Source: Tribonema minus
Lineage: Eukaryota > Sar > Xanthophyceae > Tribonematales > Tribonemataceae
Assembly: GCA_017506865.1 (NCBI GenBank)
Contig: JAFCMP010000190.1
Coordinates: 1,083,817 to 1,147,816 of the forward strand
Length of the DNA: 64,000 nt
Direction of reading: 5' to 3'
Below the pieces are notes generated by a model that did not search any database, had not been told where the DNA came from, and was given only the letters and a program-made list of their open reading frames with translations. Positions 1-64,000 of this stretch are shown in pieces. The stretch's first letter is position 1. Each line of letters opens with the position of its first letter. The translations under genes and the position numbers were made by a program.

Positions 1-251
1 GGCGCAGCTGGCGCGGGAGGCACAGCTGGAGGAGCAGGTGCGTGCTGTTTTGAAAGTTGAAGGATTCTCTATAACAGAGGTAGTTTATTTTGAGCTCAAG
101 GAGGCGCAGCTGGCGCGAGAGGCGCAGCTGGAGGAGCAGGTACGTGCTTTGTTTGCGGAAGTGATAGAAATTAACAATGCCAGAAGTAGCTTATTTTGGT
201 CAGAGATTGACAAGTGCCTGGTCGCGCGGGATGCCCAGCTGAGGAGTAGGC
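1..251 (+). repeat. Tandem copies of a 39-base mini-exon with its donor
   Basis: The segment ending GGAGGAGCAG|GT occurs at 1-37 and 101-139, both with intact donors. A decayed third copy lies at about 216-251, where the donor has become GC and the end reads GAGGAGTAG. Spacing is about 102 and 112 bases. The first two copies are both usable exons; the third carries an in-frame stop. Confidence 0.8.
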
Positions 252-982
252 ACGTCTATTTTGGACGATTGGTGTGTTGTTCATCAACACACTAGGTTGT
301 CCGGTTCTGTCAACTCTCAAGTCCGAAGACTTTGTGCCCAGTGCACTCTGACCGAGGGCCTAGTAGCCCTGGGTCTGGACACCGGTGCAAGCCTAGCACT
401 TCTTCCAGCAGCGAGGATGTAAGCACTAAGCAGTGCTCAGGAGCATGCAGCGTAGCACTGGTACGACACATGCACACCCCGCGGCGCCGCTGTCGGCGCA
501 AAGCACGCACAACAGCAGCGCTCCCCAAGCCCACTCTACCCGCGCGCAGAAGTACGAGGCAGCCGTGCACTATAGCTCGTAGACGGCACACCAAGCACAC
601 GAGACACGCACAACGCCCCCCAACCCTTATCCCCCCCCCGCCCCCCCCCCTCCCATGCGCGCAGGAGTACGAGGCGGCCGTGCGCTACAGCTCGGAGGCG
701 GCGGCGCGCGAGCGGCGCGAGCGCGACGCCAAGCGCGCGGCGTCGCTGCAGCACCGCGACGCCATTCTCGCGCAGGTGCAGGACGCAGAGGCGCGGCGGC
801 GCGCGGAGCGCTGCCACAAGTTCGAGGAGGGCCGCAGGCTGCAGCAGGAGGCGGCGGGCGAGCGCGCGCGCCTCGAGGCGATGCGCGACCGCATGGTGCA
901 CGACATGGCGGAGAAGGGGTTCAACCCCAAGTACCTGAGCGAGATGCGCGCCGTCGACATTGGCAAGATGTACATGCGGTGA
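1..982 (+). CDS. CFAP45-like ciliary coiled-coil protein, C-terminal part (5' end outside window)
   Basis: Exons seen are 1-37, 101-139 and 665-982 (TGA at 980-982), all joined in phase 0 with GT-AG introns. The last exon encodes about 105 residues of charged helix rich in Arg, Glu and Ala. It contains a FEEGRRL segment and a terminal block with NPKYLSEM, close to the 'FxEGxxL ... PxKYxxEL' ending I associate with CFAP45/trichohyalin-plectin-homology proteins, which bind inside ciliary doublet microtubules. The two upstream mini-exons each encode the same 13-residue coil, EAQLAREAQLEEQ. The start lies to the left of the window. The coiled-coil nature is certain from the sequence; the CFAP45 assignment rests on the tail only. 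Another TPH-type axonemal protein is the main alternative. Confidence 0.55.
540..586 (+). repeat. Decayed echo of the 665 exon start
   Basis: This stretch repeats the acceptor and first 40 or so bases of the exon at 665 (GCGCAG then AGTACGAGGC...), with several transitions. One of them turns TCGGAG into TCGTAG, a stop. It lies just upstream of the real acceptor, so it is a decoy acceptor or a former exon edge. Confidence 0.8.
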
Positions 983-2474
983 AGGGCGCGCGAGGGGGGG
1001 GGGGGGGGGCGGGGGGGGTCTGTTGGTGATGGTGTGCGCCTCGGTGTACGTCCCACAGGCAGGGGCAGGGGGGGGGGGGGGGGGCAGGTAACTGCCGTGA
1101 TCAGGGCGGTGTATGGCAATGCGGTTGCGCGGCTGCTGCAGCGCGCTGCGGGCGGTGGCCAGTGGCTCAGTGGCTGAGAAAGCTGGCAAGCATGGTTCGG
1201 TGCGCATTGAGAGTTGTTTGGTTGTTTTACTGGTGAAAGTACATACATACATGCCGCTTGTGCACTGAGGCGCGCCCCTGCGTTTGTGTGACCTGCACAT
1301 GCCTTGCGAGAACTGAGCGTGTGTGTGGTGTGTGTTGTGCTCACTCAATGGGGTGTTTCAAAACGGGCCAGCATGTGAACACAGACGATCGGACCACTAA
1401 CAGTTGCCGTCAACTGAATGTTTTAATCCAGTCCACAACTATGTGCACGAAGCAGATGGCGATGCGCCCGGATCTCCTTTCGCACAGCACCGGTTGCCGA
1501 CATCACGTTTCGCTTACGATGACTTCAAGATGTGCAAGTGTTGGTGCACCGACCATTGCCCTCTTTCAACCCGGAAGAACAGGCATTCTCACTGCTGATG
1601 TGTTGCTGCTTATGGCCTCCGTAGCCCCTGATGGCAGTTCTGTCTAGTTCTAAAATTTCTGAAGTGCACACCTTATAAATGGGTTCAGGTGTGCTGGTGA
1701 TTGTGATCATACTTGCAATCACTTGCATCACGATACAGTCGGCAGGTGTGCATTTGTCAGCTGTAACTCACACTGCGGACTGCATCCCGTCAGATGCACT
1801 GATGTCCAGATGCTGCAAACTAAAGCAACCTGCTTGCCTGAGCAGGCACGTCCTGAATAGAGACACTTGCTAGCCTGATTTACAGCCTGGTGATAAGTTT
1901 ACGTCTCAGGTGTCTATGGTTGACAACGCACATTGAAACTACAGTAAGATCGCTCGATGCTTGTGCTCAACGGGCCGAGCAAGCGCCGCCTCGCCCTCGC
2001 TGGCCTGGCCCCCTTTTCCCTACAATGAGCTGAAAGTTAATTGTGGGCCTCGACTTCAACAGCGCGCTGCCTTCTGGCGCCGCCGCACCTCCCTCGCGCT
2101 ACAGCGCGCGCTCACACGTGTCGTGATCGACAACTGGAACGCAGTCATTGCCCCTGATGGCGACGTCAGCGCTTACCGCCGCATCGCACTGTTGCAAGTG
2201 CCGCGGCCCTCGCCGGCCAGCGCCGAACCGCCGGCCCCTCCGTAGATTTAGTTATTGCAAACCCGATTTATCGTGTGCTCACCCATGCGTCAGGACATAA
2301 ATACAACTTCAACTGACTTCAAACTTCTCAACGGTTCTCAACTGTTGAAGTAGTTAAAATTCGGACCAGAAAGGTACCTATAGGTTGCTGGCGTAAGCCT
2401 GATGGTGCAGCGATGGCTTCAATGACAAAATTCGTGCCTTAGCGAGGCAGATCGCTGCTGCCGCAGCAATCACC
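983..2474. other. Intergenic spacer, 3' flank of gene 1 and 5' flank of the NHL/EGF gene
   Basis: No convincing exon. It begins with the 3' flank of the coiled-coil gene, which has G runs at about 995-1010 and 1069-1084. An open frame at 1961-2245 (94 codons) has no recognisable domain and no supporting splice sites. I see no clear TATA box or other promoter motif before the ATG at 2475. Confidence 0.6.
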
Positions 2475-3571
2475 ATGAGAGTGCCACATGCAGCGGTGCT
2501 GCTCGTGCTGCTGCTGCAGTGCTACAGCACCTGCCAAGCAATGAGAGTGCCGCGTAACTGGACCAACAGGACTGCCTGCGAGGTTCTGACGAGTCCTGGA
2601 TGGCCTCTGGCGTACAGCAAGTACAGCGCACAGATGTACGAGGACAAAGGGCGAGTCAACAGCAATCTGCAGGACATGCGACACGAGTGCGCCAGGCCAG
2701 GGATGCAGTCGAAGTGCCGTATCTGCGAGGACATCGCCTGTGGCGCCAACAACACCTGCAGCTGCCCCTTTCAGCTCCAGGGCACCAACTACTCAGCCCT
2801 CAGCGTCAACATCCCCACCGTCAGCGACACGCCGTGGGCTGTGGGGGGGAGCCACAGGAACGATTTCGCTGGCGTGAACACCACTCACACCTGCCTCATG
2901 CTGAGCGGCGGCCACTGCACGGACCCAACAACCTCCACCACAGATTTCTCCTCCTGCCCGGTGCGGTGCTGGGGGTACAACGCCCCGTCCCCCCCCCTTA
3001 GAACAGCCCCTGTAGACCTGGCCCCCCGACTACAAGTGCCGGCGCCCAACGCCAGCGCAGCGCTGCTCGACCCCTCCGTCTGGACGTACACCGCCAGCGA
3101 CGTCTGGTCCTACGCGTCCACGCTGCAGACCGCATACACGCCGTCCGTGCCCGCCTTCAACCCCCAGGGCTACCTGTTCACGCTGGCGGGAGGCGGGGCG
3201 GCGGGGGGGGCGGGGGCGGGGGCGGGGGGGGGACTGCCGGGCTACGCCGACGGCGTCGGCGCCGCGGCGCGCTTCAACGCGCCGCACGACGTCGCCGCGG
3301 ACGCCGCGGGCAACATCTACGTCGCCGACACGGGCAACAACCGCATCCGGCGCGTGGACGCGGCGGGCGCGGTGACGACGGTCGCGGGGGACGGCAGCGC
3401 GGGGGCGGCGGACGGGGCGGCGCTCGGCGCGAGCTTCAGCAGCCCCACGGGGATCGCGGTGGGGTATAGGAATGGCACGGCGGAGGTGCTGCTGTACGTC
3501 GCGGACAGGGCGAACCACAGGGTGCGCGTGGTGGACGTGGCGGCGGGGACCGTGGCGTGCTACGCGGGCAG
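2475..3571 (+). other. Exon 1: signal peptide, Cys-rich domain, first two NHL blades
   Basis: Residues 1-22 form a leader (MRVPHAAVLLVLLLQ then a short polar end before AMRVP). Residues 23 to about 170 carry at least ten Cys, including CRICEDIAC and CSCPF, and several N-x-S/T sites. From about residue 230 an NHL-type propeller begins, with 'NIYVADTGNNRIRRVD' and 'LLYVADRANHRVRVVD' blade cores. A Gly-rich linker precedes the first blade. The donor is CAG|GTGAGG. Confidence 0.85.
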
Positions 3572-6500
3572 GTGAGGCGCGTTCGAGTTGCTGCACGTGC
3601 GTGTGCGCGCGCGGCGCGTGTGTCCTCAGGGTGTACCGCTTTGTGTACTCTATCGATTTTACTGTGGTGGATTCGAGCCCGGCAGCTGCATGCGCGTCGC
3701 GGGAGCGTGACATTCCACACGGGGATGCGTGAAATCGTGAATGTTTGACAGTTAGAATCAACGCTCCTGCAATGACTGTTTTTGGCATGACCTGAGCACA
3801 ACAGCGAAACTGTTCAGACAGCAAATCTTCTATATGAACAGTGCCCTCCTTACAGCTGTCAGGACAGGCTGATGGCAAATACCTGTGCTGAATCAGTGAG
3901 TAGAAGACAAAAACTTTGAGGTGTTCGAGTAAATAAAAAACATTAAAAAATAAAAAGACCACATGACAGAATCAGGAGGCTTGTAGCTTGCCATGTTGTA
4001 CATGCTCCATTTCATGCGGCACAGGATTGAGAAGCGTCATTTTCTGTGCTGGCAGTCAGGCTTAGAAAGTTTCAATAATGTGCGACATAATGGCGAGAAG
4101 CGCACCACTTCACTTCCAGGCAGTCGAGGCTGACTGCTTCATTTTGAGTACTCTGTGGTCTCGCAAACCTGGTGACAGATGTAAGCTCCTGCAACTGACA
4201 AGCGGGTACAAGCGCGTGCTGTACAAAGGAAGGATATCTGTGCACGATTGTCTGCTGTGCACCACCGACAGTTTTGTAGTTGAGAGTGATACTGTGCTAC
4301 TTACATCATAGCAGCCACGCAACCTGCCGCGTTCAACATAGCGGTTTTGGTTTCTGCGCAAGTCAGCCATGGGTGGTCGACCCCCATCATCTCCCTGAGG
4401 ACCTTGGGTGTAGCCTGAAGACATGCAACACGCGCGCTTGCATACAGAAATCCTTCTATAGTACGGGCTAGAGTGCGCGTGAGCTTCGCAGCACTGCCAT
4501 GCCGCACACCACACACAAACACGCGCTCACACGCGCCGCCGCCACCTCGCTCTGCCGCCGCCGCTGCGCGCCGCCGCCGCCGCCACAGGTGCGGACACGC
4601 GCCGCAGCCCGGCTTTGGCGACGGCGCCCCCGACATAGCGCGATTCGACGCTCCCACCGGCCTCGCCCTCGACCGCGACACCGGCCACCTCTACGTCGCC
4701 GATACCAACAACCACGTCGTGCGCCTCGTGAGCGGTGGCGGCGGCGGCAGCGGCGGCAGCGGCGGTGGCGGCGGCGCCGCCGGCGTCTATACTGTTGCGG
4801 GCGCGCTGGCGCCGGCGGCGCGCACGGCGTCGGAGCGCGCGTCGTGCCCCGCGCCGTGCCTGCAGGGCGTCCCCGGGCACGCAGACGGCGCGGTGCTGGA
4901 TGGGGCGCAGGTGAGCGCTGCCGCCTGGCTGTGAAGTTCAACACTGGGGAAGTCAATGAGTGACTCAGACTGCATACGAAATGCTGCGGTGCGGCTGTGC
5001 GGCGCCATGTGGCAGCGGTGGCGATAGTGACGGTACAACAGTGGCAGCGGCGGCAGTGCGGCAGCAGCGGTGCGGCAACAGGGGCAGTTGCAGTGGCTGC
5101 AGTGCGGCGGTGGCGACGGCAGCAGCGCGGTGACGACAGCGCAGCGTCGACCGGCTGCGAACTGTCACCATACGGATGTCATTAGGCAGAAACTGCTGAC
5201 AAAGGGCAGACCTGTAATTTGACAATTTTACTCTTTGCTGCTGGCAGCTGAACGCTGCTGGTCGTGTACCCTCCCATCCGCCCTGCTGCGCAGTTCTACT
5301 ACCCCACCGACGTCGACATCATGCCTAGCGGGGAGCTGGTGGTGGCCGAGCGACATGCGATACGACTCATATCCCTGCCCGGTGACGACCCCTCGGTGTC
5401 GTTCGGCATTGGCAGTCAGGGCAGGGTATCCACCCTCGCGGGCGCCGGCGATGAGGTAGGCACACTATGCTGCGTGAGCGTACGCAGTATACGTACCCAC
5501 CCTATTCCTTGTGTACTTCCCATTGCTCGTACTTTTAAGAATACGAATGTGTGCCGTATTTACTTGGAATGTGCTCCTGCATTGGGCGCTCGCGGTGCAT
5601 CGCAACCGGTCTTCGCCGCAATGTACAAGGCGTGATACCAAGGCCTCCTCTCCAGGCTGCTGCTGCAACCGCCGCCCCTCGCGCTCACACACACCTGCAG
5701 ATGGTCATCCGAATGACGCTCCGCACTGACTCCTGTCTACACGACACCCCCTGTATGCGCTGCTGCTACTGCCACCCCGCTGCTGCTACTGCTGCCGCCG
5801 CCGCGCAGGAGGGCGAGCGCGACGGCGAGGGCAGCGGCGTCGCGCGCTTCAACGGGCCCGCCGGCGTCGCCGTGACCGCCGACAACATCACGTTCATGGC
5901 CGACAGCACCAGGTGAACCAATGCGCACTGCCGGAGCGCTGCTGAGCACTGTTGAGAGCCGTGATGAGCACTGCTGCGCATTGCCGAGAATTGCTGATCG
6001 CTGTTGCATGAGAGCTCGGCACAGGACGGCGGAAGGCGTTTGGGTGCGAGACGTACCTCGGAGTACGTTAACCACGGCGCTGTCGGTTTCTTGGAGGCAT
6101 CGTGCGATCCAGCTGACGTTGGACGCGCCGGCTGACATCCACCATGTGGCCAGCCAAGAGCGCCAGGCAGGGTCGCCTGTGTTGCTGAGCAGTTGTCTTT
6201 TGGTCCGCTGGCAGCAGTCATCGGCATACGACGGCATCACAGGCACCTGTGTTTCTCAGCACAACCTGTGGATCTGGTTCTCCCTGATAATTGCGCCGCT
6301 CCAAGGCCCACTGCCATAGCTGCGGCTGCAGACGCCGAGGCTCCTGCCGGCAGATTGGCAAAGGCTACCATCGGTGGTGACAGCGACAACTCTGTCCACT
6401 GCAGATAACAAGAGGGCAGCACACGTCGTTGGCAACGTCTTTGCGTGCTGCTGCCACTGCGGCTGTTGGGAATGGTAAATATGGCTCAGCTGCGCTCAGG

Positions 6501-9500
6501 TTGAACAATTCCGCATCGCTCATTGCGTCAGGACATTATGATTGTCGGATCAAAGGAAGACAAAGAGGCGCAGCTTCTGCTTACCACTGCCATAGCCGCT
6601 CAATGTTGTTGCTGCCGCTGCTGCAACCGTCGCATGCGGTTCTGACGCATTAGCGCCGGTGGCGCTTTACCTCAACCTCTTCCAGTTCAACATCAACCAC
6701 TCCACACGCCTCTACTTAACTCGTCCGTGCTTTTAGTCGTACAGCGAGAACAATGGGTGCTGATCTGCCCGTACGTTTTCGCGTCGCTGCAGCTGCCGCA
6801 TCCGGCGCTTGTCGCCAGCCGCGTCCGTCGCGCTCAGCATGACCTGCGCCACACGCCTCATTGACGTTGTCCGCCCCAGCGGCTGCAGCAGCTACGACCC
6901 GCCGACAGACGACAGGTGAGGCGTGCAGGCCCAGACGACCACCGCATCGACAGTGCGCTTCACTGCTGTTCAACGCTTTATACTGTGCTGGTGCTTGGCT
7001 TGTAGCATGCCTTCAGGGTGAAATCAACGGTTGTTTACATGTGTGATATGCTATCACCAGTCCAAAGTGCTCTGCATGCGGCCATTATTCGATGAGCTGC
7101 TTTGACATGTGGTGTACACAGCGCGCGCATGGCTACCGGCCTGGATGGCCCCCCCTCGTGCTCCCCTTGCTGACCCATGATGATGACCTCTGCTTTTCTG
7201 GCTCCATGACATCTGTCAAAATGTCACCACCTGTGACATGAGGCATACGCGCTTTTGAAGAGACTGGCAAGTGCCAATGACATACTGCCAATCATCTGTT
7301 GTACAGCGCAAGCGCTCGTCTCTACATGCTGTCACAGGCTGCGCTCTAGACCACTCTGTGCGTGGCAACGTCCGACTGCACCTCTCCACTGCTGACTCGA
7401 CGTCCCTCCTTGCGTATGCCCCCCCTCTCCCCCCCCGCACGCGCTGACATCATCGTACACATACCCAGGGACAAAACCGTGGGCGCCGTGTACGGCCACG
7501 TCCACTACAACCTCGCAACCTACGGGTCATTGAACGACGCGATCGACGGCCGCGAAGTCGCGGGGCGTCAGATCAAGCAGTGCGTGGGCAGCCCCCCGGT
7601 GGACGTCCTGGACACGGCCGCCGCGCGCGCGCTGATTGGTCAGGTCATCGACGACGGTCGCGCGGTCGTCAAAGAGGTGAGCATCACCGTGTATTGTTTG
7701 GGTGGGGTATGCAAGGGTATGGTGTGTGCAGGTGATACGCGTGCAGGTCGGCCAGGCCGTCGATGACGAGAGCATACATCCGGTAGGTGCGGGTATGGTG
7801 CGTGCAGCCGCTGATCGGCCAGGTCGTCGACGACGGGCGCACGGCCATCAAAGAGGTGCGCATCACCACCAAGGGCATGTTGGTATGGTAGGTATGGGTA
7901 TGTGTGTGTGTGGCTGCGCGCGCGAACTGATCGGCCAGGTTGTGGAGAACGGTCGCGCGGACGTCAAAGAGCCCTGCGAGACGACACGGCACCAGTGGCA
8001 TGTAGGGTGGTATGGGTGTGGGCGTGCGCTTGTAGGATAGGTATAAGTATCGTAAGCCCCTGAAACAGAACGGCACTTTGGCGTTCGCTGCTCATAGTGT
8101 AGCCTTAAGTGCCGCTCGTGACGCGCCGCCAATGCACGCGCGCACTCACTGCCACCATGCCTTTCTCCTCCTAACAGCGACGGCTTGCTCTCCCTCCCTC
8201 GCACGCGTGCGGCGCCGCAGGACACGGGCGACGGCACGGTGCTGCGGCTGCGCTGCCCCAGCGGCTGCGCCGCCGCCGCCGCCGCCGCCGTCTACGGCGG
8301 CGGCGACGCCGCTCAGTCGTACTCTGACGACAGCAGCGTGTGCAGAGCCGCGGTGCAGGCGGGCGCGCTCAACGACACCACCGGCGGTTACATTTCGGTT
8401 ACGCTGCGGCGCGGCGCCAGCGCCGCGGGGGTCGCCGCCGCCGCCACGAGCGCGCACGGCGTCGGCAGCGCGGGCGGCGTCGCCGCGTCGCACCCGCGGC
8501 TGTTCACGGTCGCGCCGTACAATGAGGTGAGTGGTGTGTTGGGGGGGGAGCGATGCTGCTCTAGAGAGCGGCGAGCTGCTGTGGCACGATTGATTGTGCA
8601 CGGGTTTTCGGTTGTGTTGATGTGGTTGGTGGCAGCGTTCGTGCATGTGTTTTTTGCCACGGCAGGAAACGAGGCGCGCCAGCAGTAGCAAGGGCGCTGC
8701 TGGTGCTCCACCTGCTGTCGGATGATCAGTTGTCGCAGCGGTGGCAATGGTCAGCACTGTGGCCGCCGCCGCTGCCGCCGCCGCTGCTGCCGCCGCCGCT
8801 GCCGCCGCCGCCGTCGCCTGCCTCCGTGTCGCTTCAGTAAGAGGGAACCGTCACCGCCACCGCCGCCTCCTGCCACATGCCGCTTTACAGTGAGCCACGT
8901 TGATGCATTAGTTGACTTTGAGACCTTGCCACTGCCGCTGCCGCCGCCACCGCTGCGCAGTCCGCCATCACCGTGGAGACGATCGCCGGCCGCGCCGCCG
9001 CGAGCCTCGAGGCCGGCTGCGGCTTTGCGGATGCTCAGCCGCCGCAGGCCGCCGCGCTGCGCGCGCCCGCGGGCGTCGACGTCTGGCGCAGCACCGCCGC
9101 GACAGCAGCGCTCGGCGCGCCGTCACCTGCCTTTGTCTTCATTGCGGACACGGGTAATCACGCGATCCGCGCGCTGTCGGCGGCGTGCGCGGCGCCGTGC
9201 GAGAATGGGGGGGCGTGCACGGGGGGGGGCGGGGGGGCGGGCTGGGGGGTCTGCGCCTGCGCCCCCGGGTGGGGGGGGGTGGACTGCACGACGCCGCAGT
9301 GCTCGACGCCGTGCGGGGCGCGCCAGGTGAGGCGGAACGTGTCGGGTGATGCTTCAAGTGGTGGTGCGGACGCTGGCTGCTAAAGATAGCGGCGCGGGTC
9401 GTGCGGGATGCGCTGCTAGGCGGTGTTTCCGACTGCAGTTGCGGGGCTTTGCGCGCAATAGTACTGCAAACAAAACGCGTCTGCAGCATCTCGTGAGGCA

Positions 9501-12500
9501 TACGCGCGCGCAGCATGGAGCTGCAGGCGCGCACGTTTCTATTGGAGGGGACGAGGGGCAGAGCTGTGGGGCGGGGCCCTCGCAGCTGTGCGGCAGCGGC
9601 AACAGCCGCGCAGATCACAGCACACCAGCGCTCAACTCTACTCACTGCGCACAGCGTCACTCAGACAGACGTCAACGCAAAGTTGCGCTCATCACTACCA
9701 AAGCGCTAGTCCGCTCTGTGGCGTGACGCGCCGCGCCGTGCCGCCGCCGCCGCCGCCGCAGGTCTGCATCGCCCCCAACACCTGCGCGTGCGCGCCCGGC
9801 TACGGCGACGTGGCGGCGGGCTGCGCGACGCCGCTCTGCGCGCAGCAGTGCTCAAACGGCGGGCGCTGCGCGGCGCCGGACGCGTGCGCGTGCGCGCCGG
9901 GGTGGTTCGGCCCGTCCTGCGAGGCGCCCGTGTGCGCGCAGACGTGCGGCAACGGCGGCAACTGCACCGCGCCCGACACGTGCGCGTGCGCCGCGCAGTG
10001 GGGCGGCGCCGACTGCCGCGCGCCCGTGTGCGCACAGCGCTGCCTCAACGGTGAGCTGCGCTGCGGGGCTGCAGCAGAGGGGGGGGGGGGGGGGGGGCGC
10101 TGGCGAACCGTAGTGTACCCGTGCACCCGGGGGTTTCTGATTGGTGTGCATCGCTGGGTGTTGCCCCTCAGGCGGGGTAATCAGTGACTTTGACGGCACG
10201 CGTTTTGAGGGTTAGGGTTAGGGTTAGCCCTAACCCTAACCCTCACCCTCAGCAACGGGCACTGTCGCCGTCAGCCACTGCCGCGCAGTTCAACGTGCGC
10301 TACCGCGCGCATCCCCATGTATGCTCGGACGCTCACACCGAGCAGTAGCACGTGGGAGCACCACAAACACCCCTGATGCGAGTGCACTGAAATTGAAGCA
10401 CAGTGCACGATTTTGCAGCGACAGCGGCAGCTGCGCGCCGCCGACTTGGGCGCATGGGCAGCGCAGCAGAGAGTCGCCGACTGCTGCGCGTCTCTGTGCA
10501 AGCAGCAGTACATCATACTGTGCATGCTTCAGCGCTGCCAGATGCCGCGTGGCTGCCAGGAGTGGCATGCCACTGGCGTGTTGCCGCCGCACAAGGCAGG
10601 AGGGGTGTGAAGCACGCAGGCAGCCACGTGCCCTGCAGCACGGCTTCTTCGAAATTGAGCCAAACTCTTTAACAGTGAACTTTTCGAACCAAAAACAATT
10701 TGCCAGTCCAGAAGAAATATGTGCCTCACCGAGCCTCTCCCCCAATCCCCCCTCCTCTCCCCAGGGGGCTGGTGCACCGCACCCGACACGTGCACGTGCC
10801 CGCCCCAGTGGACGGGGCACGACTGCGCCCTACCCGTCTGCTCGCAGGGCTACTTTGCACCCGCGCCGCCGCCCGCGGGCCGCCCCGCACACTGGGCGCG
10901 CTACGCGGCGTGCAACACAACGGCGTGGTGCAACACGACGGACGGCTTCGACTGCGCGCAGCCGCGGCGCACGTACGCGCCTGCGCCCGTGCCGTGGGGC
11001 CCTGCGCATCGGAGCGTCACAGGCTGGAAGGTGCGCTGTTGAACTTGACGCGCCGTCGCGCATGCCGTGAGGCGCCTCGCAGCGGAGCGTCACCGGCTGA
11101 AAGGTGCGCTGTTGAACTTGGAAGTACGTGCCGGCCCTGCGCATCGGAGCGTCACAGGCTGGAAGGTGCGCTGTTGAACTTGAAGTACGCGCCGTCGCGC
11201 ATGCCGTGAGGCACCTCGCAGCGGAGCGTCACCGGCTGGAAGGTGCGCTGTTGAACTTGAAGTACGCGCCGGCGCTGCGCAGCGGAGCGTCACCGGCTGG
11301 AAGGTGCACTGTTGAACTTGAAGTACGTGCCGCCCGTGCCGTGGGGCGCCGCGCAGCGGACCGTCACCGGCTGGAAGGTGCGCTGTTGAACTTGAAGTAC
11401 GCGCCGGCGCCCGTGCCGTGGGGCCCCGGGGGGCGACGCGTTACTGGCTGGAATGTGCGCTGTTAAACTTGCTATATGCGCCGGCGCCCGTGCCGTGGGG
11501 CGCCGCGCAACGGAGCGTCACAAGCTGTAAGGTGTGCTGTTGCTGTTGAACTTGCAGAGGGCACCGCACAGCGGAACGTCACCGGCTGGAAGGGTGCAGT
11601 CTTGAACTCGCAGTCTTTTTGGAGGTGCCTCAGCTGTACAGTGCACGCAGTAGGGAGAGGAGCACGGTCGTTGAGCTGGGTACGTCGGCACCTTGGGCTT
11701 GGTGCAGCGCGCCAAAATTAACGGTCTTGACACATAGCGCCATGGGTACCAGTGGCGACGCCTCATCCCAGGGCACCAGCGCACCAGCACCGAAGTGGCG
11801 AAGCGTCACCCGCACTGACACCGCACAGCCCCCCCCCCCCTCTCTCTCCTCTCTTCCCCCCCCCCCCCCTGGTGCAGACGGAGCCCCCCAGGACTGCCTC
11901 ATGCTCGAGTTGTCAGCAGACGCCATCTCCCCCTTCCCCTACCTCCAGGGCGCCAACGCCTCCACCCCCTACATGCGCTACAGCGCGCTGTCCCCCTACA
12001 ACGCCTCCGACGCCCCCGGCGCCCCCTGGTGCCCCCCCCCCGCCGGCGCCGCCAATGCGACCGCGCCCTGGGGCGGCGCCCCCGACCGCCAGGTGGCGCT
12101 GGTGACGCGCCTCGACGCGGCGGAGGGTATGTATGTATGCGCAAACGGGGGGGCGTGCGTCGCGCCCGACGTGTGTGCGTGCGCGCGCGGGTGGGCGGGG
12201 TTCGACTGCCGCGTCCCCGTCTGCGGCGACGGGTACTACGTGGCCGCGCAGGACGCCTTCGTGGTGAGCGCTGCTGCTGCCGCTGCTGCTTGCCCCGTGT
12301 GCTTGCGCATTTTGCCCCGGCATAGGGCTGGGGTCGGCGATGTGGGCACGCTGTCGTGCGTGCGCACGTGGCTAGGCTGGGTTCAAGTGCCGTTGTTTGC
12401 ATGTCTGCGGCAACGGTCCCTTGTCTGTGGCTGACCGCAACGCAGCTTTGTTGGGGGGAGCGATGATGCGTATGGCGACCTTGCCTCAGCCCTAGACTGC

Positions 12501-15500
12501 ATTATTCCAGTAGTAGTTACTGATGCAAGTTGAGGTGCAAACGTATTTGCGTGCAATAAAGGCCTGGGCCATCTCCACCTGCTAATGCTGAGGCATGCTG
12601 CGACATGCACGTATCATGTGATTGTGGCCCAGCAGGCATGCATATGAGCACTGGTGCCCTAGTGCATTGGTCCCTAGTAGGGTCTGTTTCATGCGCATCC
12701 TCTGGGCAAATGTAGCACCGAGGGCCACAAGCCCAATTCTGACCATGATCACGGCACAAATCGCGAAGACGCATTGGTGTTGAGCGTTGCTGCATCGGAT
12801 GCGCTCATGTACAATTGTCGCGGCCAACATTGGCAGTAGACACCAAGTGCTGAGTCGGGCATGTCCGTGGCAAGCACTTATTGCTCAATGGGGCAGGGTT
12901 TCAAGGTCAAGGGCAGATGCAGATGACTTCAGGATGCAAACGCCTGCAAGTGTGTGCTCCAGAGCGCAAGCGCCACTACCCGCCGAACCGACCGCGCCTG
13001 CACTTCATGCACGCTACGCGTTCTTGTTCTTCAACTCGCAGAAGGGTACCGGAAACCCCGACGACGTGACGCCCTTCGAGCGCTTCCTCGACCCCAATCA
13101 CGGCGGCGCGCTGCGCCAGCGCGGGAACTACTCTAACCCCTCCTACGCCGTCAACACGGAGTACTTCAACAACGGCTCCAGCGTCACGCGCAACTTCACC
13201 GCGCGCGGCGGCGCGCGCTACTTGGCCCTCCCGCCCGCGGGCGCCGCCGCGCTCGCCGGCAGTTACAGCGTCACCGTCAGCGGCGGCGGCAGTTACAACG
13301 TAACCGCCGCAGGCAACGTGAGCGTCGCCGGCGTGAACCTCACCGTCGCGTACCAGGGCGGCTACCGCTGCTCCATCCGCGCGTGGACGGACTTCGAGAA
13401 CGCGACCTTCGTGTCGAACCTCACCAACTTCTGGTCGCGCTACATGGACACGGCGACGCAGGGCGACGGGCGCGTGTACACGGCGTGGGGGACGGACCTC
13501 CTGTGGCCCCCCACGCACTGGCACACGGCGCTGCTCGAGGTGAGCGCGTGCAGTCGAAGACCCCCCCCCCCCGCCGCGGGGGTCGCGCTGGCTGTCGAAG
13601 CCGTTGCGCGAGTCTGCAAATACGTTGTGGCGGCGTCAATCGTGATAGCGAGTGCTCGGCGCTGCCCGTCTGCCTCTACAGTAGATGCGCTGCCGCTGAT
13701 GTCGGGGCCTCCATGCACAATGCTCAGCGGCAGTGCCGGGCCCATGCGTGCTTCCATTCTCAATGGCAACTGTCAGTGACTCTCTCTCTGCAAGCCTGAT
13801 GCGTAGAAGTGTATTTCCGCGCGCAGTGTGTTGTCCAGTGCACGATGGTCACACTGCTCACCGCATCGATCCCGCCGACCTCGCTGCCCCCCCCCACCCA
13901 CCCACACCCACCCACACTCATTGCCCGTCCGAGCGTCGTTTCCGATTGCACGCGCCGGCAGCGACTGACATTTGCACATGCCACAACTGCCTTCCTCACC
14001 TGTTGACTCAAGTACTTCAAGTTACATGACCCCCTTCGTCGCGCGCGCGCACACGAACAGGTTGCCAACGCGACCGCCGGCGGCGCCGCCGCCGCCGCGC
14101 CCACGTACGTCTACACGGACTACGGCTACATGCGCCCCGGCGTCTGGCAGACGACGGGCGCGCCGTGGCAGCCCGGCGTGTGCGTCGTCGAGTTCCGCCG
14201 CAACTGCACGGCACTCGGCGGCAGCGGCATAGGGAGGGGCGGCACGCGCAAGGACGTCGACCTCGTGTCCGGCCGCGGCGGCGTGCTGGTGCAGGACACG
14301 GACGCCGCGTACCGCATGCGCGTGAGCTACACGGACGCGCGCGAGGTCGCCCAGGTGATGCGCGCACGCACGCGCAACGCGTGCGCTCTGCTGGTATGCA
14401 TGTAGGCGTGTGGTCACGTCGTAGGGTGTGGTTTCGAGGCGCTTTGAGCGATGTCGCTCGTGTGCGCGACGCGACGACGCGCTTGGAAGGGCAGCAGCGG
14501 CGCTGCTGAGCTGCGCGTGCTGTGCATGCGCGCGCGACACCATCTGCGCACTGCTGCTGCTGCTGGTGCTGCTGCTGCTGCTGGCCACCATCCGCGCGCT
14601 GCTGCTGCTGGCCACCATCTGCGCGCTGCCGCTGTTTGCCACTGCCCTGAGCGCTGCCGCTGCTCGCCGCGCGCGCGCAGGGGCGCTGGTGGGAGGAGGG
14701 TGGCGAGTGCGTGGACCAGGTCGTCCGCGGCTGCCGCAACAACGGCACATGCGCACTGCCGGGGGTGTGCGAGTGCGCACCTGGCTGGAGCGGCCCCGAC
14801 TGCTCGGACCCCGTCTGCGGCCAGCGCTGCGCGAACGGCGGCAACTGCACCCTGCCAGGTACGTCTCTTGGCGGCGCCCGCGTCCTCGCCCGTTGGGTCT
14901 CGTCGTCATATGTACTGTGGTTCTGTCTGAGTCGCTGGCCGCGGGCAGCAGCGGCGCATGCGATGCGCGCCTGGGGCGGGCATGCGTAACCCTATCCCTC
15001 ACCCTTATCCTGACCTCAACCTCGAGCGCTTGCCGGGCTTGTGCATGCTGCCAGGTCTGCGCAATGCGCGCTTCCGACTTCACTGGCCGAGCATGGCGCC
15101 GCTACCACTGCCATTGACGGCACTTTGAGAATTCCGACTGGAGCTGACTCTTACCCCAACCCTAGGCCTAACCCTGACCTTAACTGCGCCGCTGCCGGTG
15201 CCCCCGGCGGTGCTCGAAGGAGGGGCGACGGCACCGAGCCAGGTCCACAAATAGCAAGAAGAAGTTCCTGGCGTCAAGCTTCAACTTCAAGCGGTCGCGT
15301 TCAGGTCACAGATGCAGCGGCGGAGTCCAATGCTGGCCTAGGGTTGGTATCAAAACCTCACTGTAACCCTGAATGAACCCTACGGAAAGCGCCAATGTTA
15401 GCACACCAAGCTGATTGCACCATGCAGCGTGCGCCTCTGACTTGAGAGCTGAGGGTGGGGGTAGGGTTAACATTAAGTTAATACACAGCCCACGGTTGCT

Positions 15501-18500
15501 GAACTGCTGTGTCGGAAAAGCACCTTACCAGACATCCTCTGCTGTCGCTGCCGCCGCCGCTGCTGCTGCCATCGCTGCTGCTTCTGCTGCCGCCGCCGCT
15601 GCTGCTGTTGCCGCTGCTGCCGTCGCCGCTGCTGCCATTGCGGTGGCGACGCTCAGACACGTGCACGTGCTCGCGCGGGTGGGCCGGCCCCAACTGCACG
15701 ACGCCGCTTTGCGCGCAGGACTGCAACAATGGCGGCGTGTGCGTGGCGCCGGACGTCTGCAAGGTATATAGCAACCCTGATCATGCCTCATCAAGCCTAA
15801 TACTTCGAAGTATATGTTTAAGTATCTGCATCAGCGGGGGCTTATGAGTCATCAACCTCCTCGTCAGGAACCTCATGCTTGCAATGATGCTGATCAAGCT
15901 TCATCAATCTTGCAGTAACCACTTTTTTGTGTCTTTCAGTCATGACAATCTGTATGAAGAACGGCATGGGCCTGGCATTCATGTTTTGTTGTTGTTGTGG
16001 ATTGATGATTGTGCATGAGCAAGGGAGGCTGCGTTTGTGTTTGTGTCCAGAATCAATGACTTGCTGAGAGTGGGGCGTCCCTCACCTCTGTCCTTGGTTT
16101 GTCCACCTATCAACCGCTCAGTGCTTTGGCACAAGTGACAACGTTGAACAAGTCTCAGAGCCCAGCTTACAACGTTTGTGGCACCACAGTGTGCCTCAGA
16201 CTGACTCTTACAGTGCCCTCCCTTGTGCGTTCGCCGCGCGCGCCTCGCGACGCCTGCAGTGCAAGCAGTGGGCAGCCGACTGGCCGGACGGCCGCCTGGC
16301 GGGGGGGCGCCCCCTGTTCCGCAAGCCCAACGGGGACCCCCAGACGACGGGCTGGACGGGCTACGACTGCGCAACGCCGATATGCACGCAGGCGTCCACC
16401 TTCGCGCTCGTCCATTCCCCTCAGCAGGTACCGGTGCCAACGTCTCTCATACTCTAACTGTAACTTCATCATGAGCATGTCAAGCTCAACTTTTGACAGA
16501 CAGCGGGTTGGACGGGCTACGACTGCGCGACGCCAATATGCACGCAGGCGGCCGGCCACCTTCGCGCTCGTCCATTTCCCTTCGCAGGTACCGTTCTGGT
16601 GCCAATTTTTTCTCAAACTCAAACTTCAAAGTAGTACTCGAAGTACTCCTTGTGATTGAGACTGTGGCAAGCGATGCGTGGTTTGTTGATGCTACGCCGA
16701 TATGCATGCAGGCGGCCACCTTCGCGCTTGTCCATTCCCCTCAGCAGGTACTGGCGCCAGCTTCTCGTACTTCACCTGTAACTTTATATGGGTGCTTCAA
16801 ACCGATCATGTTTGACTCTGTAGCACCTGGCGTCTATGCATATTTTCATGATGCTACTCATGCTTTGAGTAGGGTGCCTCCTGCTTCTCATGCGCCTGCG
16901 GATTCGATTTTCCAGATGCCAGTGCCCGACTATGAGGCGTGCCCTAAGGCTGCTTGCTCGTCTTAGTACTTGTTATTAATTCTCGCTCGGGGCGAAAAAG
17001 CCCAGATGAATGACATCCAACTTGAAGCTTGCTGTATGGAATCTACATGTCGTGTGACAGTCTGAAAGCGTCTGAACAACAACCACTCAAAACCCGCCAC
17101 CGCCGCCAAATGGCATCTCGGTATCCTCCCCTACGTCCTCCTCCATGTGCCTCCCCCCCTGCACTATATGAGCGCTTTGCCATGCGTGCGGTTGTGACAA
17201 TTAGCGTGCACCCACTCATTCCACTCCAGCCTTGCGCGTTCAACTTCTATTACTGTACAAGGGCCTCAGTGCCCCACGTCATCGTGAGGTTCGGCAACCC
17301 CAGTAACCAAGCAAACAGTAGGACCCACATCATAACTGCTGGCCCTTACTGTCCTCTTACATGCAGGGTTGAGGGCACAGCCCGCAGCACTTGATGGCCC
17401 CCCCACTACAGGCATGCCTGTCCCCTCTTCCCCCCCCCCACCCCCCACGCGCGCGTGCATGAGACAGGTGTCCTTTGACGGCATGGCCCCCGTCTCGCTC
17501 CGCCGTGCGCTGAGCGTTGCCTCACTGCCCCCCCCCCCGCCCCCGCCGCGCCTACATACCGTAGGTATCCCTGGGCGGCCAGCCCCGACGCCCTGCTGTC
17601 TTACTCAGCCATGCGCCGAGCACTGCCTCACTGCATACCCCCCCCCCGCCCCCTGCCCCCCCTCCCGCACCTGCATACCGTAGGTATCCCTGGACGGCCA
17701 CGGCCCCGACGCCTTGCTGTCTCGCTCCGCCTCACGCTGATCAATGCCTCACTGCACTAAGCCCCCCCCCCCCCCCCCCCCTGCGCGCGCGCCTGCATAC
17801 CGCAGGTATCCCTGGGCGGCCACGGCCCCGACGGCCTGCTGGCGTGCTCCGCGGTGCGCTGCCCGCTGTACGATGCAGCGTATGTCACGACCGCGGGCGC
17901 GAGCTTCCAGAGCGGCTGCGGCGCGGATCCGCGCGGCACGGGGTGCTGCGTCGCGGAGACGGCGCCGGGGACGGGGGCGCGCACTGGCCGGTGGCAGTGC
18001 TCGCGGTGTCTGCGGCCGATCGCGGCGCCGCACAACCTGACGTGCGCCGCGGCGGACATGGAGGTATGTATGTATTGTACGTGTGGCGCTTCTGGCGCGT
18101 GTCTCGCATCGGCGGGAGCGCAGTCGTAGCAGCGGTTCTCACGTGCGGCGGGCATTGGAAATTGCGTGGATGAGGATTGTGAAGTGTGCGCATGAACTTC
18201 GGAGCATGCGGTTCCGAGATGCCGGCGCGAGGCGCCGCACGCGCGGGGCGATGGTGATGCACATGTGCACGATATGCGGGTAATGCTGGGCGCTGCAGGC
18301 GCAGCAACGGCTGAGACATCAGCGATCAGCGCTCACAGGGCGCGTACATCAGACAGCTCGCCTCACCACTTGTTGAAAAGCGTTGGGGCGGGCACCAGGG
18401 GACCATAAAGTTACGCTGCGGGTCCTGAGCCTTGGCACCCGGCGCTCCACAGAGCATGCGTGTCGACGCCGCTGGCGCCTGTTGAAGAGAGCGACAGGAG

Positions 18501-21500
18501 CACACGAGCGCGCTGGCGGGCGCAGCAGCTGCTGCTAGGCCGCTGCCGTTGCGGCACATCGGCGGGCATGGAGCCCGCGACGCCGTCGCCGTGTGCGTGG
18601 TGGCAGGCATAAGACTCGCGCCGTGCCGCCCACTACTTCCAAGCACGTTCAAGCACTGTATCCTCATATTTGTACTGCCGCTCGCCTACTGCAGCCGTCT
18701 CACCTACCTACCCCCGGCCCCGCTGCTCCCGCTTCGGCGCATGCAGAGCAAGTGGTACGCCGCCGCCGCCAATGTCCCTGCCGCGTACCTCGACGACGGC
18801 GCCGTGCCACGTCCAATCACGTGTATGCAGTGCATGTTCACATGCGTGGTGCCGCTCGCCGAGCGCTGCTTCAGCCGTCTCATCTCCCCCCCCCCCCCCC
18901 CTCCACTCCCCCCCTCGCCTCCCCCCCCCACGCGCAGAGCAAGTGGTACGCCGCGGCCGCCAACGTCCCCGCCGCGTACCTCGACGACGGCGCCGTGCGC
19001 GCGTGCGGCGCGCGCCACTCGCCGTTCCCGTACTACGTCGACGCCACGCCGGGGCGCGACGCGGCGCTGTTCTCGCCGGACCTCGCGCTGAGCAACGCCA
19101 CCGGGCCGCAGTTCCTGTGCGGCGTCGCGGCGTGGGAGCAGGGCACGTTTGACGGGGCGGCGGCGGAGGACGCCGCCGCCGTCGCCAACGGCACCGGCAC
19201 CGATTTCGCGCTGGAGGCGGGGCGCCACGTGCGCGTCAACTTTCCGAACTACCGGCAGGTGCGCGGCGCGCGCGCGTTTGAGGTTTCTGTCTGCTTGCGG
19301 CGCAGCGCTCGGCTTGCGCGCGCGCCTATGTGTAGGTTACGGCCACGAGCCGCGGCGGACGCTTTAGCGACTGTTGCGATGTCTATGTACCTCAAGAAGT
19401 ATATACATGTACACCTGCCAAACTGTTGGCAGATGCGCGTGCGCACATATTCGAGATTTTTGTTGACTCGCGGGACAGCGCTCGGCTTGACATGACCGCA
19501 TGCATTGGGCTAGGGACACGCGCAGCGGCGGGCCTGCACCCGATTGCATTTCGCCGGGGTTTTGCTGCAAAGGCGAGTGCGCGCGGGCCGCATCGACGTC
19601 CTTAGCCGCTGGCAGCGCATGTGTGGTGTCGGTGGAAATGGTAACTGAGGTGAGCAGGGCCCTAACCCTAACCCTAGCCTTTGGGGCGATGTACGGGCCC
19701 TGCAACAGTTGCTTGTACTTCCAGGAGTCCTACTCGTGCTACGTAGGAGGCGCTGTAAATCCATGCCGGCCAGCGGGGTCAAACACGACAAAACCTGCGC
19801 CATCTACGATCGGCAGGCGCGGGCACATATGGATTGCCGTCTGGTTGACGTTGTGTACCAAGCTTTGCCGGGCTAGTGCATGCGGTTCTGCTCGCTGCAC
19901 ACGCTGCTCGACTCGTGCCCTGAGTCCATTGGCAGGTGGTAGGCGTGCGCGCCCACTGAGCCCTAACTGAACCCTTCTTCCAACCCACGGCATTGTCTGT
20001 GCAGTGTTGCAATGCCGGCTTACCATTCAGCGGCACTACGCAACACGGACACAGTGCACATCGATCGGCACAGCTACCTCAAACTACTTCGAAGTCGATG
20101 TTTGCATGCCATGAATTCTAACTGCGCTCGGTCAAGTGCGCGTGCAAGTGATAGCAACCGCGAAGGACCCACAGATCCGCCCACACCCTTTCAGACCAGA
20201 TCCGTCGGCCCTGGCTGGCGTGTGGAATCAGGGGATCAGCATAGCGGCTGGCTGCTTTGATGCTATGCAAAGTAGCAAATCCCATCAGTGCACTCCTACA
20301 GTAGGACCCAGCATTCCGCATTTGCAGTGACATCAACCCCCCCCCCCCCCCCCATCCCCTTCAGGTGTTTGCCCGGTGTGTGGCTGCAGAAGCCGCACAT
20401 AAGCAGCGAGGACGCGCATGCATGCGCCAACCAAAGTCAGGTAGCAAAATTCAGTACACTGCAGGCCCCAGGAATCACCCTTTTCCAACGATGTCTGCGA
20501 CACGGCCAACTGCCTGCCCCCCCCCCCCCCCCCCAAACCCCCTCCGCCCCCCCCCTCCCCCCCCCCTCTTAGGTGTCCCCTGACGTGTGGGAGCAGGGGC
20601 TGTCGCTGGTCCGTGGCGAGGGCGTGTACGTGTGCGCCAACAACGGCTCGTGCATCGCGCCCGACACGTGCACGTGCGCCGACGGCTGGGGCGGCTTTGA
20701 CTGCCAGACGCCCCTGTGCCGCCACCTGCAGCCGAGCGGCGCCGTGAGCGCGTGCCAAAACGGCGGCGTGTGCGCCAACAAGGACGACTGCCGCTGCGCG
20801 CAGGTGCGCGCGCCGCGCGTGTGCCGGCGAGGCAGGCTTTGCATCCCCCCTGCTGTGATGGACTTTGGCAGCTGCAATAGCGAAGGCATGCTGGCTTCCA
20901 GAATCTGATGTGACGGACGCTGGCGGCACATGTGGTGGTTGATGGCTGCTGGCTGGCAGCGCTGCATGCTCGCGAGCAAGGTAGCAATGCGCATGTTGAA
21001 GGGGACGGCTGCCGCCTCACAGATGGCATTCGCAGGAGGCCCCAGGGGACACGCACCAAACTTCGATGTGACTTGCGTGCAGCTGCAAACCCCGTCACCC
21101 TTGCAGCACTGCGCGGCATTCGCACGACACGCTACGCAGCACGACAAGCTTTGACAGTGCCGTGCTCGATGTTAGGGAGTGGCAGCACATTCAAACACGC
21201 CCCCCCCTCCTCCCCCCCCCAACAACCCCCCCTGCGCAGGCGGAGTCGGTGCTCTGGAAGGTCTACCCCGACGCCGTGCGCGGCCGCACGGGCTGGGGCG
21301 GCACCGACTGCAGCATGCCCATGTGCGTGCAGGGGCACTTCGACCCGTTCTGCGGCGGCCTGCCGCAGGCGCCCGGCGGCGAGGGCTGCTTCCGCTGCGC
21401 GAACGGCGGCAACTGCACGGCGCCGGACGTGTGCGCGTGCGCGCCGGGGTGGGCCGGCTACGACTGCCGCACTCCCGTGTGCGAGGCGGTCGCGGACGCG

Positions 21501-23029
21501 CTCACGCGCGTCGCGCTCGACACGGTCGACGAGGAGAAGGTGCGCGCGGACTTCGACTGCGGCGGCATGGAGTGCTGCGGCGGCGGCTGCTGCGGGTTCG
21601 ATGCTGTGCTGCATGCTGCTGCGAGTGGCAGGGGCCCTGTCTGACTCTTGAAAAGGAGGGAAGGCATTGCTGCGTACGGCCCTGCACCCACTCACGCGCC
21701 CTTTGAGCACATCAGCAATGCTCTTGTTGGCCGCTGGTGGCGCGCCCGCATAGCGCTCTGAACATGAGACGCTTGCGGGTACCCCCGTTGACGCCCCCGT
21801 CCGCCCCCCTTTTCGTTATCTGTCCTACCGCAGGTGCATGCCTTCGAGTCTGACCCGTGCAGCATGCGCGCCCTGCACCAGCCGCACCTGTGGGACGGCG
21901 CCTGGTACACGCGCGGCAACTGCACCGCGCCGAACCGGTGAGGCAGCGCGCACGTAGCGCAGCAGCGCGGACGCAATGGCTCGCTCTCAGGGTTCCGTGT
22001 GCACTCGCTGCATTTGATCGGTGTTGTTAAATATGACTTTCAGCCAGATCCACTTGAACACTACAACTGCTTATGCTGAGAGGTGTGCGCAGCAGATGAG
22101 GAAGGCTCGTGTGCCGCTGCGTCATTCTAGGTTGTCTGAACTGCGCATGAGATAGGGCCCGCTGTAGTAGCTGGTATCGAAGGTCCCCAGGTGCTTGCGC
22201 GCAAACGCGTGCGTCTTGAAACGCGCACTAGTTGCAGCCATGCACAGCGGCCAACCTGGCCTGCACTGCCGCGCGTGCTGAGCGCAAATGATCTTCACAC
22301 ACACCACACGCACGCAGGTGTTTGCAGCACACTATTTTGCCGATGATCACTGCTCTGCCTCTCCCCAGTCACCACAAGTGCCCATGCACTTGCCGCGAGG
22401 CATGCGCCCATGACGTCCACATACCTTTTGTCACAAATACACACTTCGACGCAAGCCTAGGTCAGGGCAGTGCTCCAACTCACCACTGACCCCCCCCCCC
22501 GGCCCCCCCGCAGCACCCTCCCGCCGGTGCATACGTCGAGGTAGGGTCTACGCATCATTATCGGTTTCCCCTTGCGTAGCTCATCTCTGCTTTTACGCCC
22601 ACGTCCGTTGCACGACGCAACGCGCGCAGGTGCACGTGCACGTGCTGGGAGGCGCACTCGCCGCAGGCGTGCGCGGCGCGCAAGGAGGGGTGCGAGGGCC
22701 CGTGGCAGGACCCCCTCGTGCGCTACCGCAACGCGCTGCCGGTCGGCGCCATGTTCGGCACGCGCGCGTGCATCAGCGGCTTCGAGGGCCTCGCCGACGC
22801 CGAGGACCGCTTCACGACGTGCCACATGACGATACACGTGCCGTCGTGGGTGCAGCGCCAGTCGATACCACTCATCATCGGCGGCGTGTTCCTGGGGTTC
22901 TTCGGGTCCATCGTGTACCTGCTCGTGCGCCGGCGCCTGCGGCGGCGCTACCTGCGCGCCAAGATGGAGCGGCGCCGCAGCCGCCGCAGCAGCGACACGG
23001 CGGGGCTGCTGCGCGGCGCGTCGCGATAG
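2475..23029 (+). CDS. Multi-exon NHL-LCCL-EGF type I membrane protein
   Basis: A predicted cell-surface protein of about 2,157-2,179 residues. Exons: 2475-3571, 4589-4910, 5294-5455, 5809-5912, 6793-6915, 7469-7676, 8221-8526, 8961-9326, 9762-10050, 10765-11030, 11892-12263, 13042-13539, 14061-14354, 14681-14858, 15657-15763, 16260-16427, 17806-18063, 18938-19258, 20573-20803, 21240-21539 (or to 21605), 21834-21937, 22630-23029 (TAG). Every junction keeps frame and all introns are GT-AG. Order: signal peptide, Cys-rich N-terminal domain, NHL blades, LCCL, EGF-like modules interleaved with Asn-glycosylation-rich regions, one membrane helix, Arg-rich tail. The start is the first ATG of a typical hydrophobic leader. 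An adhesion or receptor-like role is inference from the domains. The end of exon 20 and a possible extra exon in 19259-20572 are uncertain. Confidence 0.85.
7621..7976 (+). repeat. Four tandem echoes of the exon 6 donor end
   Basis: The end of exon 6, CTGATTGGTCAGGTCATCG through AAAGAG|GTGAGC, recurs at about 7741-7787, 7806-7868 and 7918-7974. The copy at 7808-7855 has a CAG acceptor, 16 open in-frame codons (PLIGQVVDDGRTAIKE) and a GTGCGC donor, so it could be used as a cassette exon. The last copy has lost its donor (AAAGAGCC). Confidence 0.85.
8221..8526 (+). other. LCCL domain exon (exon 7)
   Basis: Residues about 673-774. The pattern VLRLRCPSGC, then VYGGG, YSDDSSVCRAAVQAGAL and a Gly-Gly-Tyr beta strand matches the LCCL consensus (CPxxC ... 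VYG ... Y..DSSxCxAAxHAG), with Gln-Ala replacing the usual His. LCCL domains occur in Limulus factor C, cochlin and apicomplexan surface proteins. A 7-Ala stretch is encoded by a (GCC)n run. Phase 0 at both ends makes it a clean shuffled module. Confidence 0.8.
8961..11030 (+). other. EGF-like block 1 (exons 8-10)
   Basis: After the last NHL blade, exon 8 encodes a first EGF-like unit (CAAPCENGGAC ... CACAPGWGGVDC). Exons 9 (9762-10050) and 10 (10765-11030) add about four more of the form CxxxCxNGGxCxAPDxCxCxPGWxGxxCxxPVC. These short six-Cys units resemble the tenascin/teneurin type. They are extracellular and disulfide-bonded. Confidence 0.85.
10207..10250. repeat. Head-to-head interstitial telomere repeats
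   Basis: Three GGGTTA units run directly into CCCTAA units, followed by degenerate CCCTCA units, making a short palindrome in the intron between exons 9 and 10. It indicates a TTAGGG telomere type. Confidence 0.85.
10990..11625 (+). repeat. Nine tandem echoes of the exon 10 donor
   Basis: The end of exon 10 (GCGTCACAGGCTGGAAG|GTGCGCTGTTGAACTT) recurs with the core at about 11023, 11095, 11158, 11235, 11296, 11371, 11449, 11525 and 11584, with spacing of roughly 60-78 bases. Most copies keep a usable AAG|GTGCGC donor; later ones decay (GAATGTGCGC, TAAGGTGTGC). Many carry the linked ACTTGAAGTAC motif just inside the intron. Confidence 0.9.
11892..14354 (+). other. Exons 11-13: one EGF-like unit between non-EGF ectodomain segments
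   Basis: Exon 11 (11892-12263) ends with an EGF-like unit (YVCANGGACVAPDVCACARGWAGFDC). Exons 12 (13042-13539) and 13 (14061-14354) encode Asn-glycosylation-rich sequence (many N-x-S/T, for example NYSNPSY and NNGSSVT) of unknown fold. The acceptor at 11892 is CCCCAG|GAC, which keeps frame; the nearer CAG at 11875 would not. Confidence 0.75.
14520..14640. repeat. CTG/CCACCATC tandem repeat in an intron
   Basis: Runs of CTG triplets alternate with three GCCACCATC(T/C)GCGC blocks. It ends before the acceptor at 14680 and contributes no exon. Confidence 0.7.
14681..16427 (+). other. EGF-like block 2 (exons 14-16)
   Basis: Exon 14 (14681-14858) has CRNNGTCALPGVCECAPGWSGPDC and the start of the next unit. 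Exon 15 (15657-15763) completes it (DTCTCSRGWAGPNC). Exon 16 (16260-16427) ends a divergent unit with GWTGYDCATPIC. Junctions are phase 1 (14/15) and phase 0 (15/16). Confidence 0.8.
14985..15465. repeat. Degenerate telomere-like CCCTAA/TTAGGG islands in an intron
   Basis: Scattered units such as AACCCTATCCCTCACCCTTATCC (about 14988-15010), CCCAACCCTAGGCCTAACCCTGACC (about 15155-15180), CTAGGGTTGG (15340) and GTAGGGTTAAC (15460) lie in the long intron between exons 14 and 15. No exon is seen elsewhere in this intron. Confidence 0.6.
16350..16755 (+). repeat. Three tandem copies of the exon 16 end and its donor
   Basis: The segment from GGGCTGGACGGGCTACGACTG to CCTCAGCAG|GTACCGGTGCC is present at 16350-16440 (exon), 16501-16600 and 16683-16755. 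All three keep CAG|GTAC donors. The later copies have extra or substituted bases. Confidence 0.85.
17467..17850 (+). repeat. Acceptor-side echoes of exon 17, four copies
   Basis: AG|GT(A/G)TCC... followed by GGC(C/G)CCGACG recurs starting at 17467, 17569, 17688 and 17806, each preceded by a C run and CATACCG(T/C)AG. Only the last opens into a long exon. Earlier copies have acceptors GACAG or GTAG, so they are competing 3' splice sites. Confidence 0.85.
17806..19258 (+). other. Exons 17-18: Cys-rich ectodomain segment
   Basis: Exon 17 (17806-18063) encodes about 86 residues with CSAVRCPLYD, CGADPRGTGCCV and CSRCLRP. Exon 18 (18938-19258) encodes SKWYAAAANVPAAYLDD and an N-glycosylation-rich stretch. 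I do not recognise a domain family. Both exons are phase 0. Confidence 0.65.
18748..18996 (+). repeat. Echo of the exon 18 start
   Basis: The first 59 bases of exon 18 (AGCAAGTGGTACGCCG...) at 18938-18996 are repeated at 18748-18806 with few changes, again preceded by a CGCATGCAG-type acceptor. Confidence 0.85.
19659..19677. repeat. Interstitial telomere-like repeat
   Basis: GCCCTAACCCTAACCCTAG, about three CCCTAA units, lies in the intron between exons 18 and 19. The intron also holds a Cys-containing open frame at 19500-19970, which I could not support as an exon. Confidence 0.75.
20573..21605 (+). other. EGF-like block 3 (exons 19-20)
   Basis: Exon 19 (20573-20803, acceptor CTCTTAG|GTG after a long C run) has two units: CANNGSCIAPDTCTCADGWGGFDC and CQNGGVCANKDDCRC. 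Exon 20 starts at 21240 and holds GWGGTDCSMPMC and CANGGNCTAPDVCACAPGWAGYDC. It may end at 21539 (AAG|GTGCGC) or run to 21605, adding a Cys-rich stretch with MECCGGGCCGF. Both ends are phase 0. Confidence 0.75.
22630..23029 (+). other. Terminal exon: membrane helix and basic cytosolic tail
   Basis: After a last Cys-rich segment (CTCTCWEAHSPQAC), a hydrophobic stretch IPLIIGGVFLGFFGSIVYLL is followed at once by RRRLRRRYLRAKMERRRSRR, a strong stop-transfer signal. The topology is therefore type I: outside N-terminus, about 35-residue tail inside. The frame ends with TAG at 23027-23029. Confidence 0.9.
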
Positions 23030-25567
23030 CGGCGGCGGCAGCACAGTGGCAGCAAGAGCAGCGCAGCGGCAGCAGCATTGGCGGGACCAGCAGCAGCGCA
23101 GCGGCATCAGCAGCAGCGGCAGCGACGCAGTGAAGGCGGCGGCGGCAACGGCAGCAGCGCAATGACGGCGGCGACGACGGCGGCGATGGCAACAGCAGCA
23201 GCAGCGTCGGCGGCGTTCAAACATGACCAGGGAAGGAGGCATGTGCATTTGCGATGCCCATGCCGAGCAGCGGCCCAATGCGACAGTGCTCAGCGCCATG
23301 GCTGCTGCACCTGCCTCTGTGGCATAGCAGTGGCGTGGCGCGCATGCTGTACGTGTTGCACACAGGCCGATGCCGTGACGGCAGCGGTGCTGCGTGCGGC
23401 ACGCGCTTGGCACACGCACGGCGTGCATTCTTCAACCACAGACTTGGCACTGCTGAGTGCGCTGCAGCTGCAGGTGGCGACTGCCGCAGTGCTGCTTCAT
23501 TGGCAGTGCCCGCGGCAGGTCGTCAGGTGGGGGAGATGTCACATTCAGCAGCGCTCAACAGCAAGGACCTTCTGCCCAGTCAGTACACCCGCGCAGCAGG
23601 CAGACGACCATGGTGCGCCGGCAGTGTGTTTGGCAGCGCGGGCAGAACTAGGGGGCCCCCTCGCAAGGATCACGAACACCCAGCATCGAGGCCAGCCTGG
23701 CACACGCTTGGGTGTGCAGCAAGAGCGTTGCGGACTGCCCTGCTTCAAGCAAGTTGGGGCGTGAGCTTCAGATTAGGGGGGGGGGGGGGGGGGGTTCCTG
23801 CTTGTCGCAAGGGACGCTCTCCAGACATTATGCAGGAGTGTCCCGTTGCTGCCCCGCAGCCCTAGGCGTCGGCGCTGCGCGCCGCCGCGGACTGCGCCTG
23901 ACGCAGTCACTTTGGCTCACAGCTGTTTGCAGCGTTTGGCAGCCATGAGGGGCCCTGGGGGAAGCTGCAAGCGCAAACGCGATGGCGCAATGCAAAGGGC
24001 TGTCAGGCAAGCAAGCGCCCGCACGCTCCGTCGTTGCGTTCAGTTACACCAGCACGCGCGCTGTTGCATGCGTGTACTTGGTCGTTGTTTCTGTGTGGTA
24101 ATGCAAAAGTCATTACGTGGCATTGTTCAAGCTCTTGTGTCGCATCTCGTACATGCTGCTCAAAGGTGTGTGTAGAGTGTCTTGTGGCCAGTATGTGGAG
24201 AAGGCAAAGAAGGTGCAAAAATGTGGCCTTGCATGGCAGGTCTGGACGGAGCAGGTGGGTGAACGCGCTACCAAAACTTTTTACTCTTTCACCTACCACT
24301 CCCATACCCGCTTCTGTGTGACGTGATTGGCACATGTGGCCCACGAAGACGCAACGCCAACGATGGCCCCCCAACGGCGATGGCTTGAGCAATTGGCTTT
24401 CGCGTCCTCAACGGGCATGCGCCTCAAGTCTTGCTTCGCTGGCGGCCATTTCATGGCCTTGATGGCCCTGTTGGAGCATACTCTGCCCGCAAGTCTTGCT
24501 TCGCTGGCGGCCATTTCATGGCCTTGATCGCCCTGTTGGAGCATACTCCGCCCGCAACTGAACAGCAGGCCGTGCCATCCTCTGGCCATCAGGTTCCACT
24601 TAGGTTTGACGACTCCAGGAAGTATCAGTAGTAGATGGGGCAGATGAAGTGACGCGCCAGCAGCAATGGACAGATGAAGTGACGCGCCAACAACGGGGCA
24701 CAATGCACAGTCCACTTACAGTGCACAGCAGTAAAGCGCAAGTGGCCATCCGTGCATTGGAAACTAAGTGGAAACTTCGTTGTTGATGAGAAAGCCGCAA
24801 ATATCGTGCTGCAATCCAACAAAAACATGAGCAACCTCATCAAGCGACATCTCAACTGGGAGTATACTTTCACTCGTGTGTTTTTAATGGTGAGTGGAGC
24901 ATGTTCACAGATGACACTGATGCTGCAAACAAAAGCATACATTGCATCTGTTACAGCGAACGCAACACAGAAGGTCGCAGATGATCAATAGATTCACAGG
25001 TGCAACTCTTCTTGTGTGCATGCTGTACATGTGTGTGCACAGAGTGCTGAGGCTAACACTGATGGAGCAACCATGCTGCTGGCACGAGATTCAGCCGTGT
25101 CGGAAGAGTGTCTCAGACCATGGTGGGACTAAAATAACTACAGAATGCCGTCATTACAACACTGACTGCACACGGACCAGGCACCGCATCAGCGTACATC
25201 TATGCATGACACTGAACAAGCCCCATGTATGAAGTAGCTACTGCCGTGGCAGCATACCAAGGACTGTACAGTGTTGCACAGGGTAGAGCAGGTACCTAAA
25301 TGCACGTACTTGCGTCGACAACGCCTGGGCGCACGGCGCGAGCCTGCGCGTACGCAGGCGCCACCGCATTGACCAACACGCTCAGAGTCGTGCATTCGGA
25401 TGTTGTCGATGCACAGAGCTGCACTGCTCACAGTGTCATGGTACAGGCACCGAGATGCGCGTCACCGCATGGACACCAGCGTCGCGCAGGAAAATGCCGT
25501 GGACGCGACAACATTGACGATGCCTCAACGCGCACAAAATCAGTGCGCGTGATGCCGCCGGCGTTGC
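23030..25567. other. Intergenic region between convergent genes
   Basis: The 3' ends of the NHL/EGF gene (plus) and the IQ gene (minus) face each other. The region holds (GCA)n/(GCG)n repeats at 23030-23215, a G run at about 23778-23794, and a less GC-rich block at about 24600-25240. That block has an open frame at 24752-24991 (79 codons) without recognisable domain or splice support. Confidence 0.6.
24426..24555. repeat. 65-base direct tandem repeat
   Basis: AAGTCTTGCTTCGCTGGCGG through GGAGCATACTC starts at 24426 and again at 24491, almost identical (one G/C and one T/C change seen). A shorter pair, CAGATGAAGTGACGCGCCA, follows at about 24641 and 24670. Confidence 0.9.
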
Positions 25568-28500
25568 TCACGGCCGCGGCGCCATGAGACCGCGCACGTC
25601 GTACGCGGCGCTGTCCTCCTCGCGCAGTATCGCCAGCGGGTCATCGTTCACGCCGGAGGGGTAGGTATACCGGGGCGCGTGTGCACTCAGCAGCGCGCGC
25701 ACGGCCGCCCTCCTCCGCGCCACCAGCACGTCCTTCTTGCTGCCGCCGCCGCCGCTGCCGCCGCCGCAATCTGGTGGTGGAGGCATGCAAAATCCACCGT
25801 CAACGTCGCCTGCGCCTCCGCCATTGCGCAGCATCTTCGTGCACGCGTTGCCCTCTGCCTGTCGCCGCTGCACGTGGGGCAGCGTGCGCAGCGCTGCCGC
25901 CGGCCGCGACGTGGGCGATGCGCCGCCGCCTCCGCCGCCGCCGCCGCCGCTGCTGCCGCCGCCGCGACCGTCGCCGCCGCCGCCGCCGCCGCTGCCGCCG
26001 TCAACGCCGCCAACTTGACCTTTGCTGCTGCGGCGGCCGCTCCTGCTGCCGCTGCGGCTGCCGCCGCCACCGCCGCTGCCGCCGCCGTGCACCAGCGCGC
26101 AAGGCGGTTGCGGCAGCGGCGCCCGCCGCGGCGCGCCGCGCAGCCGCGGCAGCGCGAATGCGCGTGTCATCTCTGCGGCGGCGGCGTCGCGGAGGTACGC
26201 GCGCAGGACGGCGGCGCGCGCGGCGGCGGCGGCGCGTGCGGCGGCGCTGCGGCGCACGTTGGCGGCGTGGCGTGCGCGCAGCGCGGCGGCGCGCAGCTCC
26301 GCGGTTCGCTGCGTCGCGGCCTTCCTGCCCGCCCACCTGACGATGATAAGAGCGCGCGAGTAGTGGAAGGGGGGACTTGAGGGTAGCGGGCGCGTGCAAG
26401 TTTAAAAGTGTTTGCAGCGCGTGTGTGTGCTTGGCGGTATGACGAGTGCTGCTCTCATCGTGCTGCTGCTCCACAGGCTTGCCCCATCTCCGCCCCTCGC
26501 ATGCGGTGTGTGCGAGTAGAAGTGTGGACATGAGGGCAGCAGTCGGGGGCTGCAGGACAGTTATTTACGGTGCATGTGCGCGAGCCCGGTCGAGACAGAT
26601 GTGAGTGGGGAAGAGAGACGCGTCGCCGGTACCATCTGCGTTGTGTACCGCGTAGCCTGTAGGTCACGACCACGAGACTGGCAAAAGGTGGCTGTTTGCA
26701 CGTAATGTATGAAGTACTTGAGCGAAGCACTAAACAAACAACAACAAATACACTACTCAGACCTACTCGGAATATCTGTCTCATTTGGATTTGGGAAAAA
26801 AAAGGCACACTCACCCCCTGACCACTCGGAATATCTCTCTCATTTGGATTTGTAAAAAAAGACGCGCACTCACCCCCTGCACGTGCGCTGGATGCGGAAG
26901 ACCACGGCGTTGCGTTACTTCGAAGTACCAGTAAAAAGACAACAAAAGCACCACTCAGACCTACTCGGAATATCTCTCTCATTTGCATTTGGGAAAAAGA
27001 AGTCGCACTCACCCCCTGTACGTGCGCTGGATGCGGAAGACGACGGCGTTGCGCAGCTCGCGCAGCCGCCGCCGCTCGCGCAGGTACACAGCCATGCGCA
27101 GCCGCGCCGCGACGCCGCGCCACCGCCGCTGCACGCGTGTGGCGAGCGCTGACACGCGCTCGAGCGCGCGCGCCGCCAGCTCCGCGATGTTCGCCTGCAG
27201 CGGCGTGGGGGCGGAGTCGGCGCTGGCGTCAGCCACAAGGCTCGGCGTCGGTGTGTTGTACGCAAGTGGTGTGTTGCGTACATATATGCACACTGCTGCC
27301 AAGTGTCATGTGTGTATGCATAGGACGAGCCCCGGCGCTCGCGGCACGGCGCCCCTTGCAAAGGTGCAGCGCTGAAGACGAGGGGATACATGCGGCCCCC
27401 TACCCACCCCAACAGTATCACCGTATACCTACCCGAAAACCTGCGCCCATACCTACCCACAGTAGCACCCATGACCTGCTCAACAACCTATGCTCGTATA
27501 CCTACCCAAAGTAACACCGTATCGTATACCTACCCCAACACCCTACCTACCTACCCCACCTTGAACGGCGTGCGTGCATACCTACCCATGGTATCTCATA
27601 CACACATACATGCCCATCTACCTACCTGTATGACCTCAAGACAAGCGACTTAACGAGCTTGAGTCTCATAGTGTATTCATAATGTATATATATGTATGCA
27701 CTTACGTGCCTTGCATCACGCGAGCACACTCACCTCAACAAGTCCGCGCGGCGGCCTGAAGCCCGTGCGCTCCACCAGCGCCACGTAGTCGGCAAACAGC
27801 AGGTCCTGTTCCGCCTTGATGTGGTACCTGCACAGAACGCGCACACATCACACCGTCCAGGGGGGTTAGGGTTAGGGCTACATGGAGCTGCAGAGGGGTG
27901 ATGCCAGTGCCACTGCCACAAAGCTCCAGAATTAGGGCTAGGGCTAGGGTTGGGGGCCTGCACGGTCTGCGGTCTGTGAGGCCATACTGACGGCCCACGC
28001 AGGACAGAGAGAAGCGAGAGACACTCGAATAAGCGGCAGGGCTGGACACTCAGTGTGCTTCCTGATGATGCAACGTAGAGGACCGTTGCTCGCTAGCCAG
28101 TTTTGTGTGCACCGCCAGAGGTGGATGTCAAGGCGACCAACGCACCGTAGGCGACCAACACCAGTCGCGTGCTGCTGGAAGCGAATGCGTTGTCGGTCTG
28201 TACGCCGGCGACTGTAACTGCTGTAACCGCCAAGCGCGCAAACAAATGATCTCTGATGCAATACTCGTACAGCATGAGCGTTATTAACTCCTTTCGTCGC
28301 ATCTGTAGAGCATGTGCATATGACTGCCATGCACGCCAACACGTACCAGAACAGGCGGCGCCGCAGTGCTCAGCAGAGTCCACATGCGCAAGCGACGCAC
28401 TGCAGTCTGACGCGAGCGAACGCAAGCGTCACGATACCTGCACAGTACCGCCATCCCCTTACACTGCCATGTGTGCCAACACTTACCAGAACAGGCGGCG

Positions 28501-31290
28501 CCGCTCCGGGCACCCGTGCAGCGCCCAGTGCAGCCCTATGCATAACTACCCATGTACGCCTACTTCAAGTCCTCGCACGCATGTCCTCGGCACCCTACAC
28601 GAGCACCAGGGTGTCGACCTGCCTAGGGTCAGACTAGGGCCAGCGGCAGGGATAGACATCAGCGCGCCTACCACAACAGGCGGCGCAACATAGGCGACTG
28701 ACGCCAGTCGTGCGCTGCTGGGAGCCAACGCAACGCATCGTAGGTCCGTCCGCAAGCGAGTGTAACTGCCGTAACCGCCAAGCGCGCAAGTTGCATTGAG
28801 CGTGTAACTGTCGTAACCGCCATGCGCTCACCAGAACAGGCGGCGCCGCTCCGGGCACCCATGCAGCGCCCAGTGCAGCACGGCGGGGTGGCAGCCGGCC
28901 AGCACGCGCAGGTGGCGCTGCGTGCGCGCGACGCGCCTGCCGAGGCGCCCCCGCATCACCGCCTGTGGCAGCGCGCAGCAGCAGCAGCACGGTGAGAATG
29001 ACTCATGACCCATGACTCACAATTTATCGCTAGACATCGGCCATCGCTGCGCAGCGCGCAGCAGCGGCACGCTGAGTGATGACTCACGACTCACAACTCA
29101 TGATTAATGACATGTCGCGCAACGGTGAGGAGCGACTCATGACTCATGATTTGTCGCTTGGCGCCGGCCGTGACTGAGCGGCGGTGAACATTCGCTGGCT
29201 CAAACGAAACGCGCGCCTTGTACTATGCGCCTGCAGATCTGATTGTCAACACTAAATGTTGCTTGCGCCGTGTGAGTGCTCCTCAGGCTGCTGCTGTTGC
29301 GCAGGGCTCCAACTGCGGGCACGCAGTCGCCTACAGCGGGCAGTAGTGACACAGCAGCAGTGCCCAGTAGGATGAGCGCGCAGTCAACGCTCCAAGCCGC
29401 CGTCTTCAGCACTCATCCGAGCAGCGCTGTATCATCCGCTGCGACAGCAGCGCTCAGGAGGAGTGGCACGCACGCAGCTCTTAGGGTTAGGGTTAGACTG
29501 ACTACCGCAGACTGCACGCGCCGCGCAAGCATTGCTCCGCCACTGCTGCGCAGGGCGTCACAGCCCAGGCAGCAGCGAGCAGCACTAGCGCTGATGGCAC
29601 CAACTTTCAGTGGAACCTCGCCAGCGCTCTGCACCGCGATCGCAGTCCGGCGCAGCGGCGACAGGGTCGTTGCGCGGGGCGTGCGGCCTGCAGCAGTGCT
29701 CCACAGCGAGTGCATCGTCAGCCAAAGTTGTAGCCTCTATGATCTTGTCCCGCATCGGATGACAGCATCAGATAACTCCAAGTAGCGCTGGGCCTCACCT
29801 GCACGGCGCGCGCGCAGCGGTACTCCAGCAGGTGCTTGGTCAGCAGCCGCACGCGCAGTGCGCGGTCGCGTCGCACCGCCAGGTAGCTCCTGTACGCCCG
29901 CTGCGGCGCGTCACACGTGAAGAGAAAGGGGCGCACATGAAGGGGTTGAAGTGTCAGGACGGCGGCGCCCCGCGTAGGACGCCGCGGCTCGTGGCTCACA
30001 TGCGCAATGCATGATGATGCAGCCATTGTACCACTTTGATGTCATGTGACGGTCGGCGTGCGCGGCCGGACTGTCGGAGGCATGCACGCGTCGCACTGAT
30101 GGGTAGGTATCGCCAGGTAGGTCCTGTACGCGCGCTGCGGCGCGTCACGCGTGAAGCGACGGCGCACAGGGGGAGAGGCGCAAGGGCGGCGGCATGAGCG
30201 GTCCCCGCTGCACACAGTAACTTCTGGCTTGCATGTGCTATGCTCGAAGATGCGAGCACCGCTGCGCTGTGTCGCAGTGTTGAGAACGCACGCGCTTCGC
30301 ATCACCTGTCGGCCAGCGCCATCTCACAAACTGGCACAACGCCTCTCCCAGCAGCAAAGAAGTCTCACACGCACAGGAACAGCTGCGGCCATTCGCAGGG
30401 ACGGCATGATATACCTACCCATACCCCCCCCGCACTCTCTCGAGAGTCACCTGCACGACCGCCGCCGCGCCGCGCCGCCGCGCCGCGCGCTGCGCCGGGT
30501 CCACGTGCCCCTGAGCGATGTCGTGCGTGAAGTATATGCGAGTGAAGAATATACCTACCCTTACCCCCCCCGCACTCCCTCAAGGTCACCTGCACGACCG
30601 CCGCAGCGCCGCGCCGCCGCGCCGCGCGCTGCGCCAGGTCCACGTGCCCCTGAGCGATGTCATGCGTGAAGTCGCGCACGCCCACGCGCAGCGTCGCCGT
30701 CAGCCCGCAGCCGCTGCACACCGGCAGCGCCTCCGCCGGCGCCGCGCCCAGCGCCGCCGCCGCCGCCGCTGCTGCCGCCGCCGCCCGCGCGTCGCCCGCT
30801 GGCGCCGCCGCAGATGCTGCGGCGGCAGGATGGCTGTGGGCTGCCGCTGGTGCTGCGTTAAGTGCTGGTTGTTGACGTGAATGTCGGGGCGACTGCGGTC
30901 GTCCTGCTGTAGCACTACCACCTACGGCGGCGACGGCACCGGCATCTGAGGATGCAGGAATGGCAGCCGCGACGGCAGCGGCAGCAGCTGCGGCACCGGC
31001 AGCACCGCCGTTGCCAGCGCCGCCGCTCGGCGCAGCAGCGCCAGTGTCATCCGAGGCGGTGCCGCCAACAGCAGCGGCGGCGCCGCGCAAGTGCATGGCG
31101 GTGCGCAGCGCCGCGGCGTCGACGAACGTGACGGCGTTGCATGCGGCGCACGTGACAAAGCCGCTGACGTAGAAGAGCGAGCGGCGCAGGCCGCGGCGCT
31201 CCGCGAAGCCGCACGCGTCGAAGGCACCCTCCGCGCGCCGTGGCAGCGACTGGCACGCGTCGCAGGCAGCGATGAAACGTTCGGCAGCTT
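25568..31290 (-). CDS. IQ-motif protein with Cys-rich N-terminal segment (5' end unresolved)
   Basis: Minus-strand exons in transcript order: about 31290-30590, 29900-29799, 28962-28832, 27827-27734, 27194-27013, 26336-25568 (stop at 25568-25570). Phases close at each join. IQ motifs (calmodulin or myosin light-chain binding) appear as AAVVQRAYRSYLAVRR, AVMRGRLGRRVART, ATRVQRRWRGVAARLR and VVFRIQRTYRGWAGRK; two or three span exon junctions. The first exon has paired cysteines (CDAC ... DACGF ... CAAC) suggestive of a small zinc-binding fold, then a long Ala/Gly-rich linker. The last exon is Ala/Gly/Ser low complexity ending in a short acidic tail. Length is about 660 residues. The initiating ATG was not found: the open frame runs into a stop near 31320, so an upstream exon is expected. 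Its role, probably cytoskeletal or ciliary calmodulin binding, is inference. Confidence 0.75.
26756..27053 (-). repeat. Three copies of the 27194-27013 exon donor end
   Basis: CTCGGAATATCTCTCTCATTTG through TCACCCCCTG (donor, plus-strand view) occurs at 26756-26820, 26821-26913 and 26952-27053. The middle copy also repeats 38 or so bases of exon (GTGCGCTGGATGCGGAAGAC). All keep the GGTGAGT donor on the minus strand. Confidence 0.9.
27858..27955. repeat. Interstitial telomere-like repeats
   Basis: GGGGTTAGGGTTAGGGCTA at about 27860-27878 and TTAGGGCTAGGGCTAGGGTTGGGGG at about 27932-27956, within an intron of the IQ gene. Confidence 0.75.
28145..28884 (-). repeat. Echoes of the 28962-28832 exon donor and of an intron block
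   Basis: CCAGAACAGGCGGCGCCGC(T) is repeated at about 28345, 28488 and 28831 (real exon end), with a weak copy near 28672. The copy at 28488-28535 extends about 45 bases into exon sequence. A separate pair, GCGACCAACACCAGTCGCG.../GCGACTGACGCCAGTCGTG..., lies at 28152-28242 and 28692-28790. Confidence 0.85.
29482..29497. repeat. Short interstitial telomere repeat
   Basis: TTAGGGTTAGGGTTAGA in an intron of the IQ gene. Confidence 0.75.
29874..30155 (-). repeat. Acceptor-side echo of exon 29900-29799
   Basis: CCAGGTAG(C/G)TCCTGTACGC(C/G)CGCTGCGGCGCGTCAC(A/G)CGTGAAG occurs at 29879-29926 and again at 30114-30160. The distal copy carries the same CCGCAG-type acceptor on the minus strand. Confidence 0.85.
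30405..30680 (-). repeat. Donor-side echo of the IQ gene's first recognised exon, about 140-base unit
   Basis: ATATACCTACCC through GAGCGATGTC(G/A)TGCGTGAAGT appears at 30409-30533 and 30549-30672. Both include the minus-strand donor CAG|GTGAC. About 90 bases of exon are duplicated. Confidence 0.9.
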
Positions 31291-31993
31291 GAGAGAGGGT
31301 GTGTGCAGCTTGATGCAGTGATTACTGTTGCCCTGAATTCAAGGCATTGATGTTCTTGTGTTCTGTCACAGGTACGTTGACGAGCTGCGCTATCCGACAT
31401 GTCAGACTATGGTGTGTGCGAGGCATCTGCGCATGACAGGCAGCAGTCCATCTTGCGGTGGTATGGACGGAGGTCATTCTTGACGCGTATACTCAGATAT
31501 TGCTCAGCACGCTCCTCGTGCAACGAGAACTTCAAAAAAGGCAAGAAGCTCATGTTCATGCGAAAGTGTCTTTCTCACTCTAGTAACAGGAGTAATGAGT
31601 GAGAGGGCCAGACTGACTGAAAACAGTAAGAGTGACCATAGCATGGAACAGCCTTACCTGATCTGTGCAGTCATTTTGCTGTGGCGGCACCAGCTGCACT
31701 GCATCCGCTCCTAGAGCTGCCGCTCTCGCTGCTGCCGACACCATTGTGGACTATGCTTCACGAATACATCCAGGCTTCAGGTTTCTCGATGTGCTGCAAA
31801 GCTCGCAGCAGGCAGATGCGTGCGGCCATGCATCAGGTGAGCAAGCGGCATGTCACCTCGCACGAAAAAGTGGCAGTTATTTCCGTTGTCAGATTTCAAT
31901 CTTGCTTGCTTGGTTCGGCATACACAAGCAGCCCACCGGGAAAGTGGGGGGCGTGAAGAGTGGGAGCTAGCGGACAAGTACGCCGACTCCTGT
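31291..31993. promoter_or_regulatory. Divergent intergenic region between the IQ gene and the next plus-strand gene
   Basis: The two genes are head to head, so their promoters should lie here. I see no unambiguous TATA or initiator element. A possible upstream exon of the plus gene (open frame 31681-31956 with a CATCAG|GTGAGC donor near 31837) lies in this stretch, but its phase does not join well to the next exon. Confidence 0.35.
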
Positions 31994-34900
31994 ATGGCTC
32001 TGCTGGCACTGGACAGCATGCAGCCACGCAGACGCACCAACGAGTATAGCAATGGCCAACGAGGCCTTCGGGACGTAGCTGATGGTGAGGACTACGATAG
32101 CAGGCAGCGGCCGCAGAAGCACCAGAATTATCAAGTTGATTCCTACAGGGGCTATCAGGGGAGTCAGTCTCCCGACAGGAGCGGCTACCAGCGAGACAGG
32201 TCCCACCCCCAGGGCAGATCTCCCGAGGAGGACAGTCGCTGGCACCATCAGCAGCAGCAGCACCGCAGCCCCCCCAGCCATCGCCGTGCCCCCGCATACA
32301 GCGATGACGGCGCTGACGACTACCCGGAGCAGCACATTCCGGGGCTGCCTCTGAGGCAGTCTCCGCCGTCAGGGGCTGCAACCCACAGGGCCAGGGAGAG
32401 CGTGAGGACACCGGCCTCGGTGGCACCATCCTCGATAGGAGGGGGCAGCGGCGGGTTCACTGCGAGGGCGTCGCCGTTCATGGGCGCGCTGCAGGAGATG
32501 ACGGGGCCGCCGCCGGACGTGCGGCGCGCGCAGGCGGCGAAGAACGCGCAGTACAGAGCCCTGCTGCAGGTGAGGTTCTGATGAATATTTGTGCGCACAG
32601 CTTCAGACATGTGGCACTGACCACTCCCACATGATGTCAATCACTTCATGAAAAGTATAAGACCATTAAGGGACCCTTAGCGAGTGCAGGCGGCTGCCAA
32701 TGCGTAGCACAGAGCACTTCCGCGGGTAACGGCAGTTGCTCACAAACGCGGAAGCGTCCCGGCAACTGCCAAGTGCTTTTAAGCCAACACCACGATGAGC
32801 AGCTATGTACTGACACGCTGCGAATGGACAGTCTGATGACGTTGCAGGACATGCGCCACGCTCAGGCGGCGACGTGCACTCAGTGCAGCAGACGCCTATG
32901 CGCTGAAACTGATCGGTGATGAGCGCACTGCTGTTCCAGGGGCAGCACTGACATCCCCTGTACATGGCGAAGAAGTCGGGCCAGGGAGATTGGATCACAT
33001 CGCACTGCCGTGGGAATGGACCGCTTAACGAGCTCAACCAGAGAGTCGTCACAACTCACCTCGAAAATCTGGGGGCTGAAACCTGCAACTGACACACTAC
33101 CTGAGCATGCTGCTGCGCACCCACGCCGTCGATGCTGTGCTGCGCTGTGACTTCGATGGACGTAGATGCTCAAAATTACAGCGCTGTGAAAATGGACCGC
33201 TCACCGAGCTCAATCAGAGAGACCTTGCAAAGCACTTCGAAAGCGCGTTGAAGTCCCTCCATCAAATTATCACCAACTGTACACAACGCTCTGCACTCAT
33301 GTCGTCTACATCATACGCTGCGCTGCGGCGCCAGGCGGACATCGATGCTCAAGTTACAGTGCTATGGAAATAAACAACTTACCGAGCTCAGTGAAAGAGT
33401 TGTCGCAAAACACTTCGACAGCGCGTCGAAATCCCTCCATCGAAAAACCACCAGCTGTACGCAACGCTCCGCACTCATGTCGTCTACACTATGCTTTGCT
33501 GCGGCGCCAGGCGGACATCGACGCGCGCGCGAGGGAGCGCGACGCGACGCAGCGCGACCGCGACCGCGAGAAGGCGCGGGAGCTCGAGGAGGTGCAGGCG
33601 GCGGAGCGGGCGCGGCGCGGCAGCGGCGGCGGCGGCGGTTACAATAAAACGGTGCGTAGTGCGCGCTCATGGAGGCGCGACCGTTGATACGGCAGTACTG
33701 TGCGGTACCATGGGCCCCCACCATGTCAGTCTCAGCGGCTTAGAGTATGGCATGCAGGCGGCGGAGAGGGCGCGGCGCACCAGCGGCGGCGGCGGCGGTT
33801 ACAATAAAACGGTACGTCGCGTGTGGCGAGCTCTGTTGCGCAGTGAGGCACTGCGTCAGCCGCAGTGGCTTTAGGTACGGCATGCAGGCGGGGAGGGCGC
33901 GGTGCCCCAGCAGCGGACGCGGCGGCGGTTACAATAAAACGGTGCGTTGCGAGTGCTGTGCTGGTTGAGGCGCGAGCTTCGCGCGGCGGCAGCGAGGTAC
34001 AAAGCGCACCAGTGCAGTCGTGGCAGCTTTGGGTACGGTATGCAGGCGACAGAGAGGGTGCAGCGCGGCGGCGGCGGCGGCGGTGACAGTAAAACGGTGC
34101 GTCTTGCGGGCTCGTGAAGGCGCGTGCTTGCCAAGGCGGCACTGCGCAGCAGAGAAAGGGCGCCATGCGAGTCGCAGCGGCTTTGGGTACGGCATGCAGG
34201 CGGCGGAGAGGGCGCGGCGCGCCGGCGGCAGCGGCGGCGGCGGCGGCGGCGGTCATAAGAAAACGGTGCGCGTAAGTGTGTTTGTGGAGGCACGCTTAAC
34301 GCTTGACGGGGCGTCAGGGCTTGGTGACTGTGTCACCGAGCCAGTCGTGGCGGCCTGAACACAGCATGGACATGTATTTGAAACGGCACCCTCGGGGTTA
34401 AAAGAACCGGACGTCTGCAGTATGAGGCTGCGTCACCGGACGCATCGCGGGGAGGTGACGGCGCTTAGCGACGGTGCTGGCTGTTGCAGTGAAACGGCGC
34501 GCGCGCGCTCCTTCTCATGAAACGTGCGTCATCAAACTGCCCACGTTGCTGCCGGCGCGTCAGTTGATGACGAGGAACGCTGACGTCGTAGCAGCAGTAC
34601 AACTCAGCGCTGCCGCTGCACAGCCTTGCGCTGCTGCAGCACCATTTTACAGCCGTTCACAACGGCGCCGATGTTGCTCTTGTGTTTTGTTACACAGGGG
34701 CCTTGCGGGGTCATTCAATTCAACATCTGAGTCGCAGCGACAACGGCGCACAGCACTGCCGCTGCAGCAACACTGTTTTAAAGTGCTGCCCATGCTGCAC
34801 CGCACCGCTCTACCTTTACTCACCCCACCAACCACGTACATACCGTATACATTCACTCAAGGGCCCCGTGAGCTCGAACGCGCCTGCAGCCGCGCCACGC

Positions 34901-36935
34901 AACAGCAGCGGCGATGCTGAGCGCTGCCGCTGCTGCTGCTGCTCTGCCGCCGCGGCGCCAGCGCAGAGCGACGCGCCAGCTGCGCTCGCTACTACTTCAC
35001 CAGCGAGCGCCACCGCCGCTGCACCAGCTATGCTCACACTCAACACCAACTGCTGTTTGCATCATGCAGCGCACACGAGGGCAATGTTGAGAATCCGATG
35101 TCCTGTGGCCGCGCCCTGCAGCAGCGACGATGCTGCTGCTGCGGCGCCAGCGCTCCGCGACGGTCCCTCACTGCCTAGCCGCTGCCGCCGCTCCCGTCCA
35201 CGCAGGTGCAGATGCACAAGGGCCTCGTGGAATCTGCCGACATGCCCATGGTGACGCCGCGCTACAGCGAGGAGGGCGGGGAGGACGAGCGGCGCCGCCG
35301 CCGCAGCGGCAGCAGCAGCGGCGGAAACGGCCACGCTGACCACCAGGGCGGCAGCGGCGGCCGCGCGCCGCGCCGCCCCGCTGAGCCGCTGCTGCCGCCA
35401 CCGCTGCGCGCTCACAACGGCGGCGGCGCTCCGCACCACACGTCAGGCACCGGCGCTGATGACTATAGAGATGGCGATGCGCGGCGACAACTTGAAGGCG
35501 GGAGCGGCAGGCACCGCGATGAGTACCGCCAGGAGCGCCCCGCCGCTGACCGGACGGCGCGGGGTGACGGGGGTTTCGGGGGGCAGCGCGACAGGTCGCC
35601 GCGGGGGTACGGCGGCAGCAGGGGCGACGGCGATGGCGGCGGCGGCAGCGGCAGGAGCGGCGGCGCGGCGGACTCTGTGCCGCGCGAGCAGTTTGACGAG
35701 ATCAGCGACCTGTGCCGCGAGCTGCTGCGCGAGCAGAAGGAGATGCGGCGGAGGCTAGAGGTGACGCTCCGCGTAACTGTAATTGCACTGCAGCTGCGAT
35801 CGTTATTGCAAAGTCACATTGGTTAGCATCTCAGTGTGGTGGCAGCCTGCGACACTCAGTGGCAGGTTCTCTGCGCTGTGTTTGCGCATGCGCGGCAGCA
35901 ACGCGCGGTTTTGTGCTGCATGATGAGCGGCTCGACGAGGTCAGTAGCACTGCCAAATGCACTCGAGTCGGAGGACAATGTATGGTGATGCAATGCGTGT
36001 GCCAGTTCTCTCAGCTGATGCAAAAACGCGCTTGGACACATACCTGACCTCAAGGCTCGAACTTCTACCCCCACCTCATGTGCCGCCTGCCGTCCAGGAG
36101 CAAGAGGAGCTCGTGTCGCGGCTCAAATCGCAGGCCGGCAGCGGCGGCAGCGCTGCTCCGGCGCCGGTCGCGCCGCGCCGCCGCGGCCACTCCCTCTCCG
36201 CCGCCGCCAACCGCACACGCGGCGCGGCGGCGTCGGCGGCATCGCGTCGCGCGGATGCCGTGTCGTCCGCACCCGCTGCTGCCACGCGCGCGCCGGTGAA
36301 GCCTGCGGGGTTCGGGTTCGGCAGCAGCCAGAGGCGCGAGGTTGCAGAGGTATGTAGGCATGCAGTTTCAGTTCTGTGTCCGCTCCGCTTGAGAGGCGGG
36401 TTAACCATCCCAGGGGTGCTTCAACACGTGGTCTTGAGCCGCTCCGCTTGAGAGGCGGGTTAACCATCCCAGGGGTGCTTCAACACGTGGTCTAGAGCGA
36501 ATCTGCTTGTGTGTGCACCCTGTGTCACGGACCTGCGTGCTAGTACTCCTCTACACGTCTACATGAACACGGGCGTGTCTGATTTCATTTCTATGAGGCA
36601 TCATTGCGCGCTGAACTGTCGTCCCATAGCCGCACCGAGCTGTGCGATGAACTCTCGGGACCGCGCTGCACAGTGCGCTGACCGGTACTGCGCGGCTCGT
36701 GCGTCTCTGACAGGTGCCCAAGAAGGCGACAGCGGCAGCGGCGGCGGCAAAGGCGCATAACGGGCGGCGCCACAGCGAACCGCAGGTGCCTGTGGTCTCG
36801 CGCGGCGCGATGGCGGGGATTCAGTCGCTTCTGGCGCGGCGTGGTGATGCTCCGCGCGTGGCGCTGCACTCCGCAGAGGGGAGCGACGCGGGGGGGTGGC
36901 AGGGCGGGGGCGGGGGCGGGGGACGCCGTCGATAG
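31994..36935 (+). CDS. Low-complexity coiled-coil protein, five exons
   Basis: Exons: 31994-32569, 33511-33651, 35206-35760, 36098-36349 and 36714-36935 (TAG), all phase 0 with GT-AG introns, giving about 581 residues. Exon 1 is hydrophilic and rich in Arg, Gln and Ser. Its end (ALQEMTGPPPDVRRAQAAKNAQYRALL) leads into a charged helix in exon 2 (ADIDARARERDATQRDRDRE), and a second helix ends exon 3 (FDEISDLCRELLREQKEMRRRLE) and continues in exon 4. Basic Ala/Gly-rich tails close exons 4 and 5. I do not recognise the family; the helix pattern weakly recalls centrosome/spindle-pole proteins such as CSPP1. An in-frame upstream ATG exists at 31850, and an upstream exon is possible. Confidence 0.65.
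32999..33524 (+). repeat. Acceptor-side echoes of exon 2 of the coiled-coil gene
   Basis: A block of about 160 bases (GACCGCTCACCGAGCTCAAT to GGCGCCAGGCGGACATCGA) lies at 33186-33344 and again at 33365-33524, the second ending in the real exon start. A shorter partial copy is at about 33005-33050. Both long copies have the GCGCCAG acceptor. Confidence 0.85.
33590..34270 (+). repeat. Five donor-side echoes of exon 2 of the coiled-coil gene
   Basis: GCAGGCGGCGGAG(C/A)GGGCGCGGCG through GGTTACAATAAAACG|GT recurs at 33594-33655, 33750-33815, 33879-33945, 34038-34102 and 34193-34270. Most have AAACG|GTGCGT or GTACGT donors; the last has AAAACG|GTGCGC. The Gly-coding GGC run varies in length. Confidence 0.9.
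36380..36497 (+). repeat. 59-base direct tandem repeat
   Basis: CGCTCCGCTTGAGAGGCGGG through CAACACGTGGTCT starts at 36381 and again at 36440. The copies are nearly identical, so this is a recent duplication within the intron. Confidence 0.9.
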
Positions 36936-37242
36936 AGCGCAAATCTTGCGCAGTGTACAATGTGCATTTTGAAAGAAGATTGCTAAACATTGCACGTCAG
37001 GGTAAATGAACAGCTTGTTTTCTGTTTTCGGCCTCTGATTTTTTTCTTCTTCAAACTTGAGGTTGAGCAAACTTCATCGCTGGAAAAGCGACGCGCCTCT
37101 CTCAACTCGACAGAAGCGCGCTCTCCTCAAGAAGGGCTGCAACGTGTTGCTGCAGTGACCAGCGAAGCAAGGTGCAAGATTTTCCTTGTTGGCAGCATCA
37201 CACCCTAGCTGGAGCTGGCCACGAACAGCTGCATAGCAGACC
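36936..37242. other. Short spacer before the GH81 gene
   Basis: About 300 bases of lower GC between the coiled-coil gene's stop and the GH81 ATG, both on the plus strand. It contains a T-rich stretch at 37037-37051 and a TTCAAACTTGAGG motif. I see no firm promoter element. Confidence 0.5.
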
Positions 37243-40200
37243 ATGGCGAGGCCTCAGGGGTATGATGCGATCAGAGAGATCGCAGGCAACAGCTTGGACA
37301 GGGTGGAGGAGGATCAGCCTTTGCTGCCGGACAACGGAGGCAATGGACGACGCAGCAAGGGCTGCAACTGGGGCAGCTGGTTCTACTACAGCTGCTTGAC
37401 TATAGTGGTGCTCGCCGGTGTCGTGTCCCTGCTGTTCAACATGCTGGGCGGAGGCGGAGGAGGGATCCCCATCGCCTCAGACACAGGTGAGCGTGTAGAG
37501 CTGTAACTTGGCCTCCACAGCACGTGCTGATGAATGTGGTGCAAGCTGAGGCCTTTGAGGCAAAGCCGCAGGCTGATGACAAAAGCTTGCGCTCTTGAAT
37601 TTGCTCTTCACTTGGTAGACTGTGGTGCACTGTGCACTGTGCTGCGCCGTTGAATGTGGTGCAGTTGCTGAGTGCTCTCCGCAACGTTTTCTGTTTCCAT
37701 CGAAAAGTTGGCATTTCGTCACCACGATCTTTGTGACAGCGGAGGACGTGCCCCCTTCTCGGAACACCGTCAACAGTGCACACCAAACACCCTGCATCTT
37801 GCTGAAAAAACAATGTGCGCCATCTTCACCACTAAAACGTATTGTTTTGCAGTATGACCATGTAGGATCCTGAAAAGCAATACTTCGAAGTACATTATTT
37901 TTTCTCAGAGAAAGCCTCAAGCAAGTTCAACACTTTGCTGTCCTTGAAGTACAACGAAATAGCTTCACAGGTTGGGGCTGCTGTTGCTGTTGCAGCAGCT
38001 GGCAAAGCACTGCGCTGCCATACCGATCTGTGGCACGTCTGACATAAGTTGAAGTGCACACATTTGGTGGCTGCATCATGAACCACGTGCCAACTTCAAG
38101 CGCTGCTGCTATACGCGACTGCAGCGATCGTGGTTTGCATGCAGCCTGTCTACGGCAGCGTCTCGTCATCTGCCATTCAGAGGCCGACAGGCTCTTGCTA
38201 TTTGGGCTCTGGTTGATGGTGCTGCTGGTGTGAATGCCCACTAAAGCCTACACTTCAAGAAGAAATTGTGATGACATTACACTGAGCGTGCTCAGTGTAT
38301 GGCTATGCGGGCACGGACTCAGTGTTCCGGACGCGATTGGTCAGAGGCGTTCTAGAATGCGGCAGCGGCGCCAAGCCAGCTGCAGCTCGTGAGCACGCAT
38401 TTCCCTTTCCTCCTCCGAGCACACGGTGCCATGGCTTGACTGGGCCTGGATCGCAAGCCACTTTTGTGTGCGTGTGTATGTAGTCTGTGAATGTCTACAA
38501 TGGATCTCCGACTTGCAGAAGCGCGGCCGTTCGCAGGCGTTATGTATAACTTGAAGTACATGTTGGATTCTACTCTGTAGACCTGCGGCAGTTCGCAGGC
38601 GCGCGCTCAGCGGCGGCAGCGCCGCGGCCCCACTGCGCTGCAGGTGCCCGACTCTCTCCCACATCTCAAAAGCCAACAGCCCCTCCCCCGCGCACGCCAC
38701 AGCGCGGCGGTCCAGTCGGACCCCTCTCACCCCCCGGGCCCCCAACCCCCCGCAGAAACGACGACGACGCTGCTGCCGCAACGCGCAGGTGTCCCCTTCG
38801 TGACGGCGGCGCACCCGCTGCGGCCGACGGCGCTGTGGGGGGCGGTGAAGCCCCCCTACCCTACGGGCGCGTGGTTCACGAACCTCGTCATCGGCGCCGG
38901 CGACCAGCCCGTGGTGCCGCTGCCGTACGCTGTTCGCGCCGGCGCGCACGGCATCGACGTCAGCTTCAGCGCGGTGCGGCGCCAGGCGTCGCGGCGGCGC
39001 ATCACGGACGTCTTCGATGCGGACCTGACAGTGGGGGCGGCGGAGGGGTACCTCGGGCACGCGCTCACGCGCTACGACAACCTGTCGGCGAGCGTGAGCC
39101 ACGAGCTGCGCGGGGGCGCGGCGTTTGCGACGCACCTCGTGCGCGGCAGCCCGTACATGACGTTCGGTGAGTCAACTACTGCAGTGGCAGTCTCGACAAA
39201 GTACTTCGAAGTAAATGGAATAAAATGGGAATGGAAAGTGGCGTTTGCGGCGCGCCTCGTGCGCGGCAGCCCGTACATGACGTTCGCTGAGTCGCGAGGT
39301 CTGTGTCAAAATATAATTGGCAACGAAGTAGGAGCCACGAGCAACGCGCCGCCGTCGTCAATTCCGTCCTGCTCAACCGAATCACTCACGACAACATTGA
39401 AATCATGTGTACCAGTAATATAGTAGATGGAAAGTGTCGTTTGCAATGCGCATCTGGCGCGGCAGCTCGCACATGACATTTGGTGAGTCGCTCCTGGCCT
39501 AATACATGCCCACCAGACCTGAAAAGGGTTACTTGTAGTCTATCAGATGACGACAAGTGCTGGTCGCAGCGCGCCTCGTGTGCGGCAGCCAGTACACAAC
39601 AACGCTCAGCGAGTTCCGACCTGCGCGTTGGCGCCTCAGACGCGTTCCGCCGAAGCGACGCGAACACATTTACCGGCTGTCTTGGCATGGCACCGCCCTT
39701 GCAATGCTTCACGCACGGGGTTCTTCGCGACCCCGTGCTGCCGGTTCACGGGGATTGAACAGGGGGGCGCGCGGCTGCCCGTCATGCGCGCGCAGCAGCG
39801 GAGCGCGAGCCTGCAGCGGCATTGCTGGCGGCGGCGGCGCTGGCGGCGGCGGCGCTGGCGGCGGCGGCGGCGCCGGCGATGAGCTTCGGACCACTCATCA
39901 GAGCAGCGCGTGGCGCTGCCTCGGCAAACAAAGTCTTCATTCAGAACCTGCAAGTTGAGCTTTGGTTTTGAGGGTGAAGCCGAAGCCGCCCGCGTGCCCC
40001 CCCAATCGGCGCGCCACCTGGCCGCCCCTGTCGCTGATGGCAATGCTGCCGCTGCGCGCGCCTGCTGCCGCTGCGCGCAGAGCACAAGGAATCCTTGTCA
40101 ACGACGCGACGCCGACGCTGCGCTACCTCAGCAGAATTTTCCTCCAGATGTTTCCAATGAAGCCTCGTTTATGCGGTTGTGAAGCCGCTGCACACGCGTG

Positions 40201-41191
40201 CCCCGCCTCTCGGTGGTGGTAACATTGCCGCTGTGCGCGCCGCCGCCTGCTGCGCGCAGAGTACAAGGACGCGACGCCGACGCTGGCGACCGCGACCAGC
40301 ATCCTGGCGCTGGACGGCAAGCCCCTCAAGGAGGGCGCCACCGTGCGCGGCAAGACCTTCAAGCTCGGCCTCAGCAACTGGGAGACGTGGATGGTGAGCG
40401 CGCTTCGGTGGGGTAAATGGGGGCGGTGGGCTCAGGTGTGGTGGGGGAGGTTTTGGGGTAAGATTCGGGGACGGTGGGGGGGGGGGGCGTAAGGAGAGGA
40501 TTTGTGTACAGCAAGACCCCCTCAGCTCGGCCTCAGTAACTGGGAGACGTGGATAGTGAGCCCGCTTCGGAGGGGTAAGGGGGGGCGGTGGGCCTAGGTG
40601 TGGTGGGGAGGGTTTGGGGCAAGATTCGGGGACGGTGGGGGGGGGGGGGGGGGGGGGGGGGTACAGCAAGAAGTACTCTGCAATTGGGAGGCGTGGTTGA
40701 TGAGGCTCGATTCAGTGTGGCAGGGTTGGGAGACGTTGCGAGCGCAAGTATCGAGGGTGAAGTCCGGACTACAGGAATAGGATGGAGGGGGGGGACCGTG
40801 TGTTCTCAGCAAGAACCTTAGATCAGCTGGCTGCGGCAACTGGGCGACGTGCTTGGTGAGCCTTGCCGAGGTAAGTTTCAGTTTGCGCGAACGTCATGCA
40901 GCTCACATCAAGGTCTGGCAGAGCACACAATCATGGTGTCGCACACAGGTGCACACACGTCCGGGAGCGTCAGTTTTGTCGCCCCCTAGGAACGGAACAT
41001 GCGAACTTCACTTCAATTGTCTTGGAGGCCTCGGGCGGTGGGTTCGCATCCCGCCCCAGCCGCAAAAATTTGAGAACAGGCCGCAAATGGCAGCCCGGAA
41101 AGCGACAAGAGCGTGTGCTGTGTGTGTGAGCCTCACTTCAAGTTCAAGGAGGGCGTTATGTTGTTGCGGGACTCCCAGCATCAGTGCTCCC

Positions 41192-41222
<31 letters not shown>

Positions 41223-43574
41223 ACACCGCCCCCCACAACGTACAGGTGTAAACGTCCGAGCGACTCCCAGCATCAGTGCTCAACCCCCCCCCCCCCCTCA
41301 CACCCCTCCCTCCCCCCCTCCGCCGCCCCCCGCAACGCACAGGTGTACACGTCCGAGAGCGTCAGCTTCAAGGTGGAGGCGCGGTCGTTCACCGCGCTCA
41401 TGCCCATGTCAGGCATGCTGCGCGCGGCGCTGCTGCCGCGCGCGGGCGACGGCGAGGCGGAGTTTGAGCTCAACGAGCACGCGTACGCGTACGCCAAGGG
41501 CGGCGAGGTGCGCTGGTGGCTGAGCGCTGCCATCATAAAGAATCATTGGCACATTGTGCTTTGAAGCTGTACGAGTATTGTAAGGTACTGTTGTAGTGGT
41601 GGTAAGCCTGTTCAACACCAGGCCAAGTCCCAAGTGTAAAGCATGTGTTTACATGTGTTCGAGCTGAACGAGCACGCGTACGCGTACGCCAAGGGCGGCG
41701 AGGTGCGTCGATGACTGAGCGCTGCTATAGAAAAAAATGTCGGCACTTGTGTTGTGAAGCACTTGTGTTGTGAAATGAATATCGTCCCTGGAGTGGTGAG
41801 CCTGTTCAACACCAGGCCGGTCTCAAGTCTTACCACCTGAAAGCGTGTGCTCATATGTTTTTGAGCTCAACGAGCGCGCGTACGCGTACACTAAGGGCGG
41901 CGAGGTGCGCCAGTGGTTGAGCGCTGCTGTAAAAGAAAAAAAGTGTCGGCACTTGTGCGTGAAGCCCTTCCGTACGAAGATCATGGCTGAAGTGGTGAGG
42001 CTCTTCAACACCAGGCCGGGCCTGCTGTCTTGTTTTTTTCAGAGCACGTGGCTCGTCGTGACGGCAACACCTCGTCGGAGCAACTGTCATGTGCAACAAA
42101 CTGCATGTCATCTCATGCAGCTCCAATCGTTTGCGCTGACCACATGATCGTGTCTGCTGTTGATGGCAGTGCTCTCACTTTCCACCGTGTACATACATAT
42201 GTGCTCGCGCGTCCTTCTGATACTTGTACAGACACGTGGGTCCCACGCGCTGTCGGCGCTGAGCGCTGCTGCAGTTGTGGATGGCGACTTGCTGGTGACG
42301 CTCCCACTCCAAAGTACACAACTAATTACAAACAGCGGTACATGTACTCGGAATATATACACTTTTTTGATGCATGTGATGTTCAAGCCATTCCCCTTTG
42401 CTGGGCAAGCAATGTTGCTGCCGCAGACCCAGTTGGGCTTTGACAGGGACACGCTGGTGACCAAGCTCATACTTGAAGTACATAAAACAAGCTGACCTGA
42501 TTTGTGACTCTCGAGCAGAGCAGGCCCGGTCGGCGCCTTCTTAGAAATTATGGCCGCAGATATACATTTAGCAGTAGATGTACTGGGGATATATATTCTT
42601 TCGACGCATGTGATTTTGACGCCATTTCTCTTGGCTGGTCGCGTGGTGTTGCTGCCGCAGATCCAGTTCGACGTCGACGGCGACACGCTAGTCACCAAGT
42701 TTGTCTGGGAGAAGTACGGCTTTGGGGACCTCCTCATGCTGGCGCTGCCGCACCACATCGACATGATGGACATGGAGACGACCGAGGTGGCCATGCCCAA
42801 GGCGTACCAGACGCTCAAGGTGAGTTGTTTCAACTTAAAGTTCTTCAACTTGAAGTTCTTCAACTTGAAGTTGACATTGATTGTGTCGACTGCACTGCCG
42901 TCATGGGCATGATGGAGCCGACCGAGGCGGCCACGCCCAAGGCGTACCACCAGACACTCGAGGCAAGCGCGGCCGTCCTCATCGAAGTTGAAGCGTTGGG
43001 AGGGTGGTGGCAAAGGGGCCCCCACCGTACGTACAGGTACATACTCTGATGCTGAGCCTGCCGCGCCACATCAAGCCGGACATGGAGCTGACTGCAGTGG
43101 CCGTGCCCGGGGCCTACCAGACGCGCAAGGTGTTAATGCACGAGCCCGCCAGGTATCCGCGTGCGGGGCAAGCAGCGCGCGGGGGGGGGGGGGGGGGGCA
43201 CGCTGGCATCGCAGTGAGCTGCAGGAATGGTTGGGAGGGGGGGCACAAAGGGCGCGCGTGTGCACCCACACCTCCATTGTCACTGCCCTTTCTCCGCTGT
43301 GGCCGCGACTCGTGCGTTCAGTGCTCCGCATCGCGCTGCGATTCGCTTTCCGTGCGCTTGCGCGGCAGCGCGCGACGCAGCTGCCAGCATCACTGCCGTG
43401 CTCGCCGCACTCCGCGGCGCGCTCCGCCTTTGCTTCTCCCAGCTGCGCGCGCGCAGTCGTTTCCCTGCCACCGCACGCCATTCCCCGCCGCTGCACCTCT
43501 GTCCGCGGCGTCTCGGCTTGTGTGCGCGACGATGATGCTCTTCCATGATGACCTGCGATCCCACTGCCAACTGG

Positions 43575-43632
<58 letters not shown>

Positions 43633-46600
43633 ATATAGGGGCGCACGACGGGCGTCGTGGGCACCTCGTGGGAGATGTGCGAGTCGCAATCACGCTTCGC
43701 ATTTGTTTCTTCCAGCTGCGCGCGTGCAGTCAGTGCAGTCACTTCTCCGCCGCCGCACGCCGTTCCCCGACGCGTCCTCGTCTCGCAATGCCGACACTTT
43801 CACACTACGGCCTGTGGGCCCACTGCCAACTCGTTCTTCTCTCTTTCGCGTGCGCAGGGACGCATGACGGGCGTCGTGGGCACCTCGTGGGAGATGCGCG
43901 AGGCGCTGACGGCGGTGGGGTGGGGGACGGGGGGGCTCGCGGGGGGGTGGGGGGCGGACCGCGCGGACGAGATTCGCGCGGAGCTCGTCAAGGACATCAG
44001 CACGGAGCACCCGACCGCCGCCGACATCTACGGCTTCAGCAAGCAGGTGCGCCTGTAGACGCTGATTGTGAGCTTGGCCCGGCTGACATCTGCAGGTCCA
44101 GCGAGCAGGGGGGGGGGGATGGCAGTGTGCGCGCGCGCAGTGCGCTTGCGATGCTCTTCGGTGCAAGGTGCGAGGCGCTGGCGCGCCCGGCGCCGATCAT
44201 AGCAGAATTTGATGAGTACTTGAAGTGCATACTTTGAAGTACATGTGCATTGTGTGGTTGTGCGGAGTTTGGCTGCTAGCGTGTGTGTTGTTCGAGTCAT
44301 ACCTTCATGTACGTATGCGTTGGTGTTGCTGTGCGATCCGTCAGCTGCTGCACATGTACTTCGAAGTTTCCTTCAAGTCATAGTTTGAAAATACATGTGT
44401 ACTTCAAGTCATACTTTGAAGTGCATGTGCGTTGTGTTGTTGTGCGGCCGATCGGCCGCTGGTGCGCGTGTATGCGCTGAGATGCTCAACGCTGACGCGC
44501 TGCGCTGCCGAAACCGCCGTAACCGCCGCAGAGCGCGAGGATGGCGCGCCTGGCACTCATCGCGGAGGAGCTGGGCGAGATGGGGTACAGGGACCAGGTG
44601 GGCGCTGATGCTACGGGTGTTGAGCACTGCTGCTTTGCACCGCTGCCTGCTTGTGAGAAGAGTGTGTGTGGCATTCGAGTTGTCCTCGTCGCTGCCCGAG
44701 CGTCTGTTTTATGTTTTTGGCCACTGTTAGGCGACCGCGCAGCACTGTATTACAATGCTGCCAAAAGCACTGCGTGCAAATTATTGCCAACACCTTGCAG
44801 ACAGCGGTGCGGAGCGCTGTCGCTGGTACATGCCATACCTGCGGGCTCATGTACCACCACCGTGGTCTCGCAACGTGCGTTGCAACTTGCGCACGGAGCA
44901 GGCGGTCTCCGTGATTGAAGATGCGATGGCGGCGTGGCTCCGCAACGACAACAGCGACCTCCTCGTGTACGACAAGACGTGGGGCGGCGTCGTCACCTAC
45001 GACGGACTCAACGACGCCGCAGCGGACTTTGGCAACGGTTGGTGAGAGCAAGCAGCGCGGAACAGTATTCGGGTCGCAAAACATCCGCTCTGCGCAGTGT
45101 TGTCCGTGCAGTGTCGCCGCCGAGTTTGACGATGCATATCCAAGGCGTGATGATCTGTTCACACGTACGACGGCCTCAATGACGCAGCTGCGGACTTCGG
45201 CAACGGCTGGTGAGAGGCACTAATGTTGCTAATTCTCTTGGCCCCAACAATTTTGCACCGCGTCGTTCTTGCGGTGGCGCTGCAGAGCTGGCTGATGCAT
45301 TTGCGACCTGCATCTCAGATGTGTAGGATTGCTGCTCACACGTACGACGGCCTCAACGATGCCGCCGCGGACTTCGGCAACGGCTGGTGAGAGCAGTCAG
45401 CGCCGCATGCGCATACTTTGTCCACAGACAACAACTCTGCGGACGGTGGCCTTTGCAACGTTGCGGCGGAGTCTGGCGACGTATTGACAGCATGCGCTGT
45501 TCTGCTCATCTATGTGCATGTACGACCACCCGAGCGCCGCCGCGGTGGGCTTCAGCAAAGGCTGTGGTGAGATCAGTCAGTGGCGCGGCTTGCGCTGGTG
45601 TGCAGAAGCCTCGCTGCCTAAGGCGGCCCCTGCGGCGTTGTTGCAGCGGTGGTCGATGTACTACCCAAGGTATCATCTACCGCTCGTGCGTATGACGGCA
45701 TCAACGAAGCTGCAGCGGATTGTGGGACTGGCGTGAAATGCTGCATCAGTGCTCAGGAATTTGGCGCATGCGGAACGCTAAGTAGTTCGGGGCAAACTCC
45801 GCAGTAGATGTTGATCTGGTGAGAGCTGGTCGACGCTGGCCTGTGACTCAGGCTGCTTGCGAGGAGTCCTCGGCATAGCTGACCTGTGAAATGAGCACGG
45901 CTCAACGCTCAGGCAAATCACTTCAGTGGCTACTCGCCCGAGAGCCACGGCGTCTTCTCACTCAGCTCCACTTCCGCCGCAGGTAGGGTACAACGGCCAC
46001 CAGTATTGCTACAACTGCTTGCAGTGCGCCGCAGTGGTCGTCGCCACTTCAGTTGTGCTCAGTGCCCATCTTCTGACCCGCAACTTCGATGCGCTCACGT
46101 GATAAAATTGCAACGTGGTCTCAAGACAGCGCCGACAGGCCCTTGCTTCTCAGCTAGCGCCAGGTGCGCACTCGAAGCCTGCGCTGCGCGCGCTGCCGCC
46201 GCCGCCGCAGGTACAACGCCCACCACTTCCACTACGGCTACTTCTTGTAAGCTGGTGCGACGTTCTACCCTCGCCCTGCACTCAACGCCGCCTGCCTCGC
46301 TGCGCTGCGCCCTGCCGCTGCCGCCGCACGTACAACGACCACCACTTCCACTACGGCTACTTTTTATACGCCGCGGTGGTCGTCGCCACGTTCAGTTGTG
46401 CTCAGTGCTCGACTTTGAACTACGATTTGTTACGCCTGTATTGCTGGAACCTCCACCTTGTCTCAAGATTTTCCTCACTTCTCAGCCAGACATGCAGCGC
46501 CAGACACGCACTCAAAGCCTGCGCTGCGCTGCCCGCCGCCGCCGCAGGTACAATGACCACCACTTCCACTACGGCTACTTCTTGTACGCGGCGGCCGTCG

Positions 46601-49600
46601 TCGCCAAGAACCGCCCCGGCTTCTACCCCGCGTACCGGCGCCAGCTGGACTTCATGGTGTCGGACATTGCGTGCCACCGCGCGCTCGCGGACCGCTTCCC
46701 GACAGCGCGCCACAAGGACTTCTTCGACGGGCATAGGTGCGTGCGGCGACTCGTGGGGGAGGGGGGGCGGGGGGTTAAGGCTCCCAGTCTGGCCCCTGAC
46801 GGTATGTCTCCGGTATGCTGTCAGTGCATATCCGTGTGATTCAGTACGCAAGGTGCCAAGTCGCACTTGGGGGGGGAGGGGGAGCGGGGGGGGTTATGGG
46901 GCCCAGTCTGGCCGCGTCTCTGGTATGCTGTCAGTACGCGCGCACATGGTTCTGTGTGCAAGTTGCAAAGTCGCAGTTGTGGTGTGAGGTGCCTCCAGAC
47001 CGTCCATGCTCACAGCGCAAACAGACGCAGTCTACGGATACTCAAGGCAACACATGCATGCATATCTTCCGTGATTGTGAGGGCTGGGGCTGGGGTGCGT
47101 GGCAGCAGCGCTCAACTTGAGAGCAGCGCCGGAAAGGCGCGCGGCACGCTCACAGGCCGCAGTGCCCTCGCAGCGCACTTCGGCTGCCGCACGCCGCGAG
47201 CGCTGCTGTGCGTCTGCTGCAGTCTTGCGCTTTCGACATGTGTTGCTCTGTGCGTCAGCGTTTGAGGCTGGATGACAAATGGCGCACGCTAGCGCTGCTG
47301 AGCGTTGATATGCCTCGACGCGCGCATGCTCGCGCGCGCGCTGCACGTCTGATTGCGGTCCGCGAGCACCGCTTCGAGGTGCTCTGCCTCTACCGTGCCG
47401 TCCGTGCCGTGCAGCTGAGCGTGCAGCCCACTGTCACGGGGCCAACGACCGTGGATGACCTGTGAGAGCAGCTCGACTCTGACTCTGACTCTAATGTGTA
47501 TCCAACAATTCGCACACTAAAAATCCCATCCGCGGGTTTGTTGTGTGCGCACAATGCACTCCGTGCGCCAAGCACCGCCACTGATGCTGCCGCCGCCGCC
47601 GCGCCACGCTCGCGCAGCTGGGCGAGCGGGCTGTTCTCGCAGGGCAACGGCAAGAGCCAGGAGAGCAGCTCCGAGGCCGTGAATGCGTACTACGCCGTGT
47701 ACCTGCTGGGCATGGCCACGGGCAATCGCGAGCTGCGCGACTGGGGCCGCATCCTGCTCGCGGGGGAGGTGAGGGGGGCGTGACACGCGCCATGTTGTTG
47801 TATGCTGGTGGTGCGGTGCGGTGAGCACAGTCGCTGTGTTTGTTAAACACGGGGTCGCCGCGATCGGGGGCGGCTGGGGGCGCATGCTGCTCGTGGGGGA
47901 GGTGAGGGGGGCGCGCGCAATGCCATTGCAGTGCTTGTCAAGTTGCGCTTAGAGCGCGAAAAAGCCCAGATGGCTGCTGTCAAGCCCGCTGCCAGACTCT
48001 ACAAGCACTTCGCGTCCACGGGCAACAAAGAGCTGCGCGACTGGGGCCGCATCCTGCTCGCAGGGGAGGTGGGAAAGGCGCGGCGCGTGCTGTGTCGTTG
48101 CACATGTGGATGACTATTGCGTAGGGCGAGAAACTGTCCAGATGATTGATGCGGGCGCGGCACGCGATGGCAGCGCAAACGCGCGTCAGGGCAGTGAAGC
48201 AGCGCGCATGCGCGAGAAGTCGGCTGAACCAGTTTGGACAGCACCCTGTCCTCTCTCTGACATGCCATGCTGGGTTTGCGGCCTGTTCGGTGTGCCCCAT
48301 AGTGAGGCGATGACTGGAGCATCACGACCGTGACTGCAGCCGCAGCATCCTGCGCAGCGGGGGAGACGAGGGGGGCGCGTCGCGCAATGCCGCTGTGCCC
48401 CCCCCCCCAAATGATGGGACCGCGCAACCTGAGCTAGAGTGTGCACACATGACTCATGGCGGTGGTAGTGGTGCTGCGGGCACAGCCGCGGCGGAGTGTT
48501 TTGATAACAAGTGCTTTCCGGGCGAAGAACAGCCATGCTCGGTGACACGCGTCCGGCAGCGCAGTGGGTCGAAGGCTCTCATCCGATGTCACGGCACACA
48601 CGCTTGCGCTTTTTGCCGCCGTACCGCAGCTGCGCTCGACTTGGTTTGAATCAGTGCTTTCGAGAGCAACCCGCAAAAGATCCTGAGCCCTTTATCGAGT
48701 ATCACGAGTCCAACAGTGCGTGTTGGGCACAGGGGCGTCGACATTGAAGCACGCGCGCGCGGCAGCGCAGTTGGCCGAGTGCTCCAATCCGATGCCACCC
48801 GACACACGCTCGCACTCGCTTCCCCCCCCCCCCCCCCCCCCGCCTGCAGCTGCGCTCGACGGACAAGTACTGGCACATGCGCAACGACAGCGACGTCTAC
48901 GACTCCATCTTTGCGTCCAACCGCATGGTCGGCGTGGTGGGGGGGCTGGACGCCGTGGACGTCACCTGGTGAGCAGTTGAAGTTGGACTTGTACTTCAAC
49001 TGTTATCATTCGGGTGCACCAGCGGTGACGTGCTTCGATCTGGGGTTCAGAATGTGAGTTTTGGCGTCTGTCAACACGTCGCTGCGGTCTTTCTCACCGC
49101 CTGCCTCGACGGGCACCAACTATTGGCAGTAGCCTCATGTGATCAGGATGATCCTGCGTGCAATTCGAATCTTCGATGTTTGATGCTGGGTCCGCAGCAA
49201 GTGCCCGCTCCTCCTCCCCCCACCCCCCGACGCACACACACACGCAACACGGTCATTACTCTTCTCAAAGCTGAGCTCTGCCATCGTGTCATGCGTCACT
49301 GCCTGCGCTCAACGCTGCCTGCTTGCTTCAGCACTGCCATCCCGGTGTGCGTTCTGTGGCGGCACGCGCGCTGCATACCTACATACCCGGCCACCGTGCG
49401 CAGCTCTCAGCTCTCCTGCATGCACGCTCGACAGCCCCCCTGTCGCAGTGCATGACGTGGCCTCATCTTCTCGCCGGCTTTGCCGTGCCTCCCCTGCAAC
49501 GCGCACAATGTCAACCCCACATGCGCGCTCATCAGCGCTCCGCAGCGGTTCATGATGTCGCTGAGCTTGCGTCGCTCGTTTGTTCTGCCTTCCCTTCCCT

Positions 49601-50667
49601 GCGACACGCAGGTTCGGCGACAACGTGGAGTACGTCCACGGCATCAACATGATGCCCTTCACGCCCATCAGCGCGGAGCTCCTGCCGTACGGCTACATGC
49701 GCGAGGAGTGGCCCATGCTCGCGACGGCGCTCACCAGGTGAGCGCTGCTGCCGGCGCACAGCCGCAATGGACTGTGCTTCTCTCTTTGTGCTAATTGTTG
49801 ACCATGTACTACGAGGTAAATGTTAATCGATTTACCATTCGAGAAATCAGTCAGCGGGCGATTGCGGATGCGTAGTGTTGTGGTTGCCGGCATGACCACC
49901 CGTGCCAAGTTGGCAACGGCAGAGTGGGCCCGTGCTTGCAGCTGCGCTCAGCGGGTGATGTGAGCGTTGCCCTAAATGGTGGCTTCTGTCTGCCTGACTT
50001 TATCTTTTAGCAAGACAGGCCTGTCACTGCGACGCCTTCACCAGGGCTCAGTACGTCCACGTTGACGTGGCACGCTTTCTCGCATCCCTGATGTAGTGTC
50101 GCCGTTGGCTGACAAGGCTGCTGTACAAAATGCCCCGCTTGTCGGTTTGCCTTCATGCATCCTTTCTGGAGCAAGCGGCACGCCTGACAGCTCTGCCCTC
50201 TGACCCCAGCAGTCGATCTCACGTGCAGAGCTAAGTCCACTCTTGATGCACGATTGGAGAGGGTACCCTTACGGCATTGGTTGCTCAAGGCCAGCAAGCG
50301 TTGTCAATGTCCTGAGTTCTGTCACCACCACACCTGCTTTGTGAAGCATGCACTACACCCCCCTTCAACCCCTACCACCCCCCCCCCCCTCCTCCCCACG
50401 TCCCACAGGGAGGACCCCCCTCTCGTGGCCCAGTGGGAGGGCTACATCCACCTGGCGCACGCAATCCTCGACCCGGAGGCGGCATGGTCAGGCATCAGCG
50501 ACCTCACCGTGTTCGACGCCGCCAACTCCAAGACCAACTCGCTGCACTGGGTGGCGTCGCGCCCCGCGCCGCCGCCGGGCTACAACGAGACGCTGTATGC
50601 GGAGATGAACGCCGCCGCCGCCGTGACGGTCCCCGTCTCGTGCCTCGAGAACAGCGCGTGTGAGTAG
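37243..50667 (+). CDS. GH81 endo-1,3-beta-glucanase, membrane-anchored (complete)
   Basis: Exons: 37243-37486, 38789-39166, 40260-40393, 41343-41507, 42661-42819, 43858-44046, 44532-44597, 44902-45041, 46548-46736, 47618-47768, 48850-48968, 49612-49737, 50409-50667 (TAG). The 2,319 coding bases give 772 residues, typical for GH81. Residues 1-45 are cytosolic with an acidic dileucine motif EDQPLL (23-28) and RRSK before a helix at about 46-68, so the enzyme is predicted type II. GH81 landmarks: WFTNLVIGAGDQPVVPLPYA, LLMLALPHH, MTGVVGTSWE, ARLALIAEELG, YDKTWGGVV, YNDHHFHYGYF (493-503), HSWASGL, QESSSEAVNAYYA (569-581), YWHM, WFGDNVEYVHGINMMPFTPIS. By family analogy Asp495 and Glu570 or Glu574 are the catalytic candidates. 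The reaction is endohydrolysis of beta-1,3-glucan such as laminarin. The first intron is placed by phase (G|GT). Confidence 0.93.
39119..39617 (+). repeat. Four echoes of the GH81 exon 2 donor
   Basis: GGCGTTTGCGACGCACCTCG through ACATGACGTTCG|GTGAGTC at 39119-39174 is repeated at 39239-39294 (TTCGCTGAGTC, donor lost), about 39431-39493 (ACATTTGGTGAGTCG) and about 39561-39617 (strongly decayed). Confidence 0.85.
40362..40860 (+). repeat. Echoes of the GH81 exon 3 donor with G-rich intron segment
   Basis: AGCTCGGCCTCAG(C/T)AACTGGGAGACGTGGAT(G/A)GTGAG plus about 110 bases of G-rich intron occurs at 40362-40500 and 40526-40660. Weaker copies are near 40679 (AATTGGGAGGCGTGG) and 40838 (AACTGGGCGACGTGCTTGGTGAG). 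A 25-base G run ends the second copy. Confidence 0.85.
40945..41360 (+). repeat. Acceptor-side echoes of GH81 exon 4
   Basis: (G/A)CACAGGTG(T)(A/C)CACGTCCG(A/G)GAGCGTCAG occurs at about 40944-40977, in altered form at about 41236-41266, and at 41334-41370, the real exon start. C runs of 19 and about 15 bases precede the last two. Confidence 0.8.
41459..41930 (+). repeat. Three echoes of the GH81 exon 4 donor end
   Basis: GTTTGAGCTCAACGAGCACG through GGCGGCGAG|GTGCG is at 41461-41515 (exon), about 41657-41708 and about 41860-41911. All keep the GAG|GTGCG donor, and the coding frame remains largely open in each. Confidence 0.9.
42255..42710 (+). repeat. Acceptor-side echoes of GH81 exon 5
   Basis: GTTGCTGCCGCAGA(C/T)CCAGTT plus the following 50 bases occurs at 42413-42470 and 42648-42705 (real). 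A weaker fragment (GATGGCGACTTGCTGGTGACGCTC) is at about 42280-42303. The upstream copy even keeps GCCGCAG as an acceptor. Confidence 0.8.
42725..43135 (+). repeat. Donor-side echoes of GH81 exon 5
   Basis: GACATGGAGACGACCGAGGTGGCC... CAGACGCTCAAGG is at 42768-42820. Copies are at about 42902-42962 (GGAGCCGACCGAGGCGGCC ... CACTCGAGG) and about 43042-43135, which includes a CTGATGCTGAGCCTGCCGCG echo of LLMLALPHH and ends CGCAAG|GTGTTA. Between them lies a triple TTCTTCAACTTGAAG repeat at 42826-42872. Confidence 0.85.
43577..43618. repeat. (CT)n microsatellite
   Basis: About 20 CT units in the intron between GH81 exons 5 and 6, a few bases before a decoy acceptor. Confidence 0.95.
43634..43915 (+). 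repeat. Acceptor-side echo of GH81 exon 6
   Basis: GCATGACGGGCGTCGTGGGCACCTCGTGGGAGATG(C)GCGAG at 43858-43907 (exon) is preceded by a copy at 43638-43685 (GCACGACGGGCG...). The flanking intron (CTTCCAGCTGCGCGCG) is also repeated. Confidence 0.9.
45000..45738 (+). repeat. Five echoes of the GH81 exon 8 donor
   Basis: TACGACGGACTCAACGACGC through GGCAACGGTTG|GTGAGAG at 45000-45048 is repeated at 45169-45216, 45346-45394, about 45524-45572 and about 45692-45738. The second and third copies keep a perfect GGCTG|GTGAGAG donor. Confidence 0.9.
45983..46620 (+). repeat. Four acceptor-side echoes of GH81 exon 9
   Basis: CAGGTACAACGCCCACCACTTCCACTACGG-type sequence lies at about 45983, 46208, 46329 and 46545 (real exon). 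The 46329 copy extends about 70 bases and shares TTCAGTTGTGCTCAGTGC with the 45983 copy. Echo 46208 has a TAA soon after the YGYFL codons. Confidence 0.9.
46733..46965 (+). repeat. Imperfect repeats after GH81 exon 9
   Basis: A G-run, then CCCAGTCTGGCC, then GTATGCTGTCAGT(G/A)C is found at about 46752-46830 and again at about 46867-46940, following the donor CATAG|GTGCGT. Confidence 0.75.
47718..48385 (+). repeat. Four echoes of the GH81 exon 10 donor end
   Basis: CACGGGCAA(T/C)... GAGCTGCGCGACTGGGGCCGCATCCTGCTCGC(G/A)GGGGAG|GTG is at 47718-47775 (exon) and 48017-48075. More decayed copies are at about 47865-47912 and 48328-48378, the last reading GGAGACGAGGGGGGCG with the donor lost. Confidence 0.9.
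48540..48870 (+). repeat. Acceptor-side echo before GH81 exon 11
   Basis: GCAGCGCAGT(G/T)GG... CCGATG(T/C)CAC... ACACACGCT(T)GCGCT recurs at 48555-48640 and 48770-48855. Each is followed by a CGC(A)GCTGCGCTCGAC stretch that in the second copy is the real exon start (48850). Confidence 0.8.
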
Positions 50668-51208
50668 ACCGCGTCTGCGAATGAGCGCGTGTTGCGGAGC
50701 GACGCTGTGCCTGCCTGCTCCGCATGCAGCGGCATGCAGGATTTGACTGCGGCGTGCTCATCCGCCCGTGGCGTCTGGTGCTCGCATTTTCGAAAACCGT
50801 TGTCGACGTATCGCGGCAAGCCGATGCCGCAGTCGCCGTGTCGCTGCACACTGGGGTTGGCGCCATGCCTCGAGAGCGGTTGCACGCGCTCGAAGTGCAC
50901 CGGCAGGACCCTTGAGCGGTGCGCATGACTCATGCGGCGGTAGAGCAACAGACGCCGCGAAACTGCGCTGTCGCTGCCGCAGCGCTGTCAATCCCGACTT
51001 CTTGAATACGATCACGTCAATCCCGACTTCTTGAATACGATCACGTGGCCGAGCAGCAGCTCAGCACAGCAGTGCTCAGCCCCCCCCCCACACACACCGC
51101 TCACATCGCACCCACATCACACCAACACAGTATTGACCCTCCCCCCCCCCCCCTTCCCCCCCCCCCGGATCGCGCAGGCTTCGCGCAGGGCCTGACGCTG
51201 CAGTGCTG
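50668..51208. other. GH81 3' flank running into the palindrome centre
   Basis: Non-coding as far as I can see. It holds a 29-base direct repeat (starts at 50987 and 51016, unit GTCAATCCCGACTTCTTGAA plus nine bases), C runs at about 51079-51087, 51139-51150 and 51155-51166, and the inverted repeat centre. Confidence 0.7.
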
Positions 51209-51241
51209 CCCCACGGACAGCCACGTGCCCTGTCCGTGGGG
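51209..51241. repeat. Centre of the palindrome
   Basis: CCCCACGGACAG (51209-51220) and its exact reverse complement CTGTCCGTGGGG (51230-51241) are separated by nine bases containing CACGTG. Outside this 12-base stem the arms continue to match, apart from a small asymmetry (CTGACGCTG against CAGCGCAGC) about 20 bases out. Confidence 0.95.
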
Positions 51242-51784
51242 CAGCACTGCAGCGCAGCCCCTGCGCGAAGCCTGCGCGTCCGGGGGGGGGCGGGATCGGG
51301 GGGGGGGGGGGGGAGGGTCAATACTGTGTTGGTGATGTGGGGTGCGATGTGAGCGGTGTGTGTGGGGGGGGGGGGCTGAGCACTGCTGTGCTGAGCTGCT
51401 GCTCGGCCACGTGATCGTATTCAAGAAGTCGGGATTGACGTGATCGTATTCAAGAAGTCGGGATTGACAGCGCTGCGGCAGCGACAGCGCATTTCGCGGC
51501 GTCTGTTGCTCTACCGCCGCATGAGTCATGCGCACCGCTCAAGGGTCCTGCCGGTGCACTTCGAGCGCGTGCAACCGCTCTCGAGGCATGGCGCCAACCC
51601 CAGTGTGCAGCGACACGGCGACTGCGCATCGGCTTGCCGCGATACGTCGACAACGGTTTCGAAAATGCGAGCACCAGACGCCACGGGCGGATGAGCACGC
51701 CGCAGTCAAATCCTGCATGCCGCTGCATGCGGAGCAGGCAGGCACAGCGTCGCTCCGCAACACGCGCTCATTCGCAGACGCGGT

Positions 51785-54700
51785 CTACTCACACGCGCTG
51801 TTCTCGAGGCACGAGACGGGGACCGTCACGGCGGCGGCGGCGTTCATCTCCGCATACAGCGTCTCGTTGTAGCCCGGCGGCGGCGCGGGGCGCGACGCCA
51901 CCCAGTGCAGCGAGTTGGTCTTGGAGTGGCGGCGTCGAACACGGTGAGGTCGCTGATGCCTGACCATGCCGCCTCCGGGTCGAGGATTGCGTGCGCCAGG
52001 TGGATGTAGCCCTCCACTGGGCCACGAGAGGGGGGTCCTCCCTGTGGGACGTGGGGAGGAGGGGGGGGGGGGGGGTGGTAGGGGTTGAAGGGGGGTGTAG
52101 TGCATGCTTCACAAAGCAGGTGTGGTGGTGACAGAACTCAGGACATTGACAACGCTTGCTGGCCTTGAGCAACCAATGCCGTAAGGGTACCCTCTCCAAT
52201 CGTGCATCAAGAGTGGACTTAGCTCTGCACGTGAGATCGACTGCTGGGGTCAGAGGGCAGAGCTGTCAGGCGTGCCGCTTGCTCAGAAAGGATGCATGAA
52301 GGCAAAACCGACAAGCGGGGCATTTTGTACAGCAGCCTTGTCAGCCAACGGCGACACTACATCAGGGATGCGAGAAAGCGTGCCACGTCAACGTGGACGT
52401 ACTGAGCCCTGGTGAAGGCGTCGCAGTGACAGCCTGTCTTGCTAAAAGATAAAGTCAGGCAGACAGAAGCCACCATTTAGGGCAACGCTCACATCACCCG
52501 CTGAGCGCAGCTGCAAGCACGGGCCCACTCTGCCGTTGCCAACTTGGCACGGGTGGTCATGCCGGCAACCACAACACTACGCATCCGCAATCGCCCGCTG
52601 ACTGATTTCTCGAATGGTAAATCGATTAACATTTACCTCGTAGTACATGGTCAACAATTAGCACAAAGAGAGAAGCACAGTCCATTGCGGCTGTGCGCCG
52701 GCAGCAGCGCTCACCTGGTGAGCGCCGTCGCGAGCATGGGCCACTCCTCGCGCATGTAGCCGTACGGCAGGAGCTCCGCGCTGATGGGCGTGAAGGGCAT
52801 CATGTTGATGCCGTGGACGTACTCCACGTTGTCGCCGAACCTGCGTGTCGCAGGGAAGGGAAGGCAGAACAAACGAGCGACGCAAGCTCAGCGACATCAT
52901 GAACCGCTGCGGAGCGCTGATGAGCGCGCATGTGGGGTTGACATTGTGCGCGTTGCAGGGGAGGCACGGCAAAGCCGGCGAGAAGATGAGGCCACGTCAT
53001 GCACTGCGACAGGGGGGCTGTCGAGCAGCGTGCATGCAGGAGAGCTGAGAGCTGCGCACGGTGGCCGGGTATGTAGGTATGCAGCGCGCGTGCCGCCACA
53101 GAACGCACACCGGGATGGCAGTGCTGAAGCAAGCAGGCAGCGTTGAGCGCAGGCAGTGACGCATGACACGATGGCAGAGCTCAGCTTTGAGAAGAGTAAT
53201 GACCGTGTTGCGTGTGTGTGTGTGCGTCGGGGGGTGGGGGGAGGAGGAGCGGGCACTTGCTGCGGACCCAGCATCAAACATCGAAGATTCGAATTGCACG
53301 CAGGATCATCCTGATCACATGAGGCTACTGCCAATAGTTGGTGCCCGTCGAGGCAGGCGGTGAGAAAGACCGCAGCGACGTGTTGACAGACGCCAAAACT
53401 CACATTCTGAACCCCAGATCGAAGCACGTCACCGCTGGTGCACCCGAATGATAACAGTTGAAGTACAAGTCCAACTTCAACTGCTCACCAGGTGACGTCC
53501 ACGGCGTCCAGCCCCCCCACCACGCCGACCATGCGGTTGGACGCAAAGATGGAGTCGTAGACGTCGCTGTCGTTGCGCATGTGCCAGTACTTGTCCGTCG
53601 AGCGCAGCTGCAGGCGGGGGGGGGGGGGGGGGGGGGGGAAGCGAGTGCGAGCGTGTGTCGGGTGGCATCGGATTGGAGCACTCGGCCAACTGCGCTGCCG
53701 CGCGCGCGTGCTTCAATGTCGACGCCCCTGTGCCCAACACGCACTGTTGGACTCGTGATACTCGATAAAGGGCTCAGGATCTTTTGCGGGTTGCTCTCGA
53801 AAGCACTGATTCAAACCAAGTCGAGCGCAGCTGCGGTACGGCGGCAAAAAGCGCAAGCGTGTGTGCCGTGACATCGGATGAGAGCCTCGACCCACTGCGC
53901 TGCCGGACGCGTGTCACCGAGCATGGCTGTTCTTCGCCCGGAAAGCACTTGTTATCAAAACACTCCGCCGCGGCTGTGCCCGCAGCACCACTACCACCGC
54001 CATGAGTCATGTGTGCACACTCTAGCTCAGGTTGCGCGGTCCCATCATTGGGGGGGGGGGCACAGCGGCATTGCGCGACGCGCCCCCCTCGTCTCCCCCG
54101 CTGCGCAGGATGCTGCGGCTGCAGTCACGGTCGTGATGCTCCAGTCATCGCCTCACTATGGGGCACACCGAACAGGCCGCAAACCCAGCATGGCATGTCA
54201 GAGAGAGGACAGGGTGCTGTCCAAACTGGTTCAGCCGACTTCTCGCGCATGCGCGCTGCTTCACTGCCCTGACGCGCGTTTGCGCTGCCATCGCGTGCCG
54301 CGCCCGCATCAATCATCTGGACAGTTTCTCGCCCTACGCAATAGTCATCCACATGTGCAACGACACAGCACGCGCCGCGCCTTTCCCACCTCCCCTGCGA
54401 GCAGGATGCGGCCCCAGTCGCGCAGCTCTTTGTTGCCCGTGGACGCGAAGTGCTTGTAGAGTCTGGCAGCGGGCTTGACAGCAGCCATCTGGGCTTTTTC
54501 GCGCTCTAAGCGCAACTTGACAAGCACTGCAATGGCATTGCGCGCGCCCCCCTCACCTCCCCCACGAGCAGCATGCGCCCCCAGCCGCCCCCGATCGCGG
54601 CGACCCCGTGTTTAACAAACACAGCGACTGTGCTCACCGCACCGCACCACCAGCATACAACAACATGGCGCGTGTCACGCCCCCCTCACCTCCCCCGCGA

Positions 54701-57700
54701 GCAGGATGCGGCCCCAGTCGCGCAGCTCGCGATTGCCCGTGGCCATGCCCAGCAGGTACACGGCGTAGTACGCATTCACGGCCTCGGAGCTGCTCTCCTG
54801 GCTCTTGCCGTTGCCCTGCGAGAACAGCCCGCTCGCCCAGCTGCGCGAGCGTGGCGCGGCGGCGGCGGCAGCATCAGTGGCGGTGCTTGGCGCACGGAGT
54901 GCATTGTGCGCACACAACAAACCCGCGGATGGGATTTTTAGTGTGCGAATTGTTGGATACACATTAGAGTCAGAGTCAGAGTCGAGCTGCTCTCACAGGT
55001 CATCCACGGTCGTTGGCCCCGTGACAGTGGGCTGCACGCTCAGCTGCACGGCACGGACGGCACGGTAGAGGCAGAGCACCTCGAAGCGGTGCTCGCGGAC
55101 CGCAATCAGACGTGCAGCGCGGCGCGCGAGCATGCGCGCGTCGAGGCATATCAACGCTCAGCAGCGCTAGCGTGCGCCATTTGTCATCCAGCCTCAAACG
55201 CTGACGCACAGAGCAACACATGTCGAAAGCGCAAGACTGCAGCAGACGCACAGCAGCGCTCGCGGCGTGCGGCAGCCGAAGTGCGCTGCGAGGGCACTGC
55301 GGCCTGTGAGCGTGCCGCGCGCCTTTCCGGCGCTGCTCTCAAGTTGAGCGCTGCTGCCACGCACCCCAGCCCCAGCCCTCACAATCACGGAAGATATGCA
55401 TGCATGTGTTGCCTTGAGTATCCGTAGACTGCGTCTGTTTGCGCTGTGAGCATGGACGGTCTGGAGGCACCTCACACCACAACTGCGACTTTGCAACTTG
55501 CACACAGAACCATGTGCGCGCGTACTGACAGCATACCAGAGACGCGGCCAGACTGGGCCCCATAACCCCCCCCGCTCCCCTCCCCCCCAAGTGCGACTTG
55601 GCACCTTGCGTACTGAATCACACGGATATGCACTGACAGCATACCGGAGACATACCGTCAGGGGCCAGACTGGGAGCCTTAACCCCCCGCCCCCCCTCCC
55701 CCACGAGTCGCCGCACGCACCTATGCCCGTCGAAGAAGTCCTTGTGGCGCGCTGTCGGGAAGCGGTCCGCGAGCGCGCGGTGGCACGCAATGTCCGACAC
55801 CATGAAGTCCAGCTGGCGCCGGTACGCGGGGTAGAAGCCGGGGCGGTTTCTTGGCGACGACGGCCGCCGCGTACAAGAAGTAGCCGTAGTGGAAGTGGTG
55901 GTCATTGTACCTGCGGCGGCGGCGGGCAGCGCAGCGCAGGCTTTGAGTGCGTGTCTGGCGCTGCATGTCTGGCTGAGAAGTGAGGAAAATCTTGAGACAA
56001 GGTGGAGGTTCCAGCAATACAGGCGTAACAAATCGTAGTTCAAAGTCGAGCACTGAGCACAACTGAACGTGGCGACGACCACCGCGGCGTATAAAAAGTA
56101 GCCGTAGTGGAAGTGGTGGTCGTTGTACGTGCGGCGGCAGCGGCAGGGCGCAGCGCAGCGAGGCAGGCGGCGTTGAGTGCAGGGCGAGGGGTAGAACGTC
56201 GCACCAGCTTACAAGAAGTAGCCGTAGTGGAAGTGGTGGGCGTTGTACCTGCGGCGGCGGCGGCAGCCGCGCGCAGCGCAGGCTTCGAGTGCGCACCTGG
56301 CGCTAGCTGAGAAGCAAGGGCCTGTCGGCGCTGTCTTGAGACCACGTTGCAATTTTATCACGTGAGCGCATCGAAGTTGCGGGTCAGAAGATGGGCACTG
56401 AGCACAACTGAAGTGGCGACGACCACTGCGGCGCACTGCAAGCAGTTGTAGCAATACTGGTGGCCGTTGTACCCTACCTGCGGCGGAAGTGGAGCTGAGT
56501 GAGAAGACGCCGTGGCTCTCGGGCGAGTAGCCACTGAAGTGATTTGCCTGAGCGTTGAGCCGTGCTCATTTCACAGGTCAGCTATGCCGAGGACTCCTCG
56601 CAAGCAGCCTGAGTCACAGGCCAGCGTCGACCAGCTCTCACCAGATCAACATCTACTGCGGAGTTTGCCCCGAACTACTTAGCGTTCCGCATGCGCCAAA
56701 TTCCTGAGCACTGATGCAGCATTTCACGCCAGTCCCACAATCCGCTGCAGCTTCGTTGATGCCGTCATACGCACGAGCGGTAGATGATACCTTGGGTAGT
56801 ACATCGACCACCGCTGCAACAACGCCGCAGGGGCCCGCTTAGGCAGCGAGGCTTCTGCACACCAGCGCAAGCCGCGCCACTGACTGATCTCACCACAGCC
56901 TTTGCTGAAGCCCACCGCGGCGGCGCTCGGGTGGTCGTACATGCACATAGATGAGCAGAACAGCGCATGCTGTCAATACGTCGCCAGACTCCGCCGCAAC
57001 GTTGCAAAGGCCACCGTCCGCAGAGTTGTTGTCTGTGGACAAAGTATGCGCATGCGGCGCTGACTGCTCTCACCAGCCGTTGCCGAAGTCCGCGCGGCAT
57101 CGTTGAGGCCGTCGTACGTGTGAGCAGCAATCCTACACATCTGAGATGCAGGTCGCAAATGCATCAGCCAGCTCTGCAGCGCCACCGCAAGAACGACGCG
57201 GTGCAAAATTGTTGGGGCCAAGAGAATTAGCAACATTAGTGCCTCTCACCAGCCGTTGCCGAAGTCCGCAGCTGCGTCATTGAGGCCGTCGTACGTGTGA
57301 ACAGATCATCACGCCTTGGATATGCATCGTCAAACTCGGCGGCGACACTGCACGGGACAACACTGCGCAGAGCGGATGTTTTGCGACCCGAATACTGTTC
57401 CGCGCTGCTTGCTCTCACCAACCGTTGCCAAAGTCCGCTGCGGCGTCGTTGAGTCCGTCGTAGGTGACGACGCCGCCCCACGTCTTGTCGTACACGAGGA
57501 GGTCGCTGTTGTCGTTGCGGAGCCACGCCGCCATCGCATCTTCAATCACGGAGACCGCCTGCTCCGTGCGCAAGTTGCAACGCACGTTGCGAGACCACGG
57601 TGGTGGACATGAGCCCGCAGGTATGGCATGTACCAGCGACAGCGCTCCGCACCGCTGTCTGCAAGGTGTTGGCAATAATTTGCACGCAGTGCTTTTGGCA

Positions 57701-58836
57701 GCATTGTAATACAGTGCTGCGCGGTCGCCTAACAGTGGCCAAAAACATAAAACAGACGCTCGGGCAGCGACGAGGACAACTCGAATGCCACACACACTCT
57801 TCTCACAAGCAGGCAGCGGTGCAAAGCAGCAGTGCTCAACACCCGTAGCATCAGCGCCCACCTGGTCCTGTACCCCATCTCGCCCAGCTCCTCCGCGATG
57901 AGTGCCAGGCGCGCCATCCTCGCGCTCTGCGGCGGTTACGGCGGTTTCGGCAGCGCAGCGCGTCAGCGTTGAGCATCTCAGCGCATACACGCGCACCAGC
58001 GGCCGATCGGCCGCACAACAACACAACGCACATGCACTTCAAAGTATGACTTGAAGTACACATGTATTTTCAAACTATGACTTGAAGGAAACTTCGAAGT
58101 ACATGTGCAGCAGCTGACGGATCGCACAGCAACACCAACGCATACGTACATGAAGGTATGACTCGAACAACACACACGCTAGCAGCCAAACTCCGCACAA
58201 CCACACAATGCACATGTACTTCAAAGTATGCACTTCAAGTACTCATCAAATTCTGCTATGATCGGCGCCGGGCGCGCCAGCGCCTCGCACCTTGCACCGA
58301 AGAGCATCGCAAGCGCACTGCGCGCGCGCACACTGCCATCCCCCCCCCCCTGCTCGCTGGACCTGCAGATGTCAGCCGGGCCAAGCTCACAATCAGCGTC
58401 TACAGGCGCACCTGCTTGCTGAAGCCGTAGATGTCGGCGGCGGTCGGGTGCTCCGTGCTGATGTCCTTGACGAGCTCCGCGCGAATCTCGTCCGCGCGGT
58501 CCGCCCCCCACCCCCCCGCGAGCCCCCCGTCCCCACCCCACCGCCGTCAGCGCCTCGCGCATCTCCCACGAGGTGCCCACGACGCCCGTCATGCGTCCTG
58601 CGCACGCGGAAAGAGAGAAGAACGAGTTGGCAGTGGGCCCACAGGCCGTAGTGTGAAAGTGTCGGCATTGCGAGACGAGGACGCGTCGGGGAACGGCGTG
58701 CGGCGGCGGAGAAGTGACTGCACTGACTGCACGCGCGCAGCTGGAAGAAACAAATGCGAAGCGTGATTGCGACTCGCACATCTCCCACGAGGTGCCCACG
58801 ACGCCCGTCGTGCGCCCCTATATGCGCGCGCTGCGC

Positions 58837-58882
<46 letters not shown>

Positions 58883-61790
58883 CCAGTTGGCAGTGGGATC
58901 GCAGGTCATCATGGAAGAGCATCATCGTCGCGCACACAAGCCGAGACGCCGCGGACAGAGGTGCAGCGGCGGGGAATGGCGTGCGGTGGCAGGGAAACGA
59001 CTGCTGCGCGCGCAGCTGGGAGAAGCAAAGGCGGAGCGCGCCGCGGAGTGCGGCGAGCACGGCAGTGATGCTGGCAGCTGCGTCGCGCGCTGCCGCGCAA
59101 GCGCACGGAAAGCGAATCGCAGCGCGATGCGGAGCACTGAACGCACGAGTCGCGGCCACAGCGGAGAAAGGGCAGTGACAATGGAGGTGTGGGTGCACAC
59201 GCGCGCCCTTTGTGCCCCCCCTCCCAACCATTCCTGCAGCTCACTGCGATGCCAGCGTGCCCCCCCCCCCCCCCCCGCGCGCTGCTTGCCCCGCACGCGG
59301 ATACCTGGCGGGCTCGTGCATTAACACCTTGCGCGTCTGGTAGGCCCCGGGCACGGCCACTGCAGTCAGCTCCATGTCCGGCTTGATGTGGCGCGGCAGG
59401 CTCAGCATCAGAGTATGTACCTGTACGTACGGTGGGGGCCCTTTGCCACCACCCTCCCAACGCTTCAACTTCGATGAGGACGGCCGCGCTTGCCTCGAGT
59501 GTCTGGTGGTACGCCTTGGGCGTGGCCGCCTCGGTCGGCTCCATCATGCCCATGACGGCAGTGCAGTCGACACAATCAATGTCAACTTCAAGTTGAAGAA
59601 CTTCAAGTTGAAGAACTTTAAGTTGAAACAAACTCACCTTGAGCGTCTGGTACGCCTTGGGCATGGCCACCTCGGTCGTCTCCATGTCCATCATGTCGAT
59701 GTGGTGCGGCAGCGCCAGCATGAGGAGGTCCCCAAAGCCGTACTTCTCCCAGACAAACTTGGTGACTAGCGTGTCGCCGTCGACGTCGAACTGGATCTGC
59801 GGCAGCAACACCACGCGACCAGCCAAGAGAAATGGCGTCAAAATCACATGCGTCGAAAGAAATATATCCCCAGTACATCTACTGCTAAATGTATATCTGC
59901 GGCCATAATTTCTAAGAAGGCGCCGACCGGCCTGCTCTGCTCGAGAGTCACAAATCAGGTCAGCTTGTTTTATGTACTTCAAGTATGAGCTTGGTCACCA
60001 GCGTGTCCCTGTCAAAGCCCAACTGGGTCTGCGGCAGCAACATTGCTTGCCCAGCAAAGGGGAATGGCTTGAACATCACATGCATCAAAAAAGTGTATAT
60101 ATTCCGAGTACATGTACCGCTGTTTGTAATTAGTTGTGTACTTTGGAGTGGGAGCGTCACCAGCAAGTCGCCATCCACAACTGCAGCAGCGCTCAGCGCC
60201 GACAGCGCGTGGGACCCACGTGTCTGTACAAGTATCAGAAGGACGCGCGAGCACATATGTATGTACACGGTGGAAAGTGAGAGCACTGCCATCAACAGCA
60301 GACACGATCATGTGGTCAGCGCAAACGATTGGAGCTGCATGAGATGACATGCAGTTTGTTGCACATGACAGTTGCTCCGACGAGGTGTTGCCGTCACGAC
60401 GAGCCACGTGCTCTGAAAAAAACAAGACAGCAGGCCCGGCCTGGTGTTGAAGAGCCTCACCACTTCAGCCATGATCTTCGTACGGAAGGGCTTCACGCAC
60501 AAGTGCCGACACTTTTTTTTTTTACAGCAGCGCTCAACCACTGGCGCACCTCGCCGCCCTTAGTGTACGCGTACGCGCGCTCGTTGAGCTCAAAAACATA
60601 TGAGCACACGCTTTCAGGTGGTAAGACTTGAGACCGGCCTGGTGTTGAACAGGCTCACCACTCCAGGGACGATATTCATTTCACAACACAAGTGCTTCAC
60701 AACACAAGTGCCGACATTTTTTTCTATAGCAGCGCTCAGTCATCGACGCACCTCGCCGCCCTTGGCGTACGCGTACGCGTGCTCGTTCAGCTCGAACACA
60801 TGTAAACACATGCTTTACACTTGGGACTTGGCCTGGTGTTGAACAGGCTTACCACCACTACAACAGTACCTTACAATACTCGTACAGCTTCAAAGCACAA
60901 TGTGCCAATGATTCTTTATGATGGCAGCGCTCAGCCACCAGCGCACCTCGCCGCCCTTGGCGTACGCGTACGCGTGCTCGTTGAGCTCAAACTCCGCCTC
61001 GCCGTCGCCCGCGCGCGCGGCAGCAGCGCCGCGCGCAGCATGCCTGACATGGGCATGAGCGCGGTGAACGACCGCGCCTCCACTTGAAGCTGACGCTCTC
61101 GGACGTGTACACCTGTGCGTTGCGGGGGGCGGCGGAGGGGGGGAGGGAGGGGTGTGAGGGGGGGGGGGGGGTTGAGCACTGATGCTGGGAGTCGCTCGGA
61201 CGTTTACACCTGTACGTTGTGGGGGGCGGTGGTGTGTGTGTGTGGGGTGGGGGGGGGGGGGGGGGGGAGCACTGATGCTGGGAGTCCCGCAACAACATAA
61301 CGCCCTCCTTGAACTTGAAGTGAGGCTCACACACACAGCACACGCTCTTGTCGCTTTCCGGGCTGCCATTTGCGGCCTGTTCTCAAATTTTTGCGGCTGG
61401 GGCGGGATGCGAACCCACCGCCGAGGCCTCCAAGACAATTGAAGTGAAGTTCGCATGTTCCGTTCCTAGGGGGCGACAAAACTGACGCTCCCGGACGTGT
61501 GTGCACCTGTGTGCGACACCATGATTGTGTGCTCTGCCAGACCTTGATGTGAGCTGCATGACGTTCGCGCAAACTGAAACTTACCTCGGCAAGGCTCACC
61601 AAGCACGTCGCCCAGTTGCCGCAGCCAGCTGATCTAAGGTTCTTGCTGAGAACACACGGTCCCCCCCCTCCATCCTATTCCTGTAGTCCGGACTTCACCC
61701 TCGATACTTGCGCTCGCAACGTCCCAACCCTGCCACACTGAATCGAGCCTCATCAACCACGCCTCCCAATTGCAGAGTACTTCTTGCTGT

Positions 61791-61823
<33 letters not shown>

Positions 61824-63664
61824 ACCGTCCCCGAATCTTGCCCCAAACCCTCCCCACCACACCTAGCCCACCGCCCCCCTTACCCCTCCGAAGCGGGCTC
61901 ACTATCCACGTCTCCCAGTTACTGAGGCCGAGCTGAGGGGGTCTTGCTGTACACAAATCCTCTCCTTACGCCCCCCCCCCCACCGTCCCGAATCTTACCC
62001 CAAAACCTCCCCACCACACCTGAGCCCACCGCCCCCATTTACCCCACCGAAGCGCGCTCACCATCCACGTCTCCCAGTTGCTGAGGCCGAGCTTGAAGGT
62101 CTTGCCGCGCACGGTGGCGCCCTCCTTGAGGGGCTTGCCGTCCAGCGCCAGGATGCTGGTCGCGGTCGCCAGCGTCGGCGTCGCGTCCTTGTACTCTGCG
62201 CGCAGCAGGCGGCGGCGCGCACAGCGGCAATGTTACCACCACCGAGAGGCGGGGCACGCGTGTGCAGCGGCTTCACAACCGCATAAACGAGGCTTCATTG
62301 GAAACATCTGGAGGAAAATTCTGCTGAGGTAGCGCAGCGTCGGCGTCGCGTCGTTGACAAGGATTCCTTGTGCTCTGCGCGCAGCGGCAGCAGGCGCGCG
62401 CAGCGGCAGCATTGCCATCAGCGACAGGGGCGGCCAGGTGGCGCGCCGATTGGGGGGGCACGCGGGCGGCTTCGGCTTCACCCTCAAAACCAAAGCTCAA
62501 CTTGCAGGTTCTGAATGAAGACTTTGTTTGCCGAGGCAGCGCCACGCGCTGCTCTGATGAGTGGTCCGAAGCTCATCGCCGGCGCCGCCGCCGCCGCCAG
62601 CGCCGCCGCCGCCAGCGCCGCCGCCGCCAGCAATGCCGCTGCAGGCTCGCGCTCCGCTGCTGCGCGCGCATGACGGGCAGCCGCGCGCCCCCCTGTTCAA
62701 TCCCCGTGAACCGGCAGCACGGGGTCGCGAAGAACCCGTGCGTGAAGCATTGCAAGGGCGGTGCCATGCCAAGACAGCCGGTAAATGTGTTCGCGTCGCT
62801 TCGGCGGAACGCGTCTGAGGCGCCAACGCGCAGGTCGGAACTCGCTGAGCGTTGTTGTGTACTGGCTGCCGCACACGAGGCGCGCTGCGACCAGCACTTG
62901 TCGTCATCTGATAGACTACAAGTAACCCTTTTCAGGTCTGGTGGGCATGTATTAGGCCAGGAGCGACTCACCAAATGTCATGTGCGAGCTGCCGCGCCAG
63001 ATGCGCATTGCAAACGACACTTTCCATCTACTATATTACTGGTACACATGATTTCAATGTTGTCGTGAGTGATTCGGTGAGCAGGACGGAATTGACGACG
63101 GCGGCGCGTTGCTCGTGGCTCCTACTTCGTTGCCAATTATATTTTGACACAGACCTCGCGACTCAGCGAACGTCATGTACGGGCTGCCGCGCACGAGGCG
63201 CGCCGCAAACGCCACTTTCCATTCCCATTTTATTCCATTTACTTCGAAGTACTTTGTCGAGACTGCCACTGCAGTAGTTGACTCACCGAACGTCATGTAC
63301 GGGCTGCCGCGCACGAGGTGCGTCGCAAACGCCGCGCCCCCGCGCAGCTCGTGGCTCACGCTCGCCGACAGGTTGTCGTAGCGTGAGCGCGTGCCCGAGG
63401 TACCCCTCCGCCGCCCCCACTGTCAGGTCCGCATCGAAGACGTCCGTGATGCGCCGCCGCGACGCCTGGCGCCGCACCGCGCTGAAGCTGACGTCGATGC
63501 CGTGCGCGCCGGCGCGAACAGCGTACGGCAGCGGCACCACGGGCTGGTCGCCGGCGCCGATGACGAGGTTCGTGAACCACGCGCCCGTAGGGTAGGGGGG
63601 CTTCACCGCCCCCCACAGCGCCGTCGGCCGCAGCGGTGTGCGCCGCCGTCACGAAGGGGACACC
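51785..63664 (-). pseudogene. Inverted, frameshifted copy of the GH81 gene (exons 2-13)
   Basis: Mirror image of the gene at 37243-50667. The copy of exon 1 would lie beyond 64000. Small indels break the coding exons: single-base losses near 51926, 52014, 57867 and 61082, two losses in C runs at 58520-58535, a base gain near 55848, a 2-base loss near 63380 and a change near 63636. The copies of exons 3, 5, 8, 10, 11 and 12 look intact. No substitution in a GH81 signature residue was noticed. If the sequence is correct, this is a very young dead copy. If the arm is a fold-back artefact, no second gene exists. The left copy, with every exon open, should be taken as the gene. Confidence 0.8.
58839..58879. 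repeat. (GA)n microsatellite, mirror of 43577-43618
   Basis: About 20 GA units at the position expected for the mirror of the (CT)n tract. The flank differs by small indels (GCGCGCTGCGCGCGAGAG against CTCTCGCGCGCGCGCGCGC). Confidence 0.95.
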
Positions 63665-64000
63665 TGCGCGTTGCGGCAGCAGCGTCGTCGTCGTTTTCTG
63701 CGGGGGGTGGGGGCCCGGGGGGTGAGAGGGGTCCGACTGGACCGCCGCGCTGTGGCGGGTGGCGGGGGAGGGGCTGTTGGCTTTTGAGATGTGGGAGAGA
63801 GTCGGGCACTGCAGCGCAGTGGGGCCGCGGCGCTGCCGCCGCTGAGCGCGCGCCTGCGAAACTGCCGCAGGTCTACAGAGTAGAATCCAACATGTACTCA
63901 AGTTTACATAACGCCTGCGAACGGCCGCGCTTCTGCAAGTCGGAGATCCATTGTAGACATTCACAGACTACATTACACACGCACCACAAAAGTGGCTTGC

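Follow-up and report, generated by a model that had tools for sequence, protein, structure and literature searches.

Many introns in sampled genes of the alga Tribonema minus contain direct local copies of the edge of a neighbouring exon together with its splice site. These exon-edge echoes have decayed neutrally and are mostly specific to their locus, and they were probably produced by recurrent tandem duplication of units of about 160 bp across exon-intron borders. The window, i.e. the whole stretch of 64,000 nucleotides that was analysed, is the terminal part of a 1.15-Mb contig. Exons were predicted from codon bias and splice sites over 271 kb, and the resulting sample comprises 91 introns, 38 of which lie in the window.

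Occurrence of exon-edge echoes

Five genes are distinguished in the window: a CFAP45-like gene, an NHL/EGF gene, a minus-strand gene at ~25-31 kb and a plus-strand gene at ~31-36 kb (both predictions without homology), and a GH81 gene. The 13 exons of the GH81 model were built by hand; the model is supported by an open spliced frame, by the Pfam GH81 N and C domains and by orthologues that align without echo insertions, and a search of solved structures with one GH81 exon gave no match. Most exons elsewhere are predictions by codon bias and splice sites, so some edges may be wrong. The exon model of the CFAP45-like gene was compared with a public protein, which lacks echo peptides. The echoes outside the GH81 gene are as follows.

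103..255, + strand: donor echo of the CFAP45-like gene (edge 37, source 1-145)
550..588, + strand: acceptor echo of the exon starting at 665, 115 bp upstream, approximate
7809..7971, + strand: donor echoes of the NHL/EGF gene (edge 7676)
11078..11593, + strand: array of decayed donor echoes (edge 11030)
16497..16787, + strand: donor echoes (edge 16409, less certain because the predicted donor GTCCAT is atypical)
17427..17730, + strand: acceptor echoes (edge 17806)
18618..18807, + strand: acceptor echo (edge 18938)
26723..26914, - strand: donor echoes of the minus-strand gene (edge 27013)
28482..28534, - strand: donor echo of the minus-strand gene (edge 28832)
30409..30533, - strand: donor echo of the minus-strand gene (edge 30590, 94%)
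33007..33348, + strand: acceptor echo (edge 33511)
33753..34270, + strand: donor echoes (edge 33651; offsets 160, 290, 448 and 602)

The GH81 locus holds the following features.

38756..51221, + strand: GH81 endo-1,3-beta-glucanase gene, 13 exons modelled, N-terminal part outside the model, last exon cut by an artefact at 51222
39240..39293, + strand: donor echo of exon 1 (source 39120-39173, 94%), with a further copy at ~39439
40021..40120, + strand: acceptor echo of exon 2 (source 40200-40285)
40511..40648, + strand: donor echo of exon 2 (source 40350-40487, 89%)
41170..41260, + strand: acceptor-side echo of exon 3 (source 41262-41357), partly low complexity
41657..42019, + strand: two donor echoes of exon 3 (source 41462-41530), copies at 41657 and 41860
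42334..42465, + strand: acceptor echo of exon 4 (source 42570-42699)
42912..42963, + strand: donor echo of exon 4 (source 42772-42820)
43609..43687, + strand: acceptor echo of exon 5 (source 43838-43906)
45162..45403, + strand: two donor echoes of exon 7 (source 44994-45058)
45988..46388, + strand: acceptor echoes of exon 8 (source 46519-46606)
47870..48100, + strand: two donor echoes of exon 9 (source 47716-47800)

A preliminary description of this DNA had claimed echoes on donor or acceptor sides in all five genes, at more than twenty places and with 2 to 9 copies each. Each of the five genes does have them, and the number of places holds, since 15 donor and 9 acceptor edges in the window have an echo at an offset below 500 bp, two of which (35441 and 41343) are doubtful or partly low-complexity. 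The copy number stands for the largest array, after 11030, where the source is followed by nine shorter matches (E <2e-4), but three of these nine are only 17-22 bp long. The same description had called for a count of introns with echoes, and in the 271-kb sample a direct local copy of the intron's own exon edge is found in 35 of 91 introns (17 of 38 within the window). Its statement that introns are built from echoes was overstated: 13,754 of 88,001 intron bases in the sample (16%) are recognisable as local repeat, and 51 of the 91 introns show no local repeat.

At a score of at least 36, donor echoes are found at 19 of 91 true edges vs 7 of 1092 mismatched pairings and acceptor echoes at 15 of 91 vs 1 of 1092. 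The same score is reached by 1 of 94 control exon segments taken 120 bp from an edge, by 7.7% of 480 intron-interior 45-mers and by 4.3% of 400 gene-poor 45-mers. Within the GH81 gene, six of 12 donor edges (scores 56-80) and five of 12 acceptor edges (scores 34-75) beat all 132 mismatched pairings, for which the maxima are 31 and 24 respectively; the top score among 15 mid-exon controls is 32. The pattern is present on three of four other contigs sampled, in 10 of 15 introns on C5, C85 and C531, and the fourth stretch (C165) had no predicted exon. As a separate observation, G+C drops over the final 30 bases of the exon ahead of donors and hardly at all after acceptors, which explains nothing so far.

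Probable tandem duplication across exon-intron borders

Genes of Tribonema minus probably undergo frequent small tandem duplications, with some of the units spanning an exon-intron border. Because the outer, original splice site would be the one used, as orthologues and reading frames suggest, the mRNA can stay unchanged, and the new copy, consisting of an exon tip, a splice site and a piece of intron, would thus be tolerated inside the intron. Such a copy could mutate freely while protein selection keeps the exon original, and repeated events at one edge would leave a series of copies of different age. Slippage or break repair would presumably make the copies.

Repeats in the sampled introns lie close together and in the same orientation, as expected of tandem duplication. 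Among pairs in the 91 introns with an offset below 700, 100 are direct vs 3 inverted, where this count, like those of introns with echoes, local-repeat bases, intron classes, unit lengths and breakpoints and like the tests of border excess, still includes some pairs of another nature: EGF repeats with a period of 531 (edge 9326), a low-complexity stretch at 35441 and probable leucine-rich 72-bp repeats upstream. The duplicated unit has a median length of 163 bp (quartiles 134-180) and is approximately 30% exon and 70% intron, with an existing splice site inside. The whole unit is repeated rather than the exon part alone: identity is 0.91 and 0.89 in the exon part, and a mean of 0.76 and 0.73 in the more diverged intron part, vs 0.59 for random pairs. 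In three of 34 echoes, two of them in the GH81 gene, the intron part is at the random level (0.53-0.57 vs 0.59), which is more decay than a simple duplication-decay model predicts. Two readings of unit length were discarded. Length is unrelated to the reading frame, multiples of three occurring at chance level (14 of 39), and a nucleosome-sized unit fits ~160 bp loosely, with a spread (sd 32-41) too wide to claim it. The preliminary description had proposed that introns grow by repeated local duplication. Duplication across borders, repeated at single edges, stands, but growth itself is weakly shown, since median intron length is 949 bp with an edge echo vs 671 bp without (p=0.08).

Whether borders are favoured over other places is a further question. 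A possible but doubtful alternative is the duplication and decay described above with no border bias added, local tandem duplications then arising at any place in a gene body. In this reading borders stand out only through visibility, since the exon copy is spared from decay and is recognisable for longer. Duplications within introns do exist (25 pairs in 16 introns), short exonic pieces are not clearly depleted on the acceptor side (5 of 19, p=0.2), and the visibility bias is real, as hiding the exon leaves only 23 of 43 edge echoes that can be detected from the intron alone. An initial cluster-based estimate (30 edge, 10 noncoding and 5 exon of 45) was set aside because it was inflated by the 72-bp repeats and by this bias. 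Classed by intron, 43 of 59 fall at the border vs 28% in simulation. When visibility is corrected for, by setting the 23 echoes against 16 introns with intron-only pairs, borders still have more than their expected share, with P=6e-6 to 6e-4 according to the earlier intron length assumed, as the test depends on intron lengths at the time of the duplications. First copies start 30-60 bp inside the exon in 29 pairs vs 2 in the first 60 intron bases, where duplication should be harmless; these pairs are not independent. Exonic pieces cluster near 47 bp, with 17 of 43 in the range 42-51 bp (0 of 2000 null draws).

On balance, it appears that borders are duplicated more often than uniform placement predicts, and we think that the exonic breakpoint prefers a position ~47 bp inside the exon; both statements are post hoc and come from one genome. 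A more tentative proposal is duplication anchored at splice sites with a ruler, in which ~160-bp units have one end ~47 bp into the exon, at donor and acceptor borders alike. An exon-edge marker (chromatin, nascent RNA or bound splicing factors) might then direct DNA breakage or copying, and introns might grow from their borders.

Neutral decay, locus specificity and assembly

Identity of echoes over 40 exonic bases ranges from 72 to 97%, in agreement with the graded stages of decay reported at the outset. A function as alternative exons or as splicing decoys, with selection maintaining the echoes, is improbable. GT or AG is mostly kept (16 of 19 and 12 of 15 copies), but this is about what 8-9% divergence leaves, and echo donors score below their originals in 14 of 19 cases and equal them in 4. 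Third codon positions differ somewhat more from the exon (mismatches of 8.1, 7.4 and 12.6% at positions 1-3), whereas 28 of 29 echo indels break the frame, having lengths that are not multiples of three, and single-base differences comprise 70 silent, 97 residue-changing and 4 stop changes. This pattern of mismatches and indels points to an echo that evolves neutrally and an exon that has acquired silent changes, and alternative exons were rejected on the frame-breaking indels. The public GH81 gene model uses several echoes as exons, so that its protein, P0001, has echo peptides at several exon joins; orthologous proteins lack these insertions, and the peptides in P0001 may be a prediction error.

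A very unlikely source is a mobile element of the introner type, with ends that resemble splice sites, although other algae do have introners, some of which insert between nucleosomes (PMC9860276). Each echo copy resembles its own neighbouring exon, and seven genome searches with window DNA, in which very common words were skipped and only the best candidates scored, did not show similar intron sequence at many unrelated loci. In five of the seven, matches were confined to the locus and its assembly duplicates, which agrees with the earlier view that the copies are gene-specific and not a mobile family. The other two gave a 61-bp match on contig C79, and an 86-bp match on C79 plus a dispersed repeat; this 54-bp repeat, in intron 9, lies outside the echo copies. 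Window DNA is therefore not wholly unique to the locus, but the echo copies mostly are. A sequencing or assembly artefact can practically be dismissed: the contig does end in a 12.8-kb terminal palindrome that is an assembly artefact, but the divergence between its arms, with 62 indels (mostly of one base) and 27 mismatches over 12,826 columns, is far below that of the echoes, GH81 intron stretches with echoes are found again at ~100% in a separate contig (C245), and the echoes are of graded age.

Significance and comparison with known systems

Intron lengthening is hard to document because its traces decay. The exons, being preserved, serve as references against which each echo can be dated and its breakpoints located, and the echoes thus provide a natural series of changes to introns. 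Should the border bias and the 47-bp offset prove to be genome-wide, a mutation process acting on DNA would be linked to the position of splice sites. Echoes also mislead annotation and pollute gene models, P0001 being an example, and the Tribonema minus genome offers a natural test of how the spliceosome tells the true site from close copies of it.

Intronic minisatellites and short tandem repeats are tandem and locus-specific, as echoes are, but echo units lie over splice junctions, are long and few in number, and have decayed strongly. A literature search at the level of titles and the starts of abstracts, mostly outside subscription papers, found no description of the exon-edge echo pattern among the matches listed, which did not include the Tribonema genome paper. 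Introner elements likewise add intron sequence in bulk to the genomes of aquatic eukaryotes (PMC9860276), whereas each Tribonema minus copy originates at its own border; the main text of that article does not contain the word Tribonema. In the Rogers model, introns are gained by duplication of an AGGT-bearing exon segment (PMC4974935, PMC2891723). Both cases would involve local tandem duplication neutralised by splicing, but the Tribonema minus unit holds an existing splice site, and no gain of an intron was inferred. A similar case is the potato RdRp gene, in which a tandem genomic duplication across an intron-exon border takes the 3' side of the intron and the 5' side of the next exon with splice signals, and which also has an 83-bp tandem duplication within an intron (Ma, Lan and Niu 2016, PMC4974935). 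In potato, one event created a new intron (PMC4974935), whereas in Tribonema minus many events, on donor and acceptor sides and often repeated, would have taken place inside existing introns and left the inferred exons unaltered.

The locus, its assembly and its gene models

The window (C190:1083817-1147816) is the end 64 kb of a 1,147,816-base contig, C190; the whole genome assembly has 554 contigs totalling 158 Mb. Five genes are recognized in it:

CFAP45-like gene, identified by Pfam TPH and public protein P0121
Large NHL/EGF gene, identified by domain matches
Gene without an assigned function, minus strand, gene-finder prediction only
Second gene without an assigned function, plus strand, gene-finder prediction only
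GH81 endo-1,3-beta-glucanase gene, identified by domain matches

An upstream gene on C190 has SPRY and HECT domains. Clusters of 72-bp period lie at C190:1017210-1018320, 1074587-1075682 and 1077511-1078627; leucine-rich translations occur near the first two and are presumed for the third from its period. On another contig, C79:844788-847097 matches two GH81 stretches and is probably a second GH81 gene.

Positions 51222-64000 are a terminal inverted copy of 38453-51221; aligned over 12,826 columns, the two arms show 27 mismatches and 62 indels, of which 54 are single-letter runs. Contig C245 (37,178 bp) is approximately 100% identical to the GH81 locus in each of three stretches used as queries (42649-45400, 45988-46547 and 48000-51221), and past the matching part it diverges from C190 into the cysteine-rich end expected from GH81 orthologues. 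The terminal palindrome of C190 is therefore an assembly artefact, and C245 is the true continuation of the locus.

The GH81 gene was modelled by hand as 13 exons with a single open frame and GT-AG borders. G or C occupies 95% of its third codon positions, so exons are easily found. GH81 also served to train a basic gene finder. Tested in-sample, it placed 12 of the 13 exons exactly, shifted one and added two, all of these errors lying in the echo-rich intron 7 region; an echo is a decayed tandem copy of an exon end plus its splice site inside the adjoining intron. The finder was applied to 271 kb, made up of the window up to 51224 and the 220 kb preceding it, exons scoring at least 15 were retained, and the GH81 hand model was substituted for its own predictions there. 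The CFAP45-like model matched P0121 at 99% after two echo-like peptides were removed from it by hand. For five dynein exons on contig C531, eight of ten predicted ends fell within 15 bp of Pfam matches, and the remaining two within 42 and 62 bp.

Frequency and placement of exon-edge echoes

The preliminary description had claimed that introns of the five genes contain gene-specific copies of exon edges, and such copies proved real in the GH81, 91-intron and other-contig comparisons. For GH81, exon edges of 45 bases were paired with introns: at six of 12 donor edges (exon ends) and five of 12 acceptor edges (exon starts), the match to the edge's own intron outscores all 132 mismatched pairings. 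GH81 orthologues aligned to the hand model (Ectocarpus, Ascophyllum, partial Chrysoparadoxa and others) have no insertions at the echo positions. The match to C245, a second contig, confirms the echo-bearing introns of the three searched stretches; the next intron in C245 has, by eye, a further donor echo with approximately 65 exonic bases and an offset (distance from source to copy) of approximately 163 bp. As a separate observation, GH81 intron 12 has a 29-bp tandem repeat with 100% matches (50987-51046), which is probably very young.

The main sample comprised 91 introns (88,001 bp), with an echo threshold of score at least 36 (see the table). This score was reached by one of 94 control segments placed in exons at 120 bp from their edge, and by 7.7% of intron-interior (n=480) and 4.3% of gene-poor (n=400) control 45-mers. 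When each intron was compared with itself and its exon ends, 35 introns had an edge echo, five a solely internal copy and 51 neither; intron-only pairs numbered 25 in 16 introns, and pairs were direct in 100 cases and inverted in three. With offsets below 500, an edge echo was present in 17/38 window introns and 17/53 others. Outside C190, contigs C5 and C85 were chosen blindly, and the C531 stretch holds a dynein gene; edge echoes occurred in 10 of their 15 introns, one of the ten being an echo called as an exon by the gene finder. A stretch of C165 was also sampled, in which zero exons were predicted.

Donor-side and acceptor-side measurements (unit-anatomy tests are post hoc, devised once the pattern was known; exon and intron content excludes units of at least 260 bp, three donor and one acceptor)
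Measurement; donor; acceptor
Edges matching own intron (score at least 36); 19/91; 15/91
Mismatched pairings at that score; 7/1092; 1/1092
Edge pairs in self-comparison; 43 in 21 introns; 32 in 22 introns
Edge echoes found with exons hidden; 12/21; 11/22
Exon content of unit; 49 bp (sd 16, n=18); 42 bp (sd 21, n=21)
Intron content of unit; 95 bp (sd 37); 128 bp (sd 38)
Exon share below uniform placement (KS); p=0.003; p=8e-6
Exon share against simulated detected lengths; p=9e-4; p=2e-4
Short exonic lengths; clear deficit, 1/16, p=6e-4; no clear deficit, 5/19, p=0.2
Mean identity, exon part (random 0.59); 0.91; 0.89
Mean identity, intron part (random 0.59); 0.76; 0.73
Splice dinucleotide retained in echo; GT, 16/19; AG, 12/15

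Border placement was compared with duplications placed randomly over the same introns and then aged (4915 usable trials), of which 1002 of 3572 detected (28%) touched a border. The observed figure was 43 of 59 at intron level (21 donor, 22 acceptor, 16 intron-only; introns may count repeatedly), with an EGF repeat (9326), low complexity (35441) and probable leucine-rich 72-bp repeats upstream included in the border counts. Because the exon copy does not decay, the test was also run with exons hidden: 23 of the 43 edge echoes were still found, against 16 introns with intron-only pairs, giving a border excess with P from 6e-6 to 6e-4 for expected border shares of 25-32%, according to earlier intron length. 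These results favour a genuine, few-fold bias towards borders.

The further claim that the copies are not a mobile family was upheld by genome searches with window DNA, which omit very common words and score the best candidates only: five of seven matched nothing beyond the locus and its duplicates in the assembly, and the other two additionally returned matches on C79 of 61 bp (85%) and 86 bp (84%). The search with the 86-bp match also returned a 54-bp repeat of GH81 intron 9 (48639-48692); it lies outside the echo copies, occurs in at least 33 places on at least 19 contigs, its copies often paired approximately 1.6-2 kb apart, and forms a dispersed, partly tandem family.

Anatomy and decay of the repeated unit

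The nearest-copy offset has a median of 163 bp (quartiles 134-180, 39 units). Relative to the donor, the first copy starts 60-30 bp inside the exon in 29 pairs, in the last 30 exonic bases in three and in the first 60 intron bases in two, these pairs not being independent. In a likewise post hoc test with one value per edge, exonic length is 42-51 bp in 17 of 43 edges, a density reached in any 10-bp window by 0 of 2000 draws from the simulated null. Across the 91 introns, the final 30 exonic bases before donors show a drop in G+C from approximately 0.75 to 0.70 and then 0.68, whereas G+C is almost flat after acceptors.

The 34 echo alignments cover 1821 sites, of which 171 differ from the exon; mismatch is 8.1% at first, 7.4% at second and 12.6% at third codon positions. 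Considered one at a time, 70 differences are silent, 97 change a residue and four create a stop codon. All but one of the 29 indels (28) disrupt the reading frame. This codon-position and indel pattern is as predicted for a neutral echo beside an exon changing mainly at silent sites. Within the unit, divergence is greater in the intron part than in the exon part, as expected because both intron copies drift; in three of the 34 echoes, two of them in GH81, the intron part is at random level, which duplication and decay explain poorly. Retention of the splice dinucleotide is about the neutral expectation, and the donor score of the original is higher than that of the echo in 14 of 19 cases, equal in four and lower in one.

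Consequences for annotation and comparison with a known case

At its exon joins, public protein P0001 (GH81, 1057 aa) has peptides, among them repeated LNEHAYAYAKGGE and YNAHHFHYGYFL, that are missing from orthologues and from the hand model; the public model takes echo peptides as exons. Public protein P0002 starts with sequence present only on the false foldback arm. Compared with its model, the public CFAP45-like protein has no echo-type insertion.

Recurrent tandem duplication across exon-intron borders, then neutral decay, very probably accounts for the pattern, and the mechanism producing the copies is one that we infer. A single case of this kind of duplication is already known, in potato (PMC4974935). 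The density, the two-sidedness and the apparent 47-bp offset of the echoes in Tribonema minus seem new.
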